Assembly: GCA_030407315.1 (NCBI GenBank)
Contig: JALQPE010000504.1
Coordinates: 78,480-142,479, forward strand
Direction of reading: 5' to 3'
DNA: 64,000 nt
Source: Asparagopsis taxiformis
Taxonomy: Eukaryota > Rhodophyta > Florideophyceae > Bonnemaisoniales > Bonnemaisoniaceae
The notes beneath the pieces are model-generated. The model worked only from the letters and a program-made list of their open reading frames with translations, ran no database searches and had not been told where the DNA came from. Positions 1 to 64,000 of the stretch are shown piece after piece (position 1 is the stretch's first letter; every line of letters begins with the position of its first letter). The translations under genes and the position numbers were made by a program.

Positions 1-540
1 ACGTGTTTTTGAGATGGGGGTGTGCCGTACGGCACAATCGACCCGCCCAAATCGATGTTTTTTGCAATATTTTTTCTGCCCGAAATTTTAGAATTTCTGG
101 GCTGGCCAGCAGTGCAATCGAGCTGGACATCCACCGGACGTCCATTTCAGGTTGATCGTGAGAGAATGGGGCGGGACCATGATGAAACAAGGACCAAGAC
201 GTGTCCCTGGCGTATTGAGCCTGAAATCGACCCTTCGTAAGACGCCATTTAGCCTTACAGTTAGTGCTTACCGAAGCCAGTGATGGCCCCACTCGGGGCG
301 GCGGCCGGTTCCTGGGGCCGTTGTGGCCAAATTAGACACCCTGATTTGAATTAAAATTTGGGCTATTCTCAAAAACATGCACATGTGAACGTGTTTTTGA
401 GATGGGGGTGTGCCGTACGGCACAATCGACCCGCCCAAATCGATGATTTTTCACAATTTTTTTCTGCTCGAAACTCTAGAATTTCTGGGCTGGCCAGCAA
501 TGCAACTGAAACCGACATCTACCGGACGTCCAACTGAAGC
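1..540. repeat. terminal repeat block, two units, left copy
   Basis: Bases 1-433 are repeated without a difference that I can see at 4887-5319, in the same orientation. The block holds two related units of about 190 bp (one entering at base 1, one from about 345). Each has a short hairpin, then the 12-bp palindrome TGCCGTACGGCA, then an AT-rich stretch and the motif GGACGTCC. Related units occur at 4834, 5227, 62030, 62418 and 63683. Small open frames inside it are identical between copies only because the DNA is. The two exact copies bracket the ParB/dioxygenase cluster at 803-4505, so they may be direct terminal repeats of that unit or the result of segmental duplication. Confidence 0.85.
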
Positions 541-802
541 TGTTCGTGTGTTTCAAACTTACACCCATTACCGGAAGCTAATAGGCGATGAAGCACGTTC
601 AGGCCCAATTGTTTTTCTAATTATGGCATAGACCATCTAGTCTAGTCCAGAGAAGTGTGGGAATCGTCCTGGATTGCAATGGAAAAACGGGTCTGAGAGC
701 ATGATACGGAAGCTGATTAGAAATGGTTCATAGAACGAGAGTGATAAAGGCGATGATTATATTCTCGATAATTGTTTACTAATGTAGTTGCTCTTGAAGT
801 AT
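541..802. other. AT-rich spacer, no gene seen
   Basis: This is the 3' side of the minus-strand cluster. After the second repeat unit diverges at about 530 there is unique AT-rich sequence. I see no credible gene, RNA or regulatory element in it. Confidence 0.5.
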
Positions 803-1906
803 CTAGCTGTCGGAAAATTGTTCTTCCTCTTCTTCCTCGCTATAACTAGAGTCTCCTTGCACAGGCTCTATCGGCAGCCGTGGAGTTGAAGTTCTCCTGA
901 TGTTCTCTTCAGCCGTTGAGGGATTTTTCTTTCTCACCCGAAGGAGTCCGAGCTGCCCTGTCCTCGGCCCACTATCTTTCTTCACCGGGATGGGAACAAC
1001 CGTCTTGTGGCGAACATTGACAGGTGCCGGTTGACTTTGCCTGGCAGACCGGCGCGGAGCATTGGGTACTACTCCTTCTTCGAATCCCAACCGCCTGATG
1101 AAACCAAACGAAACATTGTTGGGAATCGGATACGACGCATTCCTGAAATACGTGTGATACCTCGTTGTCGTATGTGACACAACTCTGTCGACATGCCCTG
1201 CCCCGGCGTGTTGTACATGGCCGTGACCGATGAAGACTGAACGTGGCGGAACGAATACCTTCTTCAGCTTCATCGTCTTGGCGTACATATCTAATTCCAG
1301 CGCTTTGGAAAAGACGAACTTGTGAGACCCTGGACACACCCAGATAGGGAATGGGTCATCTCCGCTGGCAATAGCAAAGTAACCCGGAAGTTGATCTTTG
1401 CGCTTGCGAGGAGGAACAGGGAAATCATTGTGTGGGACCTGCCGAGGACAGCCCTTTCCCGTTATCAGAAACCGTCCCCCAGATGCCGGCATGACAAGTT
1501 TTTCTCCCGGCAAGCCGCAATCTTCCAGCCCTATCGGATAGACGTGATCGATTTCGAATAGCACACGAGCCCGATGTTCTTCCGGAATATGCAGCCCCTC
1601 GAACACAGAGTCCATTTCCACTTTCTTCAAATATCTCACCTCCCTGCCCGCTTCATCGATTTCCACACTCTCCAGTAACAACCTGAGCTCAATCGGGGGC
1701 AGACAGCCAACCCTCACCGACGCGATGATGTCCGCAGGACGCTGCGCCAGATGATGCCCTTCGGCTTCGAGTGTGCCTTCGAAATCTTCAGGAAGAGATG
1801 GCATACGGTCGTCGAACAGGAGGTCGTCTTCAGAAGGAGAGTCACGAACGATGTAACCGTCTTCATCGACTTCGACTCCTTCCGGAACAGTGAGTGTAAT
1901 TGTCAC
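803..1906 (-). CDS. 2OG-Fe(II) dioxygenase domain protein
   Basis: The 367-residue frame carries the signature of the 2-oxoglutarate/Fe(II) dioxygenase fold. There is an H-x-D pair in PHNDF (residues 159-161), then GYFAIASG, a PGSH turn near 192-195, a second histidine in GHVQHAGAGH (about 233) and a downstream arginine in RYHTYF (249). Such enzymes hydroxylate proteins, small molecules or modified bases. The substrate cannot be read from sequence. The N-terminus is acidic and the C-terminus ends in a polyglutamate stretch. The frame opens with GTG, and its first ATG is at residue 35 (1804). It overlaps the stop codon of the charged ORF upstream, and a single added G in the five-G run at 1915-1919 (minus strand) would join the two. 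It is therefore probably the C-terminal domain of a larger protein. Locus D (38540-53373) has a relative with the same motif order. Confidence 0.7.
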   Translation of the reverse strand: MTITLTVPEGVEVDEDGYIVRDSPSEDDLLFDDRMPSLPEDFEGTLEAEGHHLAQRPADIIASVRVGCLPPIELRLLLESVEIDEAGREVRYLKKVEMDSVFEGLHIPEEHRARVLFEIDHVYPIGLEDCGLPGEKLVMPASGGRFLITGKGCPRQVPHNDFPVPPRKRKDQLPGYFAIASGDDPFPIWVCPGSHKFVFSKALELDMYAKTMKLKKVFVPPRSVFIGHGHVQHAGAGHVDRVVSHTTTRYHTYFRNASYPIPNNVSFGFIRRLGFEEGVVPNAPRRSARQSQPAPVNVRHKTVVPIPVKKDSGPRTGQLGLLRVRKKNPSTAEENIRRTSTPRLPIEPVQGDSSYSEEEEEEQFSDS

Positions 1907-2712
1907 TTCGCGGACCCCCTTGCTTTCGACTTGGCCCTCGTCTGCACCCTGTTTGTCTTCCTCGTCCGAAGCGGTATGGACAGATTCTTGGTTGGAGGGA
2001 GTCGCGCCAGCACCTTGGTTTTGTTGGGGGACAATCGAAAGGGCAGAAGGGGGGAATCGGCATCACGCTCATCACCGGAACCAGTGGCTTGTGGTTGCTC
2101 GGTGGGTTGACCAACCGCGGCCGGCTGTTCTTCCTCGGTGGGTTCTGCTACCACGATTGGGTCTTCTTGCTCAGGGTGTGTGCTTCCCTTCGAGCGATTT
2201 CGCTGTGAACGGCGGATGCCACGCGAAGCAGACTCATGATCGATGTTTCGGTGCTTCTTGTGGGTGAGTCTCACATTGGCAGCAGAAGGGTGGCGTTTGC
2301 GTCGAGTCTTAGTCTTCTTCCTCAATGTCGGATTGAAAAACTCTTTCAAATTCGTTTCCATCACAGTGGCTTGTTGTTGATCGGTGGGTTTATCAACAAC
2401 GGCCTGCTCTTCTTCCCCGGCGGATTGTTGTACCACAACCGGCTCTTCTTCCTCGAGGCGTGTGCTCCCCGTCGAGCGAAGTCGCTGTGAACGGCGGCGG
2501 ATGCCATGCGAAGCAGGCTCATGTTCGACATTCCGCTGCTTCTTGTGAGTGAGTCTCACATTGGCAGCAGAAGGGCGGCGTTTGCGTCGAGCCTTAGTCT
2601 TCTTATTCAATGTTGGATTGAAAAAATCTTTCAAGTTTGTTTCCAAATCCTGTAAACGTGTGGTTCTCCGTCTCATTCGAACCTCACTGCTCCGGTCGTC
2701 CCCTCTATACAT
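1903..2712 (-). CDS. charged tandem-repeat protein or linker region
   Basis: This is a 269-residue, very basic and acidic, low-complexity frame. It contains two tandem copies of a unit of about 90 residues, each beginning TNLK(D/E)FFNPTL, followed by RRKR, PSAANVRLTHKK and GIRR. Between the units are glutamate- and glutamine-rich spacers. No enzyme domain is visible. The composition suits a nuclear, DNA-binding or disordered linker. The 5' end overlaps the ParB-like frame by 40 bases and the 3' end overlaps the dioxygenase frame by 4. A single extra base at each junction (runs at 2700-2703 and 1915-1919) would fuse all three frames, so this may be the linker of one long protein and not a gene of its own. 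Confidence 0.55.
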   Translation of the reverse strand: MYRGDDRSSEVRMRRRTTRLQDLETNLKDFFNPTLNKKTKARRKRRPSAANVRLTHKKQRNVEHEPASHGIRRRSQRLRSTGSTRLEEEEPVVVQQSAGEEEQAVVDKPTDQQQATVMETNLKEFFNPTLRKKTKTRRKRHPSAANVRLTHKKHRNIDHESASRGIRRSQRNRSKGSTHPEQEDPIVVAEPTEEEQPAAVGQPTEQPQATGSGDERDADSPLLPFRLSPNKTKVLARLPPTKNLSIPLRTRKTNRVQTRAKSKARGSAK

Positions 2713-4505
2713 TGCAATGGCATTGGTGAGATGTCATTGCAACTCCTTCGGCTGCTTAACCGACCCAATTGCATCTCTGTGCTCAGAAATGACTTGCGCA
2801 TAATACTCTTTGGGCGCCCATACGCAGCGTACAGAGAATTTGCTATTGCAGTCACGCGACGGACGTATGTATAGAAGTCGTTCACGTCAAAGCGTCCATC
2901 CGGACGTCCACCATGAGCAGGGTTCAAGTACTCCGAAAGACCACGCAAGACGAAGACAAAGTTTTCTTCCAGCAACTCGCGCACTATCTTGTGGTCCAGG
3001 TGCGTTATCCCAATCTCGTTGCGGCGCTCGGAATTGTTCAGCTCACGCAACACTTCGTCGAGAATAGGATGCTTCAGCGTTGCTATAGCCAAACGCGTCC
3101 ACCGCCGGGCCGTGTTCGTTGAATTCATCATCCCCATGAACTGCGCCTCGAACAATGTTCGGATGACATCAGACTCACGCAAGTCGCCAGCGTTTTCCAC
3201 GTTATTTGCAACAGCAATCGTACGGATGAACTGCTGGATGGACGACAAGATTCGAACCAGGGAGCGCTCCGTCAGTTGCGTCCCAGTCGTATGGTTCGAC
3301 TCTGCACTCTTGTGGATGATCTCATGAGGCTGAAGATCACTGTCGTCCTTGCGGCGAAGGTAGTACACATCCAGAGGCTGAGTAACCCAGCGCAAGCGGT
3401 TTGCGTCCTGTGGCAGCTTGGTTCTGTGCATACGGGTAAGGCGCGTGAAGTCGTCGGCAATGATATGCATAGCATTGAGACGATGCAGTCCGTCGATCAC
3501 GGTCACGTTCGCATTGGCATGGAATTTGCCATTCTGGAACAGACGCGTGTCGGCGGGCAGATGCGTGTTCTGCGACCTCAGCACCGTCACAGTGATACGC
3601 GAAGAGCTCACATACCCCACAGCCAACATATTGTTGCGCAGGTCCTCCACGTGGTCTTCTTTCACATCCCGAAGGGTCACGGCCGGTTCCACTAGCTGCC
3701 TCACCAACACAGTCGCTCCTTCTCCGACGTAATCCGACGTCACAAACTTGGGCACCGTAATTTGCGTCCCCTGCTGCTCACGAATGCTTTCCGCCACCTC
3801 CGGTTCGTCGTCCACCTCGGTTACGTCCTGCGTAGTAGCTTCGGTGACGTTGGAGCGAGCAGGGTGCTTCGTGCCTCCACTGGAGGCTCTAGCAGAGCGA
3901 GCAGGGTGCTTCGTGCCTCCACTGGAGGCTCTGGCAGAGCGAGCAGGGCGCTTCGTGCCTCCCGAAACCGGGACGGAGCGTGCTGGATGCTTCGTACCCC
4001 CCGAACCAGTGATTTCGCCTGCTGGACCGGTACTGGGCATCCGTCCCGAGCTGGCCTGGTTCGTCGCTGCGTTGAAGTTTGACGCTGCAGCAGGGGTACG
4101 AATGTCGCTAGGGCCATCCTCCGCAGCGGGGCGCATCATCCGAGTATCCCAAGGGTAAAACGCCGCAGCGTATGCTCTACCCATCGTCTCCGGCGGTCCC
4201 TCGGCGCCATCAAACATGTACGGGAACGGGAGGTCCTTGAACTTGTCCTTAGTCGCAATGTTGCGCACGACGATGTAGTCGGCCTCCTCGGTTTCCGGCA
4301 GCTTGTGGTTGTGCAGCGTGCGCGGAAGGCCAACATCGCCACCAGCAGTGCTCACAGAAGCCGTCCCAATATGCACAGCCGCACCGTCCACGTCCGCAAA
4401 CAAATTGACATCGACGCCGCGCTTGAGTCCGCGCGACTCCGCTGACGCGCTCACTTTATCGCCGCAAACCGTTGAAAACAAACTGCTGAAATGCGTATCC
4501 GCCAT
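2673..4505 (-). CDS. ParB-like domain protein (locus 1)
   Basis: This is a 610-residue protein counted from the ATG at 4505, chosen for its ACCATGG context and pyrimidine-rich leader. The frame stays open upstream to about 4787 but without a convincing start. The ParB/sulfiredoxin-fold core is at about residues 290-345: TLRDVKEDHVEDLRNNM, then VTVIDGLHRLNAM, which matches the family pattern (I/L)xDGxHRxxA. Helical sequence follows. The N-terminal region has a PFPY...GPPET...PWDTRMMRP motif, shared with the C-terminus of the methyltransferase at 28021-29847. Between them lies a four-fold SGGTKHPARS-type repeat. In bacteria and phages ParB domains bind DNA and use CTP, and are often joined to DNA methylases. 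Here the downstream partner is a 2OG dioxygenase. Function is inferred from the fold only. Confidence 0.65.
   Translation of the reverse strand: MADTHFSSLFSTVCGDKVSASAESRGLKRGVDVNLFADVDGAAVHIGTASVSTAGGDVGLPRTLHNHKLPETEEADYIVVRNIATKDKFKDLPFPYMFDGAEGPPETMGRAYAAAFYPWDTRMMRPAAEDGPSDIRTPAAASNFNAATNQASSGRMPSTGPAGEITGSGGTKHPARSVPVSGGTKRPARSARASSGGTKHPARSARASSGGTKHPARSNVTEATTQDVTEVDDEPEVAESIREQQGTQITVPKFVTSDYVGEGATVLVRQLVEPAVTLRDVKEDHVEDLRNNMLAVGYVSSSRITVTVLRSQNTHLPADTRLFQNGKFHANANVTVIDGLHRLNAMHIIADDFTRLTRMHRTKLPQDANRLRWVTQPLDVYYLRRKDDSDLQPHEIIHKSAESNHTTGTQLTERSLVRILSSIQQFIRTIAVANNVENAGDLRESDVIRTLFEAQFMGMMNSTNTARRWTRLAIATLKHPILDEVLRELNNSERRNEIGITHLDHKIVRELLEENFVFVLRGLSEYLNPAHGGRPDGRFDVNDFYTYVRRVTAIANSLYAAYGRPKSIMRKSFLSTEMQLGRLSSRRSCNDISPMPLQCIEGTTGAVRFE
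3850..4015 (-). repeat. 51-bp coding minisatellite
   Basis: Three to four tandem copies of a unit of about 51 bp encode the repeated peptide SGGTKHPARS in the ParB-like protein. Copies are nearly identical for the first two and diverge at the third and fourth, which points to recent slippage or unequal exchange. Confidence 0.8.
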
Positions 4506-4833
4506 GGTTGTTGAGTTGGAAAGGAAAAGAGATGGTTGACGTTGACGTATTGGAGTGATGTGGATGGTAGGTTTCACGCTGCGTTGAAGAATGGTCGTGA
4601 ACGCCAATCGCTGGAAATAATAATACAATACAACCGAAATTTTGTTAGGTACACACCTATCGTGACCGCTGGAATGCAAGAGAGGCAATCGAGATGTGAA
4701 TGTCCGTTCGGGCTCTCGAAACCTGACGAGGTGGCGTGAAGCAGGCAGTGTCTTTGATGTGTAATTCGTTGCAATTACAGCTGTCAAGCAAGGCGGCTTT
4801 TGGGGCGGCTGCGAGCACCCCTATGTCCGGAAG

Positions 4834-5395
4834 ACGTCCTTATTTGAATTGAAATTAGGGCTATTCTCAAAAACATGCACATGTGAACGTGTTTTTGAGA
4901 TGGGGGTGTGCCGTACGGCACAATCGACCCGCCCAAATCGATGTTTTTTGCAATATTTTTTCTGCCCGAAATTTTAGAATTTCTGGGCTGGCCAGCAGTG
5001 CAATCGAGCTGGACATCCACCGGACGTCCATTTCAGGTTGATCGTGAGAGAATGGGGCGGGACCATGATGAAACAAGGACCAAGACGTGTCCCTGGCGTA
5101 TTGAGCCTGAAATCGACCCTTCGTAAGACGCCATTTAGCCTTACAGTTAGTGCTTACCGAAGCCAGTGATGGCCCCACTCGGGGCGGCGGCCGGTTCCTG
5201 GGGCCGTTGTGGCCAAATTAGACACCCTGATTTGAATTAAAATTTGGGCTATTCTCAAAAACATGCACATGTGAACGTGTTTTTGAGATGGGGGTGTGCC
5301 GTACGGCACAATCGACCCGCTGAAATCAAGGTTTTTGCAATATTTTTTCTGCCCGAAATTCTAGAATTCTGGACTGGCCAGCAATGCAATAGCTA
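4834..5395. repeat. terminal repeat block, two units, second copy
   Basis: Bases 4887-5319 match 1-433. The block begins at about 4834 next to a GACGTCC motif and again contains two units, each with TGCCGTACGGCA. It lies upstream of the minus-strand ParB gene, so any promoter function would act leftwards. After 5319 the sequence departs from the left copy and enters the segment shared with 62.6-63.6 kb. Confidence 0.85.
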
Positions 5396-5857
5396 TCTGC
5401 TCTGAACCGATTCTAACAAGCAGAAAGAATCCTCTCCTTCATGACGATGCTCTCGAATTGAGTGCAATGCAACGGACTCCCTCCAAGAGAACGACAAAGC
5501 ATCGTCTTTTCCAAGGCATTTTCGTACGAAAAATAATCGAAACACATATTTGACTTTAACCTAACAGCTATCGCGAGCACTGTACTCAGCTAAATTTCCT
5601 CTGTAATTTCCTTCCCGCAACCAATCAATAGCCGCTTGGTCACAGGCTTAAAAGCCTTCCACTATCTGTCCTATCCATCGAAGGGGGTTCGATCCAGGCC
5701 TTGATGGGTGTGGAACCCGAGAAATCGAAAATGGAACATATTGCGACAGAGATGAGATGTCATTCTCTTTCGTTTACTTTTTTCTAACAAGATTCTAAAC
5801 GTCTACGGAGCGGAACAAACCCAATGTCGTCCATCCGTTTTCAGCCCGGTGAGATGT

Positions 5858-6300
5858 TGTTGCCATTAACGGAGGTGGAGGTGGAGGAAGTGGCTATGGA
5901 GGAAGCCTGGAGAATTTCTCCGGTACTGACATCTCACATGTTGAACATGTGAGATGTCAGTACCCATGGATGAGAAGAAAAACATGTTGAGGTCCAGTTC
6001 GGACATTGTTGCCATTAACGGAGGTGGAGGCTATGGTGGAAGCCTGGAGAATAATAGAATATTCCTATACCCATGGTTCACAAGAAAAACATGTTGAGGT
6101 GCGGTTCGGGTATTCTTTCCATTAACGGAGGAGGAGGCGGCGGCTATGGTGGAAGCCTGGAGAACATGTGAGATGTCAGTACCCATGGATGAGAAGAAAA
6201 ACATGTTGAGGTGCGGTTTGGATATTCTTTCCATGAACGGAGGTGGAGGTGGCAGCTATGGTGGAAGCCTGGACAACAATAGAATATTCCTATACCCATG
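5858..6300 (+). repeat. glycine-rich minisatellite
   Basis: Four imperfect copies of a unit of 107-149 bp begin with CCATTAACGGAGG at about 5862, 6011, 6118 and 6230. In one frame the unit reads INGGGGGGYGGSLE, but stop codons interrupt it. The matching array in the other repeat copy is at 63058-63400 with units at about 63058, 63114, 63227 and 63340. Confidence 0.7.
5922..5964. repeat. 43-bp near-perfect palindrome
   Basis: Two 21-base arms, starting GGTACTGACATCTCAC, are exact reverse complements around a single base. It sits inside the minisatellite and is absent from the homologous position near 63170, where only the right arm is present. It probably arose by a local inverted duplication in this copy. 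Confidence 0.85.
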
Positions 6301-6510
6301 GATCACAAGAAAACGTTGTTGAGCTCCTTTTCGAAGCCCATTCGTCTCTTGAATAAATTTACCACCCGAATCATATACGATTGCCGAGTTGACACCCGGT
6401 ATGTCTCGTTGATAGAAATAGCAGGGGTTCCACCACTCAGCTGGCGGGAAGTAGTTACTGATTGGATGAGATATGGCTTAGCTCCCGCCAAAACCGATAC
6501 ACTACTGAGT

Positions 6511-6850
6511 TTGAGATTGAAAAAATGTAGTAAATTTACTGCCTGAGCAATTTGGTGCCTGAGGCAGTAAAATTACTATTTTAATTTTTTCAGTTCTAGT
6601 GCCGCAGGCAGTAAAATACAAAATTTCCTGGCAGTACGGTATGTAGCAGAATTCAGTACTGTACGATAGCAAATTCTAGTAATTTTTGCTGGTACCACAG
6701 GGCAGTAGTGCAATGCAGTGATTTTTGATGATTTTTGCAATAGAATGTACTGCCGTACAGTACTGCCCTGGCAAATGCCTGGCATTAGAATCAGGCAGTA
6801 AAATATACTGGCTCCGGCAGTGAATTGTACTGCCTGCAAGTACTGCCTTG
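6511..6850. repeat. subterminal palindromic array of module A
   Basis: Repeated, variably decayed copies of a motif related to CAGTAAATTTACTG (itself a 14-bp palindrome), interspersed with GCAGTA and CAGTAC elements, begin a few bases inside the presumed left end. The same arrangement, after a related ttgaga.tgaaaaaa start, opens module B at about 15931. The position and repetition suggest binding sites for an element-encoded protein. Confidence 0.65.
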
Positions 6851-7169
6851 ATAGTAATTGGTGATTGGTATTTTCTGAGATTCAATGTCGCAATAGTTGT
6901 CCAGGATAGGGTTGTACAATGTGTTCGCATGTGAGTTCAAGTAGAGAAGAGAGGAAACTATTCTGAAGCTACTAGTAGTGAGAAGTGTAGAGGATGCATG
7001 GTCACATGGAAATGACCGTTACAAAAAAGGTAGGAGAAAATCGGTCGTTTTCCGAGGATATGAGTAGAGTAGTTGGCATTATTTGTTACTATTGCTAGCA
7101 TTCTCGTTGCAGGAAAATCGTCTGGAGTGACACTTTGCGATTGGAACGAGAGGCGAAGTTTGACGGAAG

Positions 7170-8734
7170 ATGGAATCTCAGCGTCGTGAGGAAAATCCAA
7201 ATGACTGCCTAGCAGGGATTATTCGAGAGGGATTCAGGACAGTGACTGGGGAAGTTCGTCGTATTGGGGAGAGGATGGATGAAATCGACGATGATCGAAC
7301 GTCCCAACGCCAGCAAATCGAAAAGCTGATGAGTCGCGTCGAGTTTATAGTAACGGAATTACAGGGTGTGAAAGACATCTGGGATGGTTTATTACAGCAG
7401 AGTCAGGGCACTTCGAAGAAGGGGATGACTGACAAGGACAGGGACCGGTTGCGCATCTCGCAGTCAGCAGAACTATCGTTTTCTTACAATTTTCTGTGTG
7501 CAGTATTCGGAACTGTTGTACCTTTGCTGGTCGAAAAGATTGATGCTGGGGCGACAATTTACACCAACCAAGGAATCTACGACCTCCGTGGGTGCAGGTT
7601 GCTCTCTGCAATGATGTTTGCGAAGCAGAGCAATGACAAGAGAGATGTGTCCCAATCCAACACCGGGAAGAACAACATCGAGCTTCGATTCCAAGTGGTG
7701 ATGTCTCTCTTGCGGAACATTCAGAAGGAAAAGTCGGGTACAGGCCGTACAGTGGAAGGCTCGAGCTCTGGACGCGGTTCGAATGCGTTCAACGTCTGGA
7801 AGGAGAACAAGTACATTCCGGACAAAATAATCGAAGAAGTTGTTTATGGTGTTTATGGTGTTTATGGTGCCTTGTTTATGGTGTTTATGGTGCCACTGGC
7901 GATGGCCGAAACCAGCCTGCAGGAAGCATTGACGGAGGGGCTAGGAAGCGGAGGAAAACAGATGGAAATGGTGGACAGTTGAGCAAGCGTGAAATATCTT
8001 TGGCTGTTACGAAAGTTGCGCTGACAAAGGTGCTCGGTTTCCTGAACAAGTCTAGAGAGCAGGTGCGCCATCGATTCCTTGTCGAACTGGGGTTCGCTCT
8101 AGTGTTGGAAACGGACGCCTCTATCACTTTCGAGTTTCCAACTCACGATCTCATTCGAGATATGGACGTTATCCCCGATACCCGTGTGACCAACGGAAAT
8201 CTAAGGCCTGAGGAACGGAAAGTTGTGGATGACAAGAATTCCGAGATCTTGATACAATTCATCGCTGAGCGGAAAGAGATGGTTGTCATCATTCAGTACG
8301 AAGTCGAGATATCGGGATGTGTGGCCAAAAGGATGATTCGAAGGAGAATCAATATCCTGGAGGTAGCCCTGAACACTGCAATTGCTTTCCTTCAATGCAC
8401 GAGTAGAACGGTTTTCCTGCGACGTTCCTGCAATTCACTCAGATTTGTCCATGCAATCGCTTCCGGGATTCTAAGAATTTTCAAGGTACAATCAGGTCAG
8501 ACCTTCGAAGAAAGTGTACAGGACGAGCTCAAACAGTTAGGAAAGGCGATTTTGCCGAGTGAGCGAATCTATAAGAGGCATCTCTGCGAAGATGTACTGA
8601 CAATTACTAACGAAAAATTCGATGAACAACACTTAGAACAGCGTAGTACCGCGTTTGAGGAGGATAGCGGACATGGAAATGAAGAAGATGGGAGTGAAAG
8701 CTACGTTGAAGTTTTCCTTGATGAGGAAGATTGA
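7170..8734 (+). pseudogene. module A ORF1, frameshifted
   Basis: Two frames (7170-7982 and 7979-8734) together match the single 500-residue ORF1 of module B along their length. Shared blocks are KDRDRLRISQSAE, QSNDKRDVSQSN.GKNNIELR, VTK.ALT...GFLNKSREQVRHRF, DDKN..IL..FIA.RKEM, RRINILEVALN and FLRRSCNSLRF. The break lies in a run of a 9-base GTTTATGGT-type repeat at about 7846-7896, where slippage moved the frame. The second part opens with TTG, so it is not an independent gene. The N-terminus is predicted coiled-coil and helical. The family is not recognised. I see no transposase catalytic triad. The gene is convergent with ORF2. Confidence 0.7.
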
Positions 8735-8912
8735 TAATGGAAGCGTAGATGTAAAGTTTCACATCATTTGAAGTACAGCTATTACTACGAGAGAGACTTG
8801 GGAGAAATAAAAACCTTTAGATATGAAACTGTCTAGGATATGAGTGGAAAGGGTGTACCCTAGCATGCTACGTACTACCTGGTGTACTGGAAACAATAGC
8901 TACTAGCTATAT

Positions 8913-8937
8913 ATAAGAACGATAGTATCGTTCTTAT
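8913..8937. terminator. 12-bp arm hairpin between convergent genes
   Basis: Perfect 12-base arms (ATAAGAACGATA and its complement) surround one base, and a short T-rich run follows. It lies between the 3' ends of ORF1 (8734) and ORF2 (9457). A role in ending transcription is an inference from place and shape. A sequence relic of another element is equally possible. Confidence 0.4.
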
Positions 8938-9078
8938 TTTTCAGCTCACTCTGCGACTAGAAAGCGTCATGTCTACTACGGTTAAGAGTTTTACCCTGTC
9001 ATTGAGCACGCCTCTAGTAGCTTCGGGGCCTGTGCAGTCCCATCCAATGCCGTAGCTCCACCTGGCAGAGTAGTGCGG

Positions 9079-9260
9079 AAAATAATACCGGGTATTATTT
9101 TGAGGAATATTTTGCCAAGTGGAGGGCAATCATTCGTACCGACTACAGGCGATCCCTGGACGAAACCTAAGAATAATATCCGGTATTATTTTCAGGGATA
9201 TTTTGCCAAGTGGAGGGCAATCATTGTTACAGAATGCAGACAGTCCCTGGACGAAGGAAC
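9079..9260. repeat. 91-bp tandem duplication
   Basis: Two adjacent units starting at about 9079 and 9170 share an inverted AATAATACC/GGTATTATT core, then GGGATATTTTGCCAAGTGG-type sequence and TCCCTGGACGAA. The divergence is about 10 percent by eye. The pair lies in the gap between the two convergent genes of module A and has no counterpart in module B. Confidence 0.8.
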
Positions 9261-9456
9261 AGGCCAGAAAGATACGGAGCATGTATCGATGGTTACCATC
9301 GACTTGATCGAGGTTGGCTAATTATGAACAGTCGTGTACACACATCTATAAAAGATAGAAAAACGTTTTACTCGGAGGCGACATCGTGTACGGTAGGATG
9401 AGGTGCATCGACAGGGGAACTATTCTGTCCAACAATGACGCCATGTCCAATTGTGT

Positions 9457-10755
9457 CTAGCTCGCTGCAGATGGTTTGTCCACTGAAAAGCATGCTGGGA
9501 GGTTCAAGTATGCAGTTCCCAACACAACATTCTTGAGAACGCGCTCGAAAGTTCCATATGGACGAGGGCCTTGAACAGGTTTCCAGGTCAGTGAGAACGA
9601 GTTGGCCAGTTTGAAATTTTTGCTGTCCGGCAGCTCAAAGTTCTCCTGCATTTCTCGACTTGAGAGGACGCGAGCTTCCAAAGGATACGAATAGCTGCAA
9701 TTGACATAGTCGTATTCATCAGATTCTCGAGTAAGAACGACAGTACTACTCATGTTTTCAGATCTCCTGTATAAAGAGGAACCAACAAGAACAGCCTTTG
9801 TAGATGGAATAGAATCTTCTGAAGCACTGTCTGCTAGAGTTCCCAAAACTCTAATGACAGAAGACCCAGAATCGTGTCGTGTTTTCTTCCACTTGAGGAT
9901 AGTAGAGTTCGTGCATGTAGACATGGAAGGAGGTAAAGTATTGCAGAGGTCATAGTATGTTCCAAAGTGGATCGATAGCTCTTTATCTCTCCCAGTTGAA
10001 ATTCGAACCGCCTCGACGCTCGGCAGGAAAATTGTGTTTGGGTTGTTCTTCTCTTCACATAGCCGGGAAAGTTGTAAAAACTGTTCAAGCGAGCAATCTG
10101 CTCTTGCCGTCACATAGTCTTGCACCAAGGAGCTCACTTCCCGGCCTGTTTCAGACTTCGTGATTTTGGAGGACAGGGGTTTGTCCAGTTTTAAGCCAAC
10201 TCTCTGGAACAGGTAGTCGCACACAATGTTTCCGAAGATGGGTCCAGTAGCGCTTGATGAACCGCGACAGTTGAGAATCTTCCTTTCGAGGTAGGATACC
10301 TTTTGAAACAGCTTGGATATGTCCTCATAGATGTTAGGACCAGGAGGACTCTCATTGCAAACTAAGCGCGGCTCGGACTTGGATCGACTCAACATGTTTT
10401 GTTTGCAGTCTTTTTTATGGAAACTGTCTTCACCCGCAGACGAGATCGTCTGCTCTAGTGCTAGTTGCTCTCCAAACCTCCAACGTAGCATGTTTCCAGA
10501 GTCAATGTCCAGCAGCGAATTGTTCTTGAATAATTTTGCTGTAGAGATTGACTGGTCGAAACCGTGTTCAGATTGATATTGCAGCGTAACAAACAAGTTT
10601 CCAGTCAAACGATGTTCTCCGGACGCGTCCGGCTTGGCAGTACTCAAAACTTTGGCGCCCCACCAAACCTTTTTCTGTTTCCTTCCTCTCGTTCGTAAAC
10701 TCCATTCTACTTCAATGACTGATCCTTCGGAGACAAAGTCTGTTGGGTCTTGCAT
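9457..10755 (-). CDS. module A ORF2, Tudor-like N-terminus
   Basis: This intact 432-residue frame starts at an ATG and is homologous over its whole length to module B ORF2 (18629-19987). The N-terminus reads VIEVEWSLRTRGRK...VWWGAKV...YQSEHGFD, a small beta-barrel pattern like Tudor, PWWP or chromo-barrel domains that read chromatin. The central region (DKPLSSKITKSE, ARADCSLEQF, SSVIRVLGTL) is conserved but unrecognised. The C-terminus has TRESDEYDYVN and FSLTWKPVQGPRPYGTFE, which faintly recalls the WD...MRP motif of the ParB and methyltransferase proteins. It is divergent from the ParB gene at 11487, with about 730 bp between, so a shared promoter region is likely. It is still open although ORF1 and ParB in the same copy are broken. 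Confidence 0.6.
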   Translation of the reverse strand: MQDPTDFVSEGSVIEVEWSLRTRGRKQKKVWWGAKVLSTAKPDASGEHRLTGNLFVTLQYQSEHGFDQSISTAKLFKNNSLLDIDSGNMLRWRFGEQLALEQTISSAGEDSFHKKDCKQNMLSRSKSEPRLVCNESPPGPNIYEDISKLFQKVSYLERKILNCRGSSSATGPIFGNIVCDYLFQRVGLKLDKPLSSKITKSETGREVSSLVQDYVTARADCSLEQFLQLSRLCEEKNNPNTIFLPSVEAVRISTGRDKELSIHFGTYYDLCNTLPPSMSTCTNSTILKWKKTRHDSGSSVIRVLGTLADSASEDSIPSTKAVLVGSSLYRRSENMSSTVVLTRESDEYDYVNCSYSYPLEARVLSSREMQENFELPDSKNFKLANSFSLTWKPVQGPRPYGTFERVLKNVVLGTAYLNLPACFSVDKPSAAS

Positions 10756-11486
10756 AATGGGTATTCCCAGGAAAAGAATGGAAGAGGTATCGACTGAGGA
10801 AACAGGAAAGATGACGAAACTGTACAGCTTGTATCCGTGTGGAATGATAGAGAGAAAATTGGTAGGTTACTATTTTTATACCTGCATAACTCGTAACGGT
10901 TATAAATTACTAACAACTGTCCCAAGCGACATGGGAGACCAACATCGTGATGATCATCTCTCTTGAACATTCATCACCATATAATAAAGATCTTATTCCG
11001 AGCTGCTCGAAGCCATTACCAGTAGATTGGGTGTATTTTTCGCTGTGGCAATATAACGGAACCTAGACGTGTATGTATAAAGAGACGCAGGGACCGAGAA
11101 TGATGCAGTGAAATCAATGTGTATATTTATATACTGGTTGTAAGAACGAGTCTACAAGTTCGAACAGAAGATGAAGTCCTCTGAAGAGATTGGTTTTGAA
11201 ATCTCCGATGGCAGATTTCAAACTCAATCTCTCGAGGGGACTTCAAATTCAAAACAAAAATGGAAATGTCCGTTGGCGAAATAATTGTATTGAAAGGCCG
11301 CCGAAGAACCTAATTATTCCTCATTACGTACCCTACCTAGCCAAAGTATACCTGAAAATATTCAGGTTAACTCTTTAACTGTGCATTTAAGGTTTATCAA
11401 GATTGTTGCCGAAGGTTTTTAACGGCAGGTAGGAGAGAAGATTGTTTTCTGCTGGAGGCTGATTGAGGTGAAGAATCTATTTCTCG
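10756..11486. promoter_or_regulatory. divergent intergenic region of module A
   Basis: About 730 bp lie between divergently transcribed ORF2 and ParB. It is AT-rich with short TATATTTATATA-type stretches near 11130. The corresponding region in module B is about 510 bp. I see no recognisable motif beyond AT-rich tracts. The promoter role is inferred from gene orientation only. Confidence 0.35.
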
Positions 11487-13073
11487 ATGGCCTCTGAGAA
11501 GAGAAATCCAGCGAGCACCTCTCGGCGTCCCTTTCATGGTGAGCGGCGCAATGGGCTATTGCACATCGACCCATTCAAGATCAAAAGATATGTCGAGATT
11601 CGAGAAATCGACTACAGGCACGTCGATGTTATTGCCGAGAGCATTCAGGTTTACGGCTACAATGACAACAACCCAATTACCGGTCGGATCATTGCCGGTG
11701 AGGTAGAGGTGCTGGACGGTGCGCATCGTTCGAAAGCTGTAATCAAGCTCATAGAGAACGGTGAGCTTCCGCGTGATTTCACTGTTCCTATGATTGAAGA
11801 AGTCGACATATCTCCGATTACAAGTGCTGCTTTCCTTCTAGATAGTGTGAAAGAATCAAACGCGAACGATATGGCATCCAGGCAGAAGAGGATGACTTTC
11901 ATTGAGTACCTGAATCTTACTTTGGATCTTAGAGATGGGTACTGGGAGCGAAACGCAGGTGAAAAACAAGGAAGCTCAAGCATGGTTACAATTCGCGATG
12001 TGAATATGCCATCTATTAGGCGATGGCTCGCCGTGGGATCTCAGCGCGAAGATTTGGCAGAAACTGTGCTGAGGCAGCCACAGTACGAGAGTTGCTTGTA
12101 AATTCTTCGTGTGCTTCGCCCCTACAGTCGCATAGAAGAACCCAATCCCAAAATGGTTCGCTGTCTGTGGCAGTTGTTCTGTATTGTATGGGGAAGGCCG
12201 GTGGAAGTTCAGAACAATTTTGCGATGAAGGAGTTTCCCACATCTCTCGAGAAAAGAGCATCAGTCGGCGAGCAGTTGTTTGGGATGTCTACAAGTGGTG
12301 AAATTGCTTCTCCATTGTGTCGCGAAGTCCTCACCTGTGAGTATTTTCGTTCTGGAAGAAGTGCACAGGGTAGAACATTAACAGAAGAAGACAAATTATT
12401 TGGAAGGCTGATGTTTATGATTTCATTTGTGCACATTGCCCTCACTAGACGCAGAAATGCACCCATTCGCCGGGGTAGGAAGCGTCGTAGAACTGGGAGG
12501 GATACAGAGACTTCTACATTCGCCCCTTTCCAGCGCACAAGAGCAAACGGAGAGTCTGTGGGTGTCGTTTTGGAAAGGGTCATGTCTGCCTGGGATACAA
12601 CAGCGATGATTCTGGGCTTCGAAAGCGCCTACATGATGTGTCGACCATACATGGTTTTCGACTCTGAGAAATTCCAATTCATCTGTCTTGCTAATCGTAC
12701 TGACGGGTGGGCACATCCTGACCACTACTCAGATCTTCTGCTTCCGTCCCCGGTAGTGAAAGTCCGCGAGGATACAGGTTATCCAGGCACTTTGGATATC
12801 TCTGTTGATGCTAGGTTGAGGTCTTTGACAGAAGCCGTACTAGTGTCTGTGTATGACTGTATGACAGGCATTGATGTATTTGGATCAAGTACGAACCAGA
12901 TGGAAGGGCTGCGCACTAAATTTTTCCATCAACCTGACCGGTTCGGATTGAACGCCTTCATCGAAGCAAGAATTGAACAATCCATCGCATTGGATGGTCA
13001 CGAAAGACTCAAGGTATGGAAGAACTGGAACCGTGAAATGCGTGTGATGTTGAAGCACTGGAATTGGCCCTGA
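11487..13073 (+). pseudogene. ParB-like gene of module A, nonsense and truncated
   Basis: From an ATG at 11487 the frame reads 204 residues to a TAA at 12099-12101. It then continues in the same frame, with clear homology, to 13073. ParB core: EIDYRHVDVIAESI and VEVLDGAHRSKAV (about residues 73-85). After the stop it matches module B through WQLFC, GEIASPL.REVL and AWDTTAMILGFES...PYMVFD, to FGLNAFIEA and DGHERLKVW. It ends just where the module B protein continues into its methyltransferase, so this copy lacks the methyltransferase and SET parts. At the point where module B shifts frame, module A is continuous, which supports an ancestral single frame. Probably a dead relative, unless the TAA is read through. 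Confidence 0.7.
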
Positions 13074-13308
13074 GGGGCTCAATTACGTGAGAAAACTTTG
13101 ACCCTCGATTTCTTCTAGGAGTGCTCTAGGCGCTCCGAAACCTATCTCATCGTGTTCAGCGTGCCCGAATTAGTCGGGTAGCAACTCCTCCGAAGCTTCT
13201 ACGACCTTTCTTCATGGAGATAATAGCGTCTGAAGTTTTAATTTGTTTGTCATACTTTCAATTAGTAATTAGAAATGCCAGGATGGGTTGCCATCATGGC
13301 AGAGGGAA
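13074..13308. other. 3' flank of module A, no gene seen
   Basis: This is unique sequence between the end of the ParB-like gene and the presumed Copia leader. I could not find the right terminus of module A: there is no inverted copy of its left end. Confidence 0.4.
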
Positions 13309-14323
13309 AATGTTATGGTAAGTGTGCACGTGTGGATGATATGATAGAGAAGCCCACGTGTACCAGATTGGCAGCGGGTGCTTGCTAGGACAGACTGTCA
13401 GTGACAGTCTGTCTGGAGCAGCCTTGAACAGGCTGTCCTTAGCACCGCCGGCGCACCTCGGCGAGAATACAAATTATGTAGTGAGCTCGCAGATTCAATA
13501 AACGCTCGGTAAGCGACCAATTCGTTTCAACAGGTTATGGGCCCAGCGCGCTCTTAGGTCGTTTCAATATCTCTCGCGCTTCGGTAAGTGCGTCGCTTGC
13601 GTCGGCGTTCTCTTACCTATTTCGTCTTGTTTTCAACTCGTTTTGTCTCGTTTTCGTTTACTCGCCTTTCTGTCGTGCTGCGCCTTCCCGCGCGGCCGCG
13701 CTCTTGCGTAGCGTGTTCTCCACGCTCTTGCGGCCATCGCCGCGTTCTTCCTTCGCCACCGCGCAACCTCTGTCGCCACCCGGCAACCTCTGTCGCCGCG
13801 CCGCACCTCTGTCGCCGCTCCGCGCCGACACTGTGTCATCTTGTCACTGACACTGACATCCACACTGTGTCACACTGACACTCCGTCATCTTCCCATCCG
13901 TCTCTGGGTCATCGTCATCAGGTTACATCATTCTTTTATCTGGGGTTCGCGTGCGAAGGAAAAAGTTTGGCCAGCGTCGTTGCTGGGGTTTGAACCAAGG
14001 ATCTATACATCGCCGTGGAACGTCCAACCGACTCGGCTACTGGGCCACTCAAGGCCCAATTACTGGAATCGACCTTTGCTTTTATATTGGCTAGTCTATA
14101 CCTTTCTCAACTCGGTCCTGCTCTTGTAAGACAGTGACCTTGTCCTGATCGGTATAGCGTTATAGCCTTTACATATCACCGAATAAACTCATCGGACGTT
14201 TGGTTTTCTCATCAACTCTATCCACAAGTAAGTTTATACCTTTCACCTTTCGGTCTATTTCAAGGTTTAGACCTTAGTATTGATCGGTATAACTTCTAAC
14301 TCTCTTGTTCTCTTCTCTCTGCA
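13309..14323 (+). mobile_element. Copia 5' region: probable LTR and leader
   Basis: Upstream of the Copia Gag frame lies a region with LTR-like properties. It has a GACAGACTGTCAGTGACAGTC inverted repeat near 13390, an AATAAA signal at about 13498, a C/T-rich stretch at 13590-13850 with repeated TGTCGCC and CACTGACAC tracts, and a polypyrimidine tract ending CTCTCTGCAG (about 14325) that resembles a splice acceptor. The partner LTR is not in the window, so the LTR limits cannot be confirmed. Confidence 0.4.
13969..14047 (-). tRNA. tRNA-like sequence, probably pseudo
   Basis: On the minus strand an A-box-like TAGCCGAGTCGG is followed about 31 bases later by a B-box-like GGTTCAAACC. The outer GGCC ends can partly pair. 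D-arm and T-arm pairing is imperfect and no anticodon can be assigned safely; the shape would suit a class II (Leu/Ser) tRNA. It lies in the Copia leader, so it may be a captured or primer-related tRNA fragment and not a functional gene. Confidence 0.3.
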
Positions 14324-14743
14324 GTGTCTAGCAGTGACGAAGACCGCGTGGAACCGCGCACCGACGAGCAGCCTCCCAGGCTTCGTCGCGAGGGGGAGTC
14401 TCCTCAAGACCGGGTCTTCCGCAAAGCCTACAGTATCGCCGAAAGGAGGGATAACAAGAAGAAGTACGCCGCTCACAAGAAGGCAAACCGCTCGAGGTGC
14501 CATCACTGCAACGTCTTTCTCAACTCCGCCGAGTCTAGAGTCGCACACTTCAGCGGCTCTAGACATAAGAAGACTATCGAACGCCTCAAGGAAGGTGGTC
14601 TCAAGGTCTGCAAGCCCTGCGGTGTCATCGTTCGCACCCAGAGCGAGTTCGACAACCACCTCCGCGGTAGTCGCCACCGTGGCATCGAGAAGACTCTCAA
14701 AGCCGCTAAAGCCTCTAAGGCTTCTTCCTCCTCCGATAAGTAG
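14324..14743 (+). CDS. two-finger C2H2 (U1-type) zinc-finger protein
   Basis: The 139-residue basic frame contains two zinc fingers of the matrin/U1-C2H2 type. Finger 1 is CHHCNVFLNS..RVAHFSGSRHKK and finger 2 is CKPCGVIVRTQ..FDNHLRGSRHRG; both are C-x2-C-x12-H-x5-H. Fingers of this spacing usually contact double-stranded RNA or structured RNA. It precedes the Copia gag and follows a polypyrimidine-CAG, so it could be an exon of the element's leader transcript. Small RNA-binding ORFs are not standard in Copia elements. The frame has no ATG at its immediate start; the ORF opens at the splice-like junction. Confidence 0.6.
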   Translation: MSSSDEDRVEPRTDEQPPRLRREGESPQDRVFRKAYSIAERRDNKKKYAAHKKANRSRCHHCNVFLNSAESRVAHFSGSRHKKTIERLKEGGLKVCKPCGVIVRTQSEFDNHLRGSRHRGIEKTLKAAKASKASSSSDK

Positions 14744-14924
14744 TACTCCTCTCTAGACACATTAGAAATCTAGCTGATTTCTCTTCGATAAACCTTGTTT
14801 TCTTGTTCTCCACTCATCTTGCTCTTAGCTAAAAGTCTCTATCCTATAGATCCCAGCTTGGTCCTAGACGACTACCGGTTGTCCACTTGGGAAGGGTCGA
14901 ACAGATAAGACATAATACAGAGCC

Positions 14925-15680
14925 ATGGAGAGCAATTCATCTGGCATTCGCATTGAAAAGCTGGACTACTCCAACTTCCACTCATGGAAGCAAAAGATGG
15001 AGCTCATCCTCGGACACCGCGAGGTGGACGAAATGATCGATCCTGACCTACGTCCTCCACGCCCGGCAGAACAGGAAGCACTGTCCAAGTGGCTTCGCAA
15101 AGATAAGACTGCTCGGATGACCATCGGGATCACGTTGTCTGATGAGATGCTCAAGAACGTCTCACACACCACTACTGCTCTGGAAATGTGGCAGGAGATC
15201 TGTAACGTGCACCAAAGGCACACTCTCCTAAACAAACTAGCTGCTAGGCGTGATTTCTATACTGCCACTATGAAGCCCGGTGAACAGATGCTCGTCTACA
15301 TCAATCGTGTTCGACAGATGGCCTCGGTCCTCAGCTCTATGGGCGTGATCATTGACGACAAGGAAATGGCTATGGCTGTCCTCAATGGTCTTCCTTCTTC
15401 CTTCCAGACACTCATTACTGCTCTTGATGCTATGGGTGATGAGGATCCTACATTCACCTTCGACAAAGTCCGAAGTCTCCTTCTTCAGGAGGAACGTAGA
15501 GCTTCTATTTTGAAACCTGGAAGCTCTTCTTCTGACTCGGCTGCATTATTATCTAGGTCTGGGAAACAGCCCGGCAGTAACCGAAAGAAATGCACTCATT
15601 GCGGTCGTACCAACCACACTGAACCGTATTGCTGGCAAAAGTATGGCCGTCCATCCCGCTCTCGGCCTGCACGGGTCTAA
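14925..15680 (+). CDS. Copia Gag (UBN2-type) with zinc knuckle
   Basis: The 251-residue frame begins with ATG in GCCATGG context. It has the UBN2/gag-polypeptide pattern of Ty1/Copia: IEKLDYSNFHSWKQKM, TALEMWQEICNVH, KLAARRDFYTATMKPGEQML, ING.P-type LNGLPSSFQTLI and FDKVRSLLLQEE. The CCHC knuckle CTHCGRTNHTEPYC is near the C-terminus. The protein would form the retroelement particle and bind its RNA. The frame ends at TAA in 15678-15680, while the protease region continues one frame over, so the polyprotein is broken by a frameshift near 15650. Confidence 0.85.
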   Translation: MESNSSGIRIEKLDYSNFHSWKQKMELILGHREVDEMIDPDLRPPRPAEQEALSKWLRKDKTARMTIGITLSDEMLKNVSHTTTALEMWQEICNVHQRHTLLNKLAARRDFYTATMKPGEQMLVYINRVRQMASVLSSMGVIIDDKEMAMAVLNGLPSSFQTLITALDAMGDEDPTFTFDKVRSLLLQEERRASILKPGSSSSDSAALLSRSGKQPGSNRKKCTHCGRTNHTEPYCWQKYGRPSRSRPARV

Positions 15681-15916
15681 ACCTCCTGCCATGGTTACTC
15701 TCACCGATTCAGAAGACAATCCTCCATCAAACTCTGTTTCCGCGTCTAGTTTCCATAATGATGAAGAGAAAGAGTATGTTTGCCTCATGTCAACTACTCC
15801 TGGATCTCTTCATACATCAACTTGGTACATAGACTCTGCTGCCACCTCTCACATGACCTTCGATCGCTCCATGTTTGTTTCCTATAAGGAAATAACACCG
15901 TTCTCCGTAACTCTGG
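15643..15916 (+). pseudogene. Copia protease fragment
   Basis: In a shifted frame after Gag the sequence reads TLTDSEDNPPSN and then WYIDSAATSHMTFDRSMFVSY, the aspartic-protease start of Copia polyproteins (D-S-A-A-T-S-H). It stops after about 90 residues where module B begins (about 15917-15931). Integrase, reverse transcriptase and RNase H are not present anywhere in the window. Module B may have inserted into this Copia element, or the rest was deleted. Confidence 0.75.
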
Positions 15917-15930
15917 CACTACGGTGTTGA

Positions 15931-16300
15931 GAATGAAAAAAGACAGTAAATTTACTGTCTGAGACAGTAAAAATTACTGTCTGGCCAAGACAGTGCGCGG
16001 AGACAGTAAAATTTAATGTCTGGAAATTTCAGAATACTGCTGCAGCAGTAAACTGGCACGAAATCTGGACAGTACCAAAAACAGTAAAATTTACTGTCCA
16101 GAACAGTAAATTTTACTGTCCGGAAGTGTTGCCGCCAGACAGTATGTGCAGACAGTACATTTTACTGTCTGAGGCAGTGCATTGTATTGTATTTCTGCAC
16201 TGTCTGGGTATATCTGTAGACAGTAGTGTAGATAGCAAATTGTATTGTCTGCGGGTAGTACCGTGCATTGGTTCACAACACTGTCTGGTGGAGTGGACTT
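15931..16300. repeat. subterminal palindromic array of module B
   Basis: At least five copies of ACAGTAAA-TTTACTGT palindromes and variants occur at about 15943, 15966, 16082, 16102 and 16160. They are linked by GTCTGG/GTCTGAG spacers. The array opens module B just as the decayed array at 6511-6850 opens module A, and the copies here are better preserved. A binding-site array for an element protein is the simplest reading. Confidence 0.75.
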
Positions 16301-16828
16301 GACAGGAAATGTGGTGCATAGTGTTGGTGTGAAGGTAAATACTGGAATGGTGTGTGGTATACGACTATAGTAATTGTGATGGTGCTTTACAGATAGTTGG
16401 GTGCAGGGAAGCTAGATGTTGAATAGGACGTAGAATGAAAGATTGGGAAGATTGAACATATCTCGTTTGTCTCACCGTAAGGAGAGAATGTACAGAGTAG
16501 CTATATTATGTTGAGTTTAGCATTTCAAATTATACCTATCTATCTTTGCATTGAAAGTGTCGAGTAGGAGACGTCAGTCTGGTAGCGAGGTGTGGTATGC
16601 ACAGGACGTGGGTGGTGGCAAAGGAAAGAATACGCACCATCCACCACTAAATTATGAAAAATAACCGTTACGGAGCACTGGGAACCATTATTATTGTGTA
16701 GAGTAGAACAGGATGGATGCATCCACTGGAATGATATTTGCTACAACACTGCTGTACTAAGCGTGACATCCTTCCTTCAAAGCAATTCTCCACTTCTCCT
16801 TTTAGCAAACTCCAATTGCAAGTTCAAG

Positions 16829-18328
16829 ATGAATCCCGAAACCTCCGTAAGCATCGCCGCATTTTCCGAAATAACGCGTGAGGGCTTTTCGAACATCACT
16901 GCAGAGCTGAAAGCCCTGAGTGATAAAATGGATGCCGTCGAGAAGAGCACCATTCAATTACGCGAGACTCTCGGAAATTTCGCCAAGACTGTCTCCATGC
17001 TAAACACTGATATGCAGGAGGTCAAGAGCATCGTCGATGGGCTTCTGAGCCAGGGACAAGGACATCCGAAGAAGATCGCCTCCGAAAAGGACAGGGAACG
17101 TCTCCGCATTGCGCAGGATGCGGAGAAATCGTTCACGTTCGAAATGGTGTGTGCTGTGCTGTGTGCTGTTGTTCCAACGTACACGAAGGCAATGGTGGAT
17201 AAGAGGGATAGGCATTTCAACGGATGCCAGCTAATCAATATGCTGATGTTCGCCAGGCAGAGCAATGAGCGAAAGGATGTGTTCAATTGGACGCTTGCCG
17301 GCCGGAACCACATTGAATTGCGCTGCCAAGTTGTGACCTCTTTAATCAAGAATACGTGTCAAAACAATTCTTTCAGACAGGGAGGAGACCGTTCCAGCTC
17401 CAATGGAACGTCGGAAGGTATCGAACGGTGGAGGGCGCGGGGGTATGTGACTACCGGGACCATTGAGGAGACAATTCGCGGAACGGACTCTGCCCGCATG
17501 GATGGAATGCATGGGACATCCGAGGGAAGTGATGGGGCCGCTCGAAAGCAGAAGCGAAGAAAGGTTGGTGACAATGGGCCGTTGCACAGAAAGGAGGTAG
17601 GCATCACTGTGACGAAATCGGCACTCACGGCAGCGACCGGGTTTATGAACAAGTCCAGAGATCATGTGCGAAACCGGTTCATCCGAGATCTTGGATTCGT
17701 TCTATACAGTGGGTTTCAAGGTTCAGTCCGCATGGAGCATCATTTGCACGACGATGGGCTGTTAATGTCAGTTCCAAGTCTGTACTCGGCGCAGAGGAAA
17801 ATGAATGCAGCGGAGCGTGCAGCAATGGATGACAAGAATATGAAGATTCTTCGCGACTTCATTGCGTTGCGAAAAGAAATGGTATTCAAAGTCGAGTACG
17901 AAGTTCAAATAATTGGAGAACCGGACAAGAGGTTTTTGACTAGGAGGATCAATTTAGTAGAGGTTGCACTGAACTTTGCAGTCGCCTACACGCAATGTTC
18001 TGATAAGAACATGTTCCTGCGACGTTCAGAATACTCCTTGCAATTCATCTACATACTTGCATACGGGTTCCGAACGATTTTGAAATTTCAAAGTGGAGCA
18101 GAGGTGGAAGGAGCGCAAATCCGGGAAATCAATGAAGCAGTGAAACTGCTTCTTCCCGGGGAGCGGGTGAGTAGTCGGTTCATGAATGAGGAGGTTTTGA
18201 CTATATCGCGTGATAGATATGAAGAACTGAATGTAGACGATGGGGGGGGAATCAGTGCTGGAGGAGAGCTTCAGGTCTATGGAAGAGGACGGAGGAGATG
18301 CAGAATATGTGAAGGTATTCGTCGATGA
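16829..18328 (+). CDS. module B ORF1, unrecognised helical protein
   Basis: This is a 499-residue protein from the ATG at 16829; upstream frame to 16694 is not conserved in module A. Residues about 1-75 are helical with coiled-coil heptads (DKMDAVEKSTIQLRETL). Then come a conserved block KDRERLRIAQDAEKSFTFEMVCAVL, GC.LINMLMFARQSNE, a variable linker with a basic RKQKRRK, and a conserved C-terminal block VTKSALTAATGFMNKSRDHVRNRFIRDLGF, RRINLVEVALNF and FLRRSEYSLQFIYILAYGF. The last block has a weak echo in the coiled-coil protein at 59516-61801 (ARKRNARDRLFGSLGY). No catalytic motif is seen. A DNA-binding or oligomerising role is possible but not shown. Confidence 0.65.
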   Translation: MNPETSVSIAAFSEITREGFSNITAELKALSDKMDAVEKSTIQLRETLGNFAKTVSMLNTDMQEVKSIVDGLLSQGQGHPKKIASEKDRERLRIAQDAEKSFTFEMVCAVLCAVVPTYTKAMVDKRDRHFNGCQLINMLMFARQSNERKDVFNWTLAGRNHIELRCQVVTSLIKNTCQNNSFRQGGDRSSSNGTSEGIERWRARGYVTTGTIEETIRGTDSARMDGMHGTSEGSDGAARKQKRRKVGDNGPLHRKEVGITVTKSALTAATGFMNKSRDHVRNRFIRDLGFVLYSGFQGSVRMEHHLHDDGLLMSVPSLYSAQRKMNAAERAAMDDKNMKILRDFIALRKEMVFKVEYEVQIIGEPDKRFLTRRINLVEVALNFAVAYTQCSDKNMFLRRSEYSLQFIYILAYGFRTILKFQSGAEVEGAQIREINEAVKLLLPGERVSSRFMNEEVLTISRDRYEELNVDDGGGISAGGELQVYGRGRRRCRICEGIRR

Positions 18329-18628
18329 TGAAATCGAGAATGAAGGGGAGTAGTATCGGATGAAACCAGTTTCGGTGTAGTAGACGAAGAATGAAAAAAT
18401 AAAATTTCTGTTGAGTTGAATTTTGTAATAGATGGAAGTAGATAGATACGAGACATCAGGAAACCAGTCAGACGATAGTGTCAAGTCGAAGGAACAGCGC
18501 AGAGACAGGTAGTGGAATAGTCGAAGTAGGAAGGGGCGAGGGTATCCGTCCTTACTAGAAATTGATGGCCACAGGAGCTCTAGAATGGAATACCCAGGAA
18601 CAGGATAACTACGGATAGGTGTGCTTTA
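18329..18628. other. convergent 3' gap of module B
   Basis: This gap between ORF1 and ORF2 holds an AATAAA at about 18397 usable for ORF1 polyadenylation. No hairpin like the one in module A is visible. Confidence 0.4.
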
Positions 18629-19987
18629 TCATTTTTGCTCCGGACTGCAGGTGGCAGGTGGAGGAGAGGGTGGGTGGGTAGTGTCTGAATCCGCATTGAA
18701 GCCAAGACGAGAGATAGCCTCATAGCCAATGTCTTCAAGCTCCTGGTATGTAGTAGTACCACTGAAAATACAGCAAGGTAAGCGTAGATGTAGTGTACCA
18801 AACGTCTCTGCGGTTGATAGAGGCTGGAAAGTGCTGTAACAAGCTCGGCGCTGAATACGTCTCCACAGTAACGAAAACGTTGCTCCATAGGTAACAGTAG
18901 CCTTATCACGTAGGTGGAAAGAGTCCACGATGCTAGACTGTGATAGTTGGCTAAGACATAGGGGATGTAAAAATGTATTGTTGACGTGGTCAAACTCGTA
19001 GGAGTCTCTGCAAAGAACTGTCATACGTTGGTCTGGGCTGGACAGGACGTAAGCAGATGAGCCGACGAGAAATGCGGAAGAAGGAGCATCATGAGCGCAA
19101 TCAACGTCGACTAGATTTCCTAGAATTCGGACAATCGAGCTGCCTCCATTGCGTTCCGTCCTGCTTTTCACCAATATTTTCTGGAACCCGTGTTGCGAGG
19201 TACCTATGGAGTCACATAGTGCCTGAAAGGTGGGGAAAATGATGGAAAGATCCGACTCATTTCCAGAGGGAAAGGTGATGTCCTCAAATGACGGCTGGAA
19301 TAGAACGTCATGATTCTCTTTCGCCTTGCATTGAATGGCAATAGTGCGGAATTGAGCAAGGGAGCAGTCCGCCTGTACTCTGATTTCTTCTTGCGATGTT
19401 TGTCGCATTCCCCTGGAGTGCTCGGATTTTGTTATCCGGAGGGAGAGGGGCTTGTCCGTGTACACACCAAGCTTCTGAAACAGAATGCTACATACAGTCA
19501 GAGCAGAGGAGGTCATGGAGCTGTTGGAATCGAATGGAGGGGGAAGAGGATGTTTGGCAGCTGACTCCAGCTTTTCCAATCTTGCCAGCATTTCTGCTAT
19601 GGTCTTCTTCATTTGATCCGCAGTGCAATCTTGAAGGATGCCGCGGTGGCGGTGGCGAGTGTGGTCAATGCCGTAGTCCGGGTCTCTCTCTGCTGGGGAT
19701 GCAGGTGAGTCCATACTGCGAAGCTCACCACTTCGCCACGGGAGAACCCTCCCGGAATCCTTGGCGACGAGCTCATTACGATCTGAGATCTTGACTTGAG
19801 AAAGGGTAGAGTCGAAACCATATTCAGCTTTGTATTTGAGCAATGCATGGAGGAATGGGTCTGTTTCAGTCTTGACCTGAGTAATTTCCTTGACGATTGC
19901 AGACCACCACACAATTTTTCGTTTCCTCCCAAACGGCCGAAGTTCCCATTGAACTTCTATAACGTCGTTTGGAGCGAGAGGAAGCAT
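18629..19987 (-). CDS. module B ORF2, Tudor-like N-terminus
   Basis: This intact 452-residue frame begins at an ATG. The N-terminal beta-barrel-like segment reads VIEVQWELRPFGRKRKIVWW followed by SAIV and KYKAEYGFD. A predicted helix at MKKTIAEMLARLEKLESAA may be a short coiled coil. The middle (DKPLSLRITKSE, VQADCSLAQF, SSIVRILGNL) and C-terminal parts (RDSYEFDHVNN, FSLLWRRIQRRACYSTFQ) match module A ORF2. A chromatin-reader role is inferred from the barrel-like pattern. The gene is divergent from ParB-MTase across about 510 bp. Confidence 0.6.
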   Translation of the reverse strand: MLPLAPNDVIEVQWELRPFGRKRKIVWWSAIVKEITQVKTETDPFLHALLKYKAEYGFDSTLSQVKISDRNELVAKDSGRVLPWRSGELRSMDSPASPAERDPDYGIDHTRHRHRGILQDCTADQMKKTIAEMLARLEKLESAAKHPLPPPFDSNSSMTSSALTVCSILFQKLGVYTDKPLSLRITKSEHSRGMRQTSQEEIRVQADCSLAQFRTIAIQCKAKENHDVLFQPSFEDITFPSGNESDLSIIFPTFQALCDSIGTSQHGFQKILVKSRTERNGGSSIVRILGNLVDVDCAHDAPSSAFLVGSSAYVLSSPDQRMTVLCRDSYEFDHVNNTFLHPLCLSQLSQSSIVDSFHLRDKATVTYGATFSLLWRRIQRRACYSTFQPLSTAETFGTLHLRLPCCIFSGTTTYQELEDIGYEAISRLGFNADSDTTHPPSPPPATCSPEQK

Positions 19988-20498
19988 GTTGGGATAGCTA
20001 TGGGATAGAATTGTTGTATTAGTGAAAGCCTAACCGTTACCTTCTGCTAAAGAGTAGTATATACTAGGAGGATTGGAAAGGTCGAGAAGAGATGTTTAGG
20101 TGGTGTAGAAATAGAATGGACAATTGACAAAATTGACACGTCAGTGTGGATGATGTCTGCCATGAACTGATTGCAGCATAAAATTTGATGTGAATAATCG
20201 TTCTAGAAGTGAATGTCGGATGCATACGATTGGACTACAAAGATACGCTTAGAGATGTTACGGGGCCCAATAAATTGCATGGAAAAAATTTTGAGTATTA
20301 CTTTAGTATTACATTGATTATTGAGCTAACAGTCGATGTAGTTATCTTGTAAAGGTTCGGACAGGGGTGGAAAGGAAACAGCCACCGAAGTCCTACCACT
20401 CGCTGACACTTTGTTTTAAACAACCAACTTCTCCTTTGCGCCACCCGGTCAAGCAGCAACCAACTATCCCTTTCTTAAAAACTCTACCTTTTTTCGCC
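19988..20498. promoter_or_regulatory. divergent intergenic region of module B
   Basis: About 510 bp separate the starts of ORF2 and ParB. It is AT-rich in the middle (20160-20340), and a pyrimidine-rich leader (20395-20495) precedes the ParB ATG, much like the leader of the locus 1 ParB gene. Promoter function is inferred from orientation. Confidence 0.4.
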
Positions 20499-21554
20499 AT
20501 GGAAGGAACGTTCCACAATCACGGTGAAAAGCACGACGGATGGGTGTTCATAGACCCCAATCAAGTCAGCAAATTCGTATCGATTCGCGATGTTGATGCA
20601 AGTCATGTGGAAGCGCTCATGGAGAGCATTCGCAACAGCGGTTATGACACAGCTCATCCCGTGACTGGTAGGTTTCGAGAAGGCGTTCTGGAGATATTGG
20701 ATGGAGCACACCGCTGCATGGCAATTGTACGTAGAATGGAGAAGGGCTTCTTTCCTCCTGGCGTTACGATTCCTATGCGAGAAGAGTCTATCGTGGCGGA
20801 CACCAACAGCAGTACTGCTGTTGTGCTGGACCGTGTGAGAGCGACGACATCCAACGACATTGCAGGCCTGCAAAGGCGCATGATGTTTGTTGAGTATCTG
20901 ATGATCGCCGTTGATCTCAGAGACGAGTACTGGGTCCAAAAAGGAAATGAAAAGTACGCTCATATTTCGTCTGTGAGAATGGCTGATGTTTTGGGCTGGA
21001 TTAAATCCTGCGATCCAAGCGGCCAAATTGCTTCAAGCCTGAGTGGTAAACCGCAGTACAGCTCATGCATGTCTATCCTGGCTGTGCTTCGGCCGTATCA
21101 CCGAGCAGAAGATTCGAGTTCGATTGATTTGCGTCTGTGGCAAATGTTTTGTCATGCATGGGGACTCAATGCAAGGATGGGTGATTCTCCGAGGATGGTT
21201 GAGTTTCCGAAACAGGTGGGGGTGACTAGTTCTCGTGCCGTCGAAATGTTTGGCAAGACACCCCGCGGAGAATTGTCCTCTCCACTGAACCGCGAACTGC
21301 TTTCGAGCAGGTACTTTCTGGACGGCGCTACATCCGGCATGCAAGATTCTTTGCAGGCTAGCCAGAAGCTGTTCAGGAGGCTGATGGTTATGATGTGCCA
21401 GCGTATCTTGGCTATTCGCAGTAAGGAGATGGGTAGTGTGCCATCTAGGCGGGCCAGAGCCACATCCGGGGCCATTGGTGGTGGTGGAATGGTTGGAATT
21501 GCAACATCCAGTGCGCAAGCCAACCAGCTTGGATTTGTTGTCACCCGGTGTTAG
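20499..21554 (+). CDS. ParB-like domain, N-terminal part of ParB-MTase-SET
   Basis: The chosen start is the ATG at 20499 (GCCATGG); the open frame upstream to 20367 begins with GTG and looks like leader. The ParB fold core is SIRDVDASHVEALMESIRNS and LEILDGAHRCMAI (about residues 64-76), followed by helices VRATTSNDIAGLQRRMMFVEYL. The next 200 residues match module A. The frame stops at 21552-21554 in TRC*, but homology continues immediately in the frame that is one base off (LAAWDTGARLLGYE...), where module A is continuous. One missing base near CCCGGTG (21544-21550) explains it. In phages ParB domains are fused to DNA methylases in the same order as here. Confidence 0.75.
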   Translation: MEGTFHNHGEKHDGWVFIDPNQVSKFVSIRDVDASHVEALMESIRNSGYDTAHPVTGRFREGVLEILDGAHRCMAIVRRMEKGFFPPGVTIPMREESIVADTNSSTAVVLDRVRATTSNDIAGLQRRMMFVEYLMIAVDLRDEYWVQKGNEKYAHISSVRMADVLGWIKSCDPSGQIASSLSGKPQYSSCMSILAVLRPYHRAEDSSSIDLRLWQMFCHAWGLNARMGDSPRMVEFPKQVGVTSSRAVEMFGKTPRGELSSPLNRELLSSRYFLDGATSGMQDSLQASQKLFRRLMVMMCQRILAIRSKEMGSVPSRRARATSGAIGGGGMVGIATSSAQANQLGFVVTRC

Positions 21555-23191
21555 CTGCGTGGGATACCGGGGCAAGATTGTTGGGGTATGAGGATGTTGA
21601 ATCGATGTGCTGGCCGTTCATGGTATTCGATCCTGCGAGCCTTTGCTTCAGGTCACTCCCGAATCGGTCTGATGGCTGTGCGGTCGAGGAGCATCGAAAA
21701 AACCTGACCATTGTCCCGAAAACTGTAGACATTGAAAACGGGTTCTGTGCCGACCTTCTAGTGGCTGTGGATGCAAGGCTGCGATCATTGACAAGCGCCT
21801 TCCTGCTGTCGATACGCCAAAGTGTCACTGAGGTGAATGTTTTCGCCGAGCGTGGTCAGCTGATGCAGAGACTTCGAGCCTTGCTTTTCGACACTCCTGA
21901 CAAGTTCGGATTGAACTCGTTCATGCGAGCCAAGTTGAACACGTCTCATGCCCTGGATGGTCAGAGGAGGCTGAAGGCTTGGTTATTGCGAACCCGAGAG
22001 CAACGAAAGCTTCCTCTGACCATGGATGAGTTGCACAGTCTTGAGGATACGCCCGAGCCTGGCATCCTTGAAGGTGCACCTGCGCAGATGGAAATATCCG
22101 CAGCAGTGCCAAACAATGGCAGCGAGGATATAGAAGAGGATAGTCTGGAGCCACAGAGGAAGAAGGCTAGGCTGGAGCGCGGTGGTGGAGAGGACGATAA
22201 TGCGGCGGTTGCTATCGAAACAGCAACAAGAGAAGGTGCGGCCGAGGATGACGCTATGGAGGTTGACACTGTATCGCCTACAGAAGCACCGCTCGTTGAC
22301 GTCGGAAAGGAAACCAAGCCAGAATATGTCACCAAGCTGGAAGCTGTGATGGGGCGTTACATTCACACTGTGAATTGTGACGCCACTGATGTAGCCAAAG
22401 AGGTGGAGGACAAAATTAGTTTCCTGGAAGATGGCGTGTTGGAGGACAGTGTTCAGCTTGTGCTCACTGATCCTCCATTCAACACGAGGCGGGAAGGCGG
22501 CAGAGAAAACTCGGAGTACGATATTCTGGAGCCGGAAGAGTTGGCGAGTGTTGCGTGTGAAATAGTTCGAGTTATTCGGCCTGGCGGTCATGCTCTGATC
22601 TATTCCAGCGTGCGCCAACTCGTGGCATGGATGGATGCAATCAGAAATGCCGAGCCTGGCAAGATGATTGTGGACAGTGTTCCAGTCGTGCTATCTCGCC
22701 GACCACACAGCTTTACGTCCAATCCATCGACGAAAACGTGCACACTGCATAATATGCACCATTTCGTTATCCATGCGTATAAGCGGGGGAAGGGTATGGC
22801 TGCGTACGATATGGTGGATTACAGGTTGCACAATCCGGACATATCGAGGCACCCTGGGTTCACCAACGCGATTGACAACGTTCCGAGGTTGTCGGCTGGT
22901 GAAGCTCAATACGATGGGCAGAACAACCGACTGCGCCATGAGCAGAAGGCGTTGACCACTCTTCGTGAGCTTCTGGAACGATTTTCGAAGCAGAACGATA
23001 TCGTGATGGATTTCTTCTCGGGAACGTACAGCACAGCCATAGCGTGTATGACGTTGAGGGATGGTACATATCGTCGGTTCGTTGGGTGTGAGAAGGAAAA
23101 AAGGTGCCACGATGCATCGCAGGAGTGGATACTGCATGCTTTCGTCAGTGAGGTGAAAGCCGGGCGATATGGGGGGGATCTTGCAGCGTGA
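21548..23191 (+). CDS. beta-class DNA aminomethyltransferase domain
   Basis: The frame continues the ParB protein. The opening GTG is not a real start. About 160 residues still match module A, then an acidic linker (residues 170-265 of this frame) leads to a methyltransferase. Motif IV is TDPPFN at about residue 307-312 and is followed by IRPGGHALIYSS. Motif I is VMDFFSGTYSTAIA at about 485-498, so the order is IV before I (beta class). DPPF is typical of N6-adenine or N4-cytosine enzymes; DPPF does not settle which. S-adenosylmethionine-dependent DNA methylation is the expected activity, presumably in the nucleus. The target-recognition part lies between the motifs. The frame ends at 23191, 23 bases inside the SET frame. 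Confidence 0.8.
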   Translation: MLAAWDTGARLLGYEDVESMCWPFMVFDPASLCFRSLPNRSDGCAVEEHRKNLTIVPKTVDIENGFCADLLVAVDARLRSLTSAFLLSIRQSVTEVNVFAERGQLMQRLRALLFDTPDKFGLNSFMRAKLNTSHALDGQRRLKAWLLRTREQRKLPLTMDELHSLEDTPEPGILEGAPAQMEISAAVPNNGSEDIEEDSLEPQRKKARLERGGGEDDNAAVAIETATREGAAEDDAMEVDTVSPTEAPLVDVGKETKPEYVTKLEAVMGRYIHTVNCDATDVAKEVEDKISFLEDGVLEDSVQLVLTDPPFNTRREGGRENSEYDILEPEELASVACEIVRVIRPGGHALIYSSVRQLVAWMDAIRNAEPGKMIVDSVPVVLSRRPHSFTSNPSTKTCTLHNMHHFVIHAYKRGKGMAAYDMVDYRLHNPDISRHPGFTNAIDNVPRLSAGEAQYDGQNNRLRHEQKALTTLRELLERFSKQNDIVMDFFSGTYSTAIACMTLRDGTYRRFVGCEKEKRCHDASQEWILHAFVSEVKAGRYGGDLAA

Positions 23192-23966
23192 GGTGGAGAG
23201 TATTCTTGGGGACGAGTCGGTACCGGTCACAGGAAAAGCTCCAAGGCTTCGTCAGAAGCACATCTCAGATGCACCAGAAGGTTTACCTGCTGTGACAGCA
23301 TTGCCGAACCATCTGCTTGTGTTCGTTGCGTCAATGAAGAAGGACGGGTCTATGCTTCACAGATTGAGCGGGGTGCCTATGGACCAGTGGCCGGCCGAGG
23401 ACATGCACTCGTTTTGGAGCATAGACCCGGACGCGATTCTGGCTGCTGATGCCGCATTCTACGGTGTCTATGTTTCGCAATCGGAGGTAAGAGGTGGTGG
23501 GTTTGGCGTATTCGCGGCGAAGAAACTGAAGAAGGGGACGGTCATTGGTTGGTACAACGGGACGATTTTCTATGCGAAGATTCGAGACTCGGAACCGCTG
23601 AGATCAGTGATGTACGGCCCGGAAGGATTTGGGTGCACAGGAGAGAGGTTCCAGGACTACAACATGGAATTGGAAACCACGTACATAGGGAGGGGTGCAC
23701 CTGTTCGGAAGGTCTGGCTCGTTCTAGCGGTCTATAATAGTACCAGCTACCTCAACGATTGTCGGGTCATTGACGGAACGGAGAAAGCGACCGAGGTGAG
23801 TCGAACACAGTCAGCCGAGTTTCGACAAGGCGATGCCATAGACAAGCCGGACTTTGCTTCAAATATCAAGAATCCCCATGCTGTCAAGGTCGTTCTGACC
23901 AGAGACGTTGAAGCTGATGAGGAGATATTTGCTGACTATGGTAGAAAATATTGGCCAGCCAACTGA
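23169..23966 (+). CDS. SET-domain methyltransferase
   Basis: The 265-residue frame has a SET domain at about residues 97-263. It reads GVYVSQSEVRGGGFGVFAAK, LKKGTVIGWYNG, then YLNDCR in place of the usual NHS-type asparagine motif, NPHAVKVVL and EIFADYGRKYW. SET enzymes transfer methyl groups to lysines, mostly on histones. No pre-SET or post-SET cysteines are seen. The ATG at 23169 lies in a seven-G run (23171-23177) that also belongs to the methyltransferase frame. With six Gs the two frames would be one, making ParB-MTase-SET a single protein. It may instead start at this ATG as a separate product. Methyltransferase on DNA and lysine in one element is unusual. Confidence 0.75.
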   Translation: MGGILQREVESILGDESVPVTGKAPRLRQKHISDAPEGLPAVTALPNHLLVFVASMKKDGSMLHRLSGVPMDQWPAEDMHSFWSIDPDAILAADAAFYGVYVSQSEVRGGGFGVFAAKKLKKGTVIGWYNGTIFYAKIRDSEPLRSVMYGPEGFGCTGERFQDYNMELETTYIGRGAPVRKVWLVLAVYNSTSYLNDCRVIDGTEKATEVSRTQSAEFRQGDAIDKPDFASNIKNPHAVKVVLTRDVEADEEIFADYGRKYWPAN

Positions 23967-24242
23967 GCTACTTTGATAGATTTGAGTAAACACGCATTGG
24001 CAGAGACAATAGACTGTGCATCATCTTCCAAGAGCGCTAGATATTATAGACTACACTACAACAATCGTGACATGACTGCAGGAAGGAATCTGCGGCCTGG
24101 AGTGCAAACTATCCACTTTTCTACTGCTATACCTATGGATACGAAAAGGAGAGAAACTAGAAAGATGTGAGTGAGAAATTGTGTAGCAACGCAGCATGTA
24201 GAACACCAGTAAGAGAGCGATGTAGGAGAAGCAGTCACCCCA

Positions 24243-24588
24243 TTACAGTGCGGGCCGTTTACCGGGGATGCTGACAGCAAAGACATCGTTACGATGACTT
24301 TGCTGTAAGAAAACAAATCATTACAGCGGCCACAATTTTTTACCCGGTAAAATTTCTTGCTGATTTTTTACCCGGTAAAAAATTCTTTGGCCACTGCAAG
24401 GAAACGGTTCCTTACAGCAAAGTCATCGTTACGATGACTTTGCTGTAAGAACGCAAATCATTACAGCGGCCACAATTTTTTACCCGGTAAAGAAATCGTG
24501 GCTGCTGTAATGTTTTCTTTTCTTACAGCAAAGTCATCGTAACGATGACTTTGCTGTCAGTATCCCCGGTAAACGGCCTCGGCTGTAA
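24243..24588. mobile_element. nested TTACAGC...GCTGTAA MITE cluster
   Basis: The outer inverted repeats run TTACAGTGCGGGCCGTTTAC.. on the left and are complementary on the right (ending CTGTAA at 24588). Inside are three palindromes of 33-39 bp sharing ACAGCAAAGTCATCGT arms (24274-24306, one mismatch; 24411-24449, perfect; 24525-24557, perfect). There are also repeated palindromes of the form TTTTTTACC-C-GGTAAAAAA. Several sub-units also begin TTACAGC and end GCTGTAA, with TA at the ends. CAGT-like ends next to TA resemble Tc1/mariner, so I read it as small non-autonomous elements nested in each other. No coding sequence. Confidence 0.75.
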
Positions 24589-25247
24589 GCAGCAGGGAGT
24601 TTCGTCCTTCTCCCATCTTGGTAAAGGTGAGAAGCGAAGTGTGAAGTCGGGAAAATTGCTCAGTAAAGGTCTGTACGGCTGTGAGCAGCTCTCAGGAGTA
24701 TTTTACCTCACGTGGTCTCTGTTCAGGTTATACCCTGTATATATATAGGTAGCCTAGTGCAGGTGGGAAGATAGACGAAAATTCTACCAATAATTTATCA
24801 CAGTGACGGCTCCCGTAGTCGAAATCTGCGCATTGTCAAGGGTTGAAACTAGTCTCCCCCTACGGCCTAGCTAGTAAAATCATATAACGTTGTAGACTAA
24901 TATTAAAAAGTAGCAAGCAACTTGCTTGCAGATTGAATCTGCTGAGTAGCACTAAACTATGAGATGAAGGACAGATGTATAGATGAGAATTGAAAAGTGG
25001 GCTAAGGTAACAATGTTGAGATGAGAAAGACAGAACTTTATAGCAGGGAACAGTAGTATAGGTTTTAATACTTCTGATATGCTATCTATTGCTCCTATAA
25101 CACTGATTTCGCTATGAACAGAACGTACTTTCCAAACCAGAATCCAACTTTCTGAAGTTGATTGAACATGAGAGATGTTTTTTTATATTGATTGAATAGG
25201 ATAACAAAGTTGATTGAACTACTCGTGTCGTCGAAGACGAGGCGTTT
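24589..25247. other. AT-rich gap, no gene seen
   Basis: Apart from the short open frame 24545-24748, which overlaps the mini-element, I see no credible gene, RNA or repeat here. It is the 3' flank of the DUF7869 gene. Confidence 0.4.
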
Positions 25248-27623
25248 TTACTTCGGAATAGACGCCAGGCCTGACCTGATCTCTTTCTCTACCCCAGCTC
25301 TTATCATCTTGTTTGTTAGTGAAGGGAACTCTGCAATGACGGTGTCAACCGAAATATGTCCCTTCCAAGCCACTGTTGTTCTCCCCTTGCGAAGCATGGC
25401 AGGCCTATACTTACCTGACCATGCGTCTCTTCCATCGTAGACCTCGTACCACCGAACACACAGCTGACAAATAACCCCTTCGTTGTTTTTCTTACAACTC
25501 ATAATTTGTCCTAGCCAGAACGGCATCTCAGTAGTACAGTCTTCTCCATTTACAGCCACGAAGCGATTCACCGAGTAGGGCAAGTCTGATAGTGGTATGC
25601 AATCCGCAGTCGACATGAGTTCCTCCTCTATCGGGACGACGTTCCGATTCCCTTTTCGATACATGCCATTCATCTCGAAACATTCGGTGAGGTTCCAATG
25701 AAAAGAATCTTCCCTTTCCTCATAAACCTGTTGTAGAAGCTCATGTAGCTGATCCATTTTAGAATTGTTATTGACCCTGCTCTCTTCCGATCGAAAACGG
25801 AGCAGGACCTCATGTCGATCTGGAGGAGAACGTATGATATTACTCGGTGTTCGTTTCAGTTCAGGAGGCTTAACCAGGAAACCATTCAGCCCCGGAGTGA
25901 GAACTGGGAGAGGCTTCCAGTTGTCTTCACAAAATATCTTAACATCGCATGCAGTTCTGTAGAAGTCATAACTTTTTCCTGTATCTTGGGATCGGTGAAA
26001 CCTGAAGTATCTGAATTTTGAGAAAGCATACACTTTTCCAACCGAATTCTCACTCCGGCAGAGACCGGAGAAGTTTGCCACGTGCAACATACGAGAGACA
26101 GAGGGTTCCGGAGTATAGGACACTCTGAGTTGTTCAACTAAATCTTCCATAGTGACGGCGTTGTGGGAACGTAGCCTGCGAGAGGTACAGCTAAAGGCCT
26201 GGTCGATGTCTGCATGGGTGTGGCCGATGGGTAGGAAAGAAGCGTGTACTTCTTCAAATACACCCCAAGCAACGAGACATTCTAGATAGCAAAACAGAAA
26301 CGTGTTCTTGTTCTCTCTTGTGCAATTGTCTACCTGCAAGTACAGTGTTCCCTGAAGACTCGAACCCATAGCCTTTTTGGTAAGAGTCCTGTGAATTGCC
26401 TCGATGATATGATTTGCCCCAGTTCCGAATTCAGCAGTAAGTGTGTACAACGAAAGATGCTTTCGGACACCATGTTCGAGAACACCTATGAGTCTCACCT
26501 TCAAACTATGACCAACAGTCGCTTTTGTACATACCGTGAAATGGGGAAAACCGTATCCTGATTGATCAGCCCCGTCTACGATCAGAGACGTGAACCTGGA
26601 GGGGTATAGTGACGCTTCTTCACACTTCTTTTGGTACTCCCTGCGTTCCCGTGCCACCATCTCGATATGACGCTGGCGACGTTCCAGAAGTGGAGCAGTA
26701 CGTTGAATATCTGTCCCGATGGCTTCCAGTTTATCATGTATGTACTCACATTCCGAACATTTCGTGAACCTCTGGACACGCCGAACCTTGATATTCGCAC
26801 AAAACGTGTTCCAGGTTTTGTAGAAGTAGCTCAAAGTTGGTGGGTTCCGGTTCGAGTATAATAACGTAAATTGGTCGCAGAACATCTCGTACACAGCCTT
26901 CTTCTCGAAAAGAGGCAGATGCTTCTCTCCACTGTCTGGCATCATATCAGCAGTCGAGGCAGACAAGCTTTCAAGGAAGCAGATCACTGCATCTCTATGT
27001 GGAGAGCCAGAAATTCGTTTCGGAGAAGCCATAAATGGAAGACTCCCATTCTGGCAAGCTTTCTTTACCGAGGTCTGCATATGTCGTGAAAACTTGAAGC
27101 TGAACGCGAGGAATTCGCAACACACAGGCTTCCCAGAGAAGTAGAACCGGTTACTGTTTGGTTCCAGTAGAGCGTGCAGATACCTGCGGCGATCGTCCCT
27201 GTTGTACAACAAAACTCGTTCTGCTTCATTCCGAAGGAAAACATGGTCGGTTTTTCTGAAGCATCCCTTATTGCAGCATGGTATTCTTCTTATATCTGTT
27301 TTGGGCAGTGACAAACTGAATTTCACCCGCCTCTCTAGCATGCTGCTCTTTCGACGAACTGAACTGGACCTCGTCACACTTTCATAATTCTTCCTGTGTT
27401 GTAGTCGTGAAAATGGTTTATACATCGAAGCCGTGGATCGGAAAGAGTCGGAAGAAGTACCCACTATTCCATGCATCACTTCATCGTGGCTACGCGGCAT
27501 AGATATGGTTTCAACAGAAGGAGCGTGTTCTGATTCGGAGTCCCTAGAAAGAGATTTCATGTATGATTCGGCTTTCTCCAGTGCGTCATTCCTAGCTTTG
27601 GCGAGATGAAAACGCGGAGCCAT
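25248..27623 (-). CDS. DUF7869-type DDE transposase-like protein
   Basis: This is a 791-residue intact protein from an ATG. The N-terminal part has a cysteine cluster CCNKGCF (about 112-118), then RRRYLHALL, VCCEFLAFSFKFSRHMQ, a typical lead-in of this family. A second cysteine pair (KCSECEYIHDKL) precedes the catalytic region: DGADQSGYG (about 349), LQVDNCTRENKN (about 430) and LPIGHTHADIDQAFS (about 463-478). The three acidic positions suit an RNase H-like DDE core. The C-terminus has a small barrel (MPFWLGQI, VRWYEVYDG, GKYRP) like a BAH or Tudor domain. It would act as transposase for an element that includes locus C, though I cannot see terminal repeats. Downstream of MTase on the same strand with about 400 bp between. 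Confidence 0.75.
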   Translation of the reverse strand: MAPRFHLAKARNDALEKAESYMKSLSRDSESEHAPSVETISMPRSHDEVMHGIVGTSSDSFRSTASMYKPFSRLQHRKNYESVTRSSSVRRKSSMLERRVKFSLSLPKTDIRRIPCCNKGCFRKTDHVFLRNEAERVLLYNRDDRRRYLHALLEPNSNRFYFSGKPVCCEFLAFSFKFSRHMQTSVKKACQNGSLPFMASPKRISGSPHRDAVICFLESLSASTADMMPDSGEKHLPLFEKKAVYEMFCDQFTLLYSNRNPPTLSYFYKTWNTFCANIKVRRVQRFTKCSECEYIHDKLEAIGTDIQRTAPLLERRQRHIEMVARERREYQKKCEEASLYPSRFTSLIVDGADQSGYGFPHFTVCTKATVGHSLKVRLIGVLEHGVRKHLSLYTLTAEFGTGANHIIEAIHRTLTKKAMGSSLQGTLYLQVDNCTRENKNTFLFCYLECLVAWGVFEEVHASFLPIGHTHADIDQAFSCTSRRLRSHNAVTMEDLVEQLRVSYTPEPSVSRMLHVANFSGLCRSENSVGKVYAFSKFRYFRFHRSQDTGKSYDFYRTACDVKIFCEDNWKPLPVLTPGLNGFLVKPPELKRTPSNIIRSPPDRHEVLLRFRSEESRVNNNSKMDQLHELLQQVYEEREDSFHWNLTECFEMNGMYRKGNRNVVPIEEELMSTADCIPLSDLPYSVNRFVAVNGEDCTTEMPFWLGQIMSCKKNNEGVICQLCVRWYEVYDGRDAWSGKYRPAMLRKGRTTVAWKGHISVDTVIAEFPSLTNKMIRAGVEKEIRSGLASIPK

Positions 27624-28020
27624 CTGCAGTGGGAGCAGAACGAATTATCTCTGAACGGTAGTTAGATTTGCAGGTAGCGTGGAAAAGAGATGGCTGCAAG
27701 ACGAGTATATCGGTTGATCAAGATGCATGGTGAGTAGGAATGACACCGGTGAGACGTTCATCTAATATGGATGCAGAGTGGCCTCCTCGACGGCGATAGT
27801 TGGCCCAGGATACAGCGCCAAATACCTATGTCAAATCAATCTCTGTTGTGAATGGAGTACGGCTGATTGGTTGATTTGTGCTCTTCATGCGCCCATGATT
27901 ACGGGGAAAAATGACAACAATCTTTCCTCTCTGAAGGTTTACAAATGGTACGAAACAGAGCTAAAGGTTTATTGCAGCGGTTTTGTTCAAACCTGCCGAG
28001 CGAAACTACACGTAATAAGA
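27624..28020. other. intergenic gap between MTase and transposase-like genes
   Basis: About 400 bp contain the 3' end of the MTase gene and the 5' flank of the transposase-like gene, both on the minus strand. No motif is recognised. Confidence 0.4.
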
Positions 28021-29847
28021 CTAAGACAACGGCCTCATCTTGTTCAAGTCCCATGCGAATATCCCGTTCAGCCCTTTCAAAGTTCCAGGAGGAGGTTCAA
28101 TACCACCGTATTTGTACGGGTAAGGACAATCCAAACAACATTCGTTCGGTTCGAACATATAACAAGATACAAGTTTCTGATCCTCACCTTGAAAGTTCGC
28201 TAGAGGTACATTGTGTATTGTAGTTTGGAACCTCTCATCACTAGTTCCTGCACAAAGGAGAGACTCTTTTCCGACGACCTGATCCAAAATGTATAGTTCA
28301 ACAGAATCTCCTCCTTTCAGTACTCTCTCTATTCCTTCGATAGTGGATTTACCGGCATTTGTATTATCATCTTTTCCCTTTTTCTGTAGCGAACAGATTT
28401 TCGGTTGGCTTAGCAGAACGCCATCCTCTGCATGATTCCCTGCTCTCCTCTTCTTCGATCCGATACGTGATCTCAGATCATTATGATACAAAGCATCGGC
28501 AATAGAACGAAGTCTTTCATGAGCGAGACGGAAAATCTTGGTACTAGCTTCCACAACCACACATGAACGGGCTGTCTTCATCGCTGCGATCGCAGTAGTA
28601 AGTGTTCCTCCGTAAACATCAATAACTGAACCCCTCTCAGGACAAAACGTGTTGATTATCTCGGATAACATTCCAATATGTTTCTCTTCTGTTAGAACAG
28701 GAGATTTTGTTCCTGGAGTGAGAAGTTTGTCTTTCGAAACGGGAATTCTGGACATTGCAGCGAATTTCCGTTTCGTTTCTGTTGGGACGAGGTGATATTG
28801 GCTTCGAAGGTCTGGCTTGAAACCGTCCTTACGATGTCCGGGAGCCCTGGCAACAACTGCAAACTCGCACGCGTTTTGTGGGAACATATCTCCGCGATGT
28901 GCTTGTACAGTGTTCGTGTCTTTCATGAATACGAAAGGGTATTCCGGACCGTCGAAACCGACGTTTCTCAGCTCATGCAGGAATGCTGGAAAGTTTCGGA
29001 ATGATACAAAACAGAAAAACCAGCCACCTGGCTTCAAGGTTCTCCTTGCAAACTGGCATAATGCATTGATTTCCTTATCACTTATGAAATTGTTATATGC
29101 GGTATTACGAAGGGATTTAGAATTCGGAGTTCCATACGGAGGGTCGGTAAGAACTAAATCCTGAAGAGGGTACTCATCTGTCCATATTTCCTTGTCGAAG
29201 TCCTGCCATTTCATCTGATAGCATGTAATTCCCATTTCAAGAACGTAGTCTTTTCTTTCTGGCTCATTCGTACCAGATGAACCGCGTTTAGAATGAAGGT
29301 TGAGGCGGTCTGAGTTGATACTAGGTGAAGCAGAGACATCGTTCTCTGTTATCATTCGGTCCACTGGAATAGAAGTTTTCGGTCCGGTGATAACCTTTTC
29401 GGAAGCGTCAACTTCATCTTGTACAGATTCTTGCGTTATCTGGCTCATCTTCGGTACCGAGACTATATCCTCATCACATATTTCGGAGCCTAGTTGAGGA
29501 ACACTATCTTCCTTCGAGACATCTTTTTGTTTCTCTTCTTTCGCGTCCCTTGTATCTGCATTTTCGTTATCGGCTGCCGTCTTGCCAATTTCCTGACAGA
29601 AAGAATCGGGATCTGGGTCTTTTCGATGGCTTTCCCCATACTTCTTTTCCTTCATGGGAGCAATTTGAGGGCAAACTTTCCGGTACTGCATCAAAAGAGC
29701 ATCCAGAATATTATAATCATTTCCCATGTTCTCCATAACATCAGTATCGAACTTTGATGAGCGAAGTAGATTCTGCTTAATTGATTCCATGCCCTTTGGC
29801 CATACCTGTCCTTCATGAAGAACCTCGAACTTACGCGCTTCTTTCAT
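28021..29847 (-). CDS. beta-class DNA aminomethyltransferase (locus C)
   Basis: The 608-residue frame begins at an ATG. An acidic linker fills residues about 60-200. The methyltransferase has motif IV TDPPYG at about 232-237, followed by LKPGGWFFCF, and motif I VIDVYGGTLTTAIA at about 408-421, so it is beta class. DPPY fits adenine-N6 or cytosine-N4 methylation. The C-terminus carries YPYKYGGIEPPPGT...FAWDLNKMRP, a motif otherwise seen at the N-terminus of the locus 1 ParB protein. The ParB-like frame upstream is in the same frame and ends at a TAA only 18 bases before this ATG, so the two may be a fusion interrupted by one stop, or reinitiation may be used. Confidence 0.8.
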   Translation of the reverse strand: MKEARKFEVLHEGQVWPKGMESIKQNLLRSSKFDTDVMENMGNDYNILDALLMQYRKVCPQIAPMKEKKYGESHRKDPDPDSFCQEIGKTAADNENADTRDAKEEKQKDVSKEDSVPQLGSEICDEDIVSVPKMSQITQESVQDEVDASEKVITGPKTSIPVDRMITENDVSASPSINSDRLNLHSKRGSSGTNEPERKDYVLEMGITCYQMKWQDFDKEIWTDEYPLQDLVLTDPPYGTPNSKSLRNTAYNNFISDKEINALCQFARRTLKPGGWFFCFVSFRNFPAFLHELRNVGFDGPEYPFVFMKDTNTVQAHRGDMFPQNACEFAVVARAPGHRKDGFKPDLRSQYHLVPTETKRKFAAMSRIPVSKDKLLTPGTKSPVLTEEKHIGMLSEIINTFCPERGSVIDVYGGTLTTAIAAMKTARSCVVVEASTKIFRLAHERLRSIADALYHNDLRSRIGSKKRRAGNHAEDGVLLSQPKICSLQKKGKDDNTNAGKSTIEGIERVLKGGDSVELYILDQVVGKESLLCAGTSDERFQTTIHNVPLANFQGEDQKLVSCYMFEPNECCLDCPYPYKYGGIEPPPGTLKGLNGIFAWDLNKMRPLS

Positions 29848-29865
29848 CGCTGCGCATGTGTATTC

Positions 29866-30960
29866 TTATTGCTGGAGGGTATCTTTGTATGATACTGGTT
29901 TGAATTTATTCAATCTGGAGATTCCCCGAAGCCTGTAAGGAGTATGAACTTGAACTTCTTCAGCATCAGTACCCGAAGCATTCATGAACTTGGTTGCAGA
30001 TTTCAAAGATGTTAAATTCACAAATTTGCGATACACGCGACAGTCAACGCTTGTCATTGGGGTATTAGTACCCTTTCTCCGAGTTTTCAATGCCATACTG
30101 TTGCTAGAAGGAGGTTCTGCCAAGTCTGGATGCTCCGAATTCATAATTGTTCCAATCTCTTCGATCACTCGCACAGGAAGGCGCAATGCCGTCGCAGCAG
30201 TCTGTCTCACGGTGTTATCCTTGAGGTGGGAGCAACCATCATATGCGGCAGCAACTTGTTTGGCTGTAGGTGGCTTTGAGGTCATGCTCTGCATCCGGTG
30301 GGCTTCTTCTTTCATTCCGCTCAGGATATCATAGAACGTGGTTTCGACATATAGTGTTGCATCATGCTTTCGGTTCTGATGTCTGCCTAGTTGTTTCAGA
30401 ACTTGGATAGAATGACCTCCTTTCAGTATCGTGACAGGCCACATAAAAGAGTCCCACCTCTCCGGGTTCTCATCCATTAACTCCTGGATTGCAGTCAGTC
30501 TGTGCATACCGTCAACAACTCCGTACCAAACGGAACGGCATTCGGACATCTCTTTCGCCTCACTGTCAGAAAGAAAATCACCCTGAGGACCGCGTATCGT
30601 TTTGAAAAAGTCAATAATGTGGCGCTGGAACGACCCGGTCAACTCGACTACGATCGCATTGTCGGAGCCCGAAATGAATCCATCAATTCCGTTTGTTTCA
30701 TCTTGTTCTTGACATTGTGCTGACTTCATGTTTCCAGAAAATATCGACTTCAATCGCAACACACCAGAGCGCACCACTTGTCGAACAGCAGTGAGTGGGA
30801 TGCATGCCCGCGGATCAACACGTGTGTTCGTAGACCCTTCCATGACGTCTGCAAATAAGGCGGTATTAGTGTGCTTCATGGTGGAAGTACCCGGTTCCTC
30901 TTCTGGAGGACCTGATTTGGAACTGAGTCTGGACCCACTCCTCTTGAAGAATCTCGTCAT
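29866..30960 (-). CDS. ParB-like domain protein (locus C)
   Basis: About 364 residues from the ATG at 30960; the open frame reaches 31305 but starts with TTG and its first ATGs look non-coding. A TTATTTCAG just upstream may be a splice acceptor. The ParB core is YGVVDGMHRLTAI (about residues 145-157) after a helix SFQRHIIDFFKTIRGP. It is followed by FYDILSGMKEEAHRMQ and helical DNVTRQTAATALRLP-like segments. The C-terminal region has TRRKGTNTP and SRLNKFKPVSYKD. The stop TAA is in frame with the methyltransferase ORF. The gene context (ParB then methyltransferase) parallels module B and phage ParB-methylase fusions. Confidence 0.7.
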   Translation of the reverse strand: MTRFFKRSGSRLSSKSGPPEEEPGTSTMKHTNTALFADVMEGSTNTRVDPRACIPLTAVRQVVRSGVLRLKSIFSGNMKSAQCQEQDETNGIDGFISGSDNAIVVELTGSFQRHIIDFFKTIRGPQGDFLSDSEAKEMSECRSVWYGVVDGMHRLTAIQELMDENPERWDSFMWPVTILKGGHSIQVLKQLGRHQNRKHDATLYVETTFYDILSGMKEEAHRMQSMTSKPPTAKQVAAAYDGCSHLKDNTVRQTAATALRLPVRVIEEIGTIMNSEHPDLAEPPSSNSMALKTRRKGTNTPMTSVDCRVYRKFVNLTSLKSATKFMNASGTDAEEVQVHTPYRLRGISRLNKFKPVSYKDTLQQ

Positions 30961-31309
30961 GTCATCCAGTTCTGAAATAATGAAGTGCCGGGTAAGAAAT
31001 GAAGGGGAAACAGAAGCTATAAAACTCTGTATCAATTTCTCGTACTTTCGCATGAAGGACTTGAAATGATTGTCATGAACGCCATACTCAAGTATAGTGT
31101 ACTTCCAAAGTGAACGGTCATTTCGGGTTTGGGCCAGTGTACTATGCATGGTGAAGCATCTTGGCCATGCATGCATGCCCTGTAGGGCACGACACGGCTC
31201 AAACCGGATTACGACGGCGGTGGTGGCCCGTGTATCGTGGTTCCCATTACTAGGGAGACAATTGAAGTGGATAGGAGATGCAAGCACTCTCCCAATGATT
31301 GCCAATCAG

Positions 31310-32330
31310 AAATATCAGTAGCGGGGTATTGTAAAAATTATATTGCGCCGGGACGTGTCTATCCAGATGATGGAATGATTTGGCAATCTGATTTGCTATA
31401 TTGCTCACAACACTTGGCATATTTTTTTTCATATTTCCCAGGAATGGCCCATCGCACCAGGACTATTTCCTATACAGCAAATGGGCCGTACACATCATCT
31501 TTTCGCTGCTAATAGCAGGAATTTCTGAACAGGTTTCGCCACCTTCCCCTCCGATACCAATATTACCGAACAGGTCTGAGTATCTTGCACACCGAAAAAA
31601 CATTCTCATTTCCCCATTGCAATGCCATTTTTCAGTAAACAGCGCAGCTACCAGGTTTCTTTCAACCCTTAATACATTCCATATCCTACATTACACCTTA
31701 GAGTACATTCCTACCCACTGCAACTTAGACGATAAACAATGCATATTAGAAATAGAAACTCAGACCGAAAGAACATTATTATTGCTTGAACGGTGCACAA
31801 AGCAGGCCTGCCGAAAAGTAGTACGTTGTACTGTTCTCAAACTACAGAAGCTTGATTCGATTTTTGTACAACTAAAATGGTGTTTACAAGGTTCAGGTGC
31901 AATAGCATGCACCTTGATACATATAAATGGTAGAACATTTACATTATGACTCCATTCAATGAACAGAATATTGTTCTACGAACATGTGGAATAATAACGG
32001 GAGCAGATAATGAATCGTTCCCACCAAGAGTATTCGGATTAGAGATCTGACAGATAACATGTCTTTCCACAGTCATTGCTGGTTGAACTACGACTGGCAC
32101 ACTGGAATCCTTCAATTCAAGAGAGTTCCGGGCGTCCAATGAGATCGATGGATTCAAGGCTCATAATTCAAGAATACATCTCGTTCCGAAAAGTACAGAA
32201 AGCGCTCATTTGTGACATATTTACATCCTGAACGTTTATAACTGATTAGAAGCTGGTTCCCGTTCTGGTATAAAGCAGGACATGTGCTGCAAGTCCCCGA
32301 CACTTTCGCCCCATACCACCTCCATCAACA
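31310..32330. other. 1-kb gap, no gene seen
   Basis: The region between divergent locus C and the pseudogene at 32331 is AT-rich. An open stretch at 31401-31949 on the plus strand lacks any recognisable domain, has a biased composition and is probably random. Confidence 0.4.
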
Positions 32331-33399
32331 ATGACCGAATCATCAGGATCTAAAATAGACCGACTGTCTTTCGCGATGAAAGGACAGGTGTCCTCTATCA
32401 GGAAGAGAAATCTGAACAGGGCAAAAATCATAGCGAAAAAGTTTGAAGATGGAGAATTGCACAAGGTACAATGCTGTTCCCGGCGCTGCTTCGAAATTGC
32501 AGCCAGCGAAGATCTAGTAAGGGACTCATTTCGAGTCGTTGAGTATGATCGTACGAGACGACAGCGCTACTTAGTATCGTTATATGAGCCGGTGTCGGAA
32601 ATGTACGCATATCGCGGGAGTGCCGTCTGCTATCAATTCTTAACGCAGGTATTCGGCTTCTCCCGCGAGATGCAGTGGTCAAACAAAAAACCACTGAAAA
32701 AAGCTGCGCAACTGGCGATCGAGAAAAAAAGGGGGGAGAGTGTGAACGTTGTGAGCGCTGTCTGCGACTCCGCTCTCCATCTCCTCACCATCGAGTACGC
32801 TTGCCGGCAGACAAAGCGCATCAATCCGCGCCGAAAAATTCGCACATTGACACGTTCAGTGCACAGAAATCTGATATGGACAAACATCTAGCGACGCAAA
32901 CACAGCCGCAATCTCCTACGGACAAAAATGAAGTGTCTCGTGCTGAGCCTACGGACAAAAATGAAGTATCGAGTGCTGAGCAGCAGTTTCAACCCTCCAA
33001 AGCTACTGAAAAGCCCATCGTGCAACAGTCCGAAAATTCGGAGACGCTTTCGATTCACGAAGAAACGGCGCCGCCGAGTCTTCTGAGTGCTACACAATCG
33101 GGAAAGAAGTTGTTTCTGGTGGTCAAAGGGGATCAGTGTACGGATGAGGAGCCGTTCTGGGTGGCGAGAACACATAGGGAAACCGTATCGCAAAATTGAT
33201 GGTTCATTGGTACACCAAAACGGACGCTGACTCCTACCGGAGTAGGTACAAACCGTGCTTTGTGCTCGGCACTCCTACACCCTGGATTGACACAATTGCG
33301 CTTACTTCGGTGATTACAACGTTTGACTCGCTAGTGGACGGAAAGTTAGATGGTGCAACCTGTGATCGAGTACGAGAGCAGTTGCCATCGTTTAAATAA
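32331..33399 (+). pseudogene. internally deleted DUF7869 relative
   Basis: The N-terminal part (32331-32700) matches the start of the 25248-27623 protein: CCSRRCF, RRQRYLVSLYEP, VCYQFLTQVFGFSREMQ. The last third (33100-33399, in two other frames) matches its C-terminal barrel: LFLVVKGDQCTDEEPFWVA, MVHWYTKTDADSYRSRYKP and WIDTIALTSVITTF. The whole catalytic DDE region between is missing, replaced by about 400 bp with a direct repeat (CCTACGGACAAAAATGAAGT, at 32917 and 32950). Frame changes occur near the A/G run at 32720 and at 33193. It is oriented opposite to the intact gene. It is a deletion derivative, perhaps of a non-autonomous element. Confidence 0.8.
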
Positions 33400-33479
33400 G
33401 TTGGTAAGACCGTTCACATAAATGTATGTCGTTCAGAATCTCTTTAATGCCACTCACTCATTCATAATAATTCATATTG

Positions 33480-33840
33480 CAAAGTGCTGTGACGTGCATG
33501 CACTGTTGCACTGATTGCTTCACTGCCGCCACACAGACATGCACACTTATTTGTACACCCTTCCGTGCCATCCATGCACGCCACAGACTCATGCACACTT
33601 CTTTGTACACCCATCCATGCACGCCACAGACTCATGCAAACATATGTGTAAATCCATCCATGCTATGCATGCTCCACGCTCCTATACCCCTGTACAATCA
33701 TACACGCCGTATTGCAAAGTGCCGACGACCATACACTGCTTCACTTATTGATTCTCGAACGCCACACACTTATGTGTACAACCACCCGTGTCATACATGC
33801 TCCACACTCCTATACCCCTTTACAGTCATATGCTCCCGGC
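33480..33840. repeat. degenerate CATGCA-rich tandem repeat
   Basis: Repeated blocks of CATGCACGCCACAGACTCAT type (about 33570 and 33610) and TGCTCCAC.CTCCTATACCCC type (33667, 33798) make up this stretch. Copies are partial and diverged. Predicted ORFs here are low-complexity and not believed. Confidence 0.5.
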
Positions 33841-35130
33841 ATGGACTGCTATAAGATCCTATTTGCACGTTGAGTGTGTGATGCAGTCCATGCATGGACG
33901 TATCACATGCTCCGTCGTGTGCTGATGTCCGCGTCGGCATGCACGCACTGTTGTGCGTGAATTACAATGAGCACCGCCAAGACATCCACGCCATGGCGTC
34001 TCGAGTACACACATGTACACAATCATTGTGTACATTATGCTCAAAGTATGCAACCGAAACACTGCCACTTATTGGCGGGAGGTACAACATGTCACGGAGG
34101 GTTGTGCTTGAAATTGAAGCACAACAGGCCGGTACAAAATTTTGAGTCACAATTTTGAATTGTGACATGTGATCAAATTTGTACCCGCGGCCGGCGGCTT
34201 TCTACTGGAAGCACGCCGGCCATTTAACTGCCAGATGCACATGTTCTGTAAGCCGTGCATGCATGACCCATCAAGGCCATGAAATTATTCCCTCTCCCTT
34301 CCGCCTCGCACATCCTCCCTCTGCAATGTGTTCCCTTCCGCCCTCAACGTCTTCCATGAGTGATAGTCACACATTTCTCAGCTTTTCGCGCGTCGTAAGT
34401 GCTCTCTGCGTATTCCGTGCATTCTTCCCCGCCTGTTCACCGCAAGTTTCCGTCGCCAACTTGGGCGAAATCAATTCTACTCAAGCGGAAACAATTGTTC
34501 TGGCGAATTTTTTTGGAATGGCATCACCAGCAACGACCACAACTAACACCACCAAATTCTACCGCCCATTCGCATGGCTTTCCTCAGCCTTTGTCTGATC
34601 AACCAGAGTCACGAGGAAAGCGTTCATATCACTCACAGGAACCATTGCGAAAAGTGCAACCTCCACCCAAGCCTACTTCGAAGCGCTTTCGCCATACGTA
34701 CCATACTGCAGATGTCGTAACCAAAGGTGGCGCTCGAATTCGCCTCTCGGAAGCGCATAATTCGCCAACGGTGCCCTCATCTTCGTCATTTCCTCCAGTG
34801 CACACAGCTAAAACACATCGCCAGCTTCCCAGAAATTTTTCCGAGCGCAGTTCTCAGTAGTCAACGTCTTCCTATATTTGTCTTGTTGCTCAATCCACCA
34901 CCCGTCGCACCTCTGCAACAGCCACTCCTGCCCTTCCGCCTCGACCACCTCTAATATCCGCTCAAGTATCGTCGACAGACACACTTAATCTCAATGACAG
35001 TCCTCGCATTCGCTTACCCGATCCTCTCTCCACTCCTCGTCAGCCCTTGCGTCTTCGTAATGCTTCAAGTGCGAGCCCAACTATTCCTCCACCTTCTACC
35101 CATCTACCCATCTGCCAGATACTTCTACCA
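33841..35130. other. low-confidence region, no gene accepted
   Basis: Several open stretches exist (34179-34598, 34399-34860), rich in serine, proline and histidine. They have no domain, no conserved neighbour and no credible starts, so I leave them out. Part may be the 5' end of the relic that follows. Confidence 0.35.
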
Positions 35131-35139
35131 TCCAAACTC

Positions 35140-36307
35140 TTTCCACACCAGCTCTTTCTTCGCGCATTCCAACACGTACATCAATTACAACAGATGACTC
35201 TGTGGACGATTGGGGCTTGGATGAACTATCTGATGACTCTGAAATCGCACCAACCAAGTTTTCAGCGAAGGGAACTGCCACTAGCCGAGGTGGATCTATA
35301 ACTCGTCTTCATGATCGGATGATAGCGACGTCAGTGGTCTGGCGAAGGAAAACAAAGATCTCTCTAGTGACATTCTACTATGGAAGCTTGAGTGGGCAAC
35401 GCTAAACGGATGCCATTCCGAGCGGGCTCGTATTCTGCTTCGGATTTTCAAGACCTACAAAGATACTGGGAATTTCCGTGAAGCTCTTCGCTTAATCCAC
35501 TAAGCTTTAAAGTCACTTAGCAGTTTATGGAAACTGCCCATGACACGGCTCTTTCTCTAGCTCTGGCAAGTGAACTGGAATATGAGAACGCAATTTTGAC
35601 AAAGGGCTTAAGTGCAGTTGTCGAAGCGAGGCTTGCTTTAACAAGAGCAATGGCTCACGGTGCAGAACTCTCGCACCGTCAAGAGGATCCGGATGATCTG
35701 ATAGCACCCCAACAGCGAGGACTTTGGTGGCAGCTACGATGTAAATATGTGTTGGCTGGAATCCTGTACGACCACGAAGATTAGGATACTGCAGTTCAGT
35801 ACTTTTCAGAATACATTGTGGAAAGTATTACCCGAATGATAGGATTGATTGCTCCCCCACGGTCCGAGGAAACTACGCTTGGAGCTGAATACTTTTTATT
35901 GCTTGTTCTCCCCACGTCGTTGGGTTCTCGCGATGTGGACAACTGTTATGAGCCTCGGAGAAATGAAATGCTTTGCAGCAGCAGCGGATATTGCGAGTTT
36001 GACTAGTCTCGTAGCTTCATCTTTTGGGTATGAAGATGCCAACAACGCAGCGGAAAATGTTCGCTCGAGAATCAAGGAAATAGCGGCAGATCTGCGTCAG
36101 CAATATGATGATATATCACAGAATATTCTTCAGAATGACGGAGATGAATCAGAAATCACTGAAATTGTACAGAAGGTAACCGGAGCATCCACATCTGAAT
36201 TCACCTATAATGTCGGTGAAGTCGGAGAAGAAGTTCAAGAAGATTGGGATGTTGAATTGGAAAAGGAACTGAATATCGTTATCGAAAGGTGTTGTGATGT
36301 GCACTGA
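35140..36307 (+). pseudogene. multiply broken helical gene relic
   Basis: Coding-like stretches in different frames line up on the plus strand: DDWGLDELSDDSEIAPTKF (from 35202), ERARILLRIFKTYKDTG (about 35425), then ALSLALASELEYENAI...VLAGILYDHED (35527-35784) with a TAG and continued sense after it (DTAVQYFSEY), and CFAAAADIASLTSLVASSFG...QQYDDISQNILQ...VEEDWDVELE-like (35849-36307). They look like one helical gene broken by stops and frameshifts. I do not recognise the family. Confidence 0.4.
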
Positions 36308-36408
36308 GAGCGTGCATGAATGCTCTGAGCAATGCTGTCTGAATCCTCTTTGCTCGTTTCGTTGGGAGATCAACTAACGCAGTATTCTCCTCAATCACCA
36401 ACAGGGTC

Positions 36409-37083
36409 GTGGACAATTCTGGCACCAACACACCCTTAATCATCGGCGCCGCAGCGGGAGGCGCAGCACTTATCGCAGTGGTCCTCATCGGTTTCGCATT
36501 CGTCGTTAACAAAACGCGCGCTCAAGGATCTCAAAATGATGTAGACTCCGCTCTGTACTCAGCATCACTGATGCCTTTGCAGGCACAAGCACCATCATAT
36601 CCTCCCAACACGTAGTATCCAACGCATCCCATCAATGCCTACCACCGTGGTGTTCAGCACGCGCCTGTGCATCATTCCGCAATACAAACCGCACAGCCGT
36701 TTCAGCGACATTTCCAAACGCCAGAACGCCAACCTGATGCGCAACCAATATATATGCATCAGCAGCCGACAATGACTGCTGCCGTGCAGCCGATGCCGAC
36801 ATACGGATACCCCACGGGCGAGGAAGCAGAACAAATCAGGCCGTTAGAAGCGGCACAATCGCAGCAGACTGGTTATTCTAATATGAATCCAATCGGAGCG
36901 GTTGTATCACAAGATATGGGAACATTGTCGTAGACGGATTCTTATCAACCGGAAGCGCCAGCGGAGGGATTTGAAAACGCGACAGAGATTGTGACGCTGT
37001 ATCAAGGGCACAGACTGCATGACGGAAAAGCATTCGGGAAGCGATATATTTCACTGGATGGGAAACAGTGTCCGACGCAGTGA
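36409..37083 (+). pseudogene. single-pass membrane protein relic
   Basis: One frame reads about 225 residues with two in-frame TAG stops (36613-36615 and 36931-36933). A clear transmembrane segment IIGAAAGGAALIAVVLIGFA is preceded by a short NSGTNTP and followed by NKTRAQ, then a proline/glutamine-rich tail (QAQAPSYPPNT, MHQQPTMTAAVQP). This resembles C-terminal parts of mucin-like surface proteins with a small cytosolic tail. The 5' (extracellular) part is not found. TAG is used as a normal stop elsewhere, so these are nonsense mutations, not recoding. Confidence 0.5.
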
Positions 37084-37766
37084 TGCGCACTGTGAACTTG
37101 GCTCTGTCGGTATGCAATCGTCTAGAGTCCCTGGAGGAGTCGGGTGCTGTTCAGACCACTCCAGAAGATCTCAATGAATATCTGAAGGAGTTGCAAGTTC
37201 GAAAAGACGATGGCGAGGGTAATGCGGATGCAGTTCATGTTCTGGAAGCATATCATTTACATAGTGTGCTTTCAGATCTCTGGCCAGAACTTCATCCGCT
37301 TGTAACATACATCCCGGAGAAAGAAAATTTACTCATGGCGCTCACTCTGGATCCGCGCTTCCAACAGATCTGTTCGCTAGGTTGTCTGGTGAGCCTGAGG
37401 AAGTGTTTAGTTGGTCGACGGCGCCTGGGAACACAGCCTGAAACTGATGAAGTGACAACATCTCAAGTATTGGAAGCACTGAATTGCTACGATCGTTACA
37501 TAATCATTCCACACATGGCAGCTGCGCGCAAACAGGGAGTCGAACCACCGTTTGTGGATTGTGATACGCCTGAAAGCGGTCTGTTCTGGAGACGTTTTCA
37601 CTTGGTGCCGACTGGAAAATGCAACAAATGTTGGCAAGACAACTGGGAAAGTTTCGCACATTCAAGAAGAGTATTCAACGAGGAGCTGGACAGGAAGAAT
37701 GTCTGGTGTGGTAGCGATTTCACGAATACTTCTTCCCTAACGTTGCCTCGCTTTTCAATGTTCTAG
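37068..37766 (+). pseudogene. hAT-transposase-like C-terminal fragment
   Basis: The 232-residue frame overlaps the end of the membrane relic. It contains LLMALTLDPRF (about residue 85-95), a hallmark-like segment of the C-terminal half of hAT transposases, then NCYDRYI and other weakly fitting sequence. No BED finger, no upstream DDE half and no terminal repeats are seen. I call it a possible hAT relic only. Confidence 0.35.
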
Positions 37767-38539
37767 GATTCGTCCAGGATGGCGGCGTTTGTCGAAGATG
37801 GGCTGGGAAGATGCGCATATTGTAAGATGCGCGTATTGTTTGTTAGCGATCTGTGCGTAGTGTCGAAAAGGAAGTCATATTGGTCCATGCGAGATGGAGG
37901 ATGAGGAAAAGTTGGTGAACGATGTATTCGAGGACTGGAAAGTTCGCGGCGATGATGCGATCTACTGCACGCGACTGCGTTAATTTTTCTCGATGACGCC
38001 ATTCAATTGTACGTGTAGGAGCAGTTTTCTATGAGGGATCTCAACGGCTAACAACGCACCGATGCTGTGTGCCAGTATGGAAATGCGGCTGGTGAATGCG
38101 GGTTGGTTGCGTTGGACGAGGCTGATTTGACTACCTATCTGCGTACAAATATGGCGGGCACATTCGCCCTTAATGGGTGAAGTACGACTAGTAGCCACTT
38201 CTCAGGGCTTCTTGGCAAGTTTGCGAGAGTCTGCACGGCGCATAAGTATAGTGAGTAGAAACACGGTGCACATATAAGTTTTTATAAAATAAATTCTGAT
38301 ATTTTCATCTACTACCAATTTTGATATGATCAGATCATATTGGAAACTACCAATACGGTTGCAGCCAGACTTGAAGGCAGAAATGAACAGAGTTGTGACA
38401 GGCTGTCTAGCGATCGTATTGAGCACGGCAGTACTATACTTGAAACTGTCAGCGCAATGCCACCCAGTCAGTCAACATCTTCATCTCATTGGCCACAATT
38501 CAATCAACTTATAATTAGTCAATCAACATCGAAAAAATT
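37767..38539. other. gap, no gene seen
   Basis: This lies between the hAT-like fragment and the 3' end of the dioxygenase gene. Short open frames show no domain. Confidence 0.4.
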
Positions 38540-39788
38540 TCAGATTCTGGTTTCGAAAGTACGTTCTGTGCATATCGAAATCAGTGTTCTATCGTACTTG
38601 TAATATTCGACGGTGTGGATGTGGTCCGTGAGGACGTCCTTCTCCGTCTTCAAGTAGATGTGGCCGCGCGTGGGCAGGCCATAGACTAGCTTTTCGCCCG
38701 CAGGAATATCTCCGCGCTTGAAGCCGACCCCGTAATGGTAAAGGTCACCGCGACCAACCAATACGGAATAGGGTGGCACATACAGCCTATGAATGGGAAC
38801 CTTCCACATATCGGCGTCCGGATTGGCCAGGCATACATGACTATAAGGGGCAGCTACTATAGAGAATCCATCTGCTCCGCTCGACATCATGAAGTATGAT
38901 GGAGACTCGGTAGGTCCTGCAAGACGACTCGTTGATACCTTGAAGTCCGTGTGCCCATCCTGGTCCGCAGCCCCATCTGCTGTAAGAAGCAGCCGCAATC
39001 CTGTCTTCGGGAAGAAGACAGGATCATCACCCTCCATTCCCAACTTCAAGAACTCCGCACAAACACCAAGAGCAAGCTCTGCCACCAACTTGTTCTTGTA
39101 CATCTCCAAATTCCCCTCCTCCAACTTATCGCACAACTCACGCCGCGGCAGAGAGAGGCGCCCAAGACCACCATCGATGCAGTCCTTCGCATCACCCACG
39201 TTGTGGATGAACTGCCACGGCGAAGGATCGAAGCCGGGCTTTGCGAAAGCTGGCGGCTCGTCCTGTGGCTCCCTGTCGTCATCGTTAGAATCAGACTGCT
39301 GGGAGGGTTTTTCAACCTCCTCAACCAGCGGGAACTGCCTAGCGAAGTGACCGAACAGCTCATGCGTCGCACTCCCAGCCGTGGACGATTCCAAAAAGCG
39401 TTCCAAAACAATAACCCCCAAGTTCTCCAGCAACGCCCGCTTCACCGCAAAGTACTGTTCCACCACCGTTTCCTCGGCTCCCGGCGATGCAGCTACCTGG
39501 AATGCTGCCGCCCTCATTTCCGCCCGAACCGTCTCCACCGTCGCACTTTCCATATAGTACTTCATCCGGCTGCCAGACTCAATTGCGCTGGGGAGAACGG
39601 CGGCCACATTCTCATCGACGATACTGTCGGGAATGGGATTCTCCTGGGCGTCGTCGAACTGGAGAACCGGCTCCCGAGAGCGACCTCGGGAAGCCGACTT
39701 GGATTTCTTTGACGACGACTTTGATGAAGTCTCACCGAGCCTTCTCTTTTTGGTAGAAGGCTCGGGCGTCGCAGAAGCTGCTTCCAAG
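38540..39788 (-). pseudogene. 2OG-Fe(II) dioxygenase gene, 3' part (locus D)
   Basis: About 415 residues of coding sequence follow the Gypsy insertion point. A basic lysine/serine-rich linker (KKRRLGETSSKSSSKK) comes first. The catalytic part has an H-x-D in DGHTDFKVSTSR (codons near 38945-38952), then YFMMSSGADG, VPPYSVLVGRGDLYHYGVGF with the second histidine, and LPTRGHIYL. It is the same motif order as the dioxygenase at 803-1906. The frame as read by machine continues into the LTR upstream, but true coding sequence begins after the TTACG target duplication. The reading frame on both sides of the insertion is the same, so the gene was in frame before the insertion. Confidence 0.7.
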
Positions 39789-39793
39789 TTACG
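39789..39793. repeat. Gypsy target site duplication, left copy
   Basis: TTACG directly precedes the first base of the LTR (TGTAGTAGG) and reappears directly after the other LTR at 51886-51890. Confidence 0.9.
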
Positions 39794-40453
39794 TGTAGTA
39801 GGTAGAAAATCCGCAAAGCGGCAAAACCACCCTACAGGTGTCCCGAGTTTCGGTAGCGTGGTAGAGCAAGCGAATCTTGCGTCAACCGCCAATGGCGAGT
39901 ATACCACGAATGGTCTTCCGGTAATGCCGGGCGAAGGTTGGGGGTGCTCACGCACGGAGTGCGTATTGATGGAGCAGAGAGACGTAACCCGTCGAGCTGT
40001 ATAGCTAAAGCTAATTCGTCCTAGAAGGATAGAAAAGAGCGATGCAAACACTGTTCAGTGGAGTCGTAAATTCCACGTGAGTTTACGTTACCTCTAAAAG
40101 GTTAAGCACTCTGGCTAATCCAGAGGCGTTTTATACTAGTCTAAGTTACTGTAAACAGTTAGGGTAGGTAGACAGTTAGGAATAAATATCCTTATGTGCA
40201 CCAATCAGGTCCCTGATTATGGCGACTGCGGAAGCCCGCGAGATCACCAACTGTTAGTGTTACAGTGTAAAGTTAGCTGAGTCAGCTTAGTTAAAATTTG
40301 CCCCTTGTGGAGTCTTTAATTGTCCCAGTGGGTCCATTCCCTTGACTTGGGCGAGATACAGCGAGGCTGTTTCTATTGGCCAGTCCCGACCCGGGGTCAT
40401 CCAATAGGATGTTGACACGACCCCACCAGGGCAGACCACCGCGTGGTATGACA
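39794..40453. repeat. Gypsy LTR, left copy (3' LTR of the minus-strand element)
   Basis: This 660-bp LTR reads TGTAGTAGG...GGTATGACA. It differs from the right copy at one substitution (40307-40312 region, A versus G) and one G-run length change (near 39930). By orientation of gag and pol this is the downstream LTR. It supplied the spurious N-terminus of the long frame 38540-40051. Confidence 0.95.
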
Positions 40454-40466
40454 TCGCCCCCTCCTA
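40454..40466 (-). promoter_or_regulatory. polypurine tract
   Basis: On the minus strand TAGGAGGGGGCGA lies directly upstream of the 3' LTR start (TGTCATACC), the expected place for plus-strand priming. Confidence 0.75.
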
Positions 40467-40929
40467 AGCCAATTGTCGTCCCGACAATTCCAAAAATCTA
40501 CTGATTTTAAATTCCCAAATTATTTCCACCGCCGTGGCCGGCCAACCGGATAAAAATTTTGACCGCCAAAATTTGGCTGATATTTACTCGTGCACACGGT
40601 TCCACTCCCGAGCGTCGCTCATCATCTGAGTAACGACCTTTCAGGTTTGCGTCCTTTCACCGGCTTTGCCGTGTTGTCCAACCTTGTTCTCCCTCCGGTC
40701 CTGCCGGTTTGCGAAGCGATCTCGCCTGGCGATTCAAGTCTTGTGCCTCGCTGAGGTTTGCGCGCGTGATACGCGATTTTTCTTGCGTTAAGGGTAATAC
40801 CCGCCTTGCGTTCTTCCGCGGCGTCCCTTCGGGATTCAAGCAAGACCTCACGCCTGTGGCGACCGTACGACTTGTCTGTTGCGTTGCTTCTGACTCCAGT
40901 GGAGTATTTAAGGACTGCTGTTACTCAGC

Positions 40930-43900
40930 ATGGTCGATCGCATTAACAGCCCGACAGGCAACATGCCAACACGTTCTACGCGGGCGGCTTCCCGCCGTCA
41001 AACCACCCGCCATCAGGCGTCGCGCGCACCTTCGACTCCAACCCCGGCGACGCCGACAACTAACCCTTCCGCTTCCGCTGCTGGCGTTCCAGCTTCTTCT
41101 TCTCAACCACCGGATTCCGGTTCGCAGGCTAAACCCTCTACAGGGACTGTCCAAGAAAAGGCGAAGACGCCTTCGCCCGCTCACCGTCCGCCGAGTCCCT
41201 CACCTGAGGTTACGCCTCGTAAAGACAATCCCGGTAAACCGGTTGTGCTGCCTTCGGTAGTTCCGCCCCCAAGCGACCCTCATCCTGAGGTAGAAGAAGT
41301 TGAAGTTCAACGGGATACCCCGCGTTCACCGCCAACGGACAAGCAAGGGACTCCCCAGCCTTCACGCCGCACGCCGGAACCGGCTGAAATTATCGTTGAC
41401 GCTGCTGCTGCTTCGCAGCCCAGTTCGACCCCCGTGACTTCTGCTGCTCCTGCAGTCACCGGCCGTCCCATCGTTCCCCGTCCATCGGAGTATCCGGATC
41501 CTTATGCGAAACCTCGCTCGTCCACACGGAATCCCGTTACGGCTGAGCCGGTTAAGTCCAAGAATCCTTATGAGGACTTATACAGCCGTAATCGGCAATT
41601 CATCATCGATGCGCGGAACCGCAAGGCGGCCGAAGAAGCGGGTCGCGGGCTGGTGGCCAGCAATTCGACGCGAGCCGCGTATGGGTCCGGTGGATATGAG
41701 ACGGTGCAACCGCAAGGAAGACAAGGTCAATTGGTAGTTCCGTACCAAAAACCAGCTCCTGCTGTTACGGCTGCGCCGACTTATTCATCGCCCAAGCGGG
41801 TTCCGGCTCCTTCCGCCGATTGGCGTCGCGAAGGCGAATTTTATCCTTCGAATGCTTCGGAGCTCATGGTCTTTGACTCACATGAGTTGCCTTTTTCAAG
41901 GTATTTGAGAGCTCCGTGGGAGTATTACCCTTTTGCACGCCTGCCCCTACGGGAGTTTTTAAGCGAGGACGTTACCGACTTGCGTCGAGACCTCCGTCTC
42001 ATGGCAGGTGTTAAACACCGTGATACCCATGCGCTGCATAACAGCTGGTCGGCTTATGCCCAATTGCCGTCGTGTCGGCCGATGCGACATTTCCGTGTAC
42101 CACACACGTTGCTGTGCGACCGTACCTTTCTTCTTCACCCAGGCGATGCCTTGTACGTTGAGCGGATGAACCGTAGATTGTTCGAGTCACACTCGGATCA
42201 AGGGAGCGTTCCCGACTTACCTATCGTTAGGTCAAGATGGTTTGCGTATCCGCCCCGCCCGGATACCGGTATGTTGGAACATCACATGCGTGTGCACGCG
42301 CGTCACCTAACCCGGTCTACCGGTTTGCAAGTGTCGTCACTTGATTACCGAGTGTTCGGATACCGAGCTAATCGGAACATAGACCATCGCACTGCGAACT
42401 TGGTGGTACCTACAGCAGAGCTGAATTCGACGTTGGAGGATTCCCGATGGGAAGGCGAGAACTCACCGCCCTTGTGTTTGCCCATTGGGGATACACCAGC
42501 GATGCTGTATTTCCACAGTGTGGTAGAGGCGGATCCCCGCCCTTGGGTGAAGCCTCGGTTTTTGGACTATGTCCTGTTAGAGCGAGAGCTCATGATGGGT
42601 TTGGAGTTGGCTCGTCTCGTAGAGACTAGAGGGTTCCTCCCGGTGTTAGCCAAGCACTTGGCAGAGTCGGCTATCACGACGTGGAAGACATTCCATGAGA
42701 TGCCGTTATCACCGGTTGTACCGAAGACGCGTAGCGTAGATGTGAAGGTTATCATCGAGCTCCTCGAGGCTTCTTACAAGACCACCGATGGTGTCGAGGA
42801 GATTGCTTGTACAATCGAAGGCGTTGCGCCCGAGAAGATCTTCCTTTACTCGCATCCGAGTTTACCCTTCAAGCCGGCGAAAGCCGCGGCGTATACTACC
42901 CGGGACGGGATTGTGGTTGAGACTCCTCCGTTTCGTCGGGACGGTGAATTTGCCGAGGACGGTTATCTTACGGTCGACCCGCCAAGTTACTCCGACGGAG
43001 ATTTGGAGGACTACATGTACAAACCCGAACGGGAGATGCACGTTCCACGCCCTGGGCGTTCGACACCTGCTGGTCATTATCGTCCAGCCGATTCCGGCGT
43101 CTCTCCTCATCCAACTGCTCCTGTAGAGCCAGCTTCTTACGAAGCGATGGAACCCCCGGCAGTTGTCCCTCCACCAGCCCCACTGGATCTTTCTCACGCT
43201 ACCCGTCCGGGTCCTCCGGCTTCTACGGCAGCGCCGTTTCTGTCACCAGACCGTCAATCCGGTCAGTCACTCGAGGATGACGGTGCGGTCGGTCGTGCTA
43301 CCGCTCGCGCGGATGTTCTTGGATCCAGTTTGTCTGCGGCGCAGTTATTATCGGTTACGAATGTGCGCCAATTGGCGGAGACTCTTGGTGATGGCCAACT
43401 TTCGTCGGTGTTTCATCCACAGGATGGCGGTTACCCCGTTCGCAATGCGTTGGATACTTTGGCGTTAACGTGTGTCACGTTGGGTACTCGGTACAAGGAA
43501 AGTCGCGAGCGACGGGATGCTGCAGTAACGCGCTATCGCGCAGAGCGTACAAGTCGCCGCTTAGCGGAAGAGAAGGTGTCTCAACTGGAAAAGGACTTAA
43601 CTGCGAGGCAGAAGACGTTCGAAGAACTAAGGACGAGAGTCCGAGAGCTTGAGGAAGAATTGCGCTTAGCGCGTAGGCGCATACCGCATGAGCGGGGTAG
43701 GGATACGACACAAGCCCTGGAGACTCCAGCTAGTATTCAACCTCGAGGAGGGATATCCGGTCGTCGTCGGGATCGTTCTCCCGCTGAGCGCGACGATGGT
43801 CGAAATGTCCGCCCCCGGCGCGCTTCTCCAGTTAACACGACTCCGCCGTTGCTTCAGCGCATCGAAGCACAGGATCCCGTGAGGGAGGAGTCTCCGGATA

Positions 43901-44133
43901 TGTCCGATGAGTTGGTCACTAATTCTCCGACGGTATCGGTTCCTTCAGTCCCTGCTGTGCCTCATCATCGCCCACCGGCTCGTTTAACCACTTCCCGTCG
44001 GGATGCTGGACGCATTCGTCCTCGCGACACTCGTCGTTCTACGGCTCAACATCCGACCAACCGGTCATTGAGGCCAACCTCTTCCTACCCTTCGCATCAG
44101 CGCCCCCGTCCCTCCGACAACTTCCGACGTTAG
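40930..44133 (+). CDS. antisense ORF of the Gypsy element
   Basis: This is a 1067-residue intact frame on the strand opposite gag-pol, between pol and the downstream LTR. Residues 1-270 are proline/serine/threonine-rich and disordered. Residues about 290-590 form a more ordered region (WRREGEFYPS, LPFSRYLRAPWEYYPFARLPLREFL, CDRTFLLHPGDALYVERMNRRLF). Residues 853-920 form a coiled coil (ERRDAAVTRYRAERTSRRLA.., LEELRTRVRELEEELRLARR). The tail is basic. No catalytic domain is recognised. Antisense ORFs at this place are known from some plant Gypsy lineages (Tat group). Its ATG is at 40930. The long open frame in a recent copy suggests it is functional. Confidence 0.75.
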   Translation: MVDRINSPTGNMPTRSTRAASRRQTTRHQASRAPSTPTPATPTTNPSASAAGVPASSSQPPDSGSQAKPSTGTVQEKAKTPSPAHRPPSPSPEVTPRKDNPGKPVVLPSVVPPPSDPHPEVEEVEVQRDTPRSPPTDKQGTPQPSRRTPEPAEIIVDAAAASQPSSTPVTSAAPAVTGRPIVPRPSEYPDPYAKPRSSTRNPVTAEPVKSKNPYEDLYSRNRQFIIDARNRKAAEEAGRGLVASNSTRAAYGSGGYETVQPQGRQGQLVVPYQKPAPAVTAAPTYSSPKRVPAPSADWRREGEFYPSNASELMVFDSHELPFSRYLRAPWEYYPFARLPLREFLSEDVTDLRRDLRLMAGVKHRDTHALHNSWSAYAQLPSCRPMRHFRVPHTLLCDRTFLLHPGDALYVERMNRRLFESHSDQGSVPDLPIVRSRWFAYPPRPDTGMLEHHMRVHARHLTRSTGLQVSSLDYRVFGYRANRNIDHRTANLVVPTAELNSTLEDSRWEGENSPPLCLPIGDTPAMLYFHSVVEADPRPWVKPRFLDYVLLERELMMGLELARLVETRGFLPVLAKHLAESAITTWKTFHEMPLSPVVPKTRSVDVKVIIELLEASYKTTDGVEEIACTIEGVAPEKIFLYSHPSLPFKPAKAAAYTTRDGIVVETPPFRRDGEFAEDGYLTVDPPSYSDGDLEDYMYKPEREMHVPRPGRSTPAGHYRPADSGVSPHPTAPVEPASYEAMEPPAVVPPPAPLDLSHATRPGPPASTAAPFLSPDRQSGQSLEDDGAVGRATARADVLGSSLSAAQLLSVTNVRQLAETLGDGQLSSVFHPQDGGYPVRNALDTLALTCVTLGTRYKESRERRDAAVTRYRAERTSRRLAEEKVSQLEKDLTARQKTFEELRTRVRELEEELRLARRRIPHERGRDTTQALETPASIQPRGGISGRRRDRSPAERDDGRNVRPRRASPVNTTPPLLQRIEAQDPVREESPDMSDELVTNSPTVSVPSVPAVPHHRPPARLTTSRRDAGRIRPRDTRRSTAQHPTNRSLRPTSSYPSHQRPRPSDNFRR

Positions 44134-44464
44134 ACGTCTTACTTCCGTAACCGGGTTTACCTTCTTATACGCATTTGCGTTTCACTCACATGTTAGATCG
44201 TTCATCCATGCGCCGTGTGCGGCTTTGTCATGTCTCCCATTAAAATTTGGAATGTTTTTGTTGTTTTTATGGAATTTTTCGTCCGCCGATTGGCTTCATA
44301 TTTCTACCGCTCGCGGTTTTTGTTATTTGGCCAACCCGACGGGTGCTGTTCGCGGGGTCTTACCGGCTCAACCTTGTGGTCATTAGCGGTGACGCCGCGA
44401 TCACTAGCCGTTCCTACTGACGCTCTTGCGTACAACAGCTTCGCTGTGGGGCAGCTCTGCCGTT
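44134..44464. other. gap between convergent antisense ORF and pol
   Basis: About 330 bp hold both 3' ends. No gene or hairpin is evident. Confidence 0.5.
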
Positions 44465-47400
44465 CTACTTACCACGCCTTTTGGCCGTTCGTCGTTTAGA
44501 CGTTTTCTTACCCGCTTGGCGGTCAACTTTCCGGAAGTACCGAGATATTTGCTCGTCTGGCACGTTGTGCCGTTGCGTCCACGTAGGGTCACGGTACCCG
44601 TACCACTTCACGAGGAACCATTCCTCCTGATCGTCGTCGACGACATAATCGATCAAATCGTCTATGGCGAATTCCTGTTCCTCAGGTGGTTCCAGGTTCT
44701 GGGAGACAGTTCCCGGTTCGGGTATAACCTCTTGGCTCGACGAGCGTCGTCTGCTTCCGGTGTTGTCCGTGTCACCCGCAGGGTTTATCGGCTCAGCCGA
44801 AGTGGCTTCTTGGGATATTTCCATGCCGTGTGGTCCGCTTATTCTTGTTTGTCGACGAGAGCGACTATTCTTCTTCGGACTTGTTCCGGTTGGTGCCTTA
44901 TGGGTTGATCGGCGAAGCCGGGAGAACGTCTTGTTGGCGTCTTGGGAAGCAGGTTCCTGCATTGTGTCAAGAGTTTCATCCTCGGCGAGGTCAATTTGAG
45001 TGGGCATTGGCTGTGAAGCAGCATTGTTATTACGACGTATGTCAGCCTGGGCCCCCTCCTCAAAGACGGTTCGTCTCGGACCGATACTCGGTGTGTTAGT
45101 TACGGAATTACCTTCAACCGCGGGGCGGGATGACAAAGGCTTGGTTACAGGGTGACCTGGGGGTTGTCCGGTGTGAAGAGGTACGCGCTGCGGACCTGAT
45201 GTCTCGCGACGTAGTCGTTCTTCCGCCATTGTCGGCACCGTGTTGGCGGCTTGATCGTCGGTTCTTGCCGCAGGTACGGGTGCTCCGTTAGAAGTTAACC
45301 GTGAGTGCGGTATTTCCTGTTCAGGTTGTGGCGCATACGTCACGCGGTCGTGGCTAACTTGTTCGACAAGTCCATCACGTTCAATATGGACGGTACGCCT
45401 ACCGGCTTTAGCAACCTTAAAAGGTCCTTGCGCCAGTGGCGTCAACTTGTTTCGTTCCCGTACTTCGGGGTTGTCAAGGTAGACGTAATCACCCTCCTGA
45501 AGGAGTCGTTTGGTCTTCCGGATCCTTCGGTCAAAGTCCCGTTTATAACGCGCTTGCGTGGCTTGTAGCCGTTGACCGGACTTCTCAATCGCGTGAGCAA
45601 TCCGTTGCAGGAAATCCTGTTTCAAGAAAGCGTCCGGTTTTTGCCGTGATCTCGTCGAGTGATGAAGGGAGTAGGGTGGTGGGGGTCGACTTAGGATAAG
45701 GTCAAAGGGTGTCGTCCCTGTCGTGCGATGCACGTGCGTATTATACGCGTAAGTCAACGCTGGTGCGTACACATCCCAGTCATTCTGGTTCTCATTTACG
45801 TAGTTGCGTAACATGTTCAACAACGTACGGTTATACCGTTCTACCTGACCGTTGGTCTGAGGGTGGTAGGTTGTTGTGAACAAGTTCTTTGTTCCAAGTT
45901 GCAGGCAAACAGCCTGAAAAAGTTTGGAAGCAAACTGAGGTCCGTTATCGGAGAGCAACGTCCTAGGGGGACCGTACTTGAAAACCCAGTGGGTGCAAAA
46001 GGCAACAGCCACATGGTAAGCAGTGATACTGCGTAATGGTACAACCTGAGTAAGCTTCGTGAAGCGACAGGTAATTACTAAAAGGTGAAGGTTACCCTTC
46101 TTTGTTTTAGGCAACGGGCCTAATAAGTCTATAGAGACTTCTTCCAGCGGTGCTGAAGCTGGGAATAGTTTCAATGTGTTTGCGTGTCTACGCAACTTGA
46201 GGCGGTTCTTGGCGCAAGCCTGACAACGTTCAACCGTAGCGGTTATATCCGCGGCCATGGCAGGCCAATAATACGAGAGACGCATGGTCTCATACATACG
46301 GTTTTGTCCGGGGTGACCCGCGAGTACGTCGTGATGACACATCTTCAACAGGCGGGGCCTGAGTGCTCTTGGTACCACCACTTGGTGGGAATTGTCAAGG
46401 GTGGATTTACGTCGCAAGACACCTTTGTCATCTTCGAAGAAGACAGTGTCAGACTTCTGACTTGTCAATACTTGTTGACAAAAGTCATCAGAGCGTTGCT
46501 CCTCAATCCACTCGTTGAGTGTTATCGGTTCGGAACCCTCTGTCTGAGGGTGTGTCGTTAGGACAGCTGGGTTTATTCCCGTTAGGGATTTGTCAGTGTA
46601 ATTCCGCGCGATGAGCACATCAAAGAACCAAGGGTTCATCTCTTCTGTAACAGATACTTCCTGGGTAAGGTCATACGCGAAGAGCGTGGGAATTTCGTCA
46701 TCCACCGGATGTGGGTCTAACCCTTCTGTTTCAACACGCGATAACGCGTCTGGTACTTGGTGAACCCTACCGGGGCGATAGACTATGGTGTAGTCAAACT
46801 CTGAAAGGCGGAGTCGCCAACGGCAAAGGCGCCCGGATGGGTCGGTGATGTTCATCAACCAACGCAACGCGTTATGATCGGATCGTACCACAAACTTTGT
46901 TTGCTCAAGGTATGGTCTGAGGGTAGTGACTGCCCATACTACAGCGAGACACTCGCGCTCTGTCGGAGAATATCCCCGTTCGGGTTTGGTTAAGGTCCGC
47001 GACCAGTATCCTACAGGACGATAGTCGTCGTCATCCTGCTGTTGCAACAGCGCACACCCTATCTGATACGCAGAAGCGTCCGTGTCTACGATGTAGGGTT
47101 TACCCACTCTTGGCAGAGCCAATATTGGTGGTTGCACCAAGGATTCCTTGAGTTGTTCAAACGCGTGGCGTTGTTCCTCTGTTGGAGGCATTGAACCGAA
47201 GCTCGGTAGGTTTTCCTTAGTCAACATCGCGTTGAGGGGGTGGGAGATATCCGCGTACCCCTTCACGAAACGGCGGAAGACCCCGCAGCTCCCGAGGAAA
47301 GAACGCATTTGCGTAGGTGTGGTCGGAAAAGTTGCTTTCGCAATAGCGTCCGTTGCCGTTTGGGCGACCGCTAGCTTACCTGGCATAACCACATGTCCAA

Positions 47401-49162
47401 GGTAATCTACCTTCGCTTCGAAGAAGTGGCACTTGGCTAGTTTTAGGGTTACCCCTGCCTTCCTCAACAGTGTGAGTACCTGATCCACCTGATGAAGGTG
47501 TTCTTCCTCACTCCGTGAGAAGACGATGACGTCGTCAAGATAGATGAGACAAGTTTGCCAGCGTACGCTGCTTAAGATAATATCGATAGCACGTTGGAAC
47601 GTGGCGGGCGCATTCTTCAGCCCGAAGGGCAATCGTTTAAATCGATATGTTCCAAGGTGCGACGTAAAGGCCGTCTTATCCCGATCCTCGGAGGCAACGG
47701 GAATCTGCCAATAGCCCGAGTTACAGTCGAGCGTGGTGAACACGCGTGCATCTCCTAAGGAGTCTATACAATCGTCCATACGAGGCAACGGATAAGCGTC
47801 CGATATTGCGATGTCGTTGAGACGGCGGTAGTCAACGCAAAAGCGTAGCTTACCATCCTTCTTGGGTACCAAGACAACTGGGCTAGCCCACTCAGAATTC
47901 GAGGGTTCGATGACCCCTTTCTCTAGCATGGAGATGATCTCCTTACTTGCTAGCTCCCTTCTCAAGGGTCCCATCCGGTATGGTTGCTGTCGACGAGGTC
48001 GACTTCCTTCGATTACATCGATCCGATGCTCGGTTGCTTTAATGTCTCCAAGAGACCCGTCCCACATGGACTCATGCTGCGATAGCATCGCTATAATTTT
48101 CTCCTTCAACTGCGGTTGCTGAAGGTGTTCCAAGGATACATCCTCCCGCCATTGCGGATTCTCTTTCTCCTTGGTTCCCGTCGCCGGGTTGGTCAGACTG
48201 ATGATACGGTCTGTACCGGAAGTGGATAACTCACTGGGGAGCTTTCGATCGGCTGTGCCGGGTGCTCGATGAGCAATACCAACAACCGTCCCCTTCGGGA
48301 GGTATCTCTCTGCTGACCCAAAATTCGTTAGAATAACAGTGAAGACTGTTCGAGGAATGATTTCTGCAATGCCGTTCGGCATTGAGATCCGCTGTCGGTG
48401 GAAAAGTTTTCCCTTCGCCTCGAGGAGGCTTAGTCCGCCCCCAGCACAGACCACCGATGCGGTTACTTGACTCATGGGGGGAAGGGTGATTTTTCTTGCT
48501 AGCCGGATCCTGTTGGACTGGTGGTCCAAGTCAGTACCCTGCGAAGGGCTTGAATCATGTATATAGCAAGAAGAAGAGTTGTTCATTTTACTCACATTCT
48601 GCATAAGCAGTATGGCTATCGAGCCACCATCATACACATCAATGCGCTGAGCGCGGCATCGAATTGCCTCTACATGCGAGTTCATGATACCTGTTCCCAG
48701 GATAACTGGTACTGCCAGCTTAGGGGCTACAAAGAATTCTGCGTCCAGAAGCTTTCGGCCTAGCTGTATTAGCAGCTTGATTCTTCCCGTTATCCTGAGA
48801 GGATTACCATTGGCGTCTGCCAGTTGAGGGATATTCCCGGTCTGCGCGGCATAGGCCTTCCATCCCTTTGGTAAGGTTGATTCCTGGACGACCGAAGGAC
48901 CGGAACCGGTGTCCATAACCATACGCATGGGCGTTAGAAGTGTCTCGGAAATTCCGATCGAACCTAAAACCACGTAGTGGGCTGCCTTCAAGAGACATGC
49001 AGCCTTTGGCTGAGAGGGGAGGGGATAAGGGGTATCCCCGGTTGGTGTCTGGGTAGGACGGTTCAACCGATTTGGTTTCTTCGTTCCACCCTGTGGAGAT
49101 GTGGATGGTGAGATGTCCACCCTACAGCGAAGCTGTTCCACCTCCTGGCGGGAGCGCGACAC
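44465..49162 (-). CDS. pol: Gypsy Pol polyprotein with chromodomain
   Basis: The frame of 1565 residues has domains in standard Ty3/Gypsy order. Protease: MVMDTGSG (about 81-88). Reverse transcriptase: FCVDYRRLND, YWQIPVASEDRDKTAF, LPFGLKNAPATFQ and the active site YLDD (about 538). RNase H: VDTDASAYQIGCALLQ. Integrase: zinc motif HDVLAGHPGQ...RCQACAK (about 945-985), DLLGPLPKTKKG, SDNGPQF, QTNGQVERYN. A C-terminal chromodomain LVKWYGYRDPTWTQR (about 1510-1525) would steer integration to modified histones. The frame begins at GTG and has no ATG upstream of protease. It is in the -1 frame relative to gag and is continuous across the gag stop, so frameshifting near GAAAAC (49180-49185) is likely. 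Confidence 0.95.
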   Translation of the reverse strand: MSRSRQEVEQLRCRVDISPSTSPQGGTKKPNRLNRPTQTPTGDTPYPLPSQPKAACLLKAAHYVVLGSIGISETLLTPMRMVMDTGSGPSVVQESTLPKGWKAYAAQTGNIPQLADANGNPLRITGRIKLLIQLGRKLLDAEFFVAPKLAVPVILGTGIMNSHVEAIRCRAQRIDVYDGGSIAILLMQNVSKMNNSSSCYIHDSSPSQGTDLDHQSNRIRLARKITLPPMSQVTASVVCAGGGLSLLEAKGKLFHRQRISMPNGIAEIIPRTVFTVILTNFGSAERYLPKGTVVGIAHRAPGTADRKLPSELSTSGTDRIISLTNPATGTKEKENPQWREDVSLEHLQQPQLKEKIIAMLSQHESMWDGSLGDIKATEHRIDVIEGSRPRRQQPYRMGPLRRELASKEIISMLEKGVIEPSNSEWASPVVLVPKKDGKLRFCVDYRRLNDIAISDAYPLPRMDDCIDSLGDARVFTTLDCNSGYWQIPVASEDRDKTAFTSHLGTYRFKRLPFGLKNAPATFQRAIDIILSSVRWQTCLIYLDDVIVFSRSEEEHLHQVDQVLTLLRKAGVTLKLAKCHFFEAKVDYLGHVVMPGKLAVAQTATDAIAKATFPTTPTQMRSFLGSCGVFRRFVKGYADISHPLNAMLTKENLPSFGSMPPTEEQRHAFEQLKESLVQPPILALPRVGKPYIVDTDASAYQIGCALLQQQDDDDYRPVGYWSRTLTKPERGYSPTERECLAVVWAVTTLRPYLEQTKFVVRSDHNALRWLMNITDPSGRLCRWRLRLSEFDYTIVYRPGRVHQVPDALSRVETEGLDPHPVDDEIPTLFAYDLTQEVSVTEEMNPWFFDVLIARNYTDKSLTGINPAVLTTHPQTEGSEPITLNEWIEEQRSDDFCQQVLTSQKSDTVFFEDDKGVLRRKSTLDNSHQVVVPRALRPRLLKMCHHDVLAGHPGQNRMYETMRLSYYWPAMAADITATVERCQACAKNRLKLRRHANTLKLFPASAPLEEVSIDLLGPLPKTKKGNLHLLVITCRFTKLTQVVPLRSITAYHVAVAFCTHWVFKYGPPRTLLSDNGPQFASKLFQAVCLQLGTKNLFTTTYHPQTNGQVERYNRTLLNMLRNYVNENQNDWDVYAPALTYAYNTHVHRTTGTTPFDLILSRPPPPYSLHHSTRSRQKPDAFLKQDFLQRIAHAIEKSGQRLQATQARYKRDFDRRIRKTKRLLQEGDYVYLDNPEVRERNKLTPLAQGPFKVAKAGRRTVHIERDGLVEQVSHDRVTYAPQPEQEIPHSRLTSNGAPVPAARTDDQAANTVPTMAEERLRRETSGPQRVPLHTGQPPGHPVTKPLSSRPAVEGNSVTNTPSIGPRRTVFEEGAQADIRRNNNAASQPMPTQIDLAEDETLDTMQEPASQDANKTFSRLRRSTHKAPTGTSPKKNSRSRRQTRISGPHGMEISQEATSAEPINPAGDTDNTGSRRRSSSQEVIPEPGTVSQNLEPPEEQEFAIDDLIDYVVDDDQEEWFLVKWYGYRDPTWTQRHNVPDEQISRYFRKVDRQAGKKTSKRRTAKRRGK

Positions 49163-49176
49163 CTCACTCCCCCCGG

Positions 49177-51108
49177 TTAGTTTTCCGACGAAGTGTCGGA
49201 CGTTTCATCTGAAGATGCTAGAGCATCAACTGCGGTTTCTTCCGAACGAGAAGGACCAATACTCCGTTGCAATCCGGAAGCCAGATTTGTTTGTTCAACG
49301 ACGTTGTCGTCCTCGGCAAACGCGACCATTCGCGGAAACGGTTTCTGCCGTTGGAGAACTGTTTTAGCAGGGACCTGCTTCTTCTTGAACTTGTCGAATT
49401 GCCGTTGCTGGCGGCGCATGACTTGTTCCGGCTCTTGCTGGTATGCATAGTTCGCGAAAGCGAAATACATTCCCACGGAACGGGAGAGGTACGGGCATGT
49501 GTACAGCACGTGACCGGGTTGCCGGCATCCGGAGCAGCGCCAATTGACCGCTCCCTTCGGGATCATGGATTCGGCAAGACTCACATGTTCCTCTGTGAGG
49601 GGCGGTACCTCCATCGGCGGTGTCTCCGCGTTCGGTCCCACGGTCAGTGGTTGTAACGTCTGCGACGTAGACATTTCTCTCCTCATTCCGAGGTCTTCAT
49701 TAGCCATGGTAGCTAATAACGCTTTGCGTTTCCTCTCGGCAAGCTCCCTACTAGGGTACATCTTGGGCTTAGCCGTGTCGGCTGTGGTGGCTCTTAAGGA
49801 GTCTCCGAGTCCTTTAGCCAAATTGCGTACCGCAAGGAATTCTTCGCCGTCTCGGCCAACAGTCACCTTAACGGTGTCTTTTACCCCCGGGCGTAGCCCT
49901 TTGAGGTAGTAGTTTACCAAGTCTCTCTCAGAGAAAACATTAGCACACAACAGTGCGGCCTCTTGCAGTCTATCGGCGTATTCTGCCTCATCTTCGTGAG
50001 GTTCTTGTTTAATACGCGTGACCGCGTCGTAGGCGTCAGCCAAAACTGTATCCGTTGCATAACGAGAAAGTAAAGCATGGACGGCCTGTGGCCAAGTTAT
50101 CTGCTGGTGCAGTTGATTTAGCAACTTCCTTTTCCGAGATTCGGACGCGATGAATCGTTGCGCATCTCCTTCAAGGAAATAACGTAGCAACTTTGTTGCT
50201 ATTCCTTCTGATACTCCGCAGGAGTCACAAGCATCTTGGTACTCCGCAAGGAATCGAAGTATATCGATGGGTTGCGTTCCATCGAACGGCGTCAAGGACG
50301 CATTGAAGTTCCGGATCTTTTCCGTTATCTTGTAGAGACTTCTACTCTTTCCGTTCGGAGCTTCTGTCGATGACGACTTGTCTTGTAACCGGTAATACCG
50401 GTAGGATACTACACAATCGAACGCGGGTTCGCGGGCTCTTAAAGGAGTTAAGCCTGGTTCCAAGGGTCCTTCTTCTGTTTCGAATGGATTCGAAGGTGAA
50501 TCGAACCCGAAAACTGGGTCACTCATGTTGGGATTTGTACTTGGTACCGGACGGGCGAGAGACTCGCTGAGTAAATCCACTCGATCCGACAAACGTCTGG
50601 TGACGTCAACGACCTTGTCGAGCTTCTCGGCTTCCACAGCTACGCTGTTCTCGGCAGTGCCGTCTTGTTGATTCCACAGCCCTTGGTGCTGATGATCGGA
50701 AGAAGAACTAGCGTAGCTTCTCCTTTGTAGGTCGGTGACCTTCTTCTCAAGCCGGATAACCCGTTGTAGAAAATCCACACGGATAGACTTCCACGTCCCC
50801 GAGAAGACTTCTACTTCTTTCTCATCTACCACTTCGTGGCAAATGGCTTTCAGCTTGGGTGCAAGCAAATCAATCGTGTGATCCACGAGAGTTGAGACGA
50901 GATCGCCGTGTCTATCATCGTCGAGGGTGTCCTCAACGGCTTGGCTGACCTCGTCGCGCATCTCTTTCAATTTATCATTGAGAATCTTGTCTGCATGTTC
51001 ATGCATAAGTCGGAAGACTCCTTCCTCAGTGACGAATTCTTCGTTTGAACCTCCCCCGATAGGGCCTGACTCGGAGTCAGAATGTTCCGGAGACTTGTCC
51101 GATGGCAT
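49177..51108 (-). CDS. gag: Gypsy Gag protein
   Basis: This is 643 residues from the ATG at 51108. The N-terminal third is acidic and helical with a coiled coil (SIRVDFLQRVIRLEKKVTDLQ). The capsid-like core reads TPFDGTQPIDILRFLAEYQDACD, LLRYFLEGDAQRF, ALLSRYATDTVLADAYDAVTRIKQEPHEDEAEYADRLQEAA, YYLKGLRPGVKD, the retrotransposon gag pattern. A single zinc knuckle CSGCRQPGHVLYTC is at about 525-540. It ends at TAA (49177-49179), overlapping the -1 pol frame. Forms the particle and packages element RNA. Confidence 0.9.
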   Translation of the reverse strand: MPSDKSPEHSDSESGPIGGGSNEEFVTEEGVFRLMHEHADKILNDKLKEMRDEVSQAVEDTLDDDRHGDLVSTLVDHTIDLLAPKLKAICHEVVDEKEVEVFSGTWKSIRVDFLQRVIRLEKKVTDLQRRSYASSSSDHQHQGLWNQQDGTAENSVAVEAEKLDKVVDVTRRLSDRVDLLSESLARPVPSTNPNMSDPVFGFDSPSNPFETEEGPLEPGLTPLRAREPAFDCVVSYRYYRLQDKSSSTEAPNGKSRSLYKITEKIRNFNASLTPFDGTQPIDILRFLAEYQDACDSCGVSEGIATKLLRYFLEGDAQRFIASESRKRKLLNQLHQQITWPQAVHALLSRYATDTVLADAYDAVTRIKQEPHEDEAEYADRLQEAALLCANVFSERDLVNYYLKGLRPGVKDTVKVTVGRDGEEFLAVRNLAKGLGDSLRATTADTAKPKMYPSRELAERKRKALLATMANEDLGMRREMSTSQTLQPLTVGPNAETPPMEVPPLTEEHVSLAESMIPKGAVNWRCSGCRQPGHVLYTCPYLSRSVGMYFAFANYAYQQEPEQVMRRQQRQFDKFKKKQVPAKTVLQRQKPFPRMVAFAEDDNVVEQTNLASGLQRSIGPSRSEETAVDALASSDETSDTSSEN

Positions 51109-51205
51109 CACTTCTACTCTTGCTCAATGAGCTCACGTCTCACGACGAGTTTACTCTTCTTGAGTGGTTTCGGTGTGTCGCCGGTCGGCTAAGATGTCGG
51201 TAAGA

Positions 51206-51223
51206 TTCTAGGTCGAGAGACCA
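51206..51223 (-). promoter_or_regulatory. Gypsy primer-binding site
   Basis: One base after the 5' LTR end the minus strand reads TGGTCTCTCGACCTAGAA. It starts with TGG, the complement of a tRNA CCA end, as expected. The matching tRNA is not identified here. Confidence 0.7.
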
Positions 51224-51224
51224 A

Positions 51225-51885
51225 TGTAGTAGGTAGAAAATCCGCAAAGCGGCAAAACCACCCTACAGGTGTCCCGAGTTTCGGTAGCGTGGTAGAGCAA
51301 GCGAATCTTGCGTCAACCGCCAATGGCGAGTATACCACGAATGGTCTTCCGGTAATGCCGGGCGAAGGTTGGGGGGTGCTCACGCACGGAGTGCGTATTG
51401 ATGGAGCAGAGAGACGTAACCCGTCGAGCTGTATAGCTAAAGCTAATTCGTCCTAGAAGGATAGAAAAGAGCGATGCAAACACTGTTCAGTGGAGTCGTA
51501 AATTCCACGTGAGTTTACGTTACCTCTAAAAGGTTAAGCACTCTGGCTAATCCAGAGGCGTTTTATACTAGTCTAAGTTACTGTAAACAGTTAGGGTAGG
51601 TAGACAGTTAGGAATAAATATCCTTATGTGCACCAATCAGGTCCCTGATTATGGCGACTGCGGAAGCCCGCGAGATCACCAACTGTTAGTGTTACAGTGT
51701 AAAGTTAGCTGAGTCAGCTTAGTTAAAATTTGCCCCTTGTGGGGTCTTTAATTGTCCCAGTGGGTCCATTCCCTTGACTTGGGCGAGATACAGCGAGGCT
51801 GTTTCTATTGGCCAGTCCCGACCCGGGGTCATCCAATAGGATGTTGACACGACCCCACCAGGGCAGACCACCGCGTGGTATGACA
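51225..51885. repeat. Gypsy LTR, right copy (5' LTR of the minus-strand element)
   Basis: This 661-bp LTR is 99.7 percent identical to 39794-40453 and one base longer in a G run at about 51370. It drives the minus-strand gag-pol transcript. Adjoining TTACG at 51886-51890 is the second target duplication. Confidence 0.95.
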
Positions 51886-51890
51886 TTACG
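51886..51890. repeat. Gypsy target site duplication, right copy
   Basis: TTACG adjoins the outer end of the right LTR and matches 39789-39793. Confidence 0.9.
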
Positions 51891-53373
51891 CTTCCCGAGG
51901 ATGGAGTTTTCACCCGCATCCTCGGGGGCGCTCTCCAACTCGACGACCTCCACAGCACCACCCGCCGTTCCACCACGACCGGAAGGACTCGCTTGCAGGC
52001 GGGTACTCCTTCTGGGCATCACTTTCCTCCCAGAAGTTTCCACTCCGGGCGGTGCAGAATCACTGACTTCGATAACATCCCCGTCAGGATCTGCACCGCC
52101 CTTCGCACTGCTGCCCTCGACCACATTCTCGGGAGTAGGGCCCTCCGTCGAAATCCTCGCAACCGTCTTCTGTCCAACCCCACCGGATGGTGAAGGGACG
52201 AAACTGTCATCGCTGGAGCTTCCCGAACTGCTAGCAGATGCAGAACGGGAAGCTTCGACAGCGGGGGCCGGAGCAGCAGGGTGCTGCTCGGCAGCCGGAG
52301 TCGCAGGCTCAGGCTGCAAAGCCGGTGAGACCTGCTCCTGCGCGGCTTGGACAGGACGGTTGGGGGTACCAGTCCCGGCGTGGGAAACTGGACCAGACTG
52401 TTCACTGCCAGCCTGGGGACCACGCGCAGTCGGCTTGACCGGGGTCACCGCAGGGGAGGATGCAGACACGGCAGGGTAGTGAGAGGAAGAGGGGCAGCCT
52501 CAGAATCGCTGGAAGATTCCAGTTGAGGTGGTGGGGGCAAAGGAATGGAGGATGAAGGGATGGGCAAGGAATTGGAAGAGGAAGGGATGGGGGCATCATC
52601 ATCACATGTGGCTGGGAGCGCAGCATGTGGGATGTCTGGGTACATCGCGTGAAAGCGTTTCCGCATAATCATGTCGCGCTACCCAGTGACGCGCAGGAGC
52701 ATTTTCCTGGCGTCCTTCCCGAAGACAGACTTCTTACGGGGAAAAATGTTCTAGGACTTGTAACCATCGGGGGGGGGGCCTTTCTTGGGACGGAAGTCTG
52801 CCCAACACCCCTTCTTGGGGACCATCTGAGCAAGAACTTCGACAACGCGCGAGCGAATGTCGAAGCTCTTACTCGGGTCACCCACGCTGGGAATTGACCC
52901 ATCCAGCACCCGCAACACATCCGAAACTTTCCAGTACTCGGCCACCTCCTTCACGTACCCGAAGATTTCCAACAAACCAGCAATCCATTCCTGCCCAATG
53001 GTACCAACCGAGTACGTTTTCAGCCCGGCCGACCGACGGCTACAAGTGTAGCGCGCCGTCATCTCAAGGATGAAACACTTTTGCACGTCCGGCGCACTCC
53101 TGAACGACCCATTGAACAACAAGTTCACCGTACACCCAGCCAGATCCTCCGTCGAAGAAAACTGCACGAACTCCGGCCTGTTCGGAATACTCGACCAGTA
53201 CTTGAAAGCAGGGCTTTCAATGGTCTTGAAACCTTGGGCGATGGAGACGTAGCGCATGAGCTGTCTCGGAGCTGTCTCGGACGAATCCAGTTCAGCGCTT
53301 TCCGTTCTTTAATGTACTGAACGGTCGGCTCGATCTTCTTCTTTCCCAGGCGGTGGATATTGATGAACTCCAT
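51891..53373 (-). pseudogene. 2OG dioxygenase gene, 5' part (locus D), broken
   Basis: Upstream of the Gypsy the gene can be followed to an ATG at 53373 (GTGATGG context; MEFINIHRLGKKKIEPTVQ). An 11-bp tandem duplication at 53258-53279 shifts the frame. The next 169 residues (MRYVSIAQGFKTIESPAFKYW..., to 52751) form a folded-looking domain I do not recognise. A run of ten G at 52769-52778 (C on the coding strand) adds a second frame problem, and an intron with a GTAAGAAG donor (about 52743) is possible. The last part (52469-51891) is a proline/serine/alanine-rich linker that continues in frame, without the Gypsy, into the dioxygenase at 39788. The gene is therefore broken several times. Confidence 0.6.
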
Positions 53374-53504
53374 CACAGAGCACACACGTCTGTGTTTTCG
53401 GAAGTGGACGCGGACGTCCAGTCTCTCTAGTACGGGTCCTAGTCGGCCCCGAGATTTACTAGAACAAATGAACGTCCGCGTCCAAAAAAAAATAAAAATT
53501 TTTT

Positions 53505-54121
53505 GGATGCGGACGTCCACTTTCTCTAGTACATATGGCGGAATACTAGGGCCCGACATCCACTTTCTCTAGTACATATGGCGGAATACTAGGACCCGAC
53601 ATCCACTTTCTCTAGTACGTTTGGCGGAATACTAGGACCCGACATCCACTTTCTCTAGTACATATGGCGGAATACTAGGACCCGACATCCACTTTCTCTA
53701 GTACATATGGCGGAATACTAGGACCCGACATCCACTTTCTCTAGTACATATGGCGGAATACTAGGACCCGACATCCACTTTCTCTAGTACATATGGCGGA
53801 ATACTAGGACCCGACATCCACTTTCTCTAGTACGTTTGGCGGAATACTAGGACCCGACATCCACTTTCTCTAGTACATATGGCGGAATACTAGGACCCGA
53901 CATCCACTTTCTCTAGTACATATGGCGGAATACTAGGACCCGACATCCACTTTCTCTAGTACATATGGCGGAATACTAGGACCCGACATCCACTTTCTCT
54001 AGTACGTTTGGCGGAATACTAGGACCCGACATCCACTTTCTCTAGTACATATGGCGGAATACTAGGACCCGACATCCACTTTCTCTAGTACATATGGCGG
54101 AATACTAGGACCCGACATCCA
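53505..54121. repeat. 43-bp satellite array, 14 units
   Basis: Fourteen units of exactly 43 bp have the GGCGGAATACTAGG core at 53537, 53580, 53623 and so on to 54096. Each contains CTAGTA and TACTAG as a short inverted pair. Units 3, 8 and 12 carry GTTTGG in place of ATATGG, spaced 5 and 4 units, so blocks of several units were duplicated together. Upstream (53395-53510) two divergent half-units and an inverted GGACGCGGACGTCC pair lead in. The array lies just upstream of the broken dioxygenase gene. Confidence 0.95.
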
Positions 54122-54680
54122 GTATACAATATATCAGCGAAAACCGGGAGGGAAGAAATTACAGCGGATGGTAAATTCAGGGCCCATATCGGACCGTATT
54201 TTATTCTCTCATTTAGGAAACTGCTCGTATACAATACGTCTCTCTAGAATAGGGAATACATATCTGGTCAGAATAGGAAATAAATACCCGGTTAGAATAG
54301 GAAATAAATACCCGGTTAGAATAGGAAATACGTATCCAGCCAGAATACAAAATACCTGTCAGCATATCGTCGATCACCCATCTCCCTCACTATCGCGTTC
54401 TCCCTACCATCCGAACGCCATGCACCACCATCCGCACATACTGCAAGAACCCTCACGACCTAGATTACAAAAAATACGCTCCTTCCCAATACCATCCCCG
54501 CTTTCCTCGACACCACCCCAGCCCATTAAATCATCAAGACATCAAACACGAACATGGTCAGCAAAATCTTACACCACTTGAAACGCACTCTCACTTCTAT
54601 CGTATGCCCCAAAATATACACATACCAGAAACACCTCACAGCTTCATTCCCCATCTTCCTACATCCCTTCTTCACTCTCC
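54122..54680. other. unique flank with short GAAATAAATACC repeats
   Basis: At 54255-54345 a 20-bp unit (AGAATAGGAAATAAATACCC type) repeats four to five times. The rest is C/A-rich and shows no gene. Confidence 0.5.
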
Positions 54681-54689
54681 TTCAGTCCT

Positions 54690-55750
54690 GCCGTTCCTGC
54701 TTCACCACTCCTGCATCACATACACAACATCAGAATCAACCACAACAGTCAGACTCAAAAGCAACGCTTACCACGACAGATATCCTAGAAACTCCCTTAC
54801 TTACCTCTCCGAGAGGATGACTGAATCATCCATCCTACACAAAATACAAACCATGATCCAAAAACCTTGCAATGAATAATCAAAGTCAGCAGTCCATATC
54901 TTCGCAAAACAAGTCTTGGTGCTCAGTAAAACTTACCTTCTGTCATCAACATTCCTGCATCATCTACACAACATCGGAATCAACCACAACAGTCAGACTC
55001 AAAACCAACCTTCCATCACAGCATACTTTCAAAACTCGCACACTTACCTTCGCTCCACACAATACACACCATGACTCAATAGGCTTCCAATGAAAATATC
55101 GCATCAACGGAAATAGTCAGACTCAAAACCAACCTTCCCTCGCTGCTTACTTTCAAAACTCGCACACTTACTTTACCTGTTCCATCCTGCACACAATAAA
55201 AACCATAAATCACGTAATCGTGTAGCCAAGAAAAGTAGTCAGCATTCCGCATCTTCGCACAACCGGTCTGGGCGCCCAATGTGACTTACCTTCCGTCATC
55301 ACTATTCCTCCATCACCTACGCAACATCGGATTCAATCGCAACAGTCAGATTGAAAACCAACGTTTCCCTCGCTACATACCCTGAGAACTCGCAAATGTA
55401 CCTCTCATCCATCCTACACACAATACAAACCATGATCCAAAAACCTTGCAATTAACAATAATCATAGTCAGCAGTCCATATCTTCGCAAAGCACATCTTG
55501 GCACTCAATGAAACTTACCTTCCGTCATCAACATTCCTGCATCATCTACACAACATCGGAATCAACCACAACAGTCAGACTCAAAATCAACCTTCCCTCA
55601 CAGCATACTTTCAAAACTTCACGTACCTCTCTTCCATCCTCCGCTCAATACACACCATCAGTCAACAGGCTTCCCATGAAAAATATCGCATCAACGGAAA
55701 TAGTCAGACTCAAAACCCACGCTTCCCTCAACGCATACCCTCGAGGGTAG
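54690..55750. repeat. degenerate repeat field
   Basis: About six diverged copies contain ACAACATCGGAATCAACC, CAACAGTCAGACTCAAAA and CTTTCAAAACTCGCACAC blocks, at about 54720, 54965, 55105, 55325, 55550 and 55690. Spacing is irregular (about 110-250 bp). Long ORFs here come from the lack of G and are not believed. Confidence 0.65.
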
Positions 55751-55764
55751 AGGATGGAACGAAG

Positions 55765-55802
55765 GTACGTGCGCGAATCTTGATCAAGATTCGCGCACGT
55801 AC
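55765..55802. repeat. 38-bp perfect palindrome
   Basis: The sequence beginning GTACGTGCGCGAATCTTGA is its own reverse complement over 38 bp. It lies between the repeat field and the flank of the transposase gene. It could be an extruding hairpin, a site for a dimeric protein or a terminus remnant. Confidence 0.9.
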
Positions 55803-56399
55803 AAAGCAAAGTCGGTCAAAGAAGATCAGTCGGTGATGAGGGCGGAGTGGAGCCTGCGGCGTCGACCGGACAGCTTTCTGCGTCCGCTTAAGTCTTGCTG
55901 TGCATACTCGAAATCATCGCCGGCAGTGAGATTGAGTATGGCCCAAGCCATGGTCTCTGATTCCCCGAACAAAGAGATCCGGATCGAGAACAACGAATAT
56001 AAACATATAATCATATATATGAGAATCCATTTGCTTTCCTTACATGATCTGTGGCATATCCGCTGTAAAGCACATTCAGATTCCACGAAGTTTGGAAATA
56101 AAAAAGTTTATTATTACAAATGAATTAATTGAAAATTCATCTCCCAGGGCAGTCGTTCGTCCTTCCATGCACACGTTGCCAGCACGCAATGTGATGTAAC
56201 AGTTGGAAATGATTGAACTCTCGGTTAAATTCCACCGTTGGGATGTCAGCTGGAGTGAGCACAAAACTACTACCCAAAAAACTACGAACACGTTACATTC
56301 CAAGTCTCGAAAGCACCACAAAAATAAAATTGGTCGCATCTGGACGGCACAGTCTCCCCTGTTCAGCTCGCAATCCTCCCTTTTGCGTCAAAACTCGAC
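55803..56399. promoter_or_regulatory. 5' flank of the transposase gene
   Basis: Contains an open minus-strand tail (55826-56000, AQQDLSGRRKLSGRRRRLHS) that may be an exon end of an unknown gene. An AT-rich stretch lies at 55985-56120. No core promoter motif can be named with confidence. Confidence 0.3.
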
Positions 56400-59300
56400 A
56401 TGGAATGCAAGTATGAAGGGTGCTTCTACTACTGCGTAGATGCTTATGCGCTCGCGCTGCATGAGCGAACGTGTCGCTACCGTTTCAACCCCTCTCCCCA
56501 ACATTTCAACAACGCTCGTGTCCCTGCCGTCACCCATGAGCCTGCTCGAAACGGCGACCATGATTCCCCGCAACCCAGCTCCCCAGACCCAGAATCTGGT
56601 CGTGCTTCCTCCAGCGACTCACCCTGTGACGCTTCACTGCCACCAACCTCAACCCCCTCCCGCGCAGACCTCCTCGTGCAATCCCTCGCCGCCAGTCTCA
56701 CAACCCTCGAGTACAAGGCCGGCGCTGGCCGCGTGAGCGAAGTCATCACCATCCTACAAGACCCCGCATTCTCCCTAGAAAAGTTCAACAGCGCCGTTCG
56801 CACCGTAGAAGAATGTCGCCACGTTACCGCTTCCATGGTCGAAACACATTTCCGCACCGAAGGTTACAAGAGCCACATCATTCCAGACAAAACTGGTAAG
56901 TACTCGGCACAGCTGTACCTCCGCGACCCAGTCGACATGCTCCGCAGGCAGTTAGCACTGGCTAACGACCAAAATACTCTCTTCCACCCCTCCCCACAGA
57001 CCGCCCCAGACGGCACCGCAATATTTTCTCATCCCCTACACACAGAATTCGCGAAAACGCTGCACCAGGTTACTAGACAGCGCGTGCAGCTCTCGGAAGA
57101 TCCACAGGTCGTATGGGCAGAGGAAAATGATCCCACCGCTTCCTCCTTTGCCGGCCTCCTCCAAGTGTACTCCGACAAGAGCAGCACAAGCCTCAAGAGC
57201 TCCGCAATCGTCGCATACCCCATACACGTCACACTGCTCAACTTCTCCGCCCCCCTCCGTCGCCACTGCATCCGTACCGGCCTCACCATCGTCGGGTATC
57301 TTCCGTACATTGTTAACCCTTCGTCCAACGCCTTGTTCGGTGATGAAATGCCGACAACCTCTAGTTCTGCTAGTCGCGCTCGCAAAATTGATATTCTTCA
57401 TAAAGCACTCGAAAAAGTGTTTTCGTCCCTATCCACCGCGTTCTCTTCCGGGTTCCCCTGCACAGACTCCACTGCAACTGCCCGCCAATGCTTTCCCATC
57501 CTAGCCAATTATTGCTGCGACTTTCCAGAGGCCAAAGAGCTCTCATGCACTCGCAACAGCACTACCACCACACATCCCTGCCACCGCTGCTACATCCCCG
57601 CCACTCAACTTGAATCCAGCGCGCCACACCAGCCCCGCTCCCTCGATGATACACGCTCTGCACGCCAAGAGAGCGCTCAGGAGCATACAACTGCTCCGCT
57701 CGAAGCTCTCTCCCTCCTCGAACAACACTCTGTCCTCGAATCGACCGCTCTTTTACCCACCAACAGTCCCCTAGACCCCTACAACATTTTCTCCTTCGAG
57801 CCTCTGCACAATCTCCACCTCGGCATCTCAAAGCTCATCAAACAGTGCATTGTCCACCGCCTCAGCTCCCCAGACCTCACCACCACTGCCTCCCATTCCG
57901 GGACACCTCGCACCTTCAAGAAGGTGAAAAAATCCATCCTCGCCGGCTCAAACAGCATTCTGTCCGCTATCGAACGCGACTACTACATCACCGGTCTTCA
58001 TGTCGACTTCTCCAAGGGTGAGAAGGGCACCAATTTGAACGGCCTCTTCACGGAGGACGGCATACGCGGCATGCTCGCAGCCAAAGACTATCACCATGTC
58101 GACATGGTGTTCCCTTTCATCGCAGCATTCATTGACACATGCTGTGACGAAGTAGATACAGCCCCCCTCACTTCCATCTGCACGCAATACTCTGACCTCG
58201 TCGCATGGGTCATGAAACGCGGTCGCATCAAGCACTGGACTGCCGCCGAACTAGAAAGCCTCCAGAACTCCATTTCCTATTTCAAACAATCAATGCTCTC
58301 CACCCTCGGCCCATTCCACACCACAGGTCTCAAAACTTTCAAGTTCCATCTTCTAGACCATCTTCCCGGTGACTTGCAGAGATATGGCGCCCTGGAACAC
58401 ATTGATGCAGGCCCCTACGAACACTCGCATCTTCTGTTCAAACAGAGTTATAGGAAAACCTCTCGAAGGCGCTCCACAGCCATGGAAGAGACTATTCGCC
58501 ACATGGAATTCTCCTTGGCCACTCCAACTGGTCATACCCCATCGAACACATTGGGAAACGCACGCATGATATCGCCCACAGACGGTGCAGTACTCGTTCG
58601 CGACGGATTCACCGTTGCACTGCACGACTTTGCCTCCCTGCTGCCCGATGCAACCCTCCTCGTTGCAGATATCGACGGACAGCCCGATCCTGCCACTCTT
58701 TTGCCGCTGCACAACTCCTCGTTCCCGTCTGGCACCATAACGCTATTCCAGCAACTCGGTGACACAGCTGCACAAGCGTTCCTCACCCTCGCTAGACTGC
58801 GCGCCACGGCAGAAGGCCCTCCAATACATGACATGGACATTTCCGTCACCGTGGTAAAGTCCGCCTACGTCATGGGAGGGTACGTCCCAGATGCCGACGA
58901 CTTTGACCCGCACAGTGGCATGCTTCGCCCCACAAACGTGTCGAGGCACAAGCAGCAGCGCGTCTTTGCAACTTCATCGTTCGGCCCCGCAAAGAGATCG
59001 CAGTACTCCTTTGTCGTCATCTCCGGAACTGCCGATGACTACAGAACCATATGGGTAGGGCGCGTCCTGGCACTGGTACGCCTGCAGTCTCCAAACCTGT
59101 TTCAACCTGTAGAACTCGCTTTCGTTCAGTATATGACCTGCTTTGCCCCAAAAACCGCTGTGGAAAAATCACTTGGGTGCATTTGTTTAAAGTGGTCCAC
59201 ATGGGACCCGGACAACGGATCCGTTGACAGCAATGACACTGCATCCCACAGTGCAGGTGGTCCTTGGTTTGACCTCATTCCTGCATCTACTATATCTGGC

Positions 59301-59438
59301 ACCGTGCACATCGTACGAAGTAACTTTCCAGTCAAGCCATTTACGAAACAAATGCACTGGTCGGACCACCGTTTCTATCTCAACCGCTTCTACACCAACA
59401 CTGATTACCAATTCACAGATGATAATGAAGAAGAATAA
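56400..59438 (+). CDS. Plavaka/CACTA-like transposase-like protein
   Basis: This is a 1012-residue intact protein from an ATG in GACATGG context. A zinc finger-like CKYEGCF..CVDAYALALHERTC opens it, as in Plavaka-type (CMC superfamily) transposases. The central region has FPILANYCCDFPEAKEL (about 366), the knuckle HPCHRCYIP (about 391-399) and FEPLHNLHLGISKLIKQC (about 465-480), which fit the family's RNase H-like region. GLKTFKFHLLDHLPGDLQRYGALEHIDAGPYEHSH (642-680) supplies further conserved histidines and acidic residues. A C-terminal region of about 250 residues is beta-rich. Family placement is from remembered motif patterns and is not certain; catalytic residues were not proved. It is convergent with the coiled-coil gene 77 bp away, possibly its partner. 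Confidence 0.65.
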   Translation: MECKYEGCFYYCVDAYALALHERTCRYRFNPSPQHFNNARVPAVTHEPARNGDHDSPQPSSPDPESGRASSSDSPCDASLPPTSTPSRADLLVQSLAASLTTLEYKAGAGRVSEVITILQDPAFSLEKFNSAVRTVEECRHVTASMVETHFRTEGYKSHIIPDKTGKYSAQLYLRDPVDMLRRQLALANDQNTLFHPSPQTAPDGTAIFSHPLHTEFAKTLHQVTRQRVQLSEDPQVVWAEENDPTASSFAGLLQVYSDKSSTSLKSSAIVAYPIHVTLLNFSAPLRRHCIRTGLTIVGYLPYIVNPSSNALFGDEMPTTSSSASRARKIDILHKALEKVFSSLSTAFSSGFPCTDSTATARQCFPILANYCCDFPEAKELSCTRNSTTTTHPCHRCYIPATQLESSAPHQPRSLDDTRSARQESAQEHTTAPLEALSLLEQHSVLESTALLPTNSPLDPYNIFSFEPLHNLHLGISKLIKQCIVHRLSSPDLTTTASHSGTPRTFKKVKKSILAGSNSILSAIERDYYITGLHVDFSKGEKGTNLNGLFTEDGIRGMLAAKDYHHVDMVFPFIAAFIDTCCDEVDTAPLTSICTQYSDLVAWVMKRGRIKHWTAAELESLQNSISYFKQSMLSTLGPFHTTGLKTFKFHLLDHLPGDLQRYGALEHIDAGPYEHSHLLFKQSYRKTSRRRSTAMEETIRHMEFSLATPTGHTPSNTLGNARMISPTDGAVLVRDGFTVALHDFASLLPDATLLVADIDGQPDPATLLPLHNSSFPSGTITLFQQLGDTAAQAFLTLARLRATAEGPPIHDMDISVTVVKSAYVMGGYVPDADDFDPHSGMLRPTNVSRHKQQRVFATSSFGPAKRSQYSFVVISGTADDYRTIWVGRVLALVRLQSPNLFQPVELAFVQYMTCFAPKTAVEKSLGCICLKWSTWDPDNGSVDSNDTASHSAGGPWFDLIPASTISGTVHIVRSNFPVKPFTKQMHWSDHRFYLNRFYTNTDYQFTDDNEEE

Positions 59439-59515
59439 ATCTAAATCGCAGCACTCTATTGATAATGTACTACATGATAAACCTTCTAGTCAACGTCACA
59501 TTTACTGCACTAATT

Positions 59516-61801
59516 TCAACCATCCTCCATTACGCCAAAACCGTTATCAGCAGTGGCTGCATGGCGCCGCTCCATGCCCCCATACTGTGGGGCATTGATT
59601 TCGACATTCAGGTTTGCAGTCAGGTGTCCAGCATATGGGTCAACGACGAAAAGTTCTGCGCCAATTAGTCCTTGCGCAATCACACAATCCATTACAGCAC
59701 CGAGGTTTGACGTAATATGCGATTGAATCCAATCCTCGGACACTAGAACAAGTGATGAGCAGCGGTTTACATCATCAACGACATGAACAATTCCAGACCC
59801 CTCTCCGCTTTGCCACACTTCAACAGCCTCTCTCGTCACAGTACGGCTTGCAAACACATGCCGTGACTGTGCACTAGTCCGCTGTTCGCTCTCGACAACG
59901 TCCGTTTCTTCCCTTGCTTGCGAGCCTTGGAGACAAGACATGCAGTACACCACCATACCAACTAATTGCTGAAAAGCTACCCCCACATATTGACTGTACC
60001 GCCTTGTAAACTCCTTCTGCCGTGCACCTCCTTTCCCCTTCGGTTCATCCAAACACTCCACAGTAGTCACTAGCCAAGCATCCAGGCGCGCCAGCGTTAG
60101 TATGCTCGTCTCTATGTCCATTACTTGTTCTGGTCGTATCGAATAACCCCTGAAGATGTCCAGCACATTCACAGCTACTCGGTTGTTAAACCATGCATCA
60201 CCATTCACTTCCATTTCGAAGCTGTCAGGAACCAAGCCTTTGCTGTATCGCAGCTCTGAGAACGGTGCCGTTCGCCACCTCCCCATATCCAAATCACCGT
60301 TACTTTCCCGTTTCAAAAGCTTCTCAGACGCTTCGCGCTTTTGTTCCTCTCGCTCGTCCATCTCAGCTCGCGTCGTCAGCATCGTGCATCTAGACATTAA
60401 TTTCGTGTACCCCAGCGAACCGAACAATCTGTCCCTCGCATTACGCTTCCGTGCACTCATCACGTCGGACAGTTTCTGCGTCACCTTCACTTTCAATTCC
60501 TTGCTCCCCGCCACAGCCTCTTGACAGCACACACGCTGCTCCTCATCGGAAAACACATCACACCACGGACTTTGACGCAGTACGTGTCGCACCAAGTCAT
60601 TCAGCAGATCACTCTCGTCCCTGTACGAAGGTGTATACCACTGCAGATTCTTGATGATATAGCCCGGAGGGGTAGCAATATATCCTACACCGTTTTCGCT
60701 CCAAAGTGCCCCTTCTACCGGCTCTACCTCGATGGTACGTCCAGTCCAACGTCTCTGCGTTTGTTCCGCTATAGGGTCCAGCTCCATAGTCTCGTTCTTG
60801 CACCACTTTGTCAGGTTTTCCTCAACCGCCCTAAGAACTCCAAGGTATTTCACAGGAATGGCTTTCTGTATTTTCGACTTACCGCCACCGTGATCACTGA
60901 TTCTACCTGTTCTCGCAATTGCAGTAAGGCTGGCATTTTCCGCCTGCAGAGTCTTCACCTTAGCCTCCAACGCAACAATCTCCGTGGTGAGCGCCTTGTT
61001 TGCTATGTCCTGGCTAAACACTTTTTTTTCCAGCTCCGCGATCTTCTTCTTCTGCGCATTGATGCGACTCGCCATTAAATCGATGGATTCCGGCGGATGC
61101 AACCTCTCTGCCCTCACCGTCCCCCCATCTCCCACGCTATCGGGAATATGATGTCCTCCATCGCCAATAGCCTGACGTCGCGGGGGCGTTACGCGCATAT
61201 TTGGCACCAATGACACTCTGTTGTGACGAGGCCCGCACTCCGGCTGCTCTCTCCCCTCAGTACCACCTGACCGCCGATGATAGTTGGCATCCTGTGAACG
61301 TTGCTCAGAAACAACATCCCTTGCCGCTATCCTCGGGTCCCTGACTGCATTACCTGCTGGGGCTGATGTACTCGGCATAGTTGGCGCAGTGGGGGTCACA
61401 GCCTCCAGTGTCTCGGGAACCCCCGGCTGGGACTCCGTCTGCAGCACCTCCGCATCTGCCAACCCGGGAGGAACTACCTTTGCCATAGCACTCTGCCGCA
61501 ATTCCAACATGTTTTGAGCCACTATCATGTCATCATCATGATGTTCACTGTCCCTGCGAGCACGCTTGCCTCGGTCAAGCCCCATCTCTCTCCGCGCCGT
61601 TCCTCCTTCCTCACTTTCTCGCTGCGGATCCCCAGTTCTGCGCCGGTCCGTCTTGCGACTACCGGACCGCGGTTCAATGCTGCCGGTAGGCCCAGACCGC
61701 TTCTTCGCACGGGATTGTCGGGCACTCGATACAGCAGCTGCTGACCGGGTTTTCTGGAGGCCCGGAGGCTTTGGAGCTTTCTTCGCAATACGCGGCGGCA
61801 T
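59516..61801 (-). CDS. coiled-coil protein beside the transposase
   Basis: The intact 761-residue frame starts at an ATG. Residues 1-110 are basic and disordered, and an arginine-rich stretch (about 160-215) follows. A strong coiled coil is at about 242-296 (MASRINAQKKKIAELEKKV, ALEAKVKTLQAENASL). The C-terminal half is helical: QKLSDVMSARKRNARDRLFGSLGY, WFNNRVAVNVLDIFRG, SQYVGVAFQQLVGMVVYCM. The ARKRNARDRLFGSLGY segment resembles the KSRDHVRNRFIRDLGF segment of module A/B ORF1, so these may be distant relatives, each beside a transposase-related or ParB gene. No catalytic motif seen. Confidence 0.55.
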   Translation of the reverse strand: MPPRIAKKAPKPPGLQKTRSAAAVSSARQSRAKKRSGPTGSIEPRSGSRKTDRRRTGDPQRESEEGGTARREMGLDRGKRARRDSEHHDDDMIVAQNMLELRQSAMAKVVPPGLADAEVLQTESQPGVPETLEAVTPTAPTMPSTSAPAGNAVRDPRIAARDVVSEQRSQDANYHRRSGGTEGREQPECGPRHNRVSLVPNMRVTPPRRQAIGDGGHHIPDSVGDGGTVRAERLHPPESIDLMASRINAQKKKIAELEKKVFSQDIANKALTTEIVALEAKVKTLQAENASLTAIARTGRISDHGGGKSKIQKAIPVKYLGVLRAVEENLTKWCKNETMELDPIAEQTQRRWTGRTIEVEPVEGALWSENGVGYIATPPGYIIKNLQWYTPSYRDESDLLNDLVRHVLRQSPWCDVFSDEEQRVCCQEAVAGSKELKVKVTQKLSDVMSARKRNARDRLFGSLGYTKLMSRCTMLTTRAEMDEREEQKREASEKLLKRESNGDLDMGRWRTAPFSELRYSKGLVPDSFEMEVNGDAWFNNRVAVNVLDIFRGYSIRPEQVMDIETSILTLARLDAWLVTTVECLDEPKGKGGARQKEFTRRYSQYVGVAFQQLVGMVVYCMSCLQGSQAREETDVVESEQRTSAQSRHVFASRTVTREAVEVWQSGEGSGIVHVVDDVNRCSSLVLVSEDWIQSHITSNLGAVMDCVIAQGLIGAELFVVDPYAGHLTANLNVEINAPQYGGMERRHAATADNGFGVMEDG

Positions 61802-61980
61802 AATGAAGCTTTCCCGGAAGCGATGGAACGATTGAGTTGCACGAGATACAAAAAAGATTGCTGTATAGTGTCGGTAACCACAACGGTCTGCGATGAACGT
61901 TCAGGTCAGGTCAAGTACCGGATAATACGCCAACAGCCCAGATTGTATACGGTAGGCAGTCATCAACAGTATTTAATGAG

Positions 61981-63600
61981 GTACAATTACAGCTGTCGAG
62001 CTAGGCCGCGAGCACCCCTATGTCCGGAAGACGTCCTGATTTGAATTAAAATTTGGGCTATTCTCAAAAACATGCACATGTGAACATGTTTTGAGATGGG
62101 GGTGTGCCGTACGGCACAATCGACCGCCCAAATCGATGTTTTTGCAATATTTTTTTGTGCCCGAAATTTAGAATTTCTGGGCTGGCCAGCAATGCAATCG
62201 AGCTGGACATCCACCGGACGTCCATTTCAGGTTGGTCGTGAGAGAGCGGGGCGGGACCATGATGGAACAAGGACCAAGACCTGTCCCTGGCGTATTGAGC
62301 CTGAAATTGACCCTTCGTCAGACGCCATTTAGCCTTACAGTTGGTGCTTACAGAAGCCAGTGATGACCCCGCTCGGGGCGGCGGTCGGTTCCTGGGGCCG
62401 TTGTGGCCAAATTAGACACCCTGATTTGAATTAAAATTTGGGCTATTCTCAAAAAACATGCACATGTGAACATGTTTTTGAAATGGGGGTGTGCCCGTAC
62501 GGCACAATCGGCCGCCCAAATCAAGGTTTTTTACAATATTTTTGCTGCCCGAAATTCTACAATTTCTGGGCTGGCCAGTAATGCATTAGCTATGTGCTCT
62601 AAACCGATTCTAACAAGCAGAAAGAATCCTCTCCTTCATGACGATGCTCTCGAATTGAGTGCAATGCAACGGACTCCCTCCAGGAGAACGACAAAGCATC
62701 GTCTTTTGCAAGACATTTTCGTACGAAAAATAATCGAAACACATATTTGACTTTAACCTAACAGCTATCGCGAGCACCGTACTCAGCTAAATTCCTCTGT
62801 AATTTCCTTCCTCCAACCAATCAATAGCCGCTTGGTCACAGGCTTAAAAGCCTTCCACTATTTGTCCTATCCATCGAAGAGGGTTCGATCCAGGCCTTGA
62901 TGGGTGTGGAACCCGAGAACTTGAAAATGGAACATATTGCGACAGAGATGAGATGTCATTCTCTTTCGTTTACTTTTTTCTAACAAGATTCTAAACGTCT
63001 ACGCAGCGGAACGAACCCAATGTCGTCCGTCCGTTTTCAGCCCGGTGAGATGTTTTTGCCATTAACGGAGGTGGAGGCGGCTATGGAGGAAGCCTGCGGT
63101 TCGGGTATTCTTTCCATTAACGGAGGTGGAGGTGGCGGCTTTGGAGGAAGCCTGGAGAACATGTGAGATGTCAGTACCCATGGATCACAAGAAAAACATG
63201 TAGAGGTCCAGTTTGGATATTGTTGCCATTAACGGAGGCGGAGGAGGCGGCTACGGTGGAAGCCTGGAGAGCATGTGAGATGTCAGTACCCATGGATCAC
63301 ATGAAGAACATGTTGAGGTGCGGTTCGGATATTCTTTCCATTAACGGAGGCGGAGGAGGCGGCTACGGTGGAAGCCTGGAGAAGAATAGAATAGTCCTAT
63401 ACCCATGGATCACAAGTAGACGTAGTTGGGCTCCTTTTCGAAGCCCATTCGTCTCTTGAATAAATTAGCACCCAAATCATATACGATTGCCGAGGTTGAC
63501 ACCCCGTATGTCTCGTTGGTAGAAATAGCAGGGGTTCCACCACTCAGCTGGCGGGAAGTAGTTACTGATTATATGAGATATGGCTTAGCTCCCGCCAAAA
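61981..63600. repeat. 1.7-kb dispersed repeat, copy 2
   Basis: This segment aligns with 4766-6500 in the same orientation: the TTACAGCTGTC start, the two-unit block (62030-62590), the GGTTCGATCC stretch (62886), and the glycine-rich minisatellite (63058-63400). It lacks the left arm of the 43-bp palindrome. Here the repeat runs on past 63600 into sequence that module A has cut off in copy 1. It lies upstream of the coiled-coil gene at 61801 (minus strand). Confidence 0.8.
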
Positions 63601-63682
63601 CCGATAGCTCTGGGCTCAGGTTCTCCAATGTGGTTATTACGAATGTGTTCTGACAATGGTAGAAGACGAATATCTGCATCCT

Positions 63683-63880
63683 GCTTTGAATTAAAATTTG
63701 GGCTATTCTCAAAAACATGCACATGTGAACATGTTTTTGAGATGGGGGTGTGTGCCGTACGGCACAATCGACCGCCGAAATCGATGTTTTTTGCAATATT
63801 TTTTCTGCCCGAAATTGTAGAATTCTGGGCTGGCCAGCAATGCATCTGAGTCGGACATCCCCACGTCCAGTGGCCGTCCG
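63683..63880. repeat. terminal repeat unit, single copy
   Basis: A further unit with the CAAAAACATG hairpin (here a perfect 10-bp stem) and GCCGTACGGC. It ends in a new GACATCC-rich stretch (63855-63890). The last bases to 64000 show no feature. Confidence 0.8.
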
Positions 63881-64000
63881 GATGTCGCTCACCTGGTAAG
63901 CGTGAGGCACCTGTGTCACACCTATGTGACTGGCGGCTTGCAGTACAACACTCAAAGGCAGGGAATCACAATCTTTTTAAATTTTTTCTCTACCACGTAT

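Follow-up and report, generated by a model that had tools for sequence, protein, structure and literature searches.

Why do ParB-like domains lie repeatedly beside DNA- or chromatin-modifying enzymes in the genome of the red alga Asparagopsis taxiformis? We analysed a stretch of 64,000 nucleotides (contig JALQPE010000504.1; hereafter the window, whose positions are used throughout), for which a preliminary description had proposed a mobile-element family that marks its own or host chromatin.

ParB-like cores in the window

In six-frame translations of the window (frames of at least 60 aa), exactly four sites matched the pattern [ILV]x?DGxHRxxA, at 3500 (-), 11709 (+), 20694 (+) and 30519 (-). 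These belong to locus 1, module A, module B and locus C, respectively. As only 0.008 matches per window are expected (8 matches in 1,000 rounds of shuffled frames), the core motif as a product of chance was ruled out, and the four cores of the preliminary description stand.

Modules A and B matched phage ParB-like genes (tblastn, E 5e-5 to 9e-5) and phrog_1033, a ParB-like family (E 4e-5 for module A and 0.0015 for module B), and reached a profile probability of 97.4 to ParB. From these sequence comparisons we regard their ParB homology as firm. For the remaining proteins the case for homology is moderate. Their best probabilities to profiles of the ParB set were 86.0 for locus C, 82.4 for the group of ORF4, ORF5 and P0002, and 79.0 for locus 1, each scoring above 100 of 100 shuffles; against modules A and B alone, the probabilities were low (17.0 for C and 37.9 for the ORF4 group). 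Pfam ParB_N (PF02195) matched none of the window and fetched proteins scanned, and we therefore call these proteins ParB-like rather than members of ParB_N. Weak matches to DndB were seen in three of nine locus C relatives (best E 0.0084). A PDB search with the ParB profile of modules A and B returned no ParB, the top match being adenylate kinase (E 0.0073).

Nested DNA transposons and two further gene families

The ParB and enzyme genes of the window derive from large DNA transposons. Element B is about 25-27 kb long and has inverted CACTACGGTGTTGA ends, with a sharp left boundary and an inverted right end. The left portion that precedes the interruption in the window (15917..25098, +) shares 97.6-98.3% identity with three mapped copies across its first 5.5 kb. 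The left terminal sequence (15917..15930, +) has 1,431 exact copies in the genome (722+709), compared to 0 for a control sequence. GACAGT is repeated in arrays at both termini, with 14 occurrences within the first 500 bp and 35 within the final 1,000 bp (0.25 per 500 bp expected by chance), and the ends are of the inverted CACTA type with subterminal repeats. A 2-bp target duplication was present in two of five inverted pairs (C19 and C104) and absent from C64, C10 and C44; such a match is expected by chance in 1/16 of cases, and some inverted pairs may span more than one element.

Within element B we found ORF1 (16694..18328, +; 508 aa in 8/10 fetched copies), ORF2 (18629..19987, -; 453 aa in 10/10) and ORF3, a 1,155-aa fusion of a ParB part (20499..21554, +; core ILDGAHRCMA at 20694), an N6_N4_Mtase part (21548..23191, +; PF01555, E 4.9e-15; motif TDPPF) and a SET part (23169..23966, +; PF00856, E 6.9e-7). 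ORF3 was a single frame in all ten fetched copies (five distinct sequences), which were all picked from those listed with full frames, and among the matches listed 76 of 105 copies had ORF3-type frames of 1,155 aa or more. The previously noted linkage of a SET domain to a ParB-methyltransferase was thus confirmed. The element also encodes a ParB-dioxygenase fusion of 1,211-1,215 aa, a second ParB and dioxygenase pair (the ORF5 pair) and a 1,288-aa transposase-like protein, whose frame was 100% identical in 45/45 scored copies. The latter protein had no Pfam match at E<=10 and aligned collinearly but weakly with the Plavaka protein of the window in a single comparison (E 0.035); we take its GDYPA...CHIC segment to resemble TNP2/Plavaka.

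The preliminary description placed a second dioxygenase at locus D. We found that 38589..39793 (-; dioxygenase part, 95-99% identity to B copies) and 51886..53386 (-; linker and partial ParB region, 95.6-96.3% identity to B copies) are one ParB-dioxygenase gene, ORF4 of element B, which rules out an independent locus D. Two insertions split this gene, namely element C (13,490 bp) and a Ty3/gypsy element inside ORF4 (12,092 bp; 39794..51885, -; target duplication TTACG). A pattern scan of 51886..53386 showed that the DGSHR core is missing from the window copy. ORF4 was intact in only three of the ten fetched copies, and in one (C911) the contig stops within it. The window copies are broken; elsewhere, many copies are open and near-identical. 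Two of the ten fetched copies, both on C1577, have common flanks over 10 kb and thus represent either a single insertion that was duplicated or a duplication in the assembly; copy counts across the genome may contain such duplicates.

Element C (25099..38588, -) is nested in element B, with its terminal pattern at 25099-25128 (+) and 38559-38588 (-) and a 4-bp target duplication, CTAT, at 25095..25098 and 38589..38592. It carries a ParB-like part (29866..31305, -; core VVDGMHRLTA at 30519) and an N6_N4_Mtase part (28021..29865, -; PF01555, E 3.8e-12; motif TDPPY), which is preceded by one in-frame stop in the window copy. Its candidate transposase is a DUF7869 protein (25248..27623, -; PF25273, E 2.3e-48, 164.8 bits against a cut-off of 26), for which 57 of 1,107 candidate copies were scored. 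A family C ParB lies within 10 kb of DUF7869 in 49 of these 57 copies, and in 49/49 pairs ParB lies upstream of DUF7869 on its strand. The DUF7869 protein had no match when searched against phages, and no work joining DUF7869 with a transposon was found in the open-access literature. The mobile-DNA setting in a eukaryotic genome was upheld, but not the single family: elements B and C differ in their ends, target duplication and transposase-type gene, and at least two elements are present.

Locus 1 and module A are two further high-copy gene families. Locus 1 consists of a ParB-like frame (2673..4787, -; core VIDGLHRLNA at 3500), a linker taken from the ORF list (1903..2712, -; in a different reading frame in the window copy) and a 2OG-dioxygenase-like frame (803..1906, -; BLASTP to P0002, E 3e-8, with HxD..H..R aligned) that lacks about 530 bp compared to other copies. 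Of 3,933 candidates for its family, 88 loci were scored, and 56 of the 88 were in frames of 1,343-1,450 aa. In module A, a ParB frame with a broken continuation (11487..13073, +; 11487-12101 and 12111-13073) matched Leptospira phage ParB-like genes (tblastn, E 5e-5), and two frames (7170..8734, +; 9457..10755, -) have translations that look like ORF1 and ORF2 of element B, respectively. For this family 150 copies of 846 candidates were scored, 69 of them with frames of 1,171 aa or longer; no recognised enzyme is linked to the module A ParB within the window. Element ends were not found for locus 1 or module A, and an inverted-repeat search around module A was fruitless. Repeated linkage of ParB-like domains to DNA- or chromatin-modifying enzymes, the central claim of the preliminary description, is seen in B, C and locus 1.

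The elements could be integrated or decayed DNA viruses instead of transposons, as their size (13-27 kb) and phage-like gene types might suggest. This is contradicted by target duplications, CACTA-type ends, terminal arrays and transposase-type genes. Moreover, Pfam scans of the tested proteins detected no capsid family, and viral contigs contained no close relative, two phage contigs being 23% identical. We consider a viral nature highly improbable.

Enzyme domains and their relatives

Both aminomethyltransferases were recovered with N6_N4_Mtase (PF01555), at 56.5 and 47.1 bits against a cut-off of 26.7. DPPF or DPPY occurs in 10/10 methyltransferase proteins scanned (P0001 and P0003-P0011), and motif IV precedes a D.Y.GT-type motif I (methyltransferase alignment A4). 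The nearest characterised methyltransferases are adenine-specific, and N6-adenine is more likely than N4-cytosine to be the methylated base. Other records contain seven diverged proteins related to that of locus C (33-55%), all with the ParB core and the methyltransferase in one chain; linkage in related genomes is thus supported in part, as some records may be from the same species. In the aligned locus C proteins, methyltransferase motif IV was kept in 9/9 and the ParB core in 8/9.

Phage ParB-methyltransferase fusions (phrog_67; L057:1672-3006, read by eye) likewise have a ParB-like N-terminus followed by an N6/N4 methyltransferase, but the L057 fusion is a 444-aa frame in a phage setting with 23% identity over the methyltransferase to the protein here. 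Such fusions on phage contigs, and the phage genes to which the ParB domains are related, would be in line with a phage-type modification cargo that shields transposon DNA from host nucleases and has no chromatin role. We find this quite improbable, given that SET is a chromatin-type domain and that eukaryotes uncommonly have restriction systems (PMC12730594, in extract).

The SET domain (PF00856) scored 30.1 bits in the window and 27.6 bits in P0001, against a cut-off of 22.4. By eye, YLNDC (NDC) presumably occupies the place of the catalytic NHxC, and a PDB search with the SET part gave a best E of only 0.047. As for the two 2OG-dioxygenase-like genes, the HxD...H...R pattern could be aligned but a known family was not matched. 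The HxD...H triad and the downstream R are invariant in 3/3 aligned proteins, and the call for the two window genes is based on alignment of this pattern with a 1,174-aa ParB-dioxygenase protein from elsewhere. Neither window gene had a Pfam match at E<=1; the ORF5 domain had none at E<=10, and the ORF4 frame matched the unrelated ANGEL2_N alone (0.29). The dioxygenase-like domains had no match in NCBIfam, no relevant one in PHROG or PDB (best PDB profile E 2) and none to TET/JBP or another known 2OG-Fe(II) family. Of the families invoked in the preliminary description, N6_N4_Mtase and SET thus exceeded their cut-offs, whereas PF02195 and 2OG families gave no match.

No C5-DNMT (PF00145) candidate was detected in the genome, in which genes are seen exon by exon and whose assembly may be incomplete, and CpG is not depleted over ten window segments (observed/expected 0.73-1.12). 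5mC is therefore an unlikely substrate, and RIP was likewise judged unlikely as a target.

Anti-silencing as a possible role

We give an even chance to the reading that these large DNA transposons, which were amplified recently, bring along a modification kit of their own, in which ParB-guided enzymes would serve in anti-silencing or self-marking. The N-terminal ParB-like domain would most likely bind DNA, with the terminal repeat arrays of the element as the probable site, and would bring the catalytic domain to the bound element DNA. ORF3 of element B would deliver an amino-methyltransferase plus a SET domain, the element C fusion an amino-methyltransferase, and ORF4, the ORF5 pair and locus 1 2OG-type oxygenases. 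An active-type mark might then be written on the element and a repressive mark oxidised, whereby the element's genes would stay on and the element could move. What we infer in this reading is that ParB binds DNA and where it does so, which base and which histone residue are modified, that the enzymes are catalytically active, that the element benefits, and that these proteins mark own or host chromatin. Support comes from the intact ORF3 frames, sharp ends, GACAGT arrays and identical transposase-like frame, from the nesting of element C with a 4-bp duplication, the DUF7869-ParB pairing and the kept motifs, and from the adenine-specific methyltransferase relatives and the known transposons discussed below. 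Against it count the dioxygenase-like domains without a family match, the proteins unmatched by Pfam ParB_N, the SET motif NDC for NHxC, ORF4 being whole in just 3/10 fetched copies, and the failure to detect C5-DNMT. SET writers, in addition, often act in silencing, and bdelloid N4CMT has the opposite outcome.

By analogy with bacterial ParB, which spreads from parS, a ParB clamp might load at the terminal arrays, spread and deliver DNA and histone methyltransferases with partner oxygenases, which would give each element a private, mobile chromatin domain. We put this forward as tentative and rather unlikely. The marks might instead time or direct transposition or replication, the transposase reading methylation of the terminal arrays and the oxygenase resetting it. 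Dam methylation has such a role for bacterial Tn10/IS10. Here the terminal arrays adjoin the transposase-like gene, the writer is of the adenine-methylase type and an oxygenase lies within the same element; however, a SET domain and several oxygenases exceed the needs of such a switch and no methylation site was identified in the element ends, which makes a timing role doubtful. Finally, the enzymes could act in trans on host or rival elements, silencing or opening chromatin, with ParB serving to bind DNA in general or to spread along it. Given their copy number and the several distinct classes of methyltransferase frame, they could alter a whole genome, and fungal TET/JBP enzymes may work without a target (PMC12730594, in extract). 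Each family has its own ParB version, though, which would better fit self-recognition, and no host-wide effect was seen from the sequence; action in trans is in our view decidedly unlikely.

Transposons that encode TET or SET proteins, or anti-silencing proteins that bind repeats, are on record (PMC12730594, PMC10398659). Fungal TET-plus DNA transposons (Plavaka and EnSpm types; Kojima 2025, PMC12730594) likewise carry a DNA-base dioxygenase, proposed to allow escape from silencing. ParB is unmentioned and no amino-methyltransferase fusion described in the extracts of that paper, whereas both are present in the elements here, whose dioxygenase-like domain, unlike the fungal one, does not match the TET/JBP family. 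In oomycetes, HarbingerS and MuDR also have a SET histone-methyltransferase gene (PMC12730594); in element B, which has CACTA-type ends, SET shares one chain with ParB and an amino-methyltransferase. Dinoflagellate and charophyte retrotransposons likewise encode their own DNA methyltransferase (de Mendoza 2018, PMC5890265), but of the C5-DNMT type, in contrast to the N6/N4 type in the DNA transposons here. VANC of VANDAL transposons (Sasaki 2023, PMC10398659) binds to tandem repeats in the noncoding DNA of its own family and clears silent marks, and we propose it as a functional analogue of the proteins here, although the extracts describe no enzyme fusion for VANC. Bdelloid N4CMT (Rodriguez 2022, PMC8885841) is another bacterial-type amino-methyltransferase in a eukaryote that is tied to chromatin and transposons, but it is a host gene that helps to silence transposons and has a chromodomain where the elements here have ParB and SET. 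In the open-access literature searched, we came across no earlier case of a eukaryotic transposon with ParB-linked enzymes.

Transposons have so far been known with single epigenetic enzymes (TET, SET or C5-DNMT). Here, a DNA-binding domain of bacterial partition type is joined repeatedly to three enzyme types, in at least two elements and many recent copies, which suggests that the elements mark DNA, perhaps their own, to spread. If the enzymes work, these elements would amount to a naturally occurring kit of targeted writers and oxidisers, would allow one to ask whether 6mA or 4mC serves selfish DNA in eukaryotes, and would represent an entry route of phage-type modification genes into chromatin.

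ParB-like cores and linked enzymes

The window lies in a 141-Mb assembly of 3,156 contigs (C504:78480-142479), and its mobile-element genes as seen by Pfam, a copia gag, a Ty3/gypsy polyprotein, a Plavaka transposase and DUF7869, indicate a eukaryotic genome with many transposons. The preliminary description claimed four ParB-like cores, and the pattern scan indeed found four DGxHR cores, at 3500 (-), 11709 (+), 20694 (+) and 30519 (-), compared to a chance expectation of 0.008 per window. Two linked amino-methyltransferases and a SET domain had likewise been claimed and were confirmed in the window by Pfam (N6_N4_Mtase, n=2; SET, n=1), as was DUF7869.

The claimed ParB homology held by sequence for modules A and B, but only moderately for the other proteins, and Pfam ParB_N matched none of these ParB-like proteins. 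The ParB of module A (11487-13073, +) is 39% identical to that of module B, the copy in ORF3 of the large transposon element B. It matches ParB-like genes of Leptospira phages (E 5e-5 to 9e-5) and a ParB-like PHROG (E 4e-5), and the A/B profile matches phage ParB-like proteins with a probability of 97.4. Of two such phage proteins, both have a sub-threshold HTH_ParB match and one also has a sub-threshold match to ParB_N (E 0.019). The profiles of the ORF4/ORF5/P0002 group, locus 1 (803-4787, -) and family C, the ParB of element C, matched ParB sets with probabilities of 27-86 depending on the set, each beating 100/100 column shuffles. Matches to A/B alone were weak (17.0 for family C, 37.9 for the ORF4 group), and family C matched locus 1 at 26.7. 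By eye, ORF5 keeps ANIQTHDVASVSIAD after its core, which we take to resemble the ENxxR box of ParB. Elsewhere in the genome, Pfam reported a single ParB_N match (G000:C1526:7582-7839, L001; 38.9 bits), which lies in a 290-aa frame that may be a separate gene, organellar or a contaminant.

Two dioxygenases had also been proposed. The dioxygenase-like genes at 803-1906 and 38540-39793 gave no family match, but an HxD...H...R region aligns both with P0002, a protein of 1,174 aa from a different source whose single chain combines a DGGHR core with the same dioxygenase; locus 1 matched P0002 at E 3e-8. For the locus 1 dioxygenase, 88 genomic loci were scored (3,933 candidates), 56 of them in frames of 1,343-1,450 aa, which would be long enough for the neighbouring ParB and linker frames. 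The module A ParB has 150 scored matches (846 candidates), 69 of them within frames of 1,171 aa or more. The 150 scored PF01555 matches (2,605 first-look candidates) fall into several frame-length classes.

Element B, its copies and neighbours

The preliminary description placed these genes in a mobile-element setting, which was borne out by elements B and C with their inverted ends and many genomic copies. The elements are mobile, abundant and recent, and carry open fusions in which ParB-like domains are joined to writers (methyltransferase or SET domains) or to oxygenases. The terminal 14-mer of element B occurs 722 times forward and 709 times reverse (control 0). Among five inverted end pairs read, two have 2-bp duplications (C19 and C104; 14,444 bp each) and three have none. 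Against an expectation of 0.25 GACAGT motifs per 500 bp, the opening 500 bp of the element hold 14 (C931) and the final 1,000 bp hold 35 (C44). Element B ends often stand in same-direction pairs 6.47 kb apart (e.g. C65:26048/32517, C117:13964/20432, C135:13454/19922), which may represent a fixed element, nested or derived.

For the module B ParB, 105 copies were scored (1,391 candidates), 76 of them within frames of 1,155 aa or longer. Ten element B copies on long contigs were fetched with flanks, a biased choice because every one was listed with full frames. Similarity starts at CACTACGGTGTTGA in eight copies with different flanks; the C1813 copy also has CACTACGGTGTTGA but diverges from the others just inside, and the two C1577 copies share flanks. 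In all ten, ORF3 (ParB-methyltransferase-SET) is 1,155 aa, with five distinct sequences 0-5 residues off the reference, and ORF2 is 453 aa; ORF1 is 508 aa in eight, and ORF4 (ParB and dioxygenase) is whole, at 1,211-1,215 aa, in three. When the ORF3 protein was searched, only P0001, ORF3 itself, came above threshold among the 8,000 scored candidates sharing most words. Farther right than ORF4, the C931 copy holds the ORF5 pair, a second dioxygenase frame (L015:8609-9919) and a ParB in a different frame (L042:227-1795).

At the right end (C44), the same 14 bases appear inverted, followed by arrays and then a frame with 45 scored matches of 2,019 candidates, all of them listed at 100% identity and 41 of them measuring 1,288 aa. 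Inverted ends 27,188 bp apart enclose ORF3 and this frame on C44; on C2162, C1547 and C1772 the two genes likewise point towards each other, at a distance of about 18-19 kb. The gene map was joined from C931 and C44 pieces, with an estimated gap of about 0.6 kb.

In the window, a Ty3/gypsy element (39794-51885; target duplication TTACG) splits ORF4 a second time. Inside it, on the strand opposite the polyprotein, lies a 1,067-aa frame (40930-44133, +; best Pfam E 0.071). At 56400-61801, a Plavaka transposase (PF18759, E 1.6e-24) adjoins a coiled-coil-like frame of 761 aa that runs on the opposite strand, perhaps a further element.

Element C and its relatives

Element B breaks off at 25098 and continues at 38589, with four bases common to both sides; the insert, element C (25099-38588), has inverted ends and a CTAT target duplication. 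Its terminal pattern occurs 55+44 times in the genome (control 0), and a C1701 end pair spans 13,881 bp. For the family C ParB, 89 of 809 candidates were scored and yielded 92 matches. For DUF7869, 57 copies were scored (1,107 candidates), and 49 of them have a family C ParB within 10 kb, upstream on the same strand in 49/49; this pairing used 89 of the 92 ParB matches, the last three, short pieces, being omitted. By eye, frames at 32331-33199 (+), inside element C, resemble the DUF7869 protein N-terminus and are perhaps remains of another copy.

In the window's element C, one in-frame stop parts ParB and methyltransferase. A search with this pair gave nine relatives, P0003 at 99%, probably from this genome, and eight at 33-55%. 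One of the eight, P0011, is without the ParB part, and therefore seven keep both. The linkage thus recurs in seven diverged relatives, although some may be this genome's own families, because frames of similar length occur in it. Three of the nine (alignment A4 of P0003-P0011) weakly match DndB, a family of proteins for DNA phosphorothioation (best E 0.0084).

Known systems and possible targets

The closest architecture to the ParB-methyltransferase fusions is that of phage ParB-methyltransferases. The nearest ideas to ParB-enzyme elements are TET-plus transposons and transposons that carry SET (both PMC12730594), retrotransposons with a DNMT (PMC5890265), VANC (PMC10398659) and bdelloid N4CMT (PMC8885841). 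No description of ParB-linked enzymes in eukaryotic transposons was found among the open-access papers searched.

Adenine appears the likelier methylation target, because of the DPPY/F motif and because the nearest characterised sequences are adenine methylases. PF01555 also includes N4-cytosine methylases. The C5-methyltransferase family PF00145 had no candidate in the whole genome, with the control detected in 10/14 genomes, and CpG depletion was not seen; the oxygenases therefore probably act on a substrate other than 5mC. PF01555, in contrast to PF00145, has 2,605 first-look candidates in this genome.

ParB would bind the terminal arrays and bring the enzymes there; spreading along element DNA guided by ParB is a bolder, unproven reading. 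According to one report, 6mA accompanies active genes in many eukaryotes (PMC12695648), so that an element writing 6mA on itself could look active.
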